Below are positions 1 to 64,000 of a DNA stretch of 64,000 nucleotides, piece by piece. The stretch is from Microglena sp. YARC (Eukaryota; Chlorophyta; Chlorophyceae; Chlamydomonadales; Chlamydomonadaceae): NCBI GenBank assembly GCA_022414725.1, contig CM039462.1, forward strand, positions 182,717,657 through 182,781,656. Reading direction: 5' to 3'. The first letter of the stretch is position 1. Each line of letters starts with the position of its first letter. The position numbers were made by a program, and so were the translations under genes. The notes beneath the pieces are model-generated. The model was not told where the DNA came from. It made no database searches and saw only the letters and a list, made by a program, of their open reading frames with translations.

Positions 1-14
1 ATACTACCCACGAA

Positions 15-86
15 GGTGTAGTAGCGTTATACTACACACGTGATTGCATTATGTACTCAGGAGTGTGGTGTAGTAGCGTTATACTA
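15..86. repeat. Short direct repeat pair at the left edge
   Basis: A 20-base string (GGTGTAGTAGCGTTATACTA) occurs at 15-34 and again at 67-86. The flanks also share a CACGTG-like word. No coding signal is visible. It may be the edge of a larger array lying outside the window. Confidence 0.6.
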
Positions 87-129
87 GCCACGTGTACTCC
101 GCTGGTAGACGGTGAGCAGCCTGATGGCT

Positions 130-345
130 GATGCATCTAAGTTCGCTCCTGTGGCTTAATGGTTTGTACCTGTCTGCGGAACAGGAGGTTGCGGGATGGA
201 CCCCTGGCAGTATCGGTATAAATGCCGAATACGGCGAGCAGCCAAATTGCTGGCTGAAGCTATGTAACCAAGTTCAAGTTCGAGTTCATAGACCATACAA
301 TACGGCAATCATGCAAGGGGAATTTGGACTGAGCCTATAACGAGC
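130..345 (+). mobile_element. SINE-like element with tRNA-like head and AAGTTC tail
   Basis: Positions 145-195 resemble the first half of a tRNA: an A-box-like TGGCTTAATGG, then a five-pair stem CCTGT/ACAGG closing a seven-base loop. The T-arm is degraded and no matching acceptor stem is present. From about 228 the sequence joins a dispersed module (GCGAGCAGCCAAATTGCTGG) that recurs at 10020-10640 and 29290, and it ends in short AAGTTC repeats. A tRNA-like head plus a short-repeat tail is typical of SINEs. The 69-residue open frame here is not a gene. Confidence 0.45.
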
Positions 346-499
346 CCGAGGATATAACAGCCAGACTGTCTAGCTTCGCTGTCTGACAGGCGCATGGGAT
401 CTTGGCTAGGGTCTACTCAGGGCTCAATACGGTCAGATTCGGCTTACAACCTGCATTTGACCAGATAACAACCTGCTTGTAACATGCTTTTAACCTCAA

Positions 500-725
500 A
501 GACTGCCCCCCTCAACCTCACGCCACAAGGCGTACTATACATTTATTTACTTCTAACCTGTCTTGTATCGTACCCATAATGCAATATCGACTCCCCCTTC
601 GGTCGCTCTTGGCGTGGCAGGTCGTCGTCAACCGCGATGGTAGCTTGTCCAGTTGAGGTAGGAGACCGCTCCCCACCCGCGTACGACGGGCTCCCTTAAC
701 ACCACGCCCCATCAGGCGGTATCAT
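500..725 (-). mobile_element. Dispersed SINE-like family copy (GGCGTGGTGTTAAGG family)
   Basis: The segment matches 5520-5680 closely and shares its end (on the minus strand GGGGCGTGGTGTTAAGGGAG) with copies near 8719, 21780, 26890, 34700 and 62840. The copy near 21720 carries a B-box-like GGTTCGAATCC, so the family is probably tRNA-derived. Its small open frame recurs in the other copies and is a repeat translation. Confidence 0.6.
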
Positions 726-779
726 TACCTTTTAATGCAATATGGCAAGTCCCTTTAGCCTAATTGAATACCCCCTGGA

Positions 780-965
780 CTGGGAAATATATTTAGACGT
801 CAGGTTGCGAGCAAGATAAGGCAGTGCAACAAGCAGAATGAACAAAGCAGGTACGCGCCCAAGGTGCTTGTATCAGTGAGGAATTGTTGTGTTGTCTGCA
901 GGCGTAGTGTACCGGCTCACCAGCAGACAACAACCTTCAAGATAGTGCCCTACTCGTCCGCGGGC
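780..965 (-). repeat. Dispersed repeat with internal inverted GTTGTCTGC arms
   Basis: On the minus strand this segment matches 22620-22770: both contain a GTTGTCTG...CAGACAAC stem around a CCGGTACCCTACG-like core, then a stretch ending CTTATCTTGCTTGCAACCTG. A related stem-loop stands at 21905-22015. It is a non-coding dispersed family of unknown class. Confidence 0.55.
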
Positions 966-974
966 TGATACTGA

Positions 975-1640
975 AGCGCCAGTCAGGATAGCGTGAGTCA
1001 TGCCCAATCCATCGACGCCACGGATCCCAGGGCAACGTGGTCTTCACCGTTAAAAGAGCTCATCACCTGGTCCTCGTAGTAGGATCTACGAGCCTTCGAT
1101 TGCGGCAGCTCCATGGGTCTTGTTAGACTTGGATCCGCCTCGGATTCAGGATAGCTTGAGTCATGTCCAATCCATCGACGCCACGGATACCTAAGCACCG
1201 TGGTTAATGATCTGCGTGGAACTGTGCTGGTGCATCTCATCCAAAGTTGTGGTCCGCCTCGGATTCAGGATAGCTTGAGTCATGTCCAATCCATCGACGC
1301 CACGGATACCTAAGCACCGTGGTTAATGATCTGCGTGGAACTATGCAGGTGCATCTCATCCAAAGTTGTGGTCCGCCTCGGATACAGGATAGCTTGAGTC
1401 ATGTCCAATCCATCGACGCCACGGATACCTAAGCACCGTGGTTAATGATCTGCGTGGAACTGTGCTGGTGCATCTCATCCAAAGTTGTGGTCCGCCTCGG
1501 ATACAGGATAGCTTGAGTCATGTCCAATCCATCGACGCCAGGGATACCAAAGCACCGTGGTTTATAATCTGTGTGGAACTGTGCTGGTGCATCTCATCCT
1601 AAGTTGTGGTCCGCCTCAGATTCAGGATAGCTTGAGTCAT
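975..1640 (-). repeat. Tandem array derived from the 3' end of the OPR gene
   Basis: The word CATGTCCAATCCATCGACG recurs at about 120-base spacing (near 1163, 1283, 1403, 1523, 1640), with a more diverged copy near 998. The right-most copy is the true end of the OPR coding region (ending SMDW then TGA at 1637-1639). The left-most copy (998-1130) also keeps codons for the preceding residues, ending VASMDWA. These are tandem copies of the terminal coding edge and downstream sequence, with no sign of a separate gene. Confidence 0.8.
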
Positions 1641-4600
1641 GTCCAATCCATCGACGACACGGCACCGTGGTCTACACCGTCATAGGAGCTCATCGCCTGA
1701 TTCTCTTCGTAGGATCGGAAATCCTCTGACTGCTGCAGCTCCATGGGCCCTGTCAGACCCCCTACCATTGCGGGCGCAGCCCCCTCATCGTCCCCAGGGT
1801 ACAAGAGTTCCCGAGGCCCTCGCCTGCGCCTGCGTATCGACTTCTGCTCCTTCCAGACCTGACGCTCTTCCCTCGAGACCTGACGTTCCTCGTCCCAGTT
1901 GATCCAGGCAGAGGTTGGATCGCTTTGTCTCATGAGCTGTTCTTGCCTCGCGGGCGTTAGGGGGTCGTTCGGGTCGTGCTCAGGTTCATACTCACCACCC
2001 TGCTCATCTGCATACTCATCCCCATGCTGACCCCCCCACCCATCCTCATGCTCATGCTCATCCCTCTGCTCATCCGCATACTCAAACTCATCCTCCTGCT
2101 GATGCTCACTCTTACTAGAAGCTACAGAGCTATACCCTCCCGCCGCATCGCGGTTCACACTGTCCCAAGAGGCAGCACTAGGGCCAGGTTCATCTATATT
2201 GGGCTCAGGTGTAATGTCAGTGGCTTGGGAGACGCCTGCTTCTCCTGTCGAGTCTGGACCAGGATCATCCATACTGCGCTGAGGTGTGATGTCAGTGGCT
2301 TGGGAGACGCCTGCTTCTCCTGTCGAGTCTGGACCAGGTTCATCCATACTGGGCTGAGGTGAAATGTCAATGGCACGGGAGGCAGCCCCCTCTTCTGTCG
2401 AGCCTATGCTGGGAGCAACAAACCGGCTTGACTCTATTGCTTCACTTGTTGAATCTGCGACTCTGCTACTCGATTCGGCCATTCTGCTATTTGACTCAGC
2501 TACTTGGCTACTTGACTTAGCTACTTCAGCTACTTGACTGCCACCACCCGGGCCCTTGGAGCGCCCCTCCACATCGGCATCAGCTCTAGTGAAGTCGGGA
2601 CCAAAAGGATGGCTCTCTGTCTGCCCCCCTGCCAGGCTGGCAGCGCTAGATTCTGCCTGCTGGTTACTTTCTACACGATCCTGCAGTCCGGAATCTTCAG
2701 CTGAGCTGGACACCTCTCCCGTACCTCCAGTACTGCTCACCCTGCTACCAGCAAAGCTGGAGATCCCCCAACCAGATCCTCCAACACCAGTGCTACTGCT
2801 ACTGACGGGTGGCACCACTCCATTCATGACCCTCGGCGCCATCACGCCCTTCGAAGGTATCATCAATGGGGAGGCCCTAATGCCCCCCCTGCCTTGGGCT
2901 ACTGTGAAAAAGGGAGGGCCATAGCCGCCCAACACCAGGTTTTCAGATCTACGCAAGCCACTCTCAGCCGCGGCCTCCATAGAGAGCGGCACCTGGAACG
3001 CGTCCAAACTCATGCTGTCATCCTCTAGTGACTGCCCTGCAGTGTCTACTTGCTTCAACCTAATGCCGCGGCTCTCCGCAAAGTCAAGCAAGGTCCAAGG
3101 GGTATAGCCAACAAGCCGACAAGACTTCACTACACTGTTCAACGCCTGCAGGGTCAAAACGTTGAGGTTGAGGGTGGGGTTAAGGTTGAGGTTGAGTATG
3201 AGGATAAGAATGAGATGAGGGTGGGGGTTGAGGTTTAGGGTGAGTATGAAGATAGGAAGGAGATGAGGCATGAATGCATGATGCACAACCCCCCTCCCCG
3301 CCGCTCCCTTACACCCCACCTCCATAACAATGCCATATAAATTCACCAGCCACCCATCCACACATGGTTGCTCGGGCGTCTCCAGCATCCGAATGCACTG
3401 CCGCACACACGCGAGGTACACTCTCAGGTTATCGTACCCACCCCAACCCCCCTGCCCCCCCTCTCCCACACCCCACTGCCATGACACTTACATAGAAATT
3501 CATCAGCCTCCCATCTGCATTCCGCTGCTCGGGCGACTCCAGCATCCGAATGCACTGCCGCACACACGCGTAGCACACTCTCAGGGAATCGTACCCATTC
3601 CCACCCCACCGCTTCCTGTCCCCCTCCCCGCCGCTCCCCCACACCCCACTGCCATGACACTTACATAGAAATTCATCGGCCGACCTTCTGCATTTGGCTG
3701 CTTGGGCACCTCCAGCATCCGAATGCACTGCCTCACACACGCATAGTACACTGCCAGGTTGTCATAGCCCACAGCACTAAGGCCAAACAGAAGAGAGGTT
3801 ATGTCATCGGTTTGCATTTGCGAAATCTGCTGCTCAGCGTGCTCTGCTATCTCGACCACAAGTGGGTGGCCTGGATGGCAGCCTAAGCGAGCGAAGGCCT
3901 TCATTGTCAGACTCAGGCCCTGCAGGAAAGTGCGGTGTGGAGGGTGTGTGAGTGTGGAAGGGTGTGTGAGTGTGGAGCGGGTGGCCTAGATGACAGCCCA
4001 AGCGTGCAAAGGCCTTCATCATCAGATGCAGGCCCTGCAGGAAAGTGCGGTGTGGAGGGTGTGTGAGTGTGGAAGGGTGTGTGAGTGTGGAAGTGGGTGG
4101 CCTGGATGACAGCCCAAGCGTGCAAAGGCCTTCATCGTCAGACGCAGGCCCTGCAGGAAAGTGCGGTGTGTGAGTGTGGAAGGGTGTGGGGGTTGAAGGG
4201 TGGAAGGGTGTGGAGGGTGTGAGGGTGGAAGGGTGTGAGGGTGGAAAGGGGTGTGTGAGGGTGGAAAGGGGTGTGTGAGGGTGGAAGGGTGTGTGTTTGT
4301 GTACGTGCAGCTTAGTGAGGGTCTTAATCTGAAGTCTGGTAGGACACCTGGAAAAATGTCATCGTCATAACCATCATTTCATACCTGAGGCGTTAAATGA
4401 TCGATGTGGATGAAAGCTGCAATAAGGAGCATGTCGACAAAGGGTGATTGCTTCACTGCCTTCTCGACCTCTGCTGGGTGGGCCTGCCTCCACTCCAGTA
4501 GCTGCTGCCAGGCAGCAGGCCTGCGGTGCTCCAGCTCCGAAACCAGCTGCTGCATCTGCGCATCACTGCCCCGCCAGTTTGCAGGGTGGTGCAGGAACAC

Positions 4601-5678
4601 ACCGTATGACCACAGGGCCATCACCACGTCCTGATTGCTGAGCTGCAGTATACGCGAGGCTATTACAGGTGCGCTTGCGTTCAATAGTTGGCGGCTGTAC
4701 TGCCTTGCCTGCGTGTACGCGTACAGCACCTGGCTCATCTCGTTGGGCTGGAAGTCGAGGAGGGCGGGGGCGAAGTGGGGGGCTACGGACATGAAGGCGC
4801 TAGGCTTGTAGCGGAGCTTGACAAAAGAATGTAGGGAGTTGGCTACGTCCTGGGGACCAAGGTAGGGCATGAGCCGCATGAGGCTGTCCTCCATACGCTG
4901 CATGAACTTCAGGCTTGGCTTCTGCCGCAACTTGGACAGGCTCCACAACGTAACCACCAGTTCCTGCCAGTGGCGGGGTGGGTTTGGTTGGCTGGTTTGG
5001 TTGAGTTGGTTGAGTTGGGTTGAGTTAGGTGGTCTGGGTTGCTTGAGTTGGGTTGGTTGAGTTGGGATGGGTGGGATGGGGTGAATGGAGTGGTGTTGTG
5101 TGTGTTGTGTCCAGTTCAGAAGGCGTGGTGTTGTGTGTTGTGTTGGGTAGACTAAGGGGGTGGGTAGGGTGGGGGGTGGAGGCTCTCATCTTTGTGTGGC
5201 GTGGTGTATGTGCATTTGGATATGGATTTGGTAATAGTTTCACTATGGTGCGTGCGTGAGTGCATACTTTTGTGTGCGTGTGAGTAGTCCTGCGGTAGGT
5301 CAAGTGAGTGAGTGTGGGTTCCTGGTGTTCGTGTTAGTGTGTGTATGTATGTGAGTGTGTTTGAGTGTGTATGTGTGTGCGTGTGTAGTCCTGTGGTAGA
5401 TCAAGCGAGTGAGTGTGGGTACCTGGTGTGCGTGTGTAGTCCCGTGGTAGGTCAAGTGAGTTAGTGAGTGAGTGAGTGAGTGAGTGTATCTGGTGTGTGT
5501 GACCAAGTCGCTTGAGGATGAAGAGTCGGGGGTACGACTCCCCCTTCGGTCGCTCTTGGCGTTGCAGGTCGTTGTCAACCGCGATGGTAGCTTGTCCAGT
5601 TGAGGTAGGAGACCGCTCCCCACCCGCGTACGATGGGCTCCCTTAACACCACGCCCCACCAGGCGTTATCATTTATCT

Positions 5679-5718
<40 letters not shown>

Positions 5719-6249
5719 TGTGCATTTGTATGGTAGCTCAAAGAGAGTTAGTGTGTGTATCTGGTGTGTGTGTGTGTGCATTTGTATGGTAGCTCAAAGA
5801 GAGTTAGTGTGTGTATCTGGTGTGTGTGTGTGTGCATGTGTTTATGTTTTAATGTGTGAGTGTGGGTATGCGTATCTGTATGTGTGTGTATGAGTATCTG
5901 GTGTGTGTGCGTACGTGTGTGTGTGAGTGTTAGTGATAAGCGCACCTGGCATCCAAATTCATCCATCTTCCACATCACCACATCCATGACAGCCTCGCAC
6001 AATGTCTTCACTTCGTTTGGGGGGATTGTGCCCAGTCGTGCTAAGCCCCAAATTACTTGAGAAACCTCGTGGGGTTTACAGTCTTCTAGCTGGCACAGCA
6101 CAGCCTAAGAAGGGAGGAGGGCGGTTGTTAGCTGCTGCTGTGTGTGTGTGTGTGTGGACGTGTTTATGGGGAGTTTGTGCCCAGTTGGGTGTTCAGTCTT
6201 CTAGGTGGAAAAGCATAGGCTAGCAAGGGAGGAGGGCGGCTGTTACATG

Positions 6250-6300
<51 letters not shown>

Positions 6301-7452
6301 GGGAGTTTGTGCCCAGTTGCGCTAAGCCCCACATAACTTGAAACACCTCATGGGGTGTTCAGTCTTCTAGGTGGAAAAGCATAGGCTAGGAAGGAAGGAG
6401 GGAAGGTGACAGATGCTGTGTGCGGCATGCAAGTTTCAAAATTTCAAACAGTGGTGTTGCATTTCCTCACGATGGAAAGTTTACCAAGTTTTACAGGGTG
6501 GTAGTGACCAAGTTTCCAATTTCAAGATTTTACTCTCTTAGCAGCTCTTAGTTTCGAAATTTTGAAGAGTGTACATGATTTCAAAGATTGTACTCTCTCG
6601 CCATGGGAAAGGTACCAAGAAGTACAGGGTGGTAGTGCCCAAGTTTCAAAAATTCAAATATTAAACCTCGCCATGGTAATTCTTCTGAGAAGTACAGGTG
6701 GTAGTGCCCAATTTTCGAAAATTCAAATATTTCAACCTCGCCATGGTAATACTTCTGAGAACTACAGGTGGTAGTGCCCAATTTTCGAAAATTCAAATAA
6801 TTCAACCTCGTTATGGTAATACTTCTGAGAAGTACAGGGTGGTAGTGCCCAAGTTTCGAAAATTCAAATACTGCAACCTCACCATGTTAATACCTCTGAG
6901 AAGTACAGGTGATGGTGGTAGTGCCAAAAATTCATAAATTCAAATATTGCAATCTCACCGTGATAAGACTTCTGAGAAGTACAGGTGATGGTGGTAGTGC
7001 CCAAGTTTCAAAAGTTCAAATATTGCAATCTCACCATGATAATACTTCTGAGAAGTACAGGGTGGTAGTGCTCGAAGCGTCCAAAAGCAGTCATGATCTG
7101 GGCACAGTCCACGGGTTTCAGAGTCTCCTCGCCTAGAGTAGCGCCCCTAAAGCATATGCGTTGGAACACGTCCTGGTTGTAGTGCCCCAGTGAACTGAAC
7201 CCCCAGAGAGACAGGGATACGTCCCACATCTCAAAAGCGTCAGCTTTAGCAAGAACGATTCCATCTAGGGCTTGTAGTGCAGACCCAATCAGGGCTTGGG
7301 ACACCAAGGGTCTGCCAGGGTCAGAGCGGCTTTTGCCACTCTCTTTTAAGGACAGCCTAGCCATGCGGTGGAGGGCAAAGGCCGCGTTGGAGCTTTGGAA
7401 GGACGAGCCGTCAGCTAGCACCAACTTGCACAGCTCGGTGACAGAGTGTTGC
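1637..7452 (-). CDS. Octotricopeptide-repeat (OPR) type RNA-binding protein, multi-exon, 5' end missing
   Basis: Seen: exons, in transcript order, 7452-7059, 6104-5946, 4963-4385, 3919-3665 and 3145-1637, all with AG acceptors and GT donors and joining in phase 0. They encode about 965 residues; the upstream exon at the 5' side was not found. The first four exons carry degenerate helical repeats of about 38 residues with motifs such as IWGLARLGTIPP, LWSLSKLRQKP, LHSFVKLRYKP and FGRFEHYHP. The last exon is low complexity: Ser-rich VAESSS-like repeats, a 29-residue repeat (2190-2370), an acidic Glu/Asp/His stretch (1960-2110) and a short RRRRR run near 1820. Known: OPR proteins act in chloroplasts or mitochondria of green algae, binding specific organelle transcripts for stability or translation. 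Inference: this is such a factor; its target RNA cannot be told. No RAP or nuclease domain was recognised. Confidence is high for the family type and moderate for exon edges. Confidence 0.72.
3326..3664 (-). repeat. Two extra copies of the 3' edge of an OPR exon with its donor site
   Basis: The 3' part of exon 3919-3665 (encoding YACVRQCIRMLE and MNFY, then a GTAAGT donor) is repeated at about 3590-3492 and 3433-3334. The middle copy keeps an intact GTAAGT at 3486-3491. The far copy has lost the GT (GGCATT at the same place). Both lie inside the intron between exons 3919-3665 and 3145-1637. Confidence 0.8.
3920..4320 (-). repeat. Copies of the 5' edge of an OPR exon, then TG-rich minisatellite
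   Basis: The acceptor (CCTGCAG) and first 45 or so bases of exon 3919-3665 are repeated near 4040-3985 and 4165-4105, separated by GTGTGAGTGTGGAAGG repeats. From 4166 to 4310 only degenerate GGGTGTGTGAGGGTGGAA units remain. All lie inside the preceding intron. Confidence 0.8.
4964..5945. repeat. OPR intron filled with GTTGG, GTGTGAG and TG repeats
   Basis: This intron lies between exons 6104-5946 and 4963-4385. It holds GGTTGAGTTGG-type repeats (4980-5060), GTGTTGTG repeats, GTGAGTGA repeats (5450-5490), a SINE-like insertion (5500-5680), TG runs (5680-5720) and three copies of a unit containing CATTTGTATGGTAGCTCAAA. No exon candidate was seen. Confidence 0.7.
5500..5685 (-). mobile_element. 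SINE-like family copy in OPR intron
   Basis: The segment is nearly identical to 585-720 and ends, on the minus strand, with the family sequence ATAACGCCTGGTGGGGCG. It contains a GGGTACGACTCCC word that could be a decayed B-box. The flanking TG repeats obscure target-site duplications. Confidence 0.6.
6105..6425 (-). repeat. Copies of the 5' edge of OPR exon 6104-5946, with a pure TG run
   Basis: The acceptor side and first half of exon 6104-5946 recur at about 6225-6170 and 6395-6305, recognisable by GTGCCCAGTTG, ACTTGA and GTCTTCTAG words. Between them lies an uninterrupted (TG)n run at about 6251-6297. The copies have drifted and do not stay open. Confidence 0.75.
6470..7058 (-). repeat. 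Array of about eight copies of the 3' edge of OPR exon 7452-7059
   Basis: Units of about 70-80 bases repeat a minus-strand reading close to the exon end (LGHYHPVLL, against FEHYHP then the GTACTT donor in the gene). Each unit keeps the CACCCTGTACTTCTCAG-like exon/intron junction. The array occupies the intron immediately after the exon it copies. Confidence 0.8.
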
Positions 7453-7479
7453 CTGAGGCAGTAGGAAGGAAGCCAGGTT

Positions 7480-8625
7480 GTAGTGTTAGTGGTGGTGGCG
7501 GTGTTTACGGTAGTGGTTGTGGTGGTGGTAGTGGTGGAGTTAGTATGTACACATGCATGCACACACAAAGACACCCCCATGCATGCAAACACATGCACCC
7601 ATGCTAACACACACACATGCATACACAGACACAAACAGGCACACCCCCATGCATGCAGACACATGCACCCATGCTAACACACACACGCATGCATACACAG
7701 ACACAACAGGTACACACCCATGCGTGCAAACACGTGCATACATGCACACACCCATGCAAGCACATTCACACACATACACAAACACATGCACCCACAAACA
7801 AACACACCCATGCACACACACACACACCCCAGCTAGCAGCATGCATCAAGCACACACACACATGCACCCACAAACAAACACACCCATGCACACACACACA
7901 CACCCCAGCTAGCAGCATGCATCAAGCACACACACATGCACCCACAAACAAACACACCCATGCACACACACACACCAGCTAGAAGCATGCATCAAGCACA
8001 CACACACATGCACCCACAAACAAACACACCCATGCACACACACACACACACCAGCTAGCAGCATGCATCAAGCACACACACACATGCACCCACAAACAAA
8101 CACACCCATGCACACACACACACACCCCAGCTAGCAGCATGCATCAAGCACACACACACATGCACCCACAAACAAACACACCCATGCACACACACACACC
8201 AGCTAGCAGCATGCATCAAGCACACACACATGCACCCACAAACAAACACACCCATGCACACACACACACACACCAGCTAGCAGCATGCATCAAGCACACA
8301 CACACATGCACCCACAAACAAACACACCCATGCACACACACACACCAGCTAGCAGCATGCATCAAGCACACACACACACATGCACCCACAAACAAACACA
8401 CCCATGCACACACACACACACCAGCTAGCAGCATGCATCAAGCACACACGCACATGCACCCACAAACAAACACACCCATGCACACACACACACACACCAG
8501 CTAGCAGCATGCATCAAGCACACACACACACACCAGCTAGCAGCATGCATCAAGCACATATATGCACAAACACATGCACCCACAAACAAACACACCCGTG
8601 CACACTATTACACACGTCCCTCAGC
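7480..8625. repeat. CA-rich minisatellite, 62-70 base units
   Basis: After GT-rich triplets (7490-7545), about eleven units contain CAGCTAGCAGCATGCATCAAG followed by CACACA runs and CACCCACAAACAAACACACC. Unit length varies with the CA run. Open frames rich in His/Thr (plus) or Cys/Val (minus) are artefacts of the repeat. The array would lie in the next upstream intron of the OPR gene if that gene continues. Confidence 0.85.
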
Positions 8626-8975
8626 TAGCAACAACCTATTCAGCAGGAAAAACAATGCGCTCGAAGGTGCTTGGAAAGGTTCCAAAGACCCAGATACTCA
8701 ATCACAAAAAAAAAGATAACGCCTGGAGGGGGCGTGGTGTTAAGGGGACCCCCCCGTACGCCGCAGCTGGGGAAAGTCACTATGGCAGACATAGTTAGTG
8801 TCACCCTCCAGGCAGTAGGGACTCCTTCATGCGACGTGTGGCAAGAATGCTGGTACAGGAGGCAATAGAGTCTCTGTGCAGCAGAGATGAGTTTGTCTCC
8901 GTGTTCGCGACTACTCTATCACTACCCAAGCAGATCAGACACAGAACGCTACATTCAATTCCATTGTCTTAGGCG
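8625..8975. mobile_element. SINE-like family copy and flanking unique sequence
   Basis: From 8715 to about 8870 (plus orientation) the segment carries the ATAACGCCTGGAGGGGGCG family end and a longer body shared with 34600-34730 (GTCACTATGGCAGACATAG). The flank at 8640-8705 read on the minus strand gives an OPR-like LGLWNLSKHL, so a decayed upstream OPR exon is possible, but I found no donor in frame. Confidence 0.55.
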
Positions 8976-9565
8976 TGTCATTGGTGACCCAAGACAAGAC
9001 TTGCTGTACAACATTGTTGACCCTACTGTACATCATTGTTGACCCTACTGTACATTATTGTTGACCCTACTGTACATCATTGTGGACCCTACTGAACATC
9101 ATTGTTGAACCTACTGTACATCATTGTTGACCCTACTGTACGTCATTGTTGACCCTACTGTACATCATTGTTGACCCTACTGTACATCATTGTTGACCCA
9201 AGACAAGACTTGCTGTACAACATTGTTGACCCTACTGTACATCATCGTTGACCCTACTGTACATCATAGTTGACCCAAGACAAGACTTGCTGTACAACAT
9301 TGTTGACACTACTGTAAATCATCGTTGACCCTACTGTACATCATAGTTGACCCAAGACAAGACTTGCTGTTCAACATTGTTGACAATACTGTACATCATT
9401 GTTGACCCTACTGTACATCATCGTTGACCCAAGACAAGACTTGCTGTACAACATTGTTGACCCTACTGTACATCATCGTTGACCCTACTGTACATCATAG
9501 TTGACCCAAGACAAGCCTTGCTGTACAACATCGTTGACCCTACTGTACATCATTGTTGACACTAC
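8975..9565. repeat. Compound array of a 22-base unit (TTGTTGACCCTACTGTACAT)
   Basis: About 20 units of TTGTTGACCCTACTGTACAT plus CA are interspersed with six copies of a longer unit containing CCAAGACAAGACTTGCTGTA. The longer unit resembles a dispersed sequence at 26850-26880 (minus strand). No gene is visible. Confidence 0.85.
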
Positions 9566-9800
9566 CCCTCCCCCCCCCTCCCCCCCCTCACTTTTTTTAT
9601 CTTTCTCCCATTCGCATTCTTCTCTTCATACTCTCTTTTCCCCCCCTGCACACCCACTCCCTCCCCCACCCACCCCCTTCCCCTGCTCCACCCCCTCACT
9701 TTTTGATATTTCTCTGATTAGCATTCTCTTCTTCATACTCCCCCTCCTCCTCCTGTACTGCCTGTACTGCCCCCCCCTTCTCCAGCTTTACTTGGCCAGC
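9566..9800 (+). repeat. Pyrimidine-rich tract
   Basis: About 230 bases of C and T with few purines, holding two related blocks (CTCACTTTTT...TCTC near 9588 and 9697). Such tracts can form triplex DNA; nothing else is apparent. Confidence 0.7.
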
Positions 9801-9949
9801 AAACCCAGCATGTCTTCCATTCACAAGATGTAAGGTCTCGGTCTCGCCATCATCAGGTGACTCCTGCCCGCTGAACTCCTCTGACTTATTGACTATAGCC
9901 TGGCGGGCGGGCAGGCATCTACTTGGCTGGTGCGGTGAGACAAGTCTGT

Positions 9950-10640
9950 GTGACCTGGGCAGCAGTTGCAAGGTAAAGCATTGGGCAAAGACAGTGAACA
10001 GCCTAAGGATTAAGCAAAGACGGCGAGCAGCCGAATTGCTGGCTAAAGCTATGTAACCAAGTTCAAGTTCAAGTGATCTGGGCAGCAGTTGCAAGGTAAA
10101 GCATAGGGCAAAGACAGCGAGCAGCCTAAGGATTAAGCAACGACGGCGAGCAGCCAAATTGCTGGCTGAAGCTATGAAGTTCAAGTTCAAGTTCAAGTTG
10201 CATGGTAAAGGATTAGACAAAGAAGGCGAACAGCCTAAGGATTAAGCAAAGAGGGCGAGCAGCCAAATTGCTGGCTGAAGCTCTGTAACCGAGTTCAAGT
10301 TCAAGTTAAAAGGTAAAGGATTTGGCAAAGAAAGGGAACAGCCTGCGTGTGGAACTTGCGGAGCTAAGTAGTGTGACGGCTGATATGACAGGTGCGGGGT
10401 CCTGTCATAGCCCCCTCCCTACGCCTCACACCAATCACTCAAATTGCTGGCTGAAGCTATGTAACCAAGTTCAAGTTCAAATTGAAAGGTAAAGCCTGCT
10501 TGCGGAACTTGTGGAAAAAGTGTTGTGACAGCTGAGATGACAGGTGGGGGGTCCCGTCATAGCCCCCTCCCTACGCCTCACATCAATCACTCAAATTGCT
10601 GGCTGAAGCTATGTAACCAAGTTCAAGTTCAAGTTGCAAG
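9950..10640 (-). repeat. Tandem/dispersed module array (GCGAGCAGCC...AAGTTCAAGTT)
   Basis: Five or more units combine GGTAAAGCATTGGGCAAAGA, CAGCCTAAGGATTAAGCAAA, GGCGAGCAGCC and AATTGCTGGCTGAAGCTATG with AAGTTC tails. Two units share a block containing GACAGGTG and GGGTCC(T/C)GTCATAGCCCC. The tail is the one seen on the SINE-like element at 130-345. Confidence 0.7.
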
Positions 10641-10677
10641 GTAAAGCATGAGGCAGAGGTTGTGTCACTGTGTCTAT

Positions 10678-10832
10678 CAGGGTACTTCCAAGCGCTGCCT
10701 TTTTGAGCCCCAGTTTTTTGCCACCCCCCTGTGGGCGCAGCAAGCAATTTTTGCGCTTTTTGCACTACAAAGCGCAGTTTGTTTTTCGAGTGCGCTAAAG
10801 CGCTGTCCAATTTGGTCAATGGAAGTACCCTA
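10678..10832. mobile_element. hAT-type MITE, 155 bases, 8-base target duplication
   Basis: It begins CAGGGTACTTCCA and ends TGGAAGTACCCTA, giving inverted ends. The flanks are identical 8-base copies, GTGTCTAT at 10670-10677 and 10833-10840. The interior has the same GCGCTTTTTGCACTACAAAG core as the copies near 20655, 22375 and 59702. CAGGG ends with 8-base duplications are the signature of hAT transposons. No transposase is encoded, so it is non-autonomous. Confidence 0.88.
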
Positions 10833-10840
10833 GTGTCTAT

Positions 10841-11853
10841 CGAGGTTGGCAGGTGCTATGTATGCAGAGATAGATAACAACAGTGTAATATGATAACAAC
10901 AGTGTAATACGATAACAACAGTGTAATACGATAACAACAGTGTAATACGATAACAACAGTGTAATACGATGCAATGTATATAAGGTTGCGGGGTTTATAT
11001 TAGAACAGTGCAGTACGATGCAACAAATGTGATGTTGCGGTGTATATATATGAATAGTGTAGCATGTCACAAGGTATATCATGAAGATGGGTATAAATAG
11101 GAATAGTGCAGTTCGATACAGTGAGCGTATGTGTGCATTGTAGCATGAAACGTGAGCAGGCAGTTGGCAGAGGTTGCGGGCATGTAAACCAGCCTTGTCG
11201 TATTTAAGGTGCTACCTTTCAAGTGCTACATTACGCAGCTTGGTGCCTTGGGGTGCTACGTTAGAGCCTTGTGGTTATGCTTTATGGGCCAAACAGCTGC
11301 TAACTGCACACCGAAGGCTACTAGGAACACTACGGTGCTGCTTCAAGCACAAGTCCTACATTGCATACCTTGGTGTTTTAGGGACGCTATATTAGTAGGG
11401 GTCGGCATAGCATTTGATGTTTGGCAGAGGTGAGTATGATATCATATGATATCATACAAATTGCATCATATGATATTGTATTAAAATGGTAACTTTGGCC
11501 TAGTCAGACTTTTAGGGGTGCTATATTAGAGCATTCTGGGGCTGCTGTTTTGGTTGCTGCTGGCTAGAGTGGGTAGTGTGGGTGTGGCGGCGGAGATGGA
11601 GGGGGGTAAAGGATATGTGTGTGTGTGTCTGTGTGTGTGGTGGTGGGGGGGAGGGTTTGTAATTGGTGGATATGGGAGTAGCACCCAAAGACTACTAGGA
11701 ACACAATGGTGCAAAGTAAAGAAGGAAGGCTAAAGACTGTGAGCAATCCAATCATCATCATCTGTACTGCACTGGTCATTAGTCCCTGAAGAGTCTTAAC
11801 TCATCATCATCTGTATTGTGCAAAAGGTCTCTAGAGACTTTTGACCAAGTCTT
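10841..11853. repeat. Non-coding stretch with a 19-base tandem array
   Basis: From about 10876 to 10970 the unit GATAACAACAGTGTAATAC repeats about five times. Later parts hold loosely repeated GGTGCTAC(A/G)TTA words (11210-11410), a palindromic GATATCATATGATATCAT stretch (11440-11480) and a GTGTGTGT run (11615-11640). No gene seen. Confidence 0.6.
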
Positions 11854-12028
11854 TATAGCAATTCAGGGGATGAACTGGACAAAACGTTTCCGCGAGAACT
11901 CATACTTCGTACTTCGTCGAGAATTTTGGCCTGGAAATCCGAGAATTCTCGGCAATTTGGCCTGGAATTCTCGAGAATTCTCGATAAAGTATGAAACGTT
12001 TGTCCAGATCATCCCCTGAATTGCTATA
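11854..12028. mobile_element. Foldback (palindromic) element, 175 bases
   Basis: The left arm TATAGCAATTCAGGGGATGA is mirrored by the right arm ending TCATCCCCTGAATTGCTATA. The pairing continues inward through CTGGACAAAACGTTTC for about 36 bases. The centre is built of GAGAATTCTCG-type palindromes. The outer TA could be a Tc1/mariner-type target, but no transposase is present. The ends are well preserved, so the insertion may be young. Confidence 0.75.
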
Positions 12029-12384
12029 ACTTGAACACAAATGCCAAGCTCTCGAGAAGTCGAACAAGCCCATAAATAAACGTCGTTGTCGATAACTACA
12101 TGCTCCAAACAGTGTATTCCCCCTTTTTTACTAAGGCATGTCTCGAAAATGTGTACACTCACTAGGACAATCATAGGTGTTGTGCAAAATGTACCTAAAG
12201 ACTTTTGTCCAAGTCTTGGACTCATATCTGGGCATGTCTCAAAAGTGTGTACACTCACTAAGGACACTAAGGTGCTATGCTACCAAACCTGTTCCTGCCA
12301 TTAAAGAAACCTTGTGTGTACTCCCTGAAACGGCAAATTTCTGTGAGCACTCATACTTTGATCAAAAAATGTGCTTCTGAAATA
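12029..12384. repeat. Direct repeat pair flanking the foldback element
   Basis: Two words, TGTGTACACTCACTA and ACTTTTG(A/T)CCAAGTCTT, occur both near 11825-11852 or 12150 and again at 12195-12260, which suggests a diverged duplication of about 100 bases. No coding signal. Confidence 0.5.
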
Positions 12385-12999
12385 GCAAGGAGGTATAAAT
12401 GACTCAGTGTGTGTGCTTCTGAAATAACATGGAGGTATACAGGACTATATGTGTGTGCTTGTGATATAACATGGAGGACTCTACGTGTGTGCTTCTGAAA
12501 TAGCAAGGAGGACTCTATGTGTGTGCTTGTGAAAGAGCATGGAGGTATACAGGACTCTATGTGTGTGCTTGTGATATAACATGGAGGACTCTATGTGTGT
12601 GCTTGTGAAAGAGCATGGAGGTATACAGGACTCTATGTGTGTGCTTGTGATATAACATGGAGGACTCTATGTGTGTGCTTGTGAAAGAGCATGGAGGTAT
12701 ACAGGACTCTATGTGTGTGCTTGTGATATAACATGGAGGACTCTATGTGTGTGCTTGTGAAAGAGCATGGAGGTATACAGGACTCTATGTGTGTGCTTGT
12801 GATATAACAAGGAGGACTCTATGTGTGTGCTTGTGAAAGAGCATGGAGGTATACAGGACTCTATGTGTGTGCTTGTGATATAACATGGAGGACTCTATGT
12901 GTGTGCTTGTGAAAGAGCATGGAGGTATACAGGACTCTATGTGTGTGCTTATGATATAACATGGAGGACTCTATGTGTGTGCTTCTGAAATAGCATGGA
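12385..12999. repeat. Minisatellite, about 76-base composite unit
   Basis: Two half units alternate: one with GTGCTTGTGAAAGAGCATGG and GTATACAGGACTCTATGTG, the other with GTGCTTGTGATATAACATGG and AGGACTCTATGTG. Seven to eight composite units are very similar, while the first units (12385-12480) are diverged. Confidence 0.85.
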
Positions 13000-13400
13000 T
13001 TTATCAACTTACTGGGCAACTAGATGTGATGGACATGTTCTCACCATTGTTTGGGATGTTTTTACAAAACTCGGGGATTTGAAGGGATTTGTTTTGCAAT
13101 TTGGGGATGTTAGGGGATTTGATACATAAACTTTGGATAAAGGGAATTTGGGGATTTTATAATTAATTTGGGGACAGTAGGGGATTTGTTGTATAAACAT
13201 GGGAATTTTGGGGATTTTGTAATCAATTTTGGGGTGTATGGGGATTTGTTGTTTACAAATATGAGAATTTTAGAGATTCTTAAATCAATTTGGGGATGTT
13301 AGGGTATGTGTCGGATGAACTTGGGATTTGGGGATTTTTTTTAATCAATTTGGGGATGTTTTGGGGATTGGTTTCATCAACTTACTGGACATCTAGAAGG
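13000..13400. repeat. Degenerate array of TTTGGGGAT-rich units
   Basis: Five to six diverged units of about 60 bases contain AATTTGGGGATGTTAGGGGA and AAACATGGGAATTTTGGGGA-like words. No coding signal. Confidence 0.7.
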
Positions 13401-13529
13401 GATAGTCATCTTCTATACGTAAAGACACTATTTCATTTTTTTTTGCTGGTCGAGCCAGGAGTCCATGCACAGCTGACAATGAGGATAGGCCTTGCCAGGC
13501 TTTTATTGAAGGTGCTACTTGTAGCACAA

Positions 13530-13760
13530 TTGAACAAGTTATATGCAGTATCGCAAGCGACGCGGGAAATTGGCGGAGTGTGTTGGCAACGGAACGACAG
13601 GTGGCACCGATGGAGCTGACTGAAGCCAGTTAGTCATGAGACAGTCGGCTGACATGTCAGCCTTCAATATTTTTGTCGGTCAGTCGGTGGGTCAATCGGA
13701 CGCACATACGGACAACGGGGTGAATCTGGGGGCTCCCACCCCCTAGGAGGGGTGGCCTCT
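13530..13760 (-). mobile_element. Dispersed repeat of the GTCGCAAGCGACGC family
   Basis: The order GCAAGCGACG, AACGACAGGTGGCACC, GACATGTCAGCC, GTCAGTCGGTGGG and GGGGGCTCCCACCCCC is the reverse of the element at 35077-35271 and matches 59636-60030 and 62345-62560. The family has no open reading frame. Confidence 0.65.
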
Positions 13761-13869
13761 GCCAAACATACATGCCTTGGTGTCTTCAGAGTTGAGGTTT
13801 GGGGGCAAAAAAGCTTCTGGCAGAACCCCATGATATTGGGAGCACAATGGTGCTACGTTAAGGCACTGC

Positions 13870-14070
13870 TTCCTTTCCTTCAATATATCCCTGGGCCTTA
13901 CCAGCATCAGCGCCAGCACCATTCAAAATACCCCTGGGTCTTACCAGCACCCGCGCCAGCACCAGCATCTTTCAAAATACCCCTGGGCCTAACCAGCACC
14001 AGCACCAGCACCTTTCAAAATACCCCTGGGCTTTACCAGCACCAGCAACTCCGGTCCAATCTGTTGCAAT
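13870..14070 (+). repeat. Four units of about 38 bases (CAGCACC...TTTCAAAATACCCCTGGG)
   Basis: Units carry TTTCAAAATACCCCTGGG, then TTACCAGCACCAGC-like words. The second half of each unit resembles the GCCAGCACC triplet repeats. A coding origin was not recognised. Confidence 0.65.
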
Positions 14071-14149
14071 GGCAGGTTGCACTCGCGCTGCTTGCTCACT
14101 GTGCTCACTGCTCAACCCTTCGACCTTCAGCATACATTGGGATGTGATA

Positions 14150-15440
14150 CAAATGCTAAAATGCACTTCACACGCACAACAGCTTGGGCCTCATGTGGAC
14201 TAGGGTTTTCTTGAAGGTGCTACATGTAGCACAAGTGCTAACGTACGTAACTTCCAGTTGTGGGAGTGCTGCGTAGGCCCCCCAAACACACACCCACCCA
14301 CAACCCAACCCATGTACAGCCTCTCATCTAACCTTCTCTCCCGAATAAGACTGTCAACGTCAACTTACTAACTTATCTCTCCTAGATGAACGATTGATGA
14401 TAGTGCACCTGCATGTGTCCCCACCCCCATCCCCCCAGCCCACCCCTCAACAGCCCCTCGTCCTACCTGCACTCGAAGTGAGGGTTTTGAATTCGTGCTA
14501 AATCAAGCTTCCCTCTTCTCCGCAATTCGGTAGATAGCGGGTGGGCTCGTAACATGGCGTGCTCACATGCAGGTACGACGGAGAAGATAATTCGGCCGCC
14601 AACTCTAACCCTTTCTAACTGCCGAGCACCAAAGTCCGGTTCTCGTCGTTGTTTTAAGTCAAGTCCCAGAATAATGCGCCAGAGTTACTGATTCATGCCG
14701 CGTGATGGCAGCAATGAAGCGGAAGCAAATCTTGGCCTCGCTACAAACAGCCCGGAAGTACTGCACGGAAATCAAACTGCTAGATTGGCAGAAGCGACAA
14801 CTGGAGAGGTGTAAAGTAGTTGCGAGCAGGTAATTGCGAAGGAGATGGATTGCCTGAGCTCGGGGGAGCGAATTATGCACTTAGGTGTGGATAAGATATG
14901 TGATGCGGAGACTCATGCGAAGTCCCTAGGTGCAATCAGACGCTTAAGCAGCACACTAATTAGCAGGGCTTCATTTGGTTTGGGCGCTGCAGCAAGCAGC
15001 GGCCGTAAGTTTTGGGTGCACACTTTTTTGATTCGATTGATCGATATGCATGACCTAGCTGGACGGAGGCACCGCAGGAAGTCGGCATTTTTCGGACGAT
15101 TTCTGTTTGGATGATTTATTGCGGAGGACGTCAACTCTAATGTTCCATGTTACAGCTCCCAAAAGTCAGGGTCGGGAGACGACCTCGCGGAAACTGGAAA
15201 GTCATAACAGTCTGGTCGTGACAAGTGAAGGCCCGGGGACCAGGCCGACCAGGCCCGACCAGGCCCGACCAGGCCCGACCAGGCCCGACCAGGCCCACCA
15301 GGCCCGGTGTGGGACAACTCACAATTCTGGCCCTGCCCGGCCCTGCCCCTGCCCCTGGGCCCTGCCCTGGTCGGAACTGTCCTAGTCATTACGTTATGAC
15401 ATCATCAGGCAGGCCCATGGGCTCAAGCCAAGTCACCTGG
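14150..15440. other. About 1.3 kb without a recognisable gene; 10-base GGCCCGACCA array
   Basis: Open frames here (up to 92 codons) show no familiar motif and no splice structure. From about 15238 to 15300 the unit GGCCCGACCA repeats five to six times, followed by CCCTGCCC repeats. The region precedes the SOUL gene and may hold its distal promoter. Confidence 0.5.
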
Positions 15441-15623
15441 GCGTACACGCTATATTTATCAGAAGCTCCACCTCTCAACCCCATTTTCTACCCCGATTTC
15501 TACCTCCTCTACAAGCTCATCCACGCTGTAACAATTCTTTCACTACAAGCTCATCCACGCCAATTTGGCGCACTGCTTTCTGTCTTTCCTTCTTTCCTTC
15601 ACCAGCAAGCGCCGTTGCGGGAA
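15440..15623 (+). promoter_or_regulatory. Putative promoter and 5' untranslated region of the SOUL gene
   Basis: A TATA-like CTATATTTATC stands near 15450, about 170 bases before the ATG at 15624. A pyrimidine-rich leader follows, containing a repeated ACAAGCTCATCCACGC word (near 15510 and 15546). The placement fits a core promoter; the transcription start is inferred, not seen. Confidence 0.4.
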
Positions 15624-18600
15624 ATGTCGTCCATCTTCGGCTCCATCACCTCGGAGACCCCGAAATACGAGGTGGCCCAAAAGTGTGGCACGTTCGAAGT
15701 CCGGTGAGTTCAACCAGATGCCTGCCTCGCTACCATGCTAGCCGCGCCCACGAGCGGTTCAACACACGCATGCATGTTACCTTGTGCGGTGTTTTTTGTT
15801 TTGTGGACCAGGAGAAGGTGTGTGGAAGGCAAGTGTGAAGAAAACGCAAGTCCGACGCAAGCCCTGCGGCAGGTCTGCGGCCTGGGTCTGCGGTACCGGT
15901 ACAGGAGTTAAAACTGGATTTCGCCGGGGCCCTCTGAAGCATTTGTTTTTATTTCCTCCTGAACCTGGCGGAAGGTACGAGGTGTCGGCAGGGACGGGGC
16001 CAGGGCCCGGGGCCAGGGTGGAACCAAGCCGTACCTGATCGACCAGCAGGCTTCGAAAAAAACCCAGCATGTTACTATGAGTCTATCGTGCTGCGTTAAG
16101 ACACCGCTTGAAGACACCGGTTCCTTTCCCGACAAAACCCTGCCAACTGTCCTCCACATGTGCCCGTAGCTTGACGAAGTGGGGACAACAAGAAAAATGT
16201 TTCAGGGGACATGACTAACATCACCAACATCAGGAGAGAAAACACCCATGCCCCATGCCCTACCCCTACACAGCCCTACACCAAAGAAAGTGTGTCCATA
16301 AGGTATTATGATGATGATGATATTTTTTACTGGTGCCTTACTGAACTCCAAATGTGCCCTCGGCTTGACGTTGTGCCCTCGGGGTTTTTCCCAGTGCCCT
16401 TGGCTTGACGGAGTTCCCTCTAGGATTTTCCTGGTGCGCTTGGTAATGCCCCGCTAACTTAACCCTTCCCAGGGAATACCAGAAATGTTTCACTATATGT
16501 AGCGATCGCTACTTAAGACCCTGTTTTGGCCCTAATTGCCATCAAACAAAAATGGGCCTAAAAAGGTATAGTAAGCTAGAACGGAACGTCTGACCCCGTA
16601 ATGGCCTGAATTGCCGCTCTAAAAAAATGGGCCTAAAAAGCTATGAAAAGCTACAACAACACTGTCCCTGGAGGAGGCCAGTAACCATTAAGTTAGAAAA
16701 AAAAACTTTCAGATTTGAAAAAAATATCCGTGGGGTGCATATAATTAGTTGCCTTGTGATTTCGTTTTTGAGTTGTCATCAAATTTGATATGATGCTTGC
16801 GTTGTTTAACCATTTGTCTAAAGAAGCTGAAGGCAAACATTTGGGTTTGGAAAAAGATGCACGCCAGCTGCCGCCAGCTCACTATTACCCATGCACGCCA
16901 GCTGCCGCCAGCTCACTATGACCCATGCACGCCAGCTGCCGCCAGCTCACTATGACCCATGCACGCCAGCTGCCGCCAGCTCACTATGACCCATGCACGC
17001 CAGCTGCTGCCAGCTCACTATTACCCATGCACGCCAGCTGCCGCCAGCTCGCTATGACCCATGCACGCCAGCTGCCGCCAGCTCACTATTACCCATGAAC
17101 TCATCATTGCCCTTGCAGCAAGTACGCCAAGCAGACTCGTTCTGAGTACACGCATCAAATAACTACTAGCTACATAGATGGCAACATAATCTCCCCATCA
17201 CCCTTGAACGCACCATTGCCCTTGCAGCACATACGTCAAGCAGATCTGTACTAAGTAAACCCATTAAATACTTACCAGCTACACAGATGGCAACATGAAC
17301 TCACCATTACCCCTGCAGCTTGCACGCCAAGCAGCTTGGTGCTGACACGCATCAAATAGCTATCAGCTCCGTGGATGGCAACACAAAGTCACCATTACCC
17401 ATGAACGTACTATTGCCCCTGCAGCACGTACGCCGAGCAGATCTGTGCTGAGTACACACATCAAATACCTACCAGCTCCGTGGATGGCAACACAAACTCA
17501 CCATTACCCATGAACTCACTATTGCAGCACGTACGCCAAGCAGATCCGTGCTGAGTACACACATCAAAGACCTGCCAGCTATCCATATGACAACATGAAC
17601 TCACCATCACCCATTAACGCACCATCATCCACGAGCTCTCCATTGCCCTTGCAGCACGTACGCCAAGCAGATCCGTGCTGAGTACACGCATGAAATCCCT
17701 ACCAGCTCCGTGGATGGCAACATGGGCACATCATTCAGGACTTTGGCTGGCTATATCTTTGGTGAGTTCTGCTGCTTTCATCATGGGTATCTCGTTTTTA
17801 TCTTGTCTTTTTATTTTGTTGTATTTTATTTATTGTATTGTGAGTTCTGCTGCTTTCATCGTGGGTTTCTCGTTTTTTTTTCCATTTGGTCTGCTGCTTC
17901 CATCATCACTATGAACAGTCAAATTCTGAGCATTCCTATCCAAATAAACTTGATCCTATCTCTTCATACATTCATGGATAAACAGTCAAATATGCAAATG
18001 CAAACAAAACCGCTAGCTGACATCATTCCAGACTTTGGCCGGCTATATCTTAAGTGAGTTTTGCTGCTTTCATTTTGGGGCTACTCATGGCAGCTTCCAA
18101 TCAGCTCCATCAGCCAGCCACCGGATCAAGCTCAAAGTTTTCAGCTGCACTAGAATGCCCACCATGTTGGCTTTCAGACGTACTAGCTAGCTTCTGGTTG
18201 GACCCAAAGATGGGTAAAGAGAGCTGCCTAGAAGCTGCTACGCGTAGCCCAAAGAACACAAGCTGACAGTTACCACGGGGGTGCAAATTGGTTGGGAGAA
18301 GCTGGTCAGCATTCACCTGATCAGCACTTATTTTCCTCAACCACCTTAACCACCACAACTTGAACCAACTAAACCCTAAACTACCTAGACCCAAGTTGTG
18401 ACCAGCTAAGTGCTGACCAGCTTTCCCCAACCAAACTACACAGGTAAAAACACTGTGCAAGGGTCGGACAAAAATGAGAAAGTAGCCATGACAGCACCGG
18501 TGAGTCACTTTTAGCTAATTGGCCCACCATATGCCAACTTTGGAGGTGGGTTCGCGAAACATTTCACTTTCGACCACACATGCCTGGTTACAGAGACAAA

Positions 18601-21600
18601 GATTGCGACCTTCTAAAGCGGTATACAGCGTGCGAGGGGGTGTTTGTGACTCAACACGCCCAAAATGTTAATTGACGCCCAGTGTACTACCCACAAGGCA
18701 CGCTTATTACCCGTAATACACACCCAGGACGAATATTGGGTGATTTAGGTTTAGGACTTTGGGTACTCTCTCATGCTGGTCCTCGTGCTAATGCCAATGC
18801 TAACGCTTATATTAAATATATATGCAGGTATAGCAAACAATATTTAAATACCGGTATAAAATATGGTACTTGACAACCCTGCCCATGTACCCATAGGTCA
18901 TGAGAACATGCCATCTGAGAACCCTATAACCTATCCATGTACCCATAGGTCATGAGAACATGCCATCTGAGAACCCTATACCATATCCATGTACCTATAG
19001 GTCATGAGAACATGCCATCTGAGAACCCTATACCCTATCCATGTACCCATAGGTCATGAGAACATGCCATCTGAGAACCCTATACCCTATCCATGTACCC
19101 ATAGGTCATGAGAACATGCCATCTGAGAACCCTATACCCTATCCATGTACCCATAGGTCATGAGAACATGGCATCTGAGAACCCTATACCCTATCCATGT
19201 ACCCATAGGTCATGAGAACATGCCATCTGAGAACCCTGTACCCTATCCAAGTATCCATAGGTCATGAGAACATGCCATCTGAGAACCCTATACCCTATCC
19301 ATGTACCCGTAAGTCATGAGATCATGCCGTCCGATAACCCTTAACCCTACAAATGTACCCATAGGTCAAGATGAATATGCCGTCCGATAATCCTAAACCC
19401 TTAACCCTACCAATGTACCCATAGGTCATGATGAATATGCCGTCCGATAACCCTAAACCCTACCCATGTTCCCATGTTCCTACGTACCCATAGGTCATGA
19501 GAACATGCCGTCCGATAATCCTTAACCCTTAACCCTGCCCATGTACCCATAGGTCATGATGAATATGCCATCCGATAATCCTAATCCCTAAAACCTACCA
19601 ATGTACCCTTAGGTCATGATGAAAATGCCGTGTGATAATCCTAACCCCTAAACCCTTCCCATGTACCCTTAGGTCATGAGAGCATGCCGTCCGATAACCC
19701 GAAACCCTTAATCCTACCCATGTACCCATAGGTCATGATAAATATGCCATCTGAGAACCCTAAACCCTTTCCATGTACCCATAGGTCATGATTACATGCC
19801 GTCCGATAACCCTACACCCTACCCATGTACCCATAGGTCATGATAAATATGCCGTCCGATTATCCTAACCCCTAAACCCTACAAATGTACCCTTAGGTCA
19901 TGATGAATATGCCGTCCGATAATCCTAAACCCTAATTCATACCGATGTACCCATAGCCCTACACCCTACCCGTGTACCCATAGGTCATGATGAATATGCC
20001 GTCTGAGAAAGTGGCAATGACAGCACCTGTAATGATGAACACTGATGCCTCTGCCGGGGGGGGCAAGCAATCATTGAAGGTGGGTGCTTTGGCGTGGTTT
20101 GGTTTGGTTTGATTGCATGGTCTGTGTGATGATGAACACTGATGCCTCTGCCGGGGGGGACAAGCAATCATTGAAGGTGAGTGCTTTGGTTTGGCTTGGC
20201 TTGGCTTGGTTTGGCTCTGCCAGGGGGGCAAACTAGAATTGAAGGTGGATGCTTTGGCTTGGCTTGGTTTGGTTTGATTGCATGGTCTATGTGATGATGA
20301 ACACTGATGCTTTTGCCGGGGGGGACAAGCCATCATTGAACATGAGCGCTTTGGTTTGGTTTGGCTTGGCTTGCTTTGGTTTGACTTGGTTTGGCACTGC
20401 CCGGGGGGAGAAGCCATCATTGAACATTAGCGCTTTGGTTTGGCTTGGCTTGCTTTAGTTTGGCTTGGTCTGGCTCTGCCCGGGGGGGGGGGGGGGGGGG
20501 CAAGCCGTCATTGAACATGCGCGCTTTGGTTTGGTTTGGTATAAAATGGAAACAACAGTTTTTTTTTTAGTTGTGAAAGTTTTTTCACCCCAGGAGGTGG
20601 GACTCCCTACACAAACCAGCGGCACCGAGGATTCAGTTTGAATGGCGTTGCCACCAGGGTACTTCAAATGGCCAAATTGGCCAGCGCTTTAGCGCACTCG
20701 AAAACAAAAAAACTGCGCTTTGTAGTGCAAAAAGCGCAAAAATGCTTGCTGCGCCCACAGGGGGTTGCAAAAAACTGCGGTTAAAGCGCAGAGGGGGTCA
20801 AAAAGTCAGCGCTCAAAAGCGCAAAAGCGCGCGCTTTGAATTACCCTGGTTGCCACACTTACAAAAGAGTAGGCGCACTTAGGGGATTTGTATGGAACGG
20901 AATGGAACGGATGGGGTGGATGGAAGAGGCGTGTAGAGGAATGATTGTTTGATAGTATGTTGAATGCTAAAGGATTGGACAGTGCGCACAGTGAGCAAGC
21001 AGTGTGTGTGCAACCTAACATTGTGGCACATAGAACTTGACAGACAGACAGACAGACATGCGTACATACATACACACACTCCACTATATAACATTGATAT
21101 CAGTAATAAGATCAGGCCAGTCTAGGAATTGTCTGTTCAGTGTGATACATGTACACGAGCATCACTTTTATTTTCAGCTACAAGCAACAGCAGCTTGTAG
21201 GCAGCATGATTTTTTTTAATCCCGCAGAGGGCTTTGTTTCTGCCTACACAGCTAACCATGGAAACACTCCCCTCCACCAATCATTGATTTCACTCTATAC
21301 CACAGAGGGCCTTCATCATGCCAAGCCAGTACAGCATGGAAACACTTCCCGTCCCCAATCATTGATTTCACTCTATCCTTTGAACCTCATACATGTTTCT
21401 CTATCCTCCGCAGATGGCCTTCATCATGCCAAGCCAGTACACTATGGAAACACTCCCAGTCCCCAATCATTGATTTCACTCTATTACGCAGATGGCCTTC
21501 ATCATGCCAAGCAAGTACACCATGGAAACACTCCCCGTTCCAAAGGACGCAAACGTCAATTTGGTTGAGGTGCCAGAGCACAAGGTATGTATGTTACATG

Positions 21601-24600
21601 TTTACCTGCTTTGAGCATTCTGTTGCACTGCATGTTCTTGTTTGCAACTGAAATGTATGTTATGTGTATTTGCTCCCTTACTTGCACCCTTGAGAACCAA
21701 TCCACGTTCAACAAATTGCTCGATGGCAGAGCTCCTTGAACGACGGAGGTGCCGGGTTCGAATCCTAACGGGTGCGCTTAAGTGTTCGCGGTTGCTGTCA
21801 ACCGTCATGGTAGCTTTGTCCAGGTAAAGTAGCAGCCCGTTCCCTACCGCTGAAGCCGAGGCTTCCTCGGTACCACACCCCAGCTGGCGTTATCGTTACT
21901 TTTTCCACCCTCGAGGTCCTGCAGGGCAATGTGAGACTAGGTTGTCCTACCTGGTGAGCTGGTACCCTGCAGTGGATAGGACCATTGCTAGCCTAGTCTC
22001 ACTCGAGCACTTAGCACCTCTTGGGTTGCATCTTAGACCTATGCATTCGCTTCCTGTCTATTTTTGTTACCTTTTCCTGTCTTCCTGTTGTTTCATCATC
22101 TATTTGTATGTCACCTGAGGAGTCCTTTGAGGGCTTTTTCCCGCTATGTATAGCGATCGCTAGTTTTGACCTTGTTTTGGCAAAATTATCGCCATGTAAA
22201 AGTGTTGAAAAAACTCTGCTTAAATGGCCCTAAAAAGCAATAAAAGCTATAAAAAGCACTAACACGCTGTTCCTGGAGGAGGCCTAGAACCATGAAGCTA
22301 GAAAAAAACCACTTTCAGATTTGAAAACAAAACCGAGTCCTTGGCGGGTTCTGTTTGCATTGGTACGTGCATTGCAGGGTAATTCAAAGCGCGCGCTTTT
22401 GCGCCTTTGAGTGATGATTTTTGACCCCCTCTGCGCTTTAATCGCAGTTTTTTGCAACCCCCTGTGGGCGGAGCAAGCAATTTCTGCGTTTTTTGCACTA
22501 CAAAGCGCAGTTTTTTTGTTTTCAAGAGCGCTACAGCGCTGGCCAATTTAGCCATTTGAAGTACCCTGGTGCATTGGCATTTGCATGATGCGTCGGCATC
22601 AACCCAAGGACGCGTGGGGCATTATCCTTTAGGCTGTTGTCTGTTGGTGAACCGGTACCCTACGTCTGCAGACAACACTACCAGGCCTCATTGATACGAG
22701 CACCTTGGGGGCATACCTGCTTTGTTCATTCAGCTTGTTGCACTGCCTTATCTTGCTTGCAACCTGCCACCTAAATGTATGTCATGTCGTCCAGTACGAT
22801 ATCGTAGATACATCGTAGATATTGAATGATATTGTAGGTACGCTGTATCGTATGAAACGTCGTATGGTGTATCATACAATGTATTGTGCAATATTATGAA
22901 TACCGTATGAAACAGTAATCAATTGTTATATTGTTTGATATCGTAGTTATAATTTTTGATATCGTATGAAACAGTAATTAATTGTTATATTGTTTGATAT
23001 CGTAGTTATATTGTTTGATATCGTATGAAACAGTAATTAATTGTTATATTGTTTGATATCGATATTATTAATACCGTATGAAACAGTAATCAATTGTTAT
23101 ATTGTTTGATATTGTTTAATACCGTATGAAACAGTAATCAATTGTATGCTATATTGTTTGATATCCTACAATATTGTGTTGTTTGATATCCTACAATATC
23201 CTTAAGATCGTATGAAACAGTACTGTATAGTATGATATATCGTTTTATATCCGGTTTTATGTCTAGTTGTATGGTGTATCACGCTATTATCTTGGAACCT
23301 GGACGATATTGATCACCCTAACTATCATGCTTATGCTGTAGTTAGCGATGATCATGCTCTTACATGATAGTCTTGGAACCTGGATGGTATTGATATCTAT
23401 AACAATGATGCGTATGCTGCTATTAGCCATGATCACATCCTTGCATGATAGCCTTGGAACCTGGACGGTATTGATATCTATAACAATGATGCTTATGCTG
23501 CTATTAGCCATGATCACATCCTTGCACGATAGCCTTGGAACCTGGACGGTATTGATAACCCTAACGATGGTGCTTATGCTGCTATTAGCCATGCTCACGC
23601 TCTTGCATGATAGTCTTGGAACCTGGATGATATTGATAACCCTAACGATGCTGCCTATGCTGCTATTAGCCATGATCACGCTCTTGCATGGCCCTCTTGG
23701 AACCTGGACGGTATTGATACCTCTAGGGTGTATGATGATGATTATGCTGCACTTGGCCATACTCACGCTCTTGCATGATAGTCTTGGAACCTGGATGATA
23801 TCGATAACCCTAACGATGCTGCTTATGCTGCTATTAGCCATGATCACGCTCTTGCATGGCCCTCTTGGAACCTGGACGGTATTGATACCTCTAGGGTGTA
23901 TGATGATGATTATGCTGCACTTGGCCATGCTCACGCTCTTGCATGATAGTCTTGGAACCTGGATGATATCGATAACCCTAACGATGCTGCTTATGCTGCT
24001 ATTAGCCATGATCACGCTCTTGCATGGCCCTCTTGGAACCTGGACGGTATTGATACCTCTAGGGTGTATGATGATGACTATGCTGCACTTGGCCATGCTC
24101 ACGCTCTTGCATGATAGTCTTGGAACCTGGATGATATTGATAACCCTAACGATGCTGCTTATGCTGCTATTAGCCATGATCACGCTCTTGCATGGCCCTC
24201 TTGGAACCTGGACGGTATTGATAACTCTAGGGTGTATGATGATGATTATGCTGCACTTGGCCATGCTCACGCTCTTGCATGATAGTCTTGGAACCTGGAT
24301 GATATTGATAACCCTAACGATGCTGCTTATGCTGCTATTAGCCATGATCACGCTCTTGCATGGCCCTCCTGGAACCTGGACGGTATTGATACCTCTAGGG
24401 TGTATGATGATGATTATGCTGCACTTGGCCATGCTCACGCTCTTGCATGATAGTCTTGGAATCTGGATGATATCGATAACCCTAACGATGCTGCTTATGC
24501 TGCTATTAGCCATGATCACGCTCTTGCATGGCCCTCTTGGAACCTGGACGGTATTGATAACTCTAGGGTGTATGATGATGATTATGCTGCACTTGGCCAT

Positions 24601-25863
24601 GATCACGCTCTTGCATGATAGTCTTGGAACCTGGATGATATTGATATCTCTATCGATGATGTGTATGCTGCAGTTGGTGGTGACCACGCTCTTGCATGAT
24701 AGTCTTGGCTCCTGGTTGATATCGATATCTCTAACGATGATGCTTATGCTGCAGTTAGCCATGATCACGCTCTTGCTTGAAAGCCTTGGAACCTTAATGA
24801 TATTGATCATTCTAACAATGGTGCTTATGCTGCAGTTGGCAATGATCACAATCTTGCATGATATGATCACTGTAGCACGAAATTAGGGCCCCTGTCAGTA
24901 AAACGATTGTTTGGGGTTCAGTTCATCTATGCAATTTTTGCACTACCTATCAGGGTTAGGCAAGTCCCTTTAGCCTATCTGGCCTGCCCTTGGACTGTGG
25001 CATACATACATAAATGCATGCATACATACACATACATACATACATGGTAGTCTTGAAACCTGGCCGGTATTGATAACTCTAACGATGTTGTTTATGCTGC
25101 AGTTGGCGGTGATCACGTTTTCGGGAAGTCTGTCTGACTCAGCCATGAGGAAGAAAGAGGCGGAGCTGCGAGAAGCTGCAGCTAAGGAGGACACCAAGCT
25201 TTCACAGGACCCTAAGGATGTCTTCTTTGCCGGTTATAACCCTCCCGTAAGTCCTTACCTCTAGAGGAAACTACCCCACACACACTTATTACTTTGCCGG
25301 TTATTACCCTCCCGTAAGTCCTTACCTCTGGAGGAAACTACCACACACACACACTTACCTACCCCCCCCCCCCCCCCCCATATCCCCCCCCCACACACAC
25401 ACTTATTATTTTGCCGGTAATAACCCTCCTGTACGTCCTTTTTGGAGGAGTTCCCTAGTCACCTGATGTATCTACGATATCGTACTTGACAACCCTAATC
25501 ACTGTCTGTCTCATTCCCAAGTCCCATTCTAACTCATGGTGGTACTTAGCTTTGGCTGGCGAGTCAGACTGAGGAGCTGCTTAGAAGCTGCTGCTTTTAG
25601 CTGAAAAGAAAAACACTGGCACATATATCTCAACATATGTATTTGAGAGAAACACTTTGATTTGACGTTACCCTTCTTCTATTGATCCTCGGCAAAGCTG
25701 AAGGAACTTTTAGTAAACCCTAAACCCAAACCCTAGACCCTAGACAACATACATTGAGAGGAAAATTTTGTTCTGACGCTGCCCTTCTTATATTGATATG
25801 CAGTGGTGCCTACCCTGGCTGAAGAAGAACGAGGTTCTCATTGCCGTTGTTGACAGCAGCTAG
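15624..25863 (+). CDS. SOUL/HBP-family heme-binding protein, six exons
   Basis: Exons 15624-15703, 17655-17761, 19984-20079, 21492-21584, 25103-25246 and 25804-25863 (stop TAG at 25861-25863) give about 193 residues, the usual length for single-domain HBP1/SOUL proteins. Family motifs appear in order: ETPKYEV near the N-terminus, FRTLAGYIFG, EKVAMTAPV, AFIMPSKYTMETLP, VITFSG, AELREA, GYNPP, and a C-terminal WLKKNEVLI. Known: SOUL/HBP proteins bind heme or tetrapyrroles; green-algal members occur in plastid-associated and eyespot fractions. No obvious transit peptide precedes SSIFGSITSE, so a cytosolic location is as likely. Junction phases agree except exon 2 to exon 3: exon 3 begins GTCATGATGAATATG, where upstream partial copies have GTCATGAGAACATG. 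The extra base puts EKVAMTAPV out of frame, so this is either a decayed gene or a misread or alternative border. Introns 1, 2, 3, 4 and 5 all contain tandem copies of their own exon edges. Confidence 0.8.
15704..17100. repeat. SOUL intron 1: unique part, dispersed repeat and 34-base array
   Basis: After 800 bases with no clear feature, 16490-16730 is a dispersed repeat (GTAGCGATCGCTA palindrome, ATGGGCCTAAAAAG, CCTGGAGGAGGCC, CTTTCAGATTTGAAAA) related to 22140-22340. From 16856 to 17095 a 34-base unit (GCACGCCAGCTGCCGCCAGC plus TCACTATGACCCAT) repeats seven times. Confidence 0.75.
17101..17654 (+). repeat. Array of five copies of the 5' edge of SOUL exon 2
   Basis: Units of 90-120 bases each carry the intron end TTGCCC(T/C)TGCAG, then CACGTACGCCAAGCAGATC, GAGTACACGCAT and GATGGCAACA. 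These are the acceptor and first 60-75 bases of exon 2, followed directly by the next intron end. The final copy runs on into the complete exon at 17655. Some copies have in-frame stops (for example TAA near 17254) or a shortened intron end. Confidence 0.88.
17762..18072 (+). repeat. Copies of the 3' edge of SOUL exon 2
   Basis: The donor-proximal GTGAGTTCTGCTGCTTTCAT recurs at about 17841. At 18018-18075 a longer copy includes the exon end (GACTTTGGCCGGCTATATCT) with AAGTGAGT at the donor. The second copy abuts a TIR element at 18074. Confidence 0.8.
18074..18253. mobile_element. Non-autonomous TIR element (TTTGGGGCTAC...GTAGCCCAAA)
   Basis: The left end TTTGGGGCTACTCATGGCAG pairs imperfectly over about 33 bases with the right end CTGCTACGCGTAGCCCAAA. 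A full copy sits at 26234-26415 (again at about 44370-44551) and half copies occur near 33535, 37385, 25575 and 62620. No clear target duplication was found, so the superfamily is undetermined. Confidence 0.65.
18254..18870. other. Intron sequence without recognised features
   Basis: This part of SOUL intron 2 shows two GACCAGCT(T/A)-containing inverted words around 18300-18420 and an ATACTTGACAACCCT-like junction near 18865 that recurs at 25480 and 34970. No gene was seen. Confidence 0.4.
18880..19983 (+). repeat. Array of about 17 copies of the 5' edge of SOUL exon 3
   Basis: Units of 55-65 bases carry GTACCCATAG (acceptor), then GTCATGAGAACATGCC and ATCTGAGAA or GTCCGATAA, then CCCTAAACCCT-type filler. 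The exonic part, read in the phase set by exon 2, gives GHENMPSE, matching the start of exon 3. The first seven units are nearly identical; later ones diverge. The left breakpoint of the 18.1 kb duplication (about 19916) lies inside this array. Confidence 0.88.
20080..20520 (+). repeat. Array of about five copies of the 3' edge of SOUL exon 3
   Basis: Units of about 80-100 bases repeat GATGATGAACACTGATGCC, TCTGCCGGGGGG, CAAGCAATCATTGAAGGTG (exon end and donor) and GCTTTGGTTTGGCTTGG (intron). In the later units the donor GAAGGTGGG becomes GAACATGAG or similar and is lost. A run of 19 G lies at 20482-20500. Confidence 0.87.
20566..20880 (-). mobile_element. Dispersed repeat split by a nested hAT MITE
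   Basis: The sequence CACCCCAGGAGGTGGGACTC...GGCGTTGCCAC at 20566-20654 continues as ACTTACAAAAGAGTAGGCGC after the MITE. An uninterrupted relative stands at 26507-26602, and others at 27468-27545 and 62740-62815. This shows the MITE inserted after the host repeat spread. Confidence 0.75.
20655..20848. mobile_element. hAT-type MITE, 194 bases, 8-base target duplication
   Basis: The ends CAGGGTACTTCAAA and TTTGAATTACCCTG are imperfect inverted repeats. The flanks are GTTGCCAC at 20647-20654 and 20849-20856. The interior is rich in GCGC words and is itself partly palindromic. It matches the other family members at 10678, 22375, 59702 and 60205. Confidence 0.92.
21215..21491 (+). repeat. Three copies of the 5' edge of SOUL exon 4
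   Basis: Before the true exon at 21492, three partial copies carry the acceptor (CGCAG or CACAG), then ATGGCCTTCATCATGCCAAG, TACACTATGGAAACACTCCC and a break into CAATCATTGATTTCACTCTA, the intron sequence leading to the next acceptor. The first copy, near 21220, has lost the middle of the exon piece. Confidence 0.88.
21690..21900 (+). mobile_element. tRNA-derived SINE-like element in SOUL intron 4
   Basis: Positions 21718-21780 carry an A-box-like GATGGCAGAGCTCC and a perfect B-box GGTTCGAATCC at tRNA-like spacing, but the T-stem does not pair well. The body (GTCAACCGTCATGGTAGC) and tail (CAGCTGGCGTTATCGTTAC) define the family found at 500, 5520, 8719, 26890, 34600 and 62840. An RNA polymerase III internal promoter is therefore plausible. 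Confidence 0.65.
21905..22360. repeat. Stem-loop repeat and CGATCG-containing dispersed repeat
   Basis: At 21905-22015 a long inverted pair (GTGAGACTAGG...CCTAGTCTCAC) frames a GGTACCCTGCAG core. At 22140-22340 lies a repeat related to 16490-16730 (TATAGCGATCGCTA, GGCCCTAAAAAGC, CCTGGAGGAGGCC). Neither is coding. Confidence 0.6.
22375..22568. mobile_element. hAT-type MITE, 194 bases, opposite orientation
   Basis: It begins CAGGGTAATTCAAAGCGC and ends CATTTGAAGTACCCTG. The 8-base flanks GTGCATTG at 22367-22374 and 22569-22576 are identical. Orientation is reversed relative to the copy at 20655. Confidence 0.92.
22780..23284. repeat. AT-rich array with GTATGAAACAGTAAT and TTGTTTGATATCG words
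   Basis: Seven to eight diverged units of 45-70 bases contain CGTATGAAACAGTAAT, CAATTGTTATATTG and TTTGATATCGTAG. Many half-sites are palindromic (GATATC, CAATTG). A similar composition occurs at 34745-34990. No gene. Confidence 0.75.
23285..25102 (+). repeat. Array of over 20 copies of the 5' edge of SOUL exon 5
   Basis: Units of about 84 bases contain CTTGGAACCTGGA, GATATTGATAACCCTAACGA, TTATGCTGCAG or variants, then TTGGC(G)ATGATCACGCTCTTGC. The true exon border reads TTTATGCTGCAG then TTGGCGGTGATCACG at 25103. In the middle, two unit types (GCTGCTATTAGCC and GTGTATGATGATGATTATGC) alternate as a dimer of about 168 bases. Unit lengths divisible by three leave frames of over 500 codons open on both strands; these are not genes. 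Confidence 0.9.
25247..25450 (+). repeat. Two further copies of the 3' edge of SOUL exon 5
   Basis: The exon end and donor (GCCGGTTATAACCCTCCCGT then AAGTCC) recur near 25290-25325 and 25412-25440, separated by CACACA and a poly-C run. The first extra copy keeps GTAAGTCC; the second reads GTACGTCC. Confidence 0.85.
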
Positions 25864-26670
25864 GATTGTTGACAGCTGCTATGCTGGACTATGCTGGACT
25901 TTGGCCGTTGTTGACAGCTAGAACAATATTCAAGCAGATAAATGATTGCGTCTAATGGGTTGAAGTACAAGTACATGAACTTACATCGTTTCCAGAGTTA
26001 GGATAGTTGAGAGTTGCTATGCTGGACTTTGGCCGTTGTTGACAGTAGCTCGGATTGTTGACAGCAGCTATGCTGGAGCCTAGAAGCTGCTGCCTGTAGC
26101 TGAAAAGAAAAACTCTGGTTGTTGGCAGCAGCCAGTCTCGCTGGATGAGAAAGAAAACAAGGTTCTCACTGTGGGAGACCGAGGTTCTTGTTGCCATTAT
26201 TGACAGCAGCTAGTCTCACTGGCTCTGTTTCACTTTGGGGCTACTCAGGGCAGCTTCCCACCAGCTCCAATAGCCAGCCACTGGATCAAACCCAATGCTT
26301 GCAGCTGCATTGGAATGCCTGTCGTAACAGCTTTCAGACGGACTAGCCAGCTTCAGGTTTGGCTCAAGGACAGGAAAAGGGAGCTGTCTAGAAGCTGCTA
26401 CGTGTAGCCCACAAAACAAACAGTGCCTACTGGATGAAGAAGAAATAAGTTTATTATTATTATTATTATTGTTATCATTATTATTATTTTAGTTGCGAAA
26501 GGTATCTCACCCCAAGAGTTGGGTCTCCTGACACAAACCAGCGACACCAAGGATTCAGTTTGAATGGCGTTGCCACTCCTGCAAAAGAGTAGGCGCACTT
26601 TGGGATGAGAAAGAAGAAAAAAACAGGAAGAACAAGGTTTTCATTGCTGTAGTTGACGGCAGCTAGAATA
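25864..26670 (+). repeat. Degraded copies of SOUL exon 6 after the stop codon
   Basis: Fragments of the last exon (GAACGAGGTTCTCATTGCC, GTTGTTGACAGCAGCTAG) recur near 25905, 26035, 26150-26215 and 26605-26670. The last one again reads as NKVFIAVVDGS then TAG. They are interspersed with short CTAGAAGCTGCTGC elements and a TIR element. These are duplicated terminal-exon pieces, not extra genes. Confidence 0.75.
26234..26415. mobile_element. Second full copy of the TTTGGGGCTAC TIR element
   Basis: It starts CTTTGGGGCTACTCAGGGCA and ends GCTGCTACGTGTAGCCCAC. It aligns along its length with 18074-18253, including ATTGGAATGCC/ACTAGAATGCC and the CAGCTTC(A/T)GGTT core. Confidence 0.65.
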
Positions 26671-27462
26671 ATTGTTACATGTGTATACTTATCTTTTAAT
26701 GTCGACTGGAATATAATTGGAGACTTCAATGTGATGTTTGTATTCAATGCGATATTTTGTCTTTATGCTTACTTATGCTTGCTTGTTGCAATATTGCCTA
26801 TCTATTGTTGAGGATTAGTTAGAAGACCCCTCCTGGATGTTGTGAAGCGGACTTGTCTTGGGTCAACAATGGCTTAGTTGATAACGTGATGTAATGATAA
26901 CGCTTGGTAGGACGTGGTATTAAGAAAGCCCTGGCTTACGGCAGTGGAGAACTGGCTGCTGCTTTACCTGGACAGTGCTATCATGTTGGTTGACAGCAAC
27001 CGCGAACAACGTACGGAACATGATGAACTGTTATCATCTTTAGGTGACTAACTGCCTGCCGAATAAAATTCGCCCTCCCGTGCGAAACCCCACGCCCCAC
27101 AGAAACCAATGAGTTGAACCACCAGAATCCAGATGTACCTTGTGGCTGAAGGATCATCGAACTCACGTAGACTTGAACTAGGTTACATAGCTAAAGCCAG
27201 CAATTTAGCTGCTCGCCGTCTTTGGCAGTAAAACAACAATAACCAGTAAAATGTTAACGCGAACAAATCACTTTCTCATTTCCTTTTTCATTTTCTTTTT
27301 CACTTCTTCACGTTTAATGCGTACAATGCTCTTTAACATTTAGAAATTGAAATTGAAATTGAAATTGTTACATCCGTGTAACATTTAGAATACAACGTCC
27401 CCCACTGCGAATTATAGCGAGTGAGGACTCAGAACATGGTAGTCCCCTTTAAAAAATAGTTA
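26416..27462. repeat. Repeat mosaic: ATT microsatellite, dispersed repeats, SINE-like copy
   Basis: A (TTA)n run stands at 26452-26487. The host repeat of the 20655 MITE is at 26507-26602. A CAAGACAAGTCC-type dispersed element (minus strand) is at about 26740-26880, with a relative near 57745. A SINE-like family copy (plus: ATAACGCTTGGTAGGACGTG) lies at 26890-27010. AATTGAAATTG repeats are at 27345-27370. No gene seen. Confidence 0.6.
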
Positions 27463-27519
27463 TTGAACCCAGGAGGCGGGTCTCCCGACACAAAGCAGTG
27501 GCACCAAGGTATCAGTTCT

Positions 27520-27697
27520 AATGGCGTTTCCACTTCTACAAAAGAGCACCTCTCTAATCTCAGTTCTCAAAACTGCAAGGATTGTCAAAACATCGACATG
27601 GACAGATCACGTAGCACTTCTTCGCCAGATCCTATTTGCTATCCAAGAAGGAGGTGATGCTGTCCAGGCTGTTATTCTCTTTCAGTCTGTCCAGGTT
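27520..27697 (+). other. Unassigned open segment, possible exon
   Basis: An open frame contains TARIVKTSTWTDHVALLRQ and ILFAIQEGGDAVQAV, ending in CTGTCCAG followed by GTTGGT, a possible donor. I do not recognise the protein. Part of the upstream frame lies in the dispersed repeat at 27468-27545, so only about 27545-27697 could be a real exon. The second duplication copy preserves it with one base change (45771). Confidence 0.25.
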
Positions 27698-29290
27698 GGT
27701 TGTTCTGGTGCTGGGTTTCTTTCTCTTAATAGTTATAATGCTGGAGGTCATTCAGGTAGAGATGCTGGTAGAAGGAGCCTAGTTGTCCGGGTTATCTGGG
27801 TAACTAGCGAGTTGCTCGCGATAACTCAATCACCCCCCCACACACACACACACACAGGCAAATCCACTTGCATGCACACGCAGACATGTATACACACACA
27901 TGGTTCCCCCCTTGACAGTCCCAATGCGAGGATGCTAATAATGAACCCTGCATATTTTGAAGGTTGGGATTATGATTGGACATTCAGAATAATAATTGTT
28001 ACACGGTGTTTGCTAACCGGTACACTGTCTTTTAAATGTTGCCTTCATACGAACTAGCCCCAGGAGGCTGAGGGTTTGTGTATATTTATATACACGGGTA
28101 CGATATAAGTGTTTGTTGACGCAAAAAGGAGATGGTGAACTTGCTTACAAGAAAACGGAGTGTAAGAAGATGGAGACACCACAGACGAAATTGAAATTGA
28201 GATTGAAATTAAAATTGTTACATCCGTGTAATACCGTTACTCACAGTCCACAGACGAAACAGTTTTTACAGCCTAGCCGGTGAAGGCGTAGCCAAATAGG
28301 CTACCGTAATTAGACTTTTCCAATTTCAATAGTGGGAAGGTCTATTGAAATTGAAATTGAAATTGTTACATCCGAGTAATGCGCCGCTCTCAGGACGTGA
28401 AGTTAGGGACACCACTGCGTAAGCCGGAGCTAGAAGTAGTCACCATAAATAATACTTTCAATAGTGGGAAGGTCTATATACAAGACGAGCACTGTTGAAC
28501 TGCCCCACAATATATTGTTAACAACGGTTGCTCTGATACCAACCATGCTAGCAGGTTTATCACTAAACATGCCCAGCATGCTAGGTTAGTGGGAAGGTCT
28601 ATATACAAGACAAGCACTGTTGAACTGCCCCACGGTGACTATAGCTAGCTCCGGCTTACGCTATGGTGTCCTTAACTCCACGTCCTGTGAGTAACGGTAT
28701 TACACGGATGTAACAATTTCAATTTCAATTTCAATTGAACTGCCCCACAATATATTGTTAACAACGGGGCTACGGGCTCGTGTTACACAGATGATTTAAC
28801 TTCAATTTACAGGCCACAATTGTTACTATAAATACAAGTAGATGGTACGGAATTGAAATTGCAATTGTTACATCCGTGTAATACCGTTACTCAAAGGACG
28901 TGAGTAAATTTACAGGACACAATTGTTACTATAAATACAAATAGACAGTACGGCTTATTTCGAGGCGTGAGGTTGAGGGGGCCAGCCCGTTTGCTTTCAC
29001 TGGGTCCAACCACTTATACTAAAAACAAAATTGTTACTATTCTATATACATTGATAAATACCGGTATGTCAGATATCATCATCATGCCAACTCTGAGCAT
29101 ATTCAAAAATGTTCAAATGCATCATATGGTATCGAACGTATGCTATGTATAGCAGCAAAATACCAGCCTTCCTGGAGCTATCCTAGCTCGTTTTAAGACC
29201 TGGGAAAGTCATTAAACTGCCTAACCCTCTGATATGCTCCGTTAGTCCCTCGCTTCCGTGGGTATCGCACAGGGGGACTTGGAATTGGAA
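27698..29290. repeat. Inverted and direct repeats with (AATTG) tails
   Basis: A block reading GTTACATCCG(T/A)GTAAT behind GAAATTGAAATTG tails occurs at 28185-28235, 28341-28385 and 28850-28890, and inverted at 28693-28740. The copies at 28341-28452 and 28640-28740 form an inverted pair over about 95 bases, sharing GTAAGCCGGAGCTAG. A second unit (GTGGGAAGGTCTATATACAA with AACTGCCCCACAATATATTG) repeats two to three times. No coding signal; SINE-like fragments are likely. Confidence 0.6.
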
Positions 29291-29700
29291 GACGGTGAGC
29301 AGCCCAGAGTTGGCTGAAAAATATGTAACAATTCAAATTCAAATTCTAGCTCGTTTCAAGTCCACACACACACACAACTGTGCATACCTAGATCACATAC
29401 ATCACGCTCATTCATACAGCCGTATGCAAGTAGCATACATAATTTCTTACTGGAGCCATGTGACCAAGTTCAAGTCCATATGTAAGGCTGAAATCGCTGC
29501 AGTCCAAACTCAAAGTCCCTCAACTCCGTCAACGTACGGGCGAATTTGGAGTCCAGTAGGGATCCAGGATAATGTTACCATCATCAGCAAGGACGGCCTT
29601 CTTTCAAGGCTGGACACAAATAATAAGGCAATAACAAATTCTGCGATCATAACATCAATGTTGACCACAATTCAAGGCTGGCACGAGGTAGATTGACACC
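29290..29700. other. Mixed unique and repeat sequence, no recognised gene
   Basis: The start (GACGGTGAGCAGCCCAGAGT) is a fragment of the AAGTTC-tailed repeat family. The following 300 bases hold an open frame with no family motif and no convincing splice sites. Confidence 0.35.
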
Positions 29701-30290
29701 TCTCATATTTGCACTAAACTCATGGCTTGACTTGATTGAGCTGGCCACTGAACTCATGGCTTGGCTTGATTGATCTGGCCATGAGCTGGCCACTGAACTC
29801 ATGGCTTGGCTTGATTGAGCTAGCCATGAGCTGGCCACTGAACTCATGGCTTGGCTTGATTGAGCTGGCCATGAGCGACTGCATGGTTTCTAAGCCACGA
29901 CTTTCGATTGAGAAAAGAGTTTGCGTGACGTGATCAACGCACTGCTACTGTTTTGGGCTTAGCTAGACTGAGCTGGCCATGAGCAACAGAAAAAGAGTTT
30001 GCATGACGCGATCAACGCACTGCTATTTGTTTTGGGCTTGCCTTGATAGAGCTGGCCATGAGCAACTGAAAGAAGAGTTTGCATGCCGCTATCAACAGAC
30101 TGCTATTTGTTTTGGGCTTGCCTTGATAGAGCTGGCCATGAGCAACTGAAAGAAGAGTTTGCATGCCGCTATCAACAGACTGCTATTTGTTTTGGGCTTG
30201 CCTTGATAGAGCTGGCCATGAGCAACTGAAAGAAGAGTTTGCATGCCGCGATCAACACACTGCTATTTGTTTGCCTGCTCATGTTGTACC
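29700..30290 (+). repeat. Two neighbouring arrays built on GAGCTGGCCATGAGC
   Basis: At 29715-29880, units of about 50-60 bases read ACTCATGGCTTGGCTTGATT and GAGCTGGCCATGAGCTGGCC. At 29925-30275, four units of about 84 bases read GAGCTGGCCATGAGCAACTG, AAAGAAGAGTTTGCATGCCG, ATCAACAGACTGCTATTTG and TTTTGGGCTTGCCTTGATAG. The last string could be an acceptor followed by an exon edge (GHEQLKEEFACR in one frame), but the parent exon was not found. Confidence 0.7.
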
Positions 30291-30500
30291 AGTGCTGACC
30301 AGGGTACTTCAGGGGGACCCCCACTCCCCCAGCTCTATGGGGTCTGGGATCAGGGTACTTCAGGAGGACCCCCACTCCCCCAGATCTATGGGGTCTGGGA
30401 TCAGGGTACTTCAGGAGGACCCCCGCTCCCCCAGCTCTATGGGGTCTGGATCAGGGTACACGCACTATGGGGTCTGGAATCAGGGTACTTCAGGAGGACC
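30290..30500 (+). repeat. Four units of GGTACTTCAGGAGGACCCCC
   Basis: Units of 50-65 bases carry GGTACTTCAGGAGGACCCCC, CTCCCCCAGCTCTATGGGG and TCTGGGATCAG. The array begins right after GTGCTGACCAG, a string that recurs just before the exon candidate at 30680, so this may be another acceptor-edge duplication. Confidence 0.7.
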
Positions 30501-30679
30501 CCCAGCTCTGCTGCCTGAGGCGCAACCAATTGTATAGCCTGCGTCCTGCAACGCAACGGACACGTCCTCCTGGTCAACGGACCCTCCCCACGTTGCGTCC
30601 TGCTACGACGCGGCAGACCCTTCGACCTTGCGCCTGTGACGGAAGACGCAGCATCCTGAACAACCCAGGTGCTGACCAG

Positions 30680-30783
30680 CGGATGAAAGATGATATCCTT
30701 GGTGATAACGTGGGTAGAGCTACTTTCTTGGATATCACTGTTGGCCAGGTGATGCAAGCTCCCAAAGGCAAAGCTAATCCTCA
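30680..30783 (+). CDS. Unassigned exon, plus strand
   Basis: Bounded by GCTGACCAG (acceptor) and a GTAAGT donor at 30784, this 104-base stretch is open and reads RMKDDILGDNVGRATF and LDITVGQVMQAPKGKANP. Codon-like composition and clean splice sites suggest a real exon, and copy 2 (about 48815-48918) is identical in the part compared. I do not recognise the family and could not place its partner exons. It could belong to a gene between SOUL and the minus-strand gene. Confidence 0.4.
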
Positions 30784-31009
30784 GTAAGTCAACGAGTTCC
30801 TGATAAACAAGTTGAAGTTGATGCCTGGGCCTGGGCAGAAAGTTGGGCCTGGGCCTGGTCCAGTGCCAAAAAAGTGGGCCTGGGTCAGTGCCTGAAAGTT
30901 GGGCTTGTGCCAAAAATTTAAAGTTCATGTCTGGGCCAGTCTTGCATGTGCTGGCGCTTCCAGCAGCCACCTTCAGTGTGTCAAAGGCGTGGCCTGTCTT
31001 GTTTGTTGT

Positions 31010-31145
31010 CACAGTCCAGGGGTAGGCCAAATAGGCTAAAGGGATTCACCCAATCGTGACAGGAGGGGCAAAAACGGAAAAGCACTGGTGAACTGAACCC
31101 CAAACAATCGTTTTACCGACGGGGAACTGAGTTCGTGCTACAGTA
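31010..31145 (+). repeat. Dispersed repeat (CAGTCCAGGGGTAGGCC family)
   Basis: The order CAGTCCAGGGGTAGGCCAAA, CCAATCGTGACAGGAGGG, GGTGAACTGAACCCCAAACA and ATCGTTTTAC recurs at 36943-37050 and, reversed, at 24890-25005. The family overlaps the presumed 3' end of the minus-strand gene. Confidence 0.65.
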
Positions 31146-32526
31146 ATAATTGATGGCTTCATGGAGAAGGCAACACATGGCACCAGCATCTCCATGGCTT
31201 GTTCAGATCCTGGGTCTGACTGATTCTTGGGGAAGGACGCCCTCAACCTCCCCCACTCGGTCTGCGGTGAATCAGGCAACACATGGCAAGGCGGAGGCAA
31301 CGCATAACCTCATCACCTTGGGCTGGTCGAAGAGGGAGCAGGGGGAGAAGGAGCTGGAGGAGCGGGAGTTGGAGGTGGAGAGGGAAGAGGATTGGAAGGA
31401 GGCAGAGATACAGAGGTAGGAAGGGTAGAGGGAGGGGGGGGAGGGAGGGTAGGAGGGGGAGTTGGAGGGGGGGGAGGAGAGGGCAGGGGTGTCAGAGTGG
31501 GCCGTGGAGTCCATGCGCAGGCTTGCTGCCACTCCGTTGAGTAATTCTGCCCTGACAGAGTCGAGGCTTTCCAGCACTTCCTGGATGTGCTGATCCATGG
31601 AGGTCTTGCTACCGGGGGGCTCCAAAGTGTACAGGGTGGCCTGCAGAGGAGACGGGGGAGTGGAGGTTGATAACGTGTTGGACATTGTGTTGGCTGGATG
31701 ATGGTGATGGTGTTGATGATGATGGAAGGTCTGGGCTGTTACCCTGGCTGGAAGTGAGCATGATAGAGCATGATTCGATGCCACGCAACACTGTGTGTGC
31801 CCTTACATCGATCAGGGTGAACGCCAGGGTATCGAGCTCCTCATCCAGCGCAGATACCTTGTCCTTATCCAAGGTTGGGTTTACTCCGAGGCTTGCATTG
31901 AGCAATTCAGCCTTGACAGTGTCGAGGCTTGCCAGCACCTCATGGACGTTGAAGTCCATTGAGGCTTTGCTAACGGGGGGCTCCATACCTGTGTACAGGC
32001 TAGCCTGCAGAGGGGACGAGGAAGAGTAGGTTGATGAAGTGCTGGACATTGCTTTGTTTGAATGATGGTGGTGCCGTGGTGGTGTTGGTGATGATAGTGA
32101 TGATGGTGATGATGGTGATGGTTATGGTGATGTTGATGGTGGTGGTGATGATGATGGAAGGTCTAGGCTGTTACACTGGCTGTGAGTGAGCATGATAGAG
32201 CATGATTCAATGCCACGCAACGCTGCATGTGCCCTTACCTCGAGCAGGGTGAACGCCAGGGTATCGAGCGCCTCGTTCAGCCAAGCTACCTTGCTTGGCT
32301 TTACTTCAAGGCTCGCCTTGCGCAATTCAGCCTTGACAGTGTCGAGGCTTGCCAGCACTTCCTCGATTGAGGTATCGCTGCCAGGGGGCATCATGCTTGT
32401 CGATAATGCCGCGGGCGCATTTGGAGTCCAATATATGACCAGGACAAATACCATTATCATCGCCAGGCTGGTGAGAGGGGAAAATGCAAACATCATCATC
32501 ATCATCAGCAGCAGCAGCATCGTCAT
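31046..32526 (-). CDS. Unknown protein with hydrophobic N-terminus and tripled exon module
   Basis: Exons in transcript order are 32526-32239, 32004-31807, 31640-31317 and a last one starting at 31261; the end is uncertain (an open frame runs to a stop at 31046). The first three join in phase 0. The ATG at 32526 opens a Leu/Met-rich stretch and a second hydrophobic segment (LAMIMVFVLVIYW), so a signal anchor or membrane segment is likely. Each of the three exons carries one version of the same module: VLASLDTVKAELRKAS, VLASLDTVKAELLNAS and VLESLDSVRAELLNG, the first two followed by LDTLAFTL, a likely amphipathic helix. Exon 3 ends in a Ser/Pro-rich tail. Introns also carry the flanking repeat (GGTGATGATGATGGAAGG), so the exon plus intron was duplicated. 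I recognise no family. Confidence 0.5.
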
Positions 32527-33824
32527 CAGGCTGGGGTAGGGGAGTCAGAGGGGAAAAGGAGAGAGAGAGCGAGTTGCTCTGTTACAGATTGCAGGTTGCA
32601 GGTTGCAGGTTGTAGGCAAGGGTTGCGGAACAGGGAGTAGCGTTATAACGCGACGCGTTGAGCGATTGGGTGCAGGGGAGATAATGAGTTATTCCTTCCC
32701 GCTGCTGCTTTTTTATAGCGCGTATGTAGGGCGTGTGCACATGTTGGGGCGTACGCGTATCTAGATGCGAATGTGGAAGCTACCGTTTTTGTTTGGAAAC
32801 CTCACGGCGAGTGATCAACCTCGAGTCGGGAATCCCACGGGATTTCCTTCCCCGATGACCCAGAATCGGTTCGAATTCGGTTCGAATTCGAGCAGGAGCT
32901 GACAAACCAGAGTTGGTTAGTGGTCGGTTGACCACTGCTATCGCCACGCCCCGCGCCCCAGGGCCTGAGCAACCGGAGTCACTGGAGTCGCATTGAATTT
33001 GAGTAGGAGCTGGGACAGAGTTGGCTACTCGGCTGATCCCCTGTGCACCCACCATGCGATTGCCGCAGCCTCTCGTAAGGCCTGGGCAGTAAGGTGATCA
33101 TCGCGTACCTTCTGCTGCTAATGCGACTAAGGTCGGTAGGCCTATCTTGCTGGGCACATGTTGATTCTTGACCTAGCTGTCGGAAAACGTTTTTAATTTG
33201 GCAGATCAGTCAGACCATCAATTATGTGATCGCGGACGGAGTCGATTTGTCGACTTCGAAGAAAAGGAGCGCGGAGCTGTTCCCTTGTACACGTGTCGAC
33301 GATTGACTTGGCTTCAGTTAGTGGTATAGAAACCAGCCGAGGCACGAGCAAATCCAGAGAGCAAATCTTAGTGCTTCACCGGCCGAACCTGTTCCCACCA
33401 GTCGATAACGCAAGGCTACCTGCAATCCGAGCCACGCCAATCTAGAATCCTTTTCCATTTGCATGGACTTACCCTCACCCCTTGACTTCATCTTCCCATG
33501 AGCCTTGCCCAGGGCTTCTCTATCAGTAGCCAGCCAGGAGAGCTGCCTAGAAGCTGCTGCTCGTAGCCAAAAAGGACACTGGCCTGGCCCACTGGCTATT
33601 GAATGCATCACGAAGGTCAGATCCTGCCAGGGTTGTTCAAGGAAACTTCAGAATCTATGTTTCATGATCCAACAGCTAGGTTAGGGTCCCAAATCTACGT
33701 TACATGAGCAAAAACATCTACGTCTCATGAGCCAAAATCTACGTTTCCAACGTGACAACCCCTCCAAAATCTGTGTGAGACGTGAAGGGCAGTTCGCCTG
33801 ACTGCGTATCAGACCCAAGGAGCC
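32527..33824. other. Divergent intergenic region between the unknown gene and the F-box gene
   Basis: About 1.3 kb separates two divergent start codons. It holds a tripled GCAGGTTGCAGGTTGCAGGT, a TTTTTATAGCGCG word near 32708, a direct pair CGGTTCGAATTCGGTTCGAA near 32873, a half TIR element near 33535 and ATCTACGTTTCATGA-like repeats at 33650-33770. A shared promoter region is plausible. Short open frames here have no motif. Confidence 0.4.
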
Positions 33825-36725
33825 ATGGACATCAGCGATCTGGAGGAGCATGAGAGGGGGTCTGGCCGTGTAGCCACAGATATAATTGAGGCACAAGGCC
33901 AGGCCAAGGCACAGGCACAGGGCAGTGGGCCAGGCTACACAGGCAAAGACAACCGTGATGTAAGGGTGCATGAGAGGGGGTCTGGCCGTGTAGCAGAAGA
34001 CACTTCTGAGGCTAGGGCACAAGGCAGTGTGCCAGGCTACACAGGCAAAGGCAGCAGTGACGCAAGGAGTGAGGTGCACGACCTAAGCGAAGGGGCTCAG
34101 CGTGATGTGCACACACGTGTGGCTGCACAAGCACAGGCACAGGGCAGTGGGCCAATTTACACAGGCAAAGGCAGCAGTGACACAAGGAGTGAGGTGCAGG
34201 ACCTAAGCAAAGGGGCTCAGCGTGATGGGCACACAGCGGTGGCTGCACAGGCACAGGCACAAGGCAGTGAGACAGGCTACGTAGGCACAAACAACCGTGG
34301 TGCTGGGGCTCAGAGTGATGTGCACCAGCTACCAACACATGTCTGGGTCCAAGTTCTGACACTCTGTGATGTCGATACATTATGGAGCATGACAGCCACA
34401 TGCAGGTAGATTGTTTTTTTGTTTTTTTTAAATTTGAATTCGAATTTGAATTGATACATGGTTCTCCAGCTAACTCTGGGGTGCTCACCGTCTGCCAATT
34501 CCGAGTCCCCCCGTGTAATAGCCACGGAAACCAGGGAGTACACAAAGCGGATTAGATATTTAAAACACTTGACAGTCAGTACCAATATTTTAGCCACACG
34601 TCGCATGAAGGAGTCCCTACCGCCTGGAGGGTGACACGTACTATGTCTGCCATGGTGACTTTCCCCAGCTGCGGTGTACGGGGAGGGTCCCCTTAACACC
34701 ATGCCCCTCCAGGCGTTTTTTTGTTGCCAGCCAATTTCAGGTAGAATTGAATATCATATGATACACGGTACAATTTGAGTACTAAACCGCATCTTATCGC
34801 GTCTTATCGTATGTATTGATATATTGTATCGTATGATCGTATCATACCGTATGTATTGGCATGTCGTATCGTATGATCGTGATGTGTTGATCGTATCATA
34901 CCGTATGTATTGATACATTATATTGTATGATTGTATGATCGTGATATGTTGATCGTATCATATTGAAATATCGTACGATATCATACTTAACAACCCTAAC
35001 TATAAAGAAACTGTCCTCTTTCCACAAGGGGTTTCACCCAATACGCACCGACCCTACGCCACGACTGTTTGGTTGTCCTCCTCAAAGAGGGCGGGAGCCC
35101 CCAGGGTCACCTTGTTGTCCGTATGTGCGTGTAACCGTCTGACTGGAACGAAGCCTGGCACACCAACCAACGGTCTCGTAACTAACTCGCTTTCCGTTGC
35201 CACCTGTCGCTCTGTTGCGAACACTCTCTGCCAATTTTTTAGCGTCGCTTGCGATGTTGCATAGAATTTGGCTGTTTGGTTGTTGCAGAATAGGCCAATG
35301 GATATGCTCATAAACATCACCACCTCCTCCCAAACCACAACGATCATGCCCACCCCAACCCCCAAGCCCCCAACCCCTCCTCCCCATCACCACCTCCTCC
35401 CAAACCACAACGATCATGCCCACCCCAACCCCAAGCCCCCAACCCCTCCTCCCCATCACCACCTCCTCCCCAACCCAATCACAACCATCATGCCCACCCA
35501 ACCCCCAAGCCCCCAACCCCTCCTCCCCATCACCACCTCCTCCCCAACCACAACCACAACCATCATGCCCACCCCAACCCCCAAGCCCCCAACCCTCCTC
35601 CCCATCACCACCTCCTCCCCAACCCCAACCACAACCATCATGCCCACCCCAACCCCCAAGCCCCCAACCCCTCCTCCCCATCACCACCTCCTCCCCAACC
35701 CCAACCACAACGATCATGCCCACCCCAACCCCAAGCCCCCAACCCCTCCTCCCCATCACAACCTCCTCCCCAACCCCAACCACATCCATCATGCCCACCC
35801 AACCCCCAAGCCCCCAACCCCTCCTCCCCATCACCACCTCCTCCCCAACCCCAACCACATCCATCATGCCCACCCAACCCCCAAGCCCCCAACCCCTCCT
35901 CCCCATCACCACCTCCTCCCCAACCCCAACCACAACCATCATGCCCACCTAACCTCCAAGCCCCCAACCCCTCCTTCCCATCACCACGTCCTCCCCAACG
36001 CCAACCACAACCATCATGCCCACCCAACCTCCAAGCCCCCAACCCCTCCAGCCAACCACCATCACCATCACCACCACCACCATCACCATCACCACCACCA
36101 CCATCACCATCACCACTATCACTATCACCACCACCACCATCACCACCATCACCACCTCCACCACCACCATCACCACCACCACCACCACCACCACCACCAT
36201 CACCATCACCACCACCACCACCACCACCACCATCACCACGCCCATTCAACGCCCCATATAAAGCAACTGTCTTCTTCCCACAGGGGGCTTCACCCAAAAA
36301 CGCACTGACCCTACACCATGGCTGTTTGGTTGTTACATAACTGGCCCGTGGATGTGCTCCTGAACATCACCATCACCTCCCCAACCCCAACCGCAACCAT
36401 CATGCCCACCCAACCCCCAAGCCCCCAACCCCTCCTCCCCATCTCCACCACCTCTCCAACCCCAACCCCAACCATCATGCCCACCCAACCTCCAAGCCTC
36501 CAACCCCTCCGCCCAACCGCTGTCAACACCATCACCACCACCATCATCGTCCCCTATAAAGCAATTGTCTTCTTCCCACAGGGGGTTTCACCTGATACGC
36601 ACCGACCCCTTACGCCATCGCTGTTTGGTTGTTCAACAATAAGCCAGTGGATGTGCTCCTCTACGTATTCAAAATCTGTGGCTCAAGCACGCAGCTTGAA
36701 GTTATGCATCAGCTGCTCGTATTGG
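33825..36725 (+). CDS. F-box/ankyrin protein, copy 1: exons 1-2 only
   Basis: Exon 1 (33825-34405) encodes 193 codons plus two bases. Its N-terminal part has four imperfect repeats of about 40 residues with GSG(P/R), YTGKGSSD and SEV(H/Q)DLS, rich in Ala/Gln/Gly. It ends with an F-box-like stretch, [18 protein letters not shown] then WSMTATC. The donor is GTAGAT. Exon 2 (36582-36725) begins after CTTCCCACAG and encodes GFHLIRTDP and [16 protein letters not shown], continuing the F-box into an ankyrin-like helix, then [12 protein letters not shown] and a GTAGGT donor. In this copy exon 2 has one extra C (ACCCCTTACGCC) that breaks the frame; copy 2 is correct there. Known: F-box proteins recruit substrates to SCF ubiquitin ligases, and ankyrin repeats would bind the substrate. 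Beyond 38034 the downstream ankyrin exons are absent, so this copy is truncated. Confidence 0.65.
34590..34735 (-). mobile_element. SINE-like family copy in F-box intron
   Basis: On the minus strand it reads AACGCCTGGAGGGGCATGG, then GTTAAGGGGACC and GCAGCTGGGGAAAGTCACCA, like the copy at 8719-8870. Its flank includes a tail-like ATTTGAATTCGAATTTGAAT at 34430-34452. Confidence 0.6.
34740..34995. repeat. AT-rich quasi-palindromic array (TATCGTATGATCGTATC)
   Basis: Units of 30-50 bases carry CGTATGATCGTATCATACCG and TATGTATTGATA. It ends ATATCGTACGATATCATACT then TAACAACCCTAA. The same ending stands near 25480 and 18860, so this may be a mobile foldback family. Confidence 0.55.
35012..35294 (+). 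repeat. Extra copy of the 5' edge of F-box exon 2, split by an insertion
   Basis: The string TCTTTCCACAAGGGGTTTCA, then CCAATACGCACCGACCCTAC and GACTGTTTGGTTGT copies the acceptor and start of exon 2. It is interrupted at 35077 and resumes at 35284 with TGCAGAATAGGCC and GGATATGCTCATAAACAT. A second partial copy is at 36260-36390, before the true exon at 36582. Confidence 0.8.
35077..35271 (+). mobile_element. 195-base insertion of the GTCGCAAGCGACGC family with 12-base duplication
   Basis: The flanks are CTGTTTGGTTGT at 35065-35076 and 35272-35283. The insert starts CCTCCTCAAAGAGGGCGGGA and ends GCGATGTTGCATAGAATTTG then G. Relatives are at 13530-13760 (reverse), 59636-60030 (reverse) and 62345-62560. 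A 12-base duplication with no inverted ends suggests a retroposed or unclassified element. Confidence 0.75.
35295..36060 (+). repeat. C-rich minisatellite, about 75-base unit, ten units
   Basis: Units read ATCATGCCCACCC(C)AACC, CCCAAGCCCCCAACCCCTCC, TCCCCATCACCACCTCCTCC and CCAACCCCAACCACAACC. The first lines continue from the exon-edge copy (AACATCACCACC), so the array began as an exon-plus-intron edge. Long Pro/His or Gly/Val frames on either strand are artefacts. Confidence 0.85.
36060..36242 (+). repeat. (ACC/ATC)n trinucleotide array
   Basis: About 180 bases of CACCAC and CATCAC triplets. It translates as poly-His or poly-Pro-Ser and is not coding in the gene model. Confidence 0.9.
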
Positions 36726-38034
36726 GTAGGTTTTGGTGTTGAGTATGAGGCCCATGGACTGGATTGCAAGCATTGGCTCAGGTGTGTGTTGGTACTGTGG
36801 GATTGGGGGGGGGAGGGGGGGGGGGGGGGGGGGGGGGGAGGAGTGTGTGGCTCTACCACACAGCTCAAAGTTATGCATCAGCTGCTCGTCTTGGGTAGGT
36901 AGGGCATCTGATCAGATGTTCGTTGTATGTATGTATGCTACAGTCCAGGGGTAGGCCAAATAGGCTTAAGGGACTTGCCCAACCGTGACAGGAAGGGCTA
37001 AAAAGGAAAAGCATTGATGAACTGAACCCCAACAACCGTGTTACTGTCCATTGAAGTGCAATGGTTGGAAATGTTCCGCTGACAATAGCGTAAAATACCG
37101 AGAATCTGTGGCCCAAGCGCCCAGCTTGAAGTTATGCATCAGCTACTCGTCTTGGGTAGGTTGTTGTGTTGAGTATGAGGCCCATGGACTGGATGAGATG
37201 GGGGAGTATGTGCACCGTTGGCTACCAGAGTCTTTCTTATCAGCAACAAGCACCAGCTTTTAGGTAGCTCCTCTTCCTGGCTATTCAGCCTAACCCCAAG
37301 CAGGCTAGAGCACCTTGAAGCCAGCATAATCACTTTTCTAGTACTGTTGAAATTTGTGGGCTTTGCCCAATGGCTGGCTCAGGGAGCTTCCTAGAAGCTG
37401 CTGCTCGTAGCTGAAAAGAAAAACGCCGCTGGCTACTAGCATTGGCTCAGGTGTATGTTGGTACAGTGGGAGGTGGGTGGGGGTAAGTGTATGGCCCAAG
37501 CGTGCAGCTTGAAGTCATGCATCAGCTGCAGTCTTGGATAGGTGCGAATGGAACTGCAAATGGGCGCTTGCACACTCAAACTTTCAAAACTTGTCATTTT
37601 TGATACATCTTGCTTGCTTTAGCATATTGTGTTATCGTTATTGGCTCATACACCCAGCTTGAAGTTATGCATCAGCTGCTCGTCTTGGGTAGGTGTGAAT
37701 GCAAATGCAAAGGGGCGCTTGCACACTCGAAGTTTTAAGTAATATGATTTTTTATCAGTGCAAGCAAACGGGCTGGCCCCCTCAACCTCACGCCGTGTAA
37801 TAACTAATAATGCGTACTATTTATGTATGTATTTATTTATCATTTTTGATACATTTTGCTTGATTTAGCATACTGCAATATCGTTATTGGCTCAAGCACA
37901 CAGCTTGAAGGTTTACATCATTTACTCGTCTTGGGTAGGTGCACAGGCAGCATTAAGAGAGTTTGTGGGTTTTGTTTTTGTGGTCTTGTTTGTGGTCTTG
38001 TTTGTGGTCTTGTCTTGGGTAAGGGCTCAACTAG
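36726..38034 (+). repeat. Five copies of the 3' edge of F-box exon 2
   Basis: The exon end and donor (CAGCTTGAAGTTATGCATCA, GCTGCTCGTCTTGG then GTAGGT) recur near 36862, 37127, 37505, 37655 and 37905. Between them lie a poly-G stretch (36805-36838), a dispersed repeat (36943-37050) and a half TIR element (37385). Spacing varies from 150 to 380 bases. Confidence 0.85.
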
Positions 38035-38198
38035 CCGATAATCCTAAACCCTAATTCATACCGATGTACCCATAGCCCTACACCCTACCCGTGTACCCAT
38101 AGGTCATGATGAATATGCCGTCTGAGAAAGTGGCAATGACAGCACCTGTAATGATGAACACTGATGCCTCTGCCGGGGGGGGCAAGCAATCATTGAAG

Positions 38199-38640
38199 GT
38201 GGGTGCTTTGGCGTGGTTTGGTTTGGTTTGATTGCATGGTCTGTGTGATGATGAACACTGATGCCTCTGCCGGGGGGGACAAGCAATCATTGAAGGTGAG
38301 TGCTTTGGTTTGGCTTGGCTTGGCTTGGTTCGGCTCTGCCAGGGGGGCAAACTAGAATTGAAGGTGGATGCTTTGGCTTGGCTTGGTTTGGTTTGATTGC
38401 ATGGTCTATGTGATGATGAACACTGATGCTTTTGCCGGGGGGACAAGCCATCATTGAACATGAGCGCTTTGGTTTGGTTTGGCTTGGCTTGCTTTGGTTT
38501 GACTTGGTTTGGGCACTGCCCGGGGGAGAAGCCATCATTGAACATTCGCGCTTTGGTTTGGCTTGGCTTGCTTTAGTTTGGCTTGGTCTGGCTCTGCCCG
38601 GGGGGGGGGGGGGGGGCAAGCCGTCATTGAACATGCGCGC
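38199..38640 (+). repeat. Exon 3 3'-edge array, second copy
   Basis: This is the counterpart of 20080-20520. The G run is 17 here against 19 in copy 1, and one unit reads CATTCGCGC where copy 1 has CATTAGCGC. Confidence 0.85.
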
Positions 38641-38769
38641 TTTGGTTTGGTTTGGTATAAAATGGAAACAACAGTTTTTTTTTAGTTGTGAAAGTTTTTT
38701 CACCCCAGGAGGTGGGACTCCCTACACAAACCAGCGGCACCAAGGATTCAGTTTGAATGGCGTTGCCAC

Positions 38770-38962
38770 CAGGGTACTTCAAATGGCCAAATTGGCCAGC
38801 GCTTTAGCGCACTCGAAAACAAAAAAACTGCGCTTTGTAGTGCAAAAAGCGCAAAAATGCTTGCTGCGCCCACAGGGGGTTGCAAAAAACTGCGGTTAAA
38901 GCGCAGAGGGGTCAAAAAGTCAGCGCTCAAAAGCGCAAAAGCGCGCGCTTTGAATTACCCTG
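38770..38962. mobile_element. hAT-type MITE, duplicate of 20655-20848
   Basis: It has the same 8-base flanks (GTTGCCAC) and the same insertion point, so it was carried along by the 18.1 kb duplication rather than inserted separately. It is one base shorter, in a G run. Confidence 0.9.
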
Positions 38963-39339
38963 GTTGCCACACTTACAAAAGAGTAGGCGCACTTAGGGGA
39001 TTTGTATGGAACGGAATGGAACGGATGGGGTGGATGGAAGAGGCGTGTAGAGGAATGATTGTTTGATAGTATGTTGAATGCTAAAGGATTGGATAGTGCG
39101 CACAGTGAGCAAGCAGTGTGTGTGCAACCTAACATTGTGGCACATAGAACTTGACAGACAGACAGACAGACATGCGTACATACATAAATACGTACATACA
39201 TACACACACTCCACTATATAACATTGATATCAGTAATAAGATCAGGCCAGTCTAGGAATTGTCTGTTCAGTGTGATACATGTACACGAGCATCACTTTTA
39301 TTTTCAGCTACAAGCAACAGCAGCTTGTAGGCAGCATGA

Positions 39340-39620
39340 TTTTTTTAATCCCGCGGAGGGCTTTGTTTCTGCCTACACAGCTAACCATGGAAACACTCCC
39401 CTCCACCAATCATTGATTTCACTCTATACCACAGAGGGCCTTCATCATGCCAAGCCAGTACAGCATGGAAACACTTCCCGTCCCCAATCATTGATTTCAC
39501 TCTATCCTTTGAACCTCATACATGTTTCTCTATCCTCCGCAGATGGCCTTCATCATGCCAAGCCAGTACACTATGGAAACACTCCCAGTCCCCAATCATT
39601 GATTTCACTCTATTACGCAG
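39340..39620 (+). repeat. Exon 4 5'-edge copies, second copy
   Basis: Counterpart of 21215-21491, with the three partial acceptor and exon fragments in the same order. Confidence 0.85.
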
Positions 39621-39819
39621 ATGGCCTTCATCATGCCAAGCAAGTACACCATGGAAACACTCCCAGTTCCAAAGGACGCAAACGTCAATTTGGTTGAGGT
39701 GCCAGAGCACAAGGTATGTATGTTACATGTTTACCTGCTTTGAGCATTCTGTTGCACTGCATGTTCTTGTTTGCAACTGAAATGTATGTTATGTGTATTT
39801 GCTCCCTTACTTGCACCCT

Positions 39820-40030
39820 TGAGAACCAATCCACGTTCAACAAATTGCTCGATGGCAGAGCTCCTTGAACGACGGAGGTGCCGGGTTCGAATCCTAACGG
39901 GTGCGCTTAAGTGTTCGCGGTTTCTGTCAACCGTCATGGTAGCTTTGTCCAGGTAAAGTAGCAGCCCGTTCCCTACCGCCGTAAGCCGAGGCTTCCTTAG
40001 TACCACACCCCAGCTGGCGTTATCGTTACT
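39820..40030 (+). mobile_element. tRNA-derived SINE-like element, second copy
   Basis: Counterpart of 21690-21900. The B-box GGTTCGAATCC is conserved. Differences include CGCGGTTTCTG for CGCGGTTGCTG and GCCGTAAGCCG for GCTGAAGCCG. Confidence 0.65.
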
Positions 40031-40504
40031 TTTTCCACCCTCGAGGTCCTGCAGGGCAATGTGAGACTAGGTTGTCCTACCTGGTGAGCTGGTACCCTGC
40101 AGTGGATAGGACCATTGCTAGCCTAGTCTCACTCGAGCACCTAGCACCTCTTGGGTTGCATCTTAGACCTATGCATTCGCTTCCTGTCTATTTTTGTTAC
40201 CTTTTCCTGTCTTCCTGTTGTTTCATCATCTATTTGTATGTTACCTGAGGAGTCCTTTGAGGGCTTTTTCCCGCTATGTATAGCGATCGCTAGTTTTGAC
40301 CTTGTTTTGGCAAAATTATCGCCATGTAAAAGTGTTGAAAAAACTCTGCTTAAATGGCCCTAAAAAGCAATAAAAGCTATAAAAAGCTCTAACACGCTGT
40401 TCCTGGAGGAGGCCTAGAACCATGAAGCTAGAAAAAAACCACTTTCAGATTTGAAAACAAAACCGAGTCCTTGGCGGGTTCTGTTTGCATTGGTACGTGC
40501 ATTG

Positions 40505-40699
40505 CAGGGTAATTCAAAGCGCGCGCTTTTGCGCCTTTGAGTGATGATTTTTGACCCCCTCTGCGCTTTAATCGCAGTTTTTTGCAACCCCCTGTGGGCG
40601 GAGCAAGCAATTTCTGCGTTTTTTGCACTACAAAGCGCAGTTTTTTTGTTTTCAAGAGCGCTACAGCGCTGGCCAATTTTAGCCATTTGAAGTACCCTG
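40505..40699. mobile_element. hAT-type MITE, duplicate of 22375-22568
   Basis: Insertion site and family sequence are as in copy 1. The right flank reads CCCTG then TGCATTGG, one G short of the full GTGCATTG, and an extra T is present in CCAATTTTAGCC. Confidence 0.88.
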
Positions 40700-41403
40700 T
40701 GCATTGGCATTTGCATGATGCGTCGGCATCAACCCAAGGACGCGTGGGGCATTATCCTTTAGGCTGTTGTCTGTTGGTGAACCGGTACCCTACGTCTGCA
40801 GACAACACTACCAGGCCTCATTGATACGAGCACCTTGGGGGCATACCTGCTTTGTTCATTCAGCTTGTTGCACTGCCTTATCTTGCTTGCAACCTGCCAC
40901 CTAAATGTATGTCATGTCGTCCAGTACGATATCGTAGATACATCGTAGATATTGAATGATATTGTAGGTACGCTGTATCGTATGAAACGTCGTATGGTGT
41001 ATCATACAATGTATTGTGCAATATTATGAATACCGTATGAAACAGTAATCAATTGTTATATTGTTTGATATCGTAGTTATAATTTTTGATATCGTATGAA
41101 ACAGTAATTAATTGTTATATTGTTTGATATCGTAGTTATATTGTTTGATATCGTATGAAACAGTAATTAATTGTTATATTGTTTGATATCGATATTATTA
41201 ATACCGTATGAAACAGTAATCAATTGTTATATTGTTTGATATTGTTTAATACCGTATGAAACAGTAATCAATTGTATGCTATATTGTTTGATATCCTACA
41301 ATATTGTGTTGTTTGATATCCTACAATATCCTTAAGATCGTATGAAACAGTACTGTATAGTATGATATATCGTTTTATATCCGGTTTTATGTCTAGTTGT
41401 ATG

Positions 41404-43233
41404 GTGTATCACGCTATTATCTTGGAACCTGGACGATATTGATCACCCTAACTATCATGCTTATGCTGTAGTTAGCGATGATCATGCTCTTACATGATAG
41501 TCTTGGAACCTGGATGGTATTGATATCTATAACAATGATGCGTATGCTGCTATTAGCCATGATCACATCCTTGCATGATAGCCTTGGAACCTGGACGGTA
41601 TTGATATCTATAACAATGATGCTTATGCTGCTATTAGCCATGATCACATCCTTGCACGATAGCCTTGGAACCTGGACGGTATTGATAACCCTAACGATGG
41701 TGCTTATGCTGCTATTAGCCATGCTCACGCTCTTGCATGATAGTCTTGGAACCTGGATGATATTGATAACCCTAACGATGCTGCCTATGCTGCTATTAGC
41801 CATGATCACGCTCTTGCATGGCCCTCTTGGAACCTGGACGGTATTGATACCTCTAGGGTGTATGATGATGATTATGCTGCACTTGGCCATACTCACGCTC
41901 TTGCATTGATAGTCTTGGAACCTGGATGATATCGATAACCCTAACGATGCTGCTTATGCTGCTATTAGCCATGATCACGCTCTTGCATGGCCCTCTTGGA
42001 ACCTGGACGGTATTGATACCTCTAGGGTGTATGATGATGATTATGCTGCACTTGGCCATGCTCACGCTCTTGCATGATAGTCTTGGAACCTGGATGATAT
42101 CGATAACCCTAACGATGCTGCTTATGCTGCTATTAGCCATGATCACGCTCTTGCATGGCCCTCTTGGAACCTGGACGGTATTGATACCTCTAGGGTGTAT
42201 GATGATGACTATGCTGCACTTGGCCATGCTCACGCTCTTGCATGATAGTCTTGGAACCTGGATGATATTGATAACCCTAACGATGCTGCTTATGCTGCTA
42301 TTAGCCATGATCACGCTCTTGCATGCCCTCTTGGAACCTGGACGGTATTGATAACTCTAGGGTGTATGATGATGATTATGCTGCACTTGGCCATGCTCAC
42401 GCTCTTGCATGATAGTCTTGGAACCTGGATGATATTGATAACCCTAACGATGCTGCTTATGCTGCTATTAGCCATGATCACGCTCTTGCATGGCCCTCCT
42501 GGAACCTGGACGGTATTGATACCTCTAGGGTGTATGATGATGATTATGCTGCACTTGGCCATGCTCACGCTCTTGCATGATAGTCTTGGAATCTGGATGA
42601 TATCGATAACCCTAACGATGCTGCTTATGCTGCTATTAGCCATGATCACGCTCTTGCATGGCCCTCTTGGAACCTGGACGGTATTGATAACTCTAGGGTG
42701 TATGATGATGATTATGCTGCACTTGGCCATGATCACGCTCTTGCATGATAGTCTTGGAAACCTGGATGATATTGATATCTCTATCGATGATGTGTATGCT
42801 GCAGTTGGTGGTGACCACGCTCTTGCATGATAGTCTTGGCTCCTGGTTGATATCGATATCTCTAACGATGATGCTTATGCTGCAGTTAGCCATGATCACG
42901 CTCTTGCTTGAAAGCCTTGGAACCTTAATGATATTGATCATTCTAACAATGGTGCTTATGCTGCAGTTGGCAATGATCACAATCTTGCATGATATGATCA
43001 CTGTAGCACGAAATTAGGGCCCCTGTCAGTAAAAACGATTGTTTGGGGTTCAGTTCATCTATGCAATTTTTGCACTACCTATCAGGGTTAGGCAAGTCCC
43101 TTTAGCCTATCTGGCCTGCCCTTGACTGTGGCATACATACATAAATGCATGCATACATACACATACATACATACATGGTAGTCTTGAAACCTGGCCGGTA
43201 TTGATAACTCTAACGATGTTGTTTATGCTGCAG
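41404..43233 (+). repeat. Exon 5 5'-edge array, second copy
   Basis: It has the same unit order as 23285-25102. Small indels (for example an extra T near 41907, a lost GG near 42325 and an extra A near 42760) break the long artefact frames that stay open in copy 1. Confidence 0.9.
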
Positions 43234-43377
43234 TTGGCGGTGATCACGTTTTCGGGAAGTCTGTCTGACTCAGCCATGAGGAAGAAAGAGGCGGAGCTGC
43301 GAGAAGCTGCAGCTAAGGAGGACACCAAGCTTTCACAGGACCCTAAGGATGTCTTCTTTGCCGGTTATAACCCTCCC

Positions 43378-46300
43378 GTAAGTCCTTACCTCTAGAGGAA
43401 ACTACCCCCCACACACACTTATTACTTTGCCGGTTATTTACCCTCCCGTAAGTCCTTACCTCTGGAGGAAACTACCACACACACACACTTACCTACCCAC
43501 CCCCCCCCCCCCCCCATATCCCCCCCCACACACACACTTATTATTTTGCCGGTAATAACCCTCCTGTACGTCCCTTTTGGAGGAGTTCCCTAGTCACCTG
43601 ATGTATCTACGATATCGTACTTGACAACCCTAATCACTGTCTGTCTCATTCCCAAGTCCCATTCTAACTCATGGTGGTACTTAGCTTTGGCTGGCGAGTC
43701 AGACTGAGGAGCTGCTTAGAAGCTGCTGCTTTTAGCTGAAAAGAAAAACACTGGCACATATATCTCAACATATGTATTTGAGAGAAACACTTTGATTTGA
43801 CGTTACCCTTCTTCTATTGATCCTCGGCAAAGCTGAAGGAACTTTTTAGTAAACCCTAAACCCAAACCCTAGACCCTAGACAACATACATTGAGAGGAAA
43901 ATTTTGTTCTGACGCTGCCCTTCTTATATTGATATGCAGTGGTGCCTACCCTGGCTGAAGAAGAACGAGGTTCTCATTGCCGTTGTTGACAGCAGCTAGG
44001 ATTGTTGACAGCTGCTATGCTGGACTATGCTGGACTTTGGCCGTTGTTGACAGCTAGAACAATATTCAAGCAGATAAATGATTGCGTCTAATGGGTTGAA
44101 GTACAAGTACATGAACTTACATCGTTTCCAGAGTTAGGATAGTTGAGAGTTGCTATGCTGGACTTTGGCCGTTGTTGACAGTAGCTCGGATTGTTGACAG
44201 CAGCTATGCTGGAGCCTAGAAGCTGCTGCCTGTAGCTGAAAAGAAAAACTCTGGTTGTTGGCAGCAGCCAGTCTCGCTGGATGAGAAAGAAAACAAGGTT
44301 CTCACTGTGGGAGACCGAGGTTCTTGTTGCCATTATTGACAGCAGCTAGTCTCACTGGCTCTGTTTCACTTTGGGGCTACTCAGGGCAGCTTCCCACCAG
44401 CTCCAATAGCCAGCCACTGGATCAAACCCAATGCTTGCAGCTGCATTGGAATGCCTGTCGTAACAGCTTTCAGACGGACTAGCCAGCTTCAGGTTTGGCT
44501 CAAGGACAGGAAAAGGGAGCTGTCTAGAAGCTGCTACGTGTAGCCCACAAAACAAACAGTGCCTACTGGATGAAGAAGAAATAAGTTTATTATTATTATT
44601 ATTATTGTTATCATTATTATTATTTTAGTTGCGAAAGGTATCTCACCCCAAGAGTTGGGTCTCCTGACACAAACCAGCGACACCAAGGATTCAGTTTGAA
44701 TGGCGTTGCCACTCCTGCAAAAGAGTAGGCGCACTTTGGGATGAGAAAGAAGAAGAAAAACAGGAAGAACAAGGTTTTCATTGCTGTAGTTGACGGCAGC
44801 TAGAATAATTGTTACATGTGTATACTTATCTTTTAATGTCGACTGGAATATAATTGGAGACTTCAATGTGATGTTTGTATTCAATGCGATATTTTGTCTT
44901 TATGCTTACTTATGCTTGCTTGTTGCAATATTGCCTATCTATTGTTGAGGATTAGTTAGAAGACCCCTCCTGGATGTTGTGAAGCGGACTTGTCTTGGGT
45001 CAACAATGGCTTAGTTGATAACGTGATGTAATGATAACGCTTGGTAGGACGTGGTATTAAGAAAGCCCTGGCTTACGGCAGTGGAGAACTGGCTGCTGCT
45101 TTACCTGGACAGTGCTATCATGTTGGTTGACAGCAACCGCGAACAACGTACGGAACATGATGAACTGTTATCATCTTTAGGTGACTAACTGCCTGCCGAA
45201 TAAAATTCGCCCTCCCGTGCGAAACCCACGCCCCACAGAAACCAATGAGTTGAACCACCAGAATCCAGATGTACCTTGTGGCTGAAGGATCATCGAACTC
45301 ACGTAGACTTGAACTAGGTTACATAGCTAAAGCCAGCAATTTAGCTGCTCGCCGTCTTTGGCAGTAAAACAACAATAACCAGTAAAATGTTAACGCGAAC
45401 AAATCACTTTCTCATTTCCTTTTTCATTTTCTTTTTCACTTCTTCACGTTTAATGCGTACAATGCTCTTTAACATTTAGAAATTGAAATTGAAATTGAAA
45501 TTGTTACATCCGTGTAACATTTAGAATACAACGTCCCCCACTGCGAATTATAGCGAGTGAGGACTCAGAACATGGTAGTCCCCTTTAAAAAATAGTTATT
45601 GAACCCAGGAGGCGGGTCTCCCGACACAAAGCAGTGGCACCAAGGTATCAGTTCTAATGGCGTTTCCACTTCTACAAAAGAGCACCTCTCTAATCTCAGT
45701 TCTCAAAACTGCAAGGATTGTCAAAACATCGACATGGACAGATCACGTAGCACTTCTTCGCCAGATCCTATTCGCTATCCAAGAAGGAGGTGATGCTGTC
45801 CAGGCTGTTATTCTCTTTCAGTCTGTCCAGGTTGGTTGTTCTGGTGCTGGGTTTCTTTCTCTTAATAGTTATAATGCTGGAGGTCATTCAGGTAGAGATG
45901 CTGGTAGAAGGAGCCTAGTTGTCCGGGTTATCTGGGTAACTAGCGAGTTGCTCGCGATAACTCAATCACCCCCCCCACACACACACACACACAGGCAAAT
46001 CCACTTGCATGCACACGCAGACATGTATACACACACATGGTTCCCCCCTTGACAGTCCCAATGCGAGGATGCTAATAATGAACCCTGCATATTTTGAAGG
46101 TTGGGATTATGATTGGACATTCAGAATAATAATTGTTACACGGTGTTTGCTAACCGGTACACTGTCTTTTAAATGTTGCCTTCATACGAACTAGCCCCAG
46201 GAGGCTGAGGGTTTGTGTATATTTATATACACGGGTACGATATAAGTGTTTGTTGACGCAAAAAAGGAGATGGTGAACTTGCTTACAAAAAACGGAGTGT

Positions 46301-47830
46301 AAGAAGATGGAGACACCACAGACGAAATTGAAATTGAGATTGAAATTAAAATTGTTACATCCGTGTAATACGTTACTCACAGTCCACAGACGAAACAGTT
46401 TTTACAGCCTAGCCGGTGAAGGCGTAGCCAAATAGGCTACCGTAATTAGACTTTTCCAATTTCAATAGTGGGAAGGTCTATTGAAATTGAAATTGAAATT
46501 GTTACATCCGAGTAATGCGCCGCTCTCAGGACGTGAAGTTAGGGACACCACTGCGTAAGCCGGAGCTAGAAGTAGTCACCATAAATAATACTTTCAATAG
46601 TGGGAAGGTCTATATACAAGACGAGCACTGTTGAACTGCCCCACAATATATTGTTAACAACGGTTGCTCTGATACCAACCATGCTAGCAGGTTTATCACT
46701 AAACATGCCCAGCATGCTAGGTTAGTGGAAGGTCTATATACAAGACAAGCACTGTTGAACTGCCCCACGGTGACTATAGCTAGCTCCGGCTTACGCTATG
46801 GTGTCCTTAACTCCACGTCCTGTGAGTAACGGTATTACACGGATGTAACAATTTCAATTTCAATTTCAATTGAACTGCCCCACAATATATTGTTAACAAC
46901 GGGGCTACGGGCTCGTGTTACACAGATGATTTAACTTCAATTTACAGGCCACAATTGTTACTATAAATACAAGTAGATGGTACGGAATTGAAATTGCAAT
47001 TGTTACATCCGTGTAATACCGTTACTCAAAGGACGTGAGTAAATTTACAGGACACAATTGTTACTATAAATACAAATAGACAGTACGGCTTATTTCGAGG
47101 CGTGAGGTTGAGGGGGCCAGCCCGTTTGCTTTCACTGGGTCCAACCACTTATACTAAAAACAAAATTGTTACTATTCTATATACATTGATAAATACCGGT
47201 ATGTCAGATATCATCATCATGCCAACTCTGAGCATATTCAAAAATGTTCAAATGCATCATATGGTATCGAACGTATGCTATGTATAGCAGCAAAATACCA
47301 GCCTTCCTGGAGCTATCCTAGCTCGTTTTAAGACCTGGGAAAGTCATTAAACTGCCTAACCCTCTGATATGCTCCCTTAGTCCCTCGCTTCCGTGGGTAT
47401 CGCACAGGGGGACTTGGAATTGGAAGACGGTGAGCAGCCCAGAGTTGGCTGAAAAATATGTAACAATTCAAATTCAAATTCTAGCTCGTTTCAAGTCCAC
47501 ACACACACACAACTGTGCATACCTAGATCACATACATCACGCTCATTCATACAGCCGTATGCAAGTAGCATACATAATTTCTTACTGGAGCCATGTGACC
47601 AAGTTCAAGTCCATATGTAAGGCTGAAATCGCTGCAGTCCAAACTCAAAGTCCCTCAACTCCGTCAACGTACGGGCGAATTTGGAGTCCAGTAGGGATCC
47701 AGGATAATGTTACCATCATCAGCAAGGACGGCCTTCTTTCAAGGCTGGACACAAATAATAAGGCAATAACAAATTCTGCGATCATAACATCAATGTTGAC
47801 CACAATTCAAGGCTGGCACGAGGTAGATTG
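43378..47830. repeat. Second copy of the repeat-rich middle region
   Basis: Counterpart of 25247-29700: exon 5 and exon 6 edge copies, TIR element (about 44370-44551), ATT run, SINE-like copy, the unassigned open segment (about 45680-45833) and the AATTG-tailed inverted repeats. Only small indels and substitutions separate it from copy 1. Confidence 0.85.
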
Positions 47831-48640
47831 ACACCTCTCATATTTGCACTAAACTCATGGCTTGACTTGATTGAGCTGGCCACTGAACTCATGGCTTGGC
47901 TTGATTGATCTGGCCATGAGCTGGCCACTGAACTCATGGCTTGGCTTGATTGAGCTAGCCATGAGCTGGCCACTGAACTCATGGCTTGGCTTGATTGAGC
48001 TGGCCATGAGCGACTGCATGGTTTCTAAGCCACGACTTTCGATTGAGAAAAGAGTTTGCGTGACGTGATCAACGCACTGCTACTGTTTTGGGCTTAGCTA
48101 GACTGAGCTGGCCATGAGCAACAGAAAAAGAGTTTGCATGACGCGATCAACGCACTGCTATTTGTTTTGGGCTTGCCTTGATAGAGCTGGCCATGAGCAA
48201 CTGAAAGAAGAGTTTGCATGCCGCTATCAACAGACTGCTATTTGTTTTGGGCTTGCCTTGATAGAGCTGGCCATGAGCAACTGAAAGAAGAGTTTGCATG
48301 CCGCTATCAACAGACTGCTATTTGTTTTGGGCTTGCCTTGATAGAGCTGGCCATGAGCAACTGAAAGAAGAGTTTGCATGCCGCGATCAACACACTGCTA
48401 TTTGTTTGCCTGCTCATGTTGTACCAGTGCTGACCAGGGTACTTCAGGGGGACCCCCACTCCCCCAGCTCTATGGGGTCTGGGATCAGGTACTTCAGGAG
48501 GACCCCCACTCCCCCAGATCTATGGGGTCTGGGATCAGGGTACTTCAGGAGGACCCCCGCTCCCCCAGCTCTATGGGGTCTGGGATCAGGGTACACGCAC
48601 TATGGGGTCTGGAATCAGGGTACTTCAGGAGGACCCCCAG
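47831..48640 (+). repeat. Second copies of the GAGCTGGCC and GGTACTTCAGG arrays
   Basis: Counterpart of 29700-30500. One unit near 48487 reads ATCAGGTACTTC instead of ATCAGGGTACTTC, a G-run change. Confidence 0.85.
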
Positions 48641-48814
48641 CTCTGCTGCCTGAGGCGCAACCAATTGTATAGCCTGCGTCCTGCAACGCAACGGACACGT
48701 CCTCCTGGTCAACGGACCCTCCCCACGTTGCGTCCTGCTACGACGCGGCAGACCCTTCGACCTTGCGCCTGTGACGGAAGACGCAGCATCCTGAACAACC
48801 CAGGTGCTGACCAG

Positions 48815-48918
48815 CGGATGAAAGATGATATCCTTGGTGATAACGTGGGTAGAGCTACTTTCTTGGATATCACTGTTGGCCAGGTGATGCAAGCTCCCAA
48901 AGGCAAAGCTAATCCTCA
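48815..48918 (+). CDS. Unassigned exon, second copy
   Basis: Counterpart of 30680-30783, with the same acceptor, reading frame and GTAAGT donor. Its conservation between copies says little because the whole unit is nearly identical. Confidence 0.35.
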
Positions 48919-49179
48919 GTAAGTCAACGAGTTCCTGATAAACAAGTTGAAGTTGATGCCTGGGCCTGGGCAGAAAGTTGGGCCTGGGCCTGGTCCAGTG
49001 CCAAAAAAGTGGGCCTGGGTCAGTGCCTGAAAGTTGGGCTTGTGCCAAAAATTTAAAGTTCATGTCTGGGCCAGTCTTGCATGTGCTGGCGCTTCCAGCA
49101 GCCACCTTCAGTGTGTCAAAGGCGTGGCCTGTCTTGTTTGTTGTCACAGTCCAGGGGTAGGCCAAATAGGCTAAAGGAT

Positions 49180-50657
49180 TCACCCAATCGTGACAGGAGG
49201 GGCAAAAAACGGAAAAGCACTGGTGAACTGAACCCCAAACAATCGTTTTACCGACGGGGAACTGAGTTCGTGCTACAGTAATAATTGATGGCTTCATGGA
49301 GAAGGCAACACATGGCACCAGCATCTCCATGGCTTGTTCAGATCCTGGGTCTGACTGATTCTTGGGGAAGGACGCCCTCAACCTCCCCCACTCGGTCTGC
49401 GGTGAATCAGGCAACACATGGCAAGGCGGAGGCAACGCATAACCTCATCACCTTGGGCTGGTCGAAGAGGGAGCAGGGGGAGAAGGAGCTGGAGGAGCGG
49501 GAGTTGGAGGTGGAGAGGGAAGAGGATTGGAAGGAGGCAGAGATACAGAGGTAGGAAGGGTAGAGGGAGGGGGGAGGGAGGGTAGGAGGGGGAGTTGGAG
49601 GGGGGGAGGAGAGGGCAGGGTGTCAGAGTGGGCCGTGGAGTCCATGCGCAGGCTTGCTGCCACTCCGTTGAGTAATTCTGCCCTGACAGAGTCGAGGCTT
49701 TCCAGCACTTCCTGGATGTGCTGATCCATGGAGGTCTTGCTACCGGGGGGCTCCAAAGTGTACAGGGTGGCCTGCAGAGGAGACGGGGGAGTGGAGGTTG
49801 ATAACGTGTTGGACATTGTGTTGGCTGGATGATGGTGATGGTGTTGATGATGATGGAAGGTCTGGGCTGTTACCCTGGCTGGAAGTGAGCATGATAGAGC
49901 ATGATTCGATGCCACGCAACACTGTGTGTGCCCTTACATCGATCAGGGTGAACGCCAGGGTATCGAGCTCCTCATCCAGCGCAGATACCTTGTCCTTATC
50001 CAAGGTTGGGTTTACTCCGAGGCTTGCATTGAGCAATTCAGCCTTGACAGTGTCGAGGCTTGCCAGCACCTCATGGACGTTGAAGTCCATTGAGGCTTTG
50101 CTAACGGGGGGCTCCATACCTGTGTACAGGCTAGCCTGCAGAGGGGACGAGGAAGAGTAGGTTGATGAAGTGCTGGACATTGCTTTGTTTGAATGATGGT
50201 GGTGCCGTGGTGGTGTTGGTGATGATAGTGATGATGGTGATGATGGTGATGGTTATGGTGATGTTGATGGTGGTGGTGATGATGATGGAAGGTCTAGGCT
50301 GTTACACTGGCTGTGAGTGAGCATGATAGAGCATGATTCAATGCCACGCAACGCTGCATGTGCCCTTACCTCGAGCAGGGTGAACGCCAGGGTATCGAGC
50401 GCCTCGTTCAGCCAAGCTACCTTGCTTGGCTTTACTTCAAGGCTCGCCTTGCGCAATTCAGCCTTGACAGTGTCGAGGCTTGCCAGCACTTCCTCGATTG
50501 AGGTATCGCTGCCAGGGGGCATCATGCTTGTCGATAATGCCGCGGGCGCATTTGGAGTCCAATATATGACCAGGACAAATACCATTATCATCGCCAGGCT
50601 GGTGAGAGGGGAAAATGCAAACATCATCATCATCATCAGCAGCAGCAGCATCGTCAT
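49180..50657 (-). CDS. Unknown membrane-anchored protein gene, second copy
   Basis: Exons are 50657-50370, 50135-49938 and 49771-49452, then the downstream part. The first two are the same as in copy 1. The third is 320 bases against 324 in copy 1 because G runs differ (49571-49622), so its Ser/Pro-rich tail is out of frame relative to copy 1. Whether this is decay or a base-calling error cannot be told here. Confidence 0.45.
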
Positions 50658-51953
50658 CAGGCTGGGGTAGGGGAGTCAGAGGGGAAAAGGAGAGAGAGAG
50701 CGAGTTGCTCTGTTACAGATTGCAGGTTGCAGGTTGCAGGTTGTAGGCAAGGGTTGCGGAACAGGGAGTAGCGTTATAACGCGACGCGTTGAGCGATTGG
50801 GTGCAGGGGAGATAATGAGTTATTCCTTCCCGCTGCTGCTTTTATAGCGCGTATGTAGGGCGTGTGCACATGTTAGGGCGTACGCGTATCTAGATGCGAA
50901 TGTGGAAGCTACCGTTTTTGTTTGGAAACCTCACGGCGAGTGATCAACCTCGAGTCGGGAATCCCACGGGATTTCCTTCCCCGATGACCCAGAATCGGTT
51001 CGAATTCGGTTCGAATTCGAGCAGGAGCTGACAAACCAGAGTTGGTTAGTGGTCGGTTGACCACTGCTATCGCCACGCCCCGCGCCCCAGGGCCTGAGCA
51101 ACCGGAGTCACTGGAGTCGCATTGAATTTGAGTAGGAGCTGGGACAGAGTTGGCTACTCGGCTGATCCCCTGTGCACCCACCATGCGATTGCCGCAGCCT
51201 CTCGTAAGGCCTGGGCAGTAAGGTGATCATCGCGTACCTTCTGCTGCTAATGCGACTAAGGTCGGTAGGCCTATCTTGCTGGGCACATGTTGATTCTTGA
51301 CCTAGCTGTCGGAAAACGTTTTTTAATTTGGCAGATCAGTCAGACCATCAATTATGTGATCGCGGACGGAGTCGATTTGTCGACTTCGAAGAAAAGGAGC
51401 GCGGAGCTGTTCCCTTGTACACGTGTCGACGATTGACTTGGCTTCAGTTAGTGGTATAGAAACCAGCCGAGGCACGAGCAAATCCAGAGAGCAAATCTTA
51501 GTGCTTCACCGGCCGAACCTGTTCCCACCAGTCGATAACGCAAGGCTACCTGCAATCCGAGCCACGCCAATCTAGAATCCTTTTCCATTTGCATGGACTT
51601 ACCCTCACCCCTTGACTTCATCTTCCCATGAGCCTTGCCCAGGGCTTCTCTATCAGTAGCCAGCCAGGAGAGCTGCCTAGAAGCTGCTGCTCGTAGCCAA
51701 AAGGACACTGGCCTGGCCCACTGGCTATTGAATGCATCACGAAGGTCAGATCCTGCCAGGGTTGTTCAAGGAAACTTCAGAATCTATGTTTCATGATCCA
51801 ACAGCTAGGTTAGGGTCCCAAATCTACGTTACATGAGCAAAAACATCTACGTCTCATGAGCCAAAATCTACGTTTCCAACGTGACAACCCCTCCAAAATC
51901 TGTGTGAGACGTGAAGGGCAGTTCGCCTGACTGCGTATCAGACCCAAGGAGCC

Positions 51954-54900
51954 ATGGACATCAGCGATCTGGAGGAGCATGAGAGGGGTCTGGCCGTGTA
52001 GCCACAGATATAATTGAGGCACAAGGCCAGGCCAAGGCACAGGCACAGGGCAGTGGGCCAGGCTACACAGGCAAAGACAACCGTGATGTAAGGGTGCATG
52101 AGAGGGGGGTCTGGCCGTGTAGCAGAAGACACTTCTGAGGCTAGGGCACAAGGCAGTGTGCCAGGCTACACAGGCAAAGGCAGCAGTGACGCAAGGAGTG
52201 AGGTGCACGACCTAAGCGAAGGGGCTCAGCGTGATGTGCACACACGTGTGGCTGCACAAGCACAGGCACAGGGCAGTGGGCCAATTTACACAGGCAAAGG
52301 CAGCAGTGACACAAGGAGTGAGGTGCAGGACCTAAGCAAAGGGGCTCAGCGTGATGGGCACACAGCGGTGGCTGCACAGGCACAGGCACAAGGCAGTGAG
52401 ACAGGCTACGTAGGCACAAACAACCGTGGTGCTGGGGCTCAGAGTGATGTGCACCAGCTACCAACACATGTCTGGGTCCAAGTTTCTGACACTCTGTGAT
52501 GTCGATACATTATGGAGCATGACAGCCACATGCAGGTAGATTGTTTTTTTGTTTTTTTTTAAATTTGAATTCGAATTTGAATTGATACATGGTTCTCCAG
52601 CTAACTCTGGGGTGCTCACCGTCTGCCAATTCCGAGTCCCCCCGTGTAATAGCCACGGAAACCAGGGAGTACACAAAGCGGATTAGATATTTAAAACACT
52701 TGACAGTCAGTACCAATATTTTAGCCACACGTCGCATGAAGGAGTCCCTACCGCCTGGAGGGTGACACGTACTATGTCTGCCATGGTGACTTTCCCCAGC
52801 TGCGGTGTACGGGAGGGTCCCCTTAACACCATGCCCCTCCAGGCGTTTTTTTGTTGCCAGCCAATTTCAGGTAGAATTGAATATCATATGATACACGGTA
52901 CAATTTGAGTACTAAACCGCATCTTATCGCGTCTTATCGTATGTATTGATATATTGTATCGTATGATCGTATCATACCGTATGTATTGGCATGTCGTATC
53001 GTATGATCGTGATGTGTTGATCGTATCATACCGTATGTATTGATACATTATATTGTATGATTGTATGATCGTGATATGTTGATCGTATCATATTGAAATA
53101 TCGTACGATATCATACTTAACAACCCTAACTATAAAGAAACTGTCCTCTTTCCACAAGGGGTTTCACCCAATACGCACCGACCCTACGCCACGACTGTTT
53201 GGTTGTCCTCCTCAAGAGGGCGGGAGCCCCCAGGGTCACCTTGTTGTCCGTATGTGCGTGTAACCGTCTGACTGGAACGAAGCCTGGCACACCAACCAAC
53301 GGTCTCGTAACTAACTCGCTTCCGTTGCCACCTGTCGCTCTGTTGCGAACACTCTCTGCCAATTTTTAGCGTCGCTTGCGATGTTGCATAGAATTTGGCT
53401 GTTTGGTTGTTGCAGAATAGGCCAATGGATATGCTCATAAACATCACCACCTCCTCCCAAACCACAACGATCATGCCCACCCCAACCCCCAAGCCCCCAA
53501 CCCCTCCTCCCCATCACCACCTCCTCCCAAACCACAACGATCATGCCCACCCCAACCCCCAAGCCCCCAACCCTCCTCCCCATCACCACCTCCTCCCCAA
53601 CCCCAATCACAACCATCATGCCCACCCAACCCCCAAGCCCCCAACCCCTCCTCCCCATCACCACCTCCTCCCCAACCACAACCACAACCATCATGCCCAC
53701 CCCAACCCCCAAGCCCCCAACCCCTCCTCCCCATCACCACCTCCTCCCCAACCCCAACCACAACCATCATGCCCACCCCAACCCCCAAGCCCCCAACCCC
53801 TCCTCCCCATCACCACCTCCTCCCCAACCCCAACCACAACGATCATGCCCACCCCAACCCCAAGCCCCCAACCCCTCCTCCCCATCACCACCTCCTCCCC
53901 AACCCCAACCACATCCATCATGCCCACCCAACCCCCAAGCCCCAACCCCTCCTCCCCATCACCACCTCCTCCCCAACCCCAACCACATCCATCATGCCCA
54001 CCCAACCCCCAAGCCCCCAACCCCTCCTCCCCATCACCACCTCCTCCCCAACCCCAACCACAACCATCATGCCCACCTAACCTCCAAGCCCCCAACCCCT
54101 CCTTCCCATCACCACGTCCTCCCCAACGCCAACCACAACCATCATGCCCACCCAACCTCCAAGCCCCCAACCCCTCCAGCCAACCACCATCACCATCACC
54201 ACCACCACCATCACCATCACCACCACCACCATCACCATCACCACTATCACTATCACCACCACCACCATCACCACCATCACCACCTCCACCACCACCATCA
54301 CCACCACCACCACCACCACCACCACCATCACCATCACCACCACCACCACCACCACCACCATCACCACGCCCATCAACGCCCCATATAAAGCAACTGTCTT
54401 CTTCCCACAGGGGGCTTCACCCAAAACGCACTGACCCTACACCATGGCTGTTTGGTTGTTACATAACTGGCCCGTGGATGTGCTCCTGAACATCACCATC
54501 ACCTCCCCAACCCCAACCGCAACCATCATGCCCACCCAACCCCCAAGCCCCCAAACCCCTCCTCCCCATCTCCACCTCCTCTCCAACCCAACCCCAACCA
54601 TCATGCCCACCCCCAACCTCCAAGCCTCCAACCCCTCCGCCCAACCGCTGTCAACACCATCACCACCACCATCATCGTCCCCTATAAAGCAATTGTCTTC
54701 TTCCCACAGGGGGTTTCACCTGATACGCACCGACCCTTACGCCATCGCTGTTTGGTTGTTCAACAATAAGCCAGTGGATGTGCTCCTCTACGTATTCAAA
54801 ATCTGTGGCTCAAGCACGCAGCTTGAAGTTATGCATCAGCTGCTCGTATTGGGTAGGTTTTGGTGTTGAGTATGAGGCCCATGGACTGGATTGCAAGCAT

Positions 54901-57900
54901 TGGCTCAGGTGTGTGTTGGTACTGTGGGATTGGGGGGAGGGAGGGGGGGGGGGGGGAGGAGTGTGTGGCTCTACCACACAGCTCAAAGTTATGCATCAGC
55001 TGCTCGTCTTGGGTAGGTAGGGCATCTGATCAGATGTTCGTTGTATGTATGTATGCTACAGTCCAGGGGTAGGCCAAATAGGCTTAAGGGACTTGCCCAA
55101 CCGTGACAGGAAGGGCTAAAAGGAAAAGCATTGATGAACTGAACCCCCAACAACCGTGTTACTGTCCATTGAAGTGCAATGGTTGGAAATGTTCCGCTGA
55201 CAATAGCGTAAAATACCGAGAATCTGTGGCCCAAGCGCCCAGCTTGAAGTTATGCATCAGCTACTCGTCTTGGGTAGGTTGTTGTGTTGAGTATGAGGCC
55301 CATGGACTGGATGAGATGGGGGAGTATGTGCACCGTTGGCTACCAGAGTCTTTCTTATCAGCAACAAGCACCAGCTTTTAGGTAGCTCCTCTTCCTGGCT
55401 ATTCAGCCTAACCCCAAGCAGGCTAGAGCACCTTGAAGCCAGCATAATCACTTTTCTAGTACTGTTGAAATTTGTGGGCTTTGCCCAATGGCTGGCTCAG
55501 GGAGCTTCCTAGAAGCTGCTGCTCGTAGCTGAAAAGAAAAACGCCGCTGGCTACTAGCATTGGCTCAGGTGTATGTTGGTACAGTGGGAGGTGGGTGGGG
55601 TAAGTGTATGGCCCAAGCGTGCAGCTTGAAGTCATGCATCAGCTGCAGTCTTGGATAGGTGCGAATGGAACTGCAAATGGGCGCTTGCACACTCAAACTT
55701 TCAAAACTTGTCATTTTTGATACATCTTGCTTGCTTTAGCATATTGTGTTATCGTTATTGGCTCATACACCCAGCTTGAAGTTATGCATCAGCTGCTCGT
55801 CTTGGGTAGGTGTGAATGCAAATGCAAAGGGGCGCTTGCACACTCGAAGTTTTAAGTAATATGATTTTTTATCAGTGCAAGCAAACGGGCTGGCCCCCTC
55901 AACCTCACGCCGTGTAATAACTAATAATGCGTACTATTTATGTATGTATTTATTTATCATTTTTGATACATTTTGCTTGATTTAGCATACTGCAATATCG
56001 TTATTGGCTCAAGCACACAGCTTGAAGGTTTACATCATTTACTCGTCTTGGGTAGGTGCACAGGCAGCATTAAGAGAGTTTGTGGGTTTTGTTTTTGTGG
56101 TCTTGTTTGTGGTCTTGTTTGTGGTCTTGTCTTGGGTAAGGGCTCAACCAGCATCTAGAGAGCTTTTTGTCTTTTAGTTTTTTTTCTTTTGTGACCTTGT
56201 TTGTGGTCTTGTTCAGCTACTTGTCTTGGGTAGGTGCATGACCAGCATTGGGAGATTTTTTTTTACTTTTTTAAGTTTTTGTGGCCTTGTTTGTGGTCTT
56301 GTTCAGCTAATGCCTTGGGTAGGTGCACGGCCAGCATTGAGAGATCTTTTTGTTTTTGTTGTTGCGAACTTATTTCTGATCTTGTCTGTTATCTCGTTTG
56401 TGATTGTTTTTTATTCTGCTTGTGGTCGTTATTGTGATTGATTTTGTGTTAGTATATTTTGTCGTTTTGTGATCCTGTCTGTGATTATTTACGGGATCGT
56501 TTTTATGATTGCTTTAGCGACCCTGTCTATGATTCTTTGTGACATTGATTTTGTGATATTGCATCTGTGGGTGCTTTTGTGATCTATTGGTGTGTGTGTG
56601 TACTGGTGTGTGTGTGTACTGGTGTGTGTGTGTACTGGTGTGTGTGTGTACTGGTGTGTGTCTGTACTGGTGTGCGTGTACTGGTGTGTGTGTGAACTTG
56701 TGTGTGTGTGTACTGGTTTGTGTGAGTGGATTTGACTCTGAGAGTTAGTGGGTGTTGATTTTGTGATATTGCATCTGTGGGTGCTTTTGTGATTTTGCGA
56801 TTTCTCAGGGGCTCAGGCAATAAAACGTAAAAACAATACATCGTCTTTCAGCAAGCTGTTTTGGGGATACTGTCCAATGATTTTGTGCTTTTGTGATCTG
56901 TTTGTGGTTCTTTATGTCACGTTTTTGTGCTAGTTTTTTTTTAAACCTGCCTGTGGTTCTGTGTGACATTGATTGTGTGATAGCTTGTTGGGTTGCTTGT
57001 GTTATCTGTTTGTGATTGTTTATGTGATTGTTGTTATGCTTGCTTTATTGATCCTGTCTGTGATTCTTTGTCACATTGGTGGTGTGATATTGCTCTTGTG
57101 ATTCTTTATGTCACTGGTTGTTTTACCTCACCCCTTGAATAAGGCGTACTAATTATTTATTTCGCTGGTTTTGTGATTACTTGTGTGGTTGCTTTAGAGA
57201 TCCTGTCTGTAATTCTTTGTTTACACATATTGGTCGTGTAATTGCTTGTGATTATTTGTTAACACACCTTGGTTGTGTGATTGCTTTTATGATGCTGCTT
57301 TTGTAATCTATTTGTGATTCTTCATCTCACTGGTTTTGTGATTGCTTGAGTATTACTGTCCGTGATTCTTTGTGCCATTTATTTTGTGAAATCAATTTTG
57401 TGCGTAGAGTGTTGGCTATCAGAGCAACAGGTGGCACAAGAATCGAGCGCAGCAGACAAGCCAGGGTTTACGAGACAGTTGATTTGCAAATTTTATTTAC
57501 AAAAACGAAATGTTTCAAAAATAGTGAAAACCGCTGATTTGAAAAGAGCAATCTTTGTTTTATTACATTGCTTTATTAGTGGTTGGCCTCAGTACAAGCA
57601 AACGGGCTGGCCTCCTCAACCTCACGCCTCGAAATAAGGCATACTATTTATCTACTATTTATTTGCATTCACTATTTATTTACTTATTTATTTTCCTGAC
57701 AGGTTCCTGCTATTTATTTACATTAATTTGTGACTGACATGCCATTATTGGCCCTAGACAAGCCTACACCACATCATCCGGGAGGGGTCTTCCAGGAAAT
57801 CCTCAGAAAAAAGGCAATATTGAATCAAGCAAGCAAGCAAGATTGCGGCAAGCAAGCAGTATTACCAGCACACCATTTATAACAATTTATGCAGTATTAA

Positions 57901-60900
57901 TGTATATAATATATTGATAATATATTACCAGCATACCATGTATAACAATTTATGCAGTATTAATGTATATAATATATTGATAATATATTACCAGCATACC
58001 ATTTATAAAAATTTATGCAGTATTAATGTATATAATATATTGATAATATATTACCAGCATACCATTTATAACAATTTATGCAGTATTAATGTATATAATA
58101 TATTGATAATATATTACCAGCATACCATTTATAAAAATTTATGCAGTATTAATGTATATAATATATTGATAATATATTACCAGCATACCATTTATAACAA
58201 TTTATGCAGTATTAATGTATATAATATATTGATAATATATTACCAGCATACCATTTATAACAATTTATGCAGTATTAATGTATATAATATATTGATAATA
58301 TATTACCAGCATACCATTTATAACAATTTATGCAGTATTAATGTATATAATATATTGATAATATATTACCAGCATACCATTTATAACAATTTATGCAGTA
58401 TTAATGTATATAATATATTGATAATATATTACCAGCATACCATTTATAACAATTTATGCAGTATTAATGTTTATATTATATTGATAATATATTACCAGCA
58501 TACCATTTATAACAATTTATGCAGTATTAATATATATAATATATTGATAATATATTACCAGCATACTATTTACAAAAATGCCTTAGCCTCTACACAGGTG
58601 CCCACTGTTCGTCCTGGACGGGTATTACGGGTAATACCCGGGTATTACGGGTAGTACCCTGTGCGTCGAATAACATTTGTGGCGCGTTGACACACAAACA
58701 CCCCCTCGCACGCTGTGTACTGCTTCTGTGTGTACCCCTGCGTACTGCTCTGTGTACCCCCTGCGTACTGCTTCTCTGTGTACCCCCTGCTTCTCTGTGT
58801 ACCCAGTGTGTGTGCAACCTGGCAGTGATGGCTTCTCTGTCCTGCATCGTGCTGATTGCATTGCCTGCATTGGACAGGTTAGGATGCTAAGTGGTTAAGC
58901 TACACCAAAGCCTCTGCCCTGCCTTCTTTATAGGTGCCCAGCCCAATGTGTGCGACAGTGATGGCTTCTCTGTTCTTCATCATGCTGTTTGCATTTCTCG
59001 CATTGGACAGATTAAGATGCTCCTTCAGTGGGGTGCAGGTGAGGAGCTTTGAGTTTTTAAAGCAATTTCAGTAATGAATCTATTGTCTTCCGGCAAGCTG
59101 TTTTGGGTATATCTGCCCAATCCTTTGCGGCAATTGTATAAAAAAAAGTCTTTTAGAAAGCTGTTTTGGGGAGATCTGCCCAACCCTTGGCAGCAACAGT
59201 GTACAAAATAATAAATAAAACAAACAAACAAAACATCTTCTTTCAGAAAGCTGTTTTGGGGAAATCTGCCCAACCCTTGGCAGCAACAGTGTACAAAGTA
59301 ATAAGTAAAACATACAAACAAAACATCTTCTTTCAGAAAGCTGTTTTGGGGATAACTGCCCACCCCTTGGCAGCAACTGTATAACAATTAATAAATAAAA
59401 TAGACAAATAATTCATTGTCTTTCCGCAAGGTGTTTTGGGGATATCTGTCCAACCCTTTGCAGCAACACTAAAAAATAAAAAGCTGTCCTTTAGCTAGCT
59501 GTTTGGAGATATCTGCCCAACCATTTGTAGTAACAGTATAAAAAATAAGAACAACAACACATCGTCTTTCAGCAAGCTGTTTTGTGATATGTGCCCAACC
59601 CTTTCCAGCAACTGTATAAAACATAATAAACAAGTTCTATGCAGCGTCGCAAGCGACGCTAAAAATGGGTGGAAAGTGTTTGCAAAGGAGCCACAGCCAA
59701 CCAGGGTAATTCAAAGCGCGCGCTTTTGAGCGCTGACTTTTTGACCCCCTCTGCGCTCTAAGCGCAGTTTTTTGCAACTCCCTGTGGGCGCAGCAAGCAA
59801 TTTTTGCGCTTTTTGCACTAGAAAGCGCAGTTTTTTTGTTTTCAAGTGCGCTTAAGCGCTGGCCAATTTGGCAATTTGAAGTACCCTGCAGCCAACAGGT
59901 GGCACCGGAAGCCAGTTAGTTATGAAACCGTTGGCTGACATGTCAGGCTTCGTCTCGGTCAGACAGTCAGACGGTCACACTGATGGACAAATGGGTAACA
60001 GCCCCCTTGAAGGGGGGGCTCAGGCAATAAAACGTAAAAACAATACATCGTCTTACAGCAAGCTGTTTTGGGGATACCTGTCCAACCCTTTGCAGCAACT
60101 GTATAACTAGCCCAATGAGTGCGACAGTGATGGATTCACTCTCTTTCGTCCTGTTGTTTACATAGCTCGCATTGGACAGATTACGATGCTGCTACACTCT
60201 GGCGCAGGGTACTATATTCTCAAATTGGTCAAATTGGTCAGCGCTTTGAGAGCACAAATGTCAAATTGGTCAGCGCTTCGTAGTGCAAAAAGCGCAAAAA
60301 CTATGCGCTGCGCCCACAGGGGGTTAAAAAAACTGCGCAAAACGCGCAGTGGGGCTCAAAAAGCGTGCACAAAATCGCGCTGCCACGTGTGCTTTGTAGT
60401 ACTCCAGTCTGGGGCAGGTTAGGAGTTTCGAGTTTGAAGCCCTCTGCAGCAACTGGATAAAAAGCTGTATAAAAACTGTCCAAAAACTATTAAAAACCGT
60501 ATAAAACCTGTATTCAAAACTGAAATAAACAATATCTAGACATGTTTGGATGGTTTGCTGTGGCCTGGGAGCTAGGGCGGATATATTCACCCCGGCCTCC
60601 ACATGTAATGTAATGTAATAATAATAATAATCATTCATTCATACATACATACATACATACATACAGCTAAAGGGAGTTACCCTTTTAAGGGAGTTGCCCA
60701 GCTGTGGGAGTCGGGCCTTTACCTAACCTTGAACTCCCAACACAACTTACCTGAAGTCAATACGAATGGGGCTCATATCGGCTTGTCCGATTGACCTCTG
60801 TAACTAAGATAACTCTTAACAACGGATATCTTGGCTCTCGTAACGATGAAGAACGCAGCGAAATGCGATACGTAGTGTGAATTGCAGAATTCCGTGAATC

Positions 60901-63830
60901 ATTAAATCTTTGAACGCATATTGCGCTCGAGGCTTCGGCCAAGAGCATGTCTGCCTCAGCGTCGGGTTAATCTCTCGACTTATAGCCTCCCCTACTATTA
61001 AATTGGTACGCTATGTATTTATACATACATACATACATACATACATACATACATACATTTAACATACATACATACATACATACATACATACATACATACA
61101 TACATACATACATACATACATACATACATACATACATACGTACATACATACATACGTACATACATACATACATACATACATACATACATACATACATACA
61201 TACATACATACATACATACACACATATACATACACACATACATACATACATAAATACATACATACATACATACATACATACATACATACATACATACATA
61301 CATACATACATACATACATACATACATACATACATACATACATACATGCATGCATACATGTAATTCTGCCTGCTGCTATGGTAGGGCAGCGGCTTATCAT
61401 TTTGGTTTACATAGACTTGTCTGAACTCAGTGTTTGGGTGGGTTGGTGTGTCCCACAGTTGGAGTCGGGCAGATATGAACATTAACCCTGCTACATTGAC
61501 AGCTGGCATTCACCCTAACACATTGTACAATGTGCTTAGACCCTAACACATTGTACAACATGCGCAGAACCTAACACATTGTACAACGTGCGCAGACCCT
61601 AACACATTGACAGCTGGCATTGACCCTAACACATTGTACAACGTGCGCAGACCCTAACACATTGACAGCTGGCATTGACCCTAAGACATTGTACAACGTG
61701 CGCAGACCCTAACACATGGACAGCTGGCATTCACCCTAATACATTGACAGCTGGCATTGACCCTAACACATTGTACAACGTGCGCAGACCCTAACACATT
61801 GTGCAACATGCGCAGAACCTAACACATTGTACAACGTGCGCAGACCCTAACACATTGACAGCTGGCATTCACCCTAACACGTTGTACAACGTGCGCAGAC
61901 CCTAACACATTGACAGCTGGCATTGACCCTAACACATTGTACAACGTGCGCAGACCCTAACACATTGACAGCTGGCATTGACCCTAACACATTGTACAAC
62001 GTGCACAGACCCTAACACATTGACAGCTGGCATTGACCCTAACACATTGTACAACGTGCGCAGACCCTAACACATTGACAGCTGGCATTCACCCTAATAC
62101 ATTGACAGCTGGCATTGACCCTAACACATTGTACAACGTGCGCAGACCCTAACACATTGACAGCTGGTAGCCACACACCCCTTTGCTCGGCATCACTGGT
62201 GGGTGATACGGAGACCATGTCTGTTCTGCTCTCAGCGGGGGCTTTGCCCAACGCCCCTGGCTGCCAGCTCAGCCCTCTGCACATTGCCAGGTAGGAAGGC
62301 TATCACGACCACCTCTCCATCCATCACTGTTTCTCTTTTTGGCGGAGCCCCCTCTTCAAGGGGGCGGGAGCCCCCAGGGTTACCTATGTATCCATCCGAC
62401 CGACCGACCTTCTGACCGAGACGAAGCCTGACATGTCAGCCAACAGTCTCAAAACTAAATCGCTTCCGTTGCCACCTGTCGCTCCCTCGCTAACACTCTC
62501 CACCATTTTTTAGTGTCGCATGCATGCTACGCTGCTCTGAACTTTTTGTACTATGCTGAGGGGAGATCTCTGTTGGACTCTATGTGCGGACAGGACTAGG
62601 ACACACTGTTTCTCTTTTGAGCTACGTGTAGCAGCTTCTAGGCAGCTCCCTTTCCCTGTCCTTGGGCCAGATTTAAAAGAATAAAAAGTGTCTGTCAGGT
62701 GTTAATGTAACTGTAGCTTTTAGCTGATTGATAGGGGTTTCTCCCTATGGGGTGGTAGGAGGTGGGGCCCCTTCCACAAACCAGTGTCACCGAGGATTCA
62801 GAAATAAAGGCAGATAAATCCTTACATAAAAGTAATGACAACGCCTGGTGGGGCGTGGTATTAAGGGAGCCCCGTCTTGCGGTGGTAGAGAACGGGGCTC
62901 CCTTACTTAAAATCCCTGCATAAGTAGACCCCCATATAGTGAGACGTGAAACGTGATGTTTTGAACAAACCTGTCCACCACAACCACCGCCCACCACTCA
63001 CCACCCACCACCCACCACCCGCCACCCGCCACCGCCACCCACCTCCCACCACCCGTCACCCGCCACCCGCACCCAACACCCAACCGTCTTATAGCAACCA
63101 GGGGCATGCGCATGCAGTTAAGGTGCTCTACAACCCTGCCCTCCACCCACCACCCACCTCCCACCACGAACCACGCACCACCCACCACCTTGCAGCAACC
63201 AAGGGCATGCGCATGCAGTTAAGCTGCTCCTACAACACGGAGCTGATGTGCTAGCTCCCAGTTTGGATGCCCTTCCTCCCCTGGACCTGGCTTGAGACGA
63301 GAAACGTTACGTTTTGAACAGCCCTGCCCACCACCCACCACCTACAACCTACCACCTTGCAGCAACCAAGGGCTTACGCATGCAGTTAAGCTCCTACAAC
63401 CCTGCCTACCACCTACCACCCACCACCCACCACCCACCACCCACCTCCCACCACGCACCACCCACTCCCTTGCAGCAACCAAGGGCATGCGCATGCAGTT
63501 AAGCTCCTACAACCCTGCCTACCACCTACCACCCACCACCCACCTCCCACCACGCACCACCCACCACCTTGCAGCAACCAAGGGCATGCGCATGCAGTTA
63601 AACTGCTCCTACAACACGGAGCTGATGTGCTAGCCCCCAGCTTAGATGGCCTCACTCCACTGGACCTGGCTTGTAGTGCCATGAAGACAGACGTTGTTCC
63701 TCTGTTGGCAGGCACTACAGCCGAGATCTCAATGAAAGCGCTCCAGTCTGCATTCGTCCGCTCGGTCCAGGCTGGCGCGGTGGAAGTTGCTCAGCAGCTT
63801 CTGACTGTTGGGGCATTGGTAACTGCTCAG
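51954..63830 (+). CDS. F-box/ankyrin repeat protein, copy 2, continuing past the window
   Basis: Exons are 51954-52535, 54710-54852, 58934-59038, 62164-62290 and 63575-63830, with phases 2, 1, 1, 2 and 0 all matching. Exon 1 ends in the F-box-like LPTHVWVQV; exon 2 completes it ([16 protein letters not shown]). Exon 3 encodes an ankyrin repeat ([23 protein letters not shown]), exon 4 another ([34 protein letters not shown]), and exon 5 two more ([47 protein letters not shown]). The donor after exon 5 is GTGGGA, so the gene continues. Exon 1 has three homopolymer changes relative to copy 1 (one G lost near 51986, one gained near 52108, one T gained near 52484), the last of which breaks the F-box frame; exon 2 is intact. 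Role inferred from domains: substrate receptor of an SCF-type ubiquitin ligase. Ankyrin proteins with other partners are an alternative. Confidence 0.7.
53140..54709 (+). repeat. Second copy of exon 2 edge copies, C-rich minisatellite and (ACC)n array
   Basis: Counterpart of 35012-36581, including the 12-base-flanked insertion (about 53204-53396). Unit number and G/C run lengths differ slightly, which changes the artefact Pro/His frames. Confidence 0.85.
54853..56350 (+). repeat. Copies of the 3' edge of F-box exon 2, extending beyond the duplication
   Basis: The copy 1 set (CTTGAAGTTATGCATCAGCT then GTAGGT) is repeated up to 56060. Beyond the duplication end, two more degenerate units follow near 56215-56235 and 56305-56325 (TTGTTCAGCTA, CTTGGGTAGGTGCA). 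The right breakpoint of the 18.1 kb unit therefore falls within a repeat array, as the left one does. Confidence 0.8.
56350..57400 (+). repeat. TG-rich degenerate array in ankyrin intron
   Basis: Loose units around TTTGTGATTGCTTTAGCGAT and CCTGTCTGTGATTCTTTGTG repeat over 1 kb. A tight block of seven TGTGTGTGTACTGG units is at 56590-56710. A CAAGCTGTTTTGGGG fragment near 56851 belongs to the family at 59080-59640. Confidence 0.7.
57860..58580. repeat. AT-rich 63-base minisatellite, about eleven units
   Basis: The unit is ACCAGCATACCATTTATAAC, AATTTATGCAGTATTAATG, TATATAATATATTGATAATA, TATT. Copies differ at one or two positions. The unit length is a multiple of three, which keeps a spurious 246-codon frame open. 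Confidence 0.92.
58590..58930 (+). repeat. Decayed copy of the ankyrin exon 3
   Basis: Near 58800-58890 the string GCAACCTGGCAGTGATGGCT, TCTCTGTCCTGCATCGTGCT and CATTGGACAGGTTAGGATGC copies exon 58934-59038. Upstream, CTGTGTACCCCCTGCGTACT repeats several times, and a GGTATTACGGGTA repeat lies at 58620-58655. Confidence 0.75.
59060..59640 (+). repeat. Eight units of the CAAGCTGTTTTGGGGATATC repeat
   Basis: Units of 65-85 bases carry AAGCTGTTTTGGGGA, TCTGCCCAACCCTT and GCAGCAACTGTATAA, followed by A/T-rich filler. Further single units stand near 56851, 60060 and 60440. None is coding. Confidence 0.85.
59636..60030 (-). mobile_element. GTCGCAAGCGACGC-family repeat carrying a nested hAT MITE
   Basis: Parts are 59636-59701 (TCTATGCAGCGTCGCAAGCG) and 59889-60030 (AACAGGTGGCACCGGAAGCC, TGACATGTCAGGCTTCG, CCCTTGAAGGGGGGGCTC). 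Joined across the MITE they match 35077-35271 reversed. Confidence 0.75.
59702..59888. mobile_element. hAT-type MITE, 187 bases, 8-base target duplication
   Basis: It starts CAGGGTAATTCAAAGCGC and ends ATTTGAAGTACCCTG. The flanks CAGCCAAC at 59694-59701 and 59889-59896 are identical. It sits inside an older dispersed repeat. Confidence 0.92.
60100..60204 (+). repeat. Third copy of ankyrin exon 3, broken by a MITE
   Basis: GTGCGACAGTGATGGATTCA, then CGCATTGGACAGATTACGAT and CTGCTACACTCTGGCGCAG copy exon 58934-59038 to within a few bases of its donor. A hAT-type MITE follows directly, so any donor here was displaced. Confidence 0.75.
60205..60406. mobile_element. Diverged hAT-type MITE
   Basis: The left end is CAGGGTACTATATTC and the right end TAGTACTCCAG. 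The interior contains CAAATTGGTCAGCGCTT twice and AAAAAGCGCAAAAACTATGC. Only a partial flank match remains (CTCTGGCG against TCTGGGGC), so it is older or rearranged. Confidence 0.65.
60640..60810. repeat. Short CATA run and unassigned sequence before the 5.8S copy
   Basis: A (CATA)n run lies at 60640-60665, followed by a GGGAGTTACCC-like repeat. Nothing resembling the 3' end of 18S rRNA is visible. Confidence 0.5.
60811..60967 (+). rRNA. Isolated 5.8S rRNA copy, probable pseudogene
   Basis: From AACTCTTAACAACGGATATC to CTGCCTCAGCGTCGGG the sequence follows the universal plant/green-algal 5.8S, including ACGATGAAGAACGCAGCG, GAATTGCAGAATTCCGTG and TTGAACGCATATTGCGCTC. Compared with the consensus as I know it, changes are C to T at ACTCTTAAC and CTCGTAACG and CG to TA at AATCATTAAATC, all transitions. 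No 18S or 26S rRNA sequence flanks it; the downstream 50 bases could be ITS2, then a (CATA)n array begins. It lies inside an ankyrin-gene intron. A functional unit would need the full rDNA cistron, so I regard it as an orphan copy. Confidence 0.88.
61017..61350. repeat. (CATA)n microsatellite, about 330 bases
   Basis: Nearly pure ACAT/CATA tetranucleotides with a few substitutions (for example CACATATACATACACAC near 61220). Long Met-Tyr-Val-Cys or His-Thr-Tyr-Ile frames on both strands are artefacts. Confidence 0.95.
61500..62163 (+). repeat. Array of the 3' end of an ankyrin intron with acceptor
   Basis: About 17 segments built from ACCCTAACACATTGACAG, CTGGCATTGACCCTAACAC and ATTGTACAACGTGCGCAG. 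The true acceptor for exon 62164 reads ACACATTGACAG then CTGGTAGCC, so each CATTGACAGCTGG is a copy of that splice edge with only four exon bases included. Confidence 0.85.
62291..63094. repeat. Ankyrin intron with several dispersed repeats
   Basis: In order: a GTCGCAAGCGACGC-family copy (62345-62560), a half TIR element (TTGAGCTACGTGTAGCAGCT near 62615), the host-repeat family of the 20655 MITE (62740-62815), a SINE-like copy (62838-62900) and ACCACCCACC repeats from 62970. A GAGACGTGAAACGT word near 62941 recurs near 63293. Confidence 0.65.
63095..63574 (+). repeat. Four copies of the 5' edge of ankyrin exon 5
   Basis: The acceptor and exon start (CTTGCAG then CAACCAAGGGCATGCGCATG) recur at about 63096, 63193, 63360 and 63476 before the true exon at 63575. 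The copy at 63193-63290 extends about 100 bases into the exon and ends in TGA after LPPLDLA. The spacers are ACCACCCACCACC repeats. Confidence 0.88.
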
Positions 63831-64000
63831 GTGGGAACAAGAGGGTGTTGGTGTTTGTGTGTGGGTGTGTGTGTGGGGAGGTGCTCAGCAGCTTCTGGCT
63901 GTTGGGGCTTCGGTCACTGCCCAGGTAGGTACAAGAGGTGATGGGGTGGGTGTGGGGGTGGGGGGCGGATGTGTGTGTGGGGGTGAGGGTGTGGGGGGGG
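63831..64000 (+). repeat. Copy of the 3' edge of ankyrin exon 5, then TG-rich sequence
   Basis: At about 63880-63926, GTGCTCAGCAGCTTCTGGCT then GTTGGGGC and ACTGCCCAG with GTAGGT copies the exon end and donor at 63785-63830. GGGTGTGG repeats continue to the window edge. Confidence 0.85.

Follow-up and report, generated by a model that had tools for sequence, protein, structure and literature searches.

In the 64,000-nucleotide window analysed here (the whole stretch of Microglena sp. YARC contig CM039462.1 from position 182,717,657 to 182,781,656), introns of three genes contain tandem copies of the adjoining exon edge that run across the splice junction, and on sequence features these arrays are mirages, a rare pattern that is known from lancelets. 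The 60 bp centred on each junction was searched for a further copy no more than 3 kb away, with at least 75% identity and at least 4 bp aligned on each side, and one or more such copies were found for 17 of 31 junctions (8 donors and 9 acceptors, spread over the three genes). The positives are the E1, E3 and E5 acceptors and donors and the E4 acceptor in the SOUL gene, the E0, E and B donors and the D and B acceptors in the OPR-like gene, and the F2 and A3 acceptors and donors and the A2 acceptor in the F-box/ankyrin gene. The A1 acceptor is an eighteenth case, a diverged copy recognised by gapped alignment (score 50 against a maximum of 16 in 200 shuffles); the other 13 junctions gave no copy in the 60-bp test, gapped alignment having covered exon A1 only. 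Among the copies listed (up to six per junction), all lie on the intron side, and the copied exon edge ranges from about 4 to 105 bp. The similarity of the copies themselves goes far beyond chance (E-values down to 8e-20), and a stricter cut-off restricted to the intron side recovered 16 of the 17 junctions, the E0 donor being lost. Each junction was counted once despite a large duplication in the window, SOUL from its first copy and F-box from its second.

An earlier note on this DNA had linked intron arrays to splice junctions in three genes, and this stands for the 17 junctions above, but not as a universal link given the 13 without a copy. Its statement that introns on both sides of an exon are affected is confirmed by six exons with both borders copied (SOUL E1, E3 and E5, OPR B, F2 and A3). 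That each unit spans a junction is not borne out: 17 of 34 hand-listed intron arrays cross one and 17 cross none, the latter including those at 9004-9565, 7571-8558, 16841-17097, 22873-23253, 57845-58593 and 59061-59649.

Exon borders were checked against two annotated proteins, SOUL orthologues and the GT/AG rule, and all 31 junctions used are canonical in the three genes. The matching EukProt proteins are apparently the annotation of the same organism, to judge from their sequence. The SOUL heme-binding gene (15625..25865, + strand; exons 15625-15703, 17655-17761, 18444-18499, 19984-20079, 21492-21584, 25103-25246 and 25804-25865) encodes a product with a Pfam SOUL match (E 2.6e-40), and its model is backed by an orthologue alignment, the start exon having been located by tblastn. 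The annotated protein P0001 (EukProt gene3810-13880_t, 128 aa) is 100% identical to the model, covers 70% of the 184-aa query and starts within exon E3; the closest named relatives are from Chlamydomonas incerta (53%) and Edaphochlamys debaryana (51%). The OPR-like gene (1640..9900, - strand; exons 9700-9900 (part), 7035-7452, 5946-6104, 4385-4963, 3665-3919 and 1640-3145) matches the annotated protein P0182 (EukProt gene3813-13885_t, 1036 aa) at 99% identity over 100% of the query. Its OPR identity is the earlier note's name for the gene, kept as putative: a Pfam scan of the protein gave FAST_1 and CbiN only, both below cut-off, and P0182 carries PF26172.1 in the protein database. At one donor our model and the annotated protein differ, and we retained the residues absent from the latter because the paralogue P0183 (EukProt gene31146-6286_t, 50% identity over 52% of the query) has, by eye, similar ones there. 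By eye, P0183 also shows a 24-residue in-frame tandem repeat in the exon-B region. The F-box/ankyrin gene (51954..63830 and continuing past the window end, + strand; exons 51954-52535, 54710-54852, 58934-59038, 62164-62290 and 63575-63830) gave a Pfam Ank match (E 2e-18) on the typed A1-A3 protein; its F-box, which had no Pfam match, was assigned by eye. This model has no annotated match, the protein search having returned 61 ankyrin-type proteins, all at 45% identity or less.

In the SOUL gene (+ strand), the E1 acceptor array (17098..17654) repeats a unit of about 100-197 bp, consisting of the intron end and up to 81 bp of exon E1, with five crossing copies. The E1 donor (17762..18090) has a single copy 292 bp downstream, with 34 bp of exon end and 26 bp of intron, and this one passing copy is all that holds of an array previously claimed at 17762-18072. 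In the E3 acceptor array (18861..19983) the unit of 52-60 bp joins a CCCATAG acceptor to 26 bp of exon E3, and the AG is kept in 18 of 19 decoys; the E3 donor array (20080..20553) takes up to 52 bp of the exon end. The E4 acceptor array (21233..21491) holds 53 bp of exon start, the E5 acceptor array (23273..25102) has a unit of 81/168 bp with 15 bp of exon start, and the E5 donor array (25247..25457) a unit of 67 bp with 22 bp of exon end. A GCGC-rich dispersed element recurs, by eye, in introns at about 20660-20880, 22340-22570, 59700-59900 and 60209-60400.

In the OPR-like gene (- strand), exon B is accompanied by a donor array at 3286..3664 (unit about 173 bp, exon part up to 105 bp) and an acceptor array at 3920..4178 (unit 115 bp, about 60 exon bp). 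Copies of the exon D acceptor at 6105..6400 include about 90 exon bp, the exon E donor array at 6585..7034 has a 76-bp unit with an exon part of up to 52 bp, and the exon E0 donor copy at 9592..9699 is shifted by 108 bp with 79% identity.

In the F-box/ankyrin gene (+ strand), the F2 acceptor (53381..54709) has copies at -299 and -1552, on either side of a 75-bp array and each with some 50 bp of exon, and the F2 donor (54853..56360) has copies at +160 to +1377, with up to 54 exon bp and a spacing of 150-380 bp. The diverged copy of the A1 acceptor lies within 58785..58933, and exon A1 recurs nearly complete, again by gapped alignment, at 60109-60208 in the next intron. By eye, this further copy is seemingly broken just past its end by the dispersed element (60209-60410), donor-like sequence resuming near 60410. 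An intron of this gene also holds, on its own, a complete match to 5.8S rRNA at 60811-60964 (+; 162 bits, positions 1-154), besides which Rfam gave nothing at gathering score in the window. The A2 acceptor array (61465..62163) consists of 11 copies of a 55-bp unit; of the six listed, four include 4 exon bases and two include 11 with mismatches. The array reported earlier at 61500-62163 thus does cross the A2 acceptor, mostly by 4 exon bases only (four of the six listed copies). The A3 acceptor array (62925..63574) has copies holding 41-99 exon bp, and the A3 donor copy (63831..63961), shifted by 94 bp, holds 49 exon bp and 37 intron bp.

Part of the window is a head-to-tail direct duplication of 18.1 kb (19916-38035 / 38035-56152), 99.4% identical, with 20 mismatches and 62 indels in 18160 alignment columns, 49 of the indels being of 1-2 bp in a homopolymer context; homopolymer indels likewise separate exon 51954-52535 from its copy at 33825-34405. 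Both breakpoints fall inside junction-crossing arrays (SOUL E3 acceptor and F2 donor), and the duplication produces a SOUL copy that lacks the first three exons and an F-box copy that lacks the ankyrin exons. It may be an assembly duplication or a very recent one. The blocks that had been assigned to the F-box/ankyrin gene at 35012-38034 sit in the first copy of this duplication, which went unmentioned, and are cut off from the ankyrin exons; in the gene that continues, the corresponding arrays are at about 53.4-56.4 kb. For the region 35012-36390, the bulk of the array at 35329-36213 is the 75-bp unit, and only two copies in the corresponding second-copy region cross the F2 acceptor. Introner elements would place one element in many introns of unrelated genes; in a search confined to the window, all nine arrays flagged as dispersed overlap the duplication, and no array of the OPR gene proved to be mostly dispersed.

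We consider that these are probably mirage-type minisatellites that arose by generic local tandem duplication and are tolerated where the outermost splice site still works. Ordinary DNA-level duplication, whether by slippage, unequal exchange or end-joining, would hit this genome everywhere; coding exons would retain in-frame copies only, and introns any copy. Four coding-exon arrays that we picked have periods of 21 (consensus 22 bases), 30, 75 and 120, all multiples of three. Copies crossing a border would persist because the outermost, exon-adjacent splice site still joins an intact exon, with the spliceosome presumably skipping the decoys, and the introns may have expanded largely by such duplication from the short introns usual in relatives.

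The exon share of the unit varies between 0.12 and 0.79, in agreement with a uniform distribution (KS P=0.37, n=17; values entered by hand from the copy alignments, that of the E0 donor by eye), so that breakpoints do not lie on the junction, and the varied depth of unit ends within the exon speaks against a splicing-coupled origin and against one from spliced RNA, which the earlier note had suggested. Copy coverage is level (0.57-0.70) over the 300 bp of intron next to the border, is maintained for about the first 40 bp of exon and drops beyond that (16/28 at -40, 12/27 at -50, 4/19 at -60, 4/13 at -80 and 1/11 at -100), the value at the junction itself being taken from the 60-bp test and not from the profile, whose d=0 row (15 points) is faulty. 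Such a profile is what one would expect if intron duplications spill over into exons and long intrusions are lost to selection or kept short by the unit length, and it is also compatible with seeding at the border followed by growth. The splice dinucleotides of the decoys are kept in 64 of 93 cases against 70.3 expected under neutral decay, with an identity of 0.866 for the exon-derived half and 0.859 for the intron-derived half. The largest departures from neutral decay are the SOUL E5 acceptor (AG kept in 4/19, 13.4 expected) and the OPR E donor (GT kept in 2/6, 4.6 expected). For the mirage trait of a boundary unit that is excluded from homogenisation, similarity to the real junction was compared with distance from it in three arrays; it falls with distance at the E5 acceptor (Spearman P=0.035), with P=0.25 at the E3 acceptor and 0.60 at the A2 acceptor. 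From the varied unit ends together with the neutral-looking decay of the decoys, we infer generic tandem duplication with splicing that ignores the decoys.

A rather unlikely competitor is that tandem duplication starts preferentially at splice borders, for example because co-transcriptional R-loops or spliceosome assembly stall replication, which would make junctions true hot spots. This had been proposed before, and its support depends on how copies are counted. A local tandem copy is present at 3227 of 6392 sampled window positions, and with half of all positions so covered there is therefore no excess in raw coverage: shifted junction sets gave 15.6 +/- 3.0 covered against 17 seen (P=0.40). 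By class, copies cover 17/31 junctions, 282/450 intron positions less than 150 bp from a junction, 1314/2092 in intron interiors, 107/186 at exon edges, 162/423 in exon interiors and 1362/3241 outside genes; after removal of low-complexity positions (dust 1.0), the values are 14/27 for junctions, 756/1404 for intron interiors and 1009/2660 outside. Because raw position coverage is confounded by copy number, we dropped it as the final answer and added tests in which each family is counted once, and the two approaches disagree. At 75% identity and with dispersed repeats removed, 16 of 29 junctions carry a copy, compared with 29% of positions in collapsed introns (P=0.0033) and 16% in intergenic sequence (P=2e-6), so that junctions are covered about twice as often as introns and at least three times as often as intergenic sequence. 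Two of the 31 junctions were left out here as low complexity, and the binomial P values apply to junctions that, within one exon, are not fully independent. The excess is still present at 85% identity (13/29 against 19% in introns, P=0.0016, and 8% in intergenic sequence), but at 90% (7/29 against 13.5% and 6%) that over introns is no longer significant (P=0.087). An earlier form of the test gave 17/31 junctions against 15.8% outside genes, 15.8% in introns minus junction arrays and 13.8% in exon interiors.

Counting arrays points the same way, as 17 of 34 cross a junction where 9.2 are expected with introns collapsed and dispersed repeats removed (P=0.0015), the array list being hand-made, with the A1 acceptor scored as crossing and the A3 donor omitted, its intron leaving the window. 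The expectation is 7.5 with introns collapsed to one copy per array and 4.0 with introns as they are; with the three weakest arrays set as non-crossing, 14 remain against 7.5 (P=0.0045). This excess vanishes, however, if the ancestral introns were of about 200-300 bp, since uniform seeding would then predict 18.5 (200 bp), 15.9 (250) or 13.9 (300) crossing arrays out of 34, against 11.2 at 400 bp and 8.0 above 600 bp; intron medians reported for six relatives are 198-343 bp (PMC8226300). Such an account predicts that junction arrays are older, which is not seen: the idea that they are simply older failed, with a median nearest-copy identity of 0.832 vs 0.817 (P=0.55). Hot spots could explain the excess in event counts, and so could a border that is the oldest part of its intron, the rest having been filled with younger sequence afterwards. 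For hot spots speaks further that donors and acceptors are both affected; against them, besides the raw coverage, stand a register that is not fixed at the junction and a border profile that forms a shoulder and not a peak, even though growth of arrays into the intron would hide a peak, and the evidence comes from three genes and a hand-made list. Preferential seeding at splice borders is thus left undecided. The bolder version, in which borders are genuine hot spots of repeat birth in this alga and introns lengthen outward from the exon because a DNA lesion linked to transcription or splicing, and not random duplication, causes their own ends to be copied, appears slightly less probable again.

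It is quite improbable that the exon-derived copies regulate splicing as functional decoys or alternative exon starts, the first of which the earlier note had also raised as a possible effect. The AG or GT kept in roughly two thirds of the decoys and the in-frame repeat of P0183 would fit this, but retention is no higher than neutral, with no sign of use or counter-selection, and the half that comes from the exon is no better conserved than the half from the intron. In addition, 12 of the 17 junction-crossing units, with lengths known approximately, are not multiples of three, and P0001 and P0182 contain, by eye, none of the decoys. Multiplication of exon edges by long-read misassembly is the least probable explanation, for although the 18.1-kb duplication is suspicious in its ratio of mismatches to indels, the 17 junction-crossing arrays have nearest-copy identities of 0.67-0.97, which would be more divergence than read error is expected to give, and the OPR-like gene, outside the duplication, shows the same pattern.

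The earlier note took the link between arrays and junctions for a process not yet described; the same thing is known from lancelets under the name of mirages, in which exon/intron boundaries are repeated in the manner of minisatellites, reportedly with no disturbance of splicing (PMC3087553; PMC3902484). They were reported gene by gene, in Adh3 and the globins BflGb6 and BflGb9 (PMC3087553), with troponin C and PGBD5 added by PMC3902484; the units are given as 10-72 bp in Adh3 and 150-160 bp in the globins, those of BflGb6 being 81-100% alike, and the mechanism is called unclear there (PMC3087553). There as here, tandem units cross the exon-intron boundary, on the donor as well as the acceptor side, and many but not all units, as far as the lancelet reports describe them, keep the AG or GT. 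Length instability between haplotypes or in the soma is a further mark of mirages. The present case differs in that it concerns a green alga, known from the sequence of one assembly alone, with all three genes and about half of their junctions affected. The green-alga lineage and the density of mirages are what is new; among the titles and abstract openings that searches on green algae listed, we recognised nothing as this phenomenon.

Two other systems are partly comparable, as their reports describe them. Human internal tandem repeats at exon-intron boundaries (PMC2812944) likewise involve minisatellite expansion, which there changes gene structure, but their units have a mean length of 30 bp and are located in recent segmental duplicates, and new introns as well as alternative transcripts can arise from them. 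Intron gain by duplication of proto-splice sites (PMC4974935) shares the local tandem duplication of splice-site sequence, whereas there one exon duplication makes both new intron ends and here existing introns copy one border.

With mirages at about half of the splice junctions in three genes of a single window, this green alga offers one genome in which to count whether repeats start at splice borders or merely run across them. A splicing problem is posed as well, namely how the one real acceptor is selected when as many as 19 similar sequences precede it.
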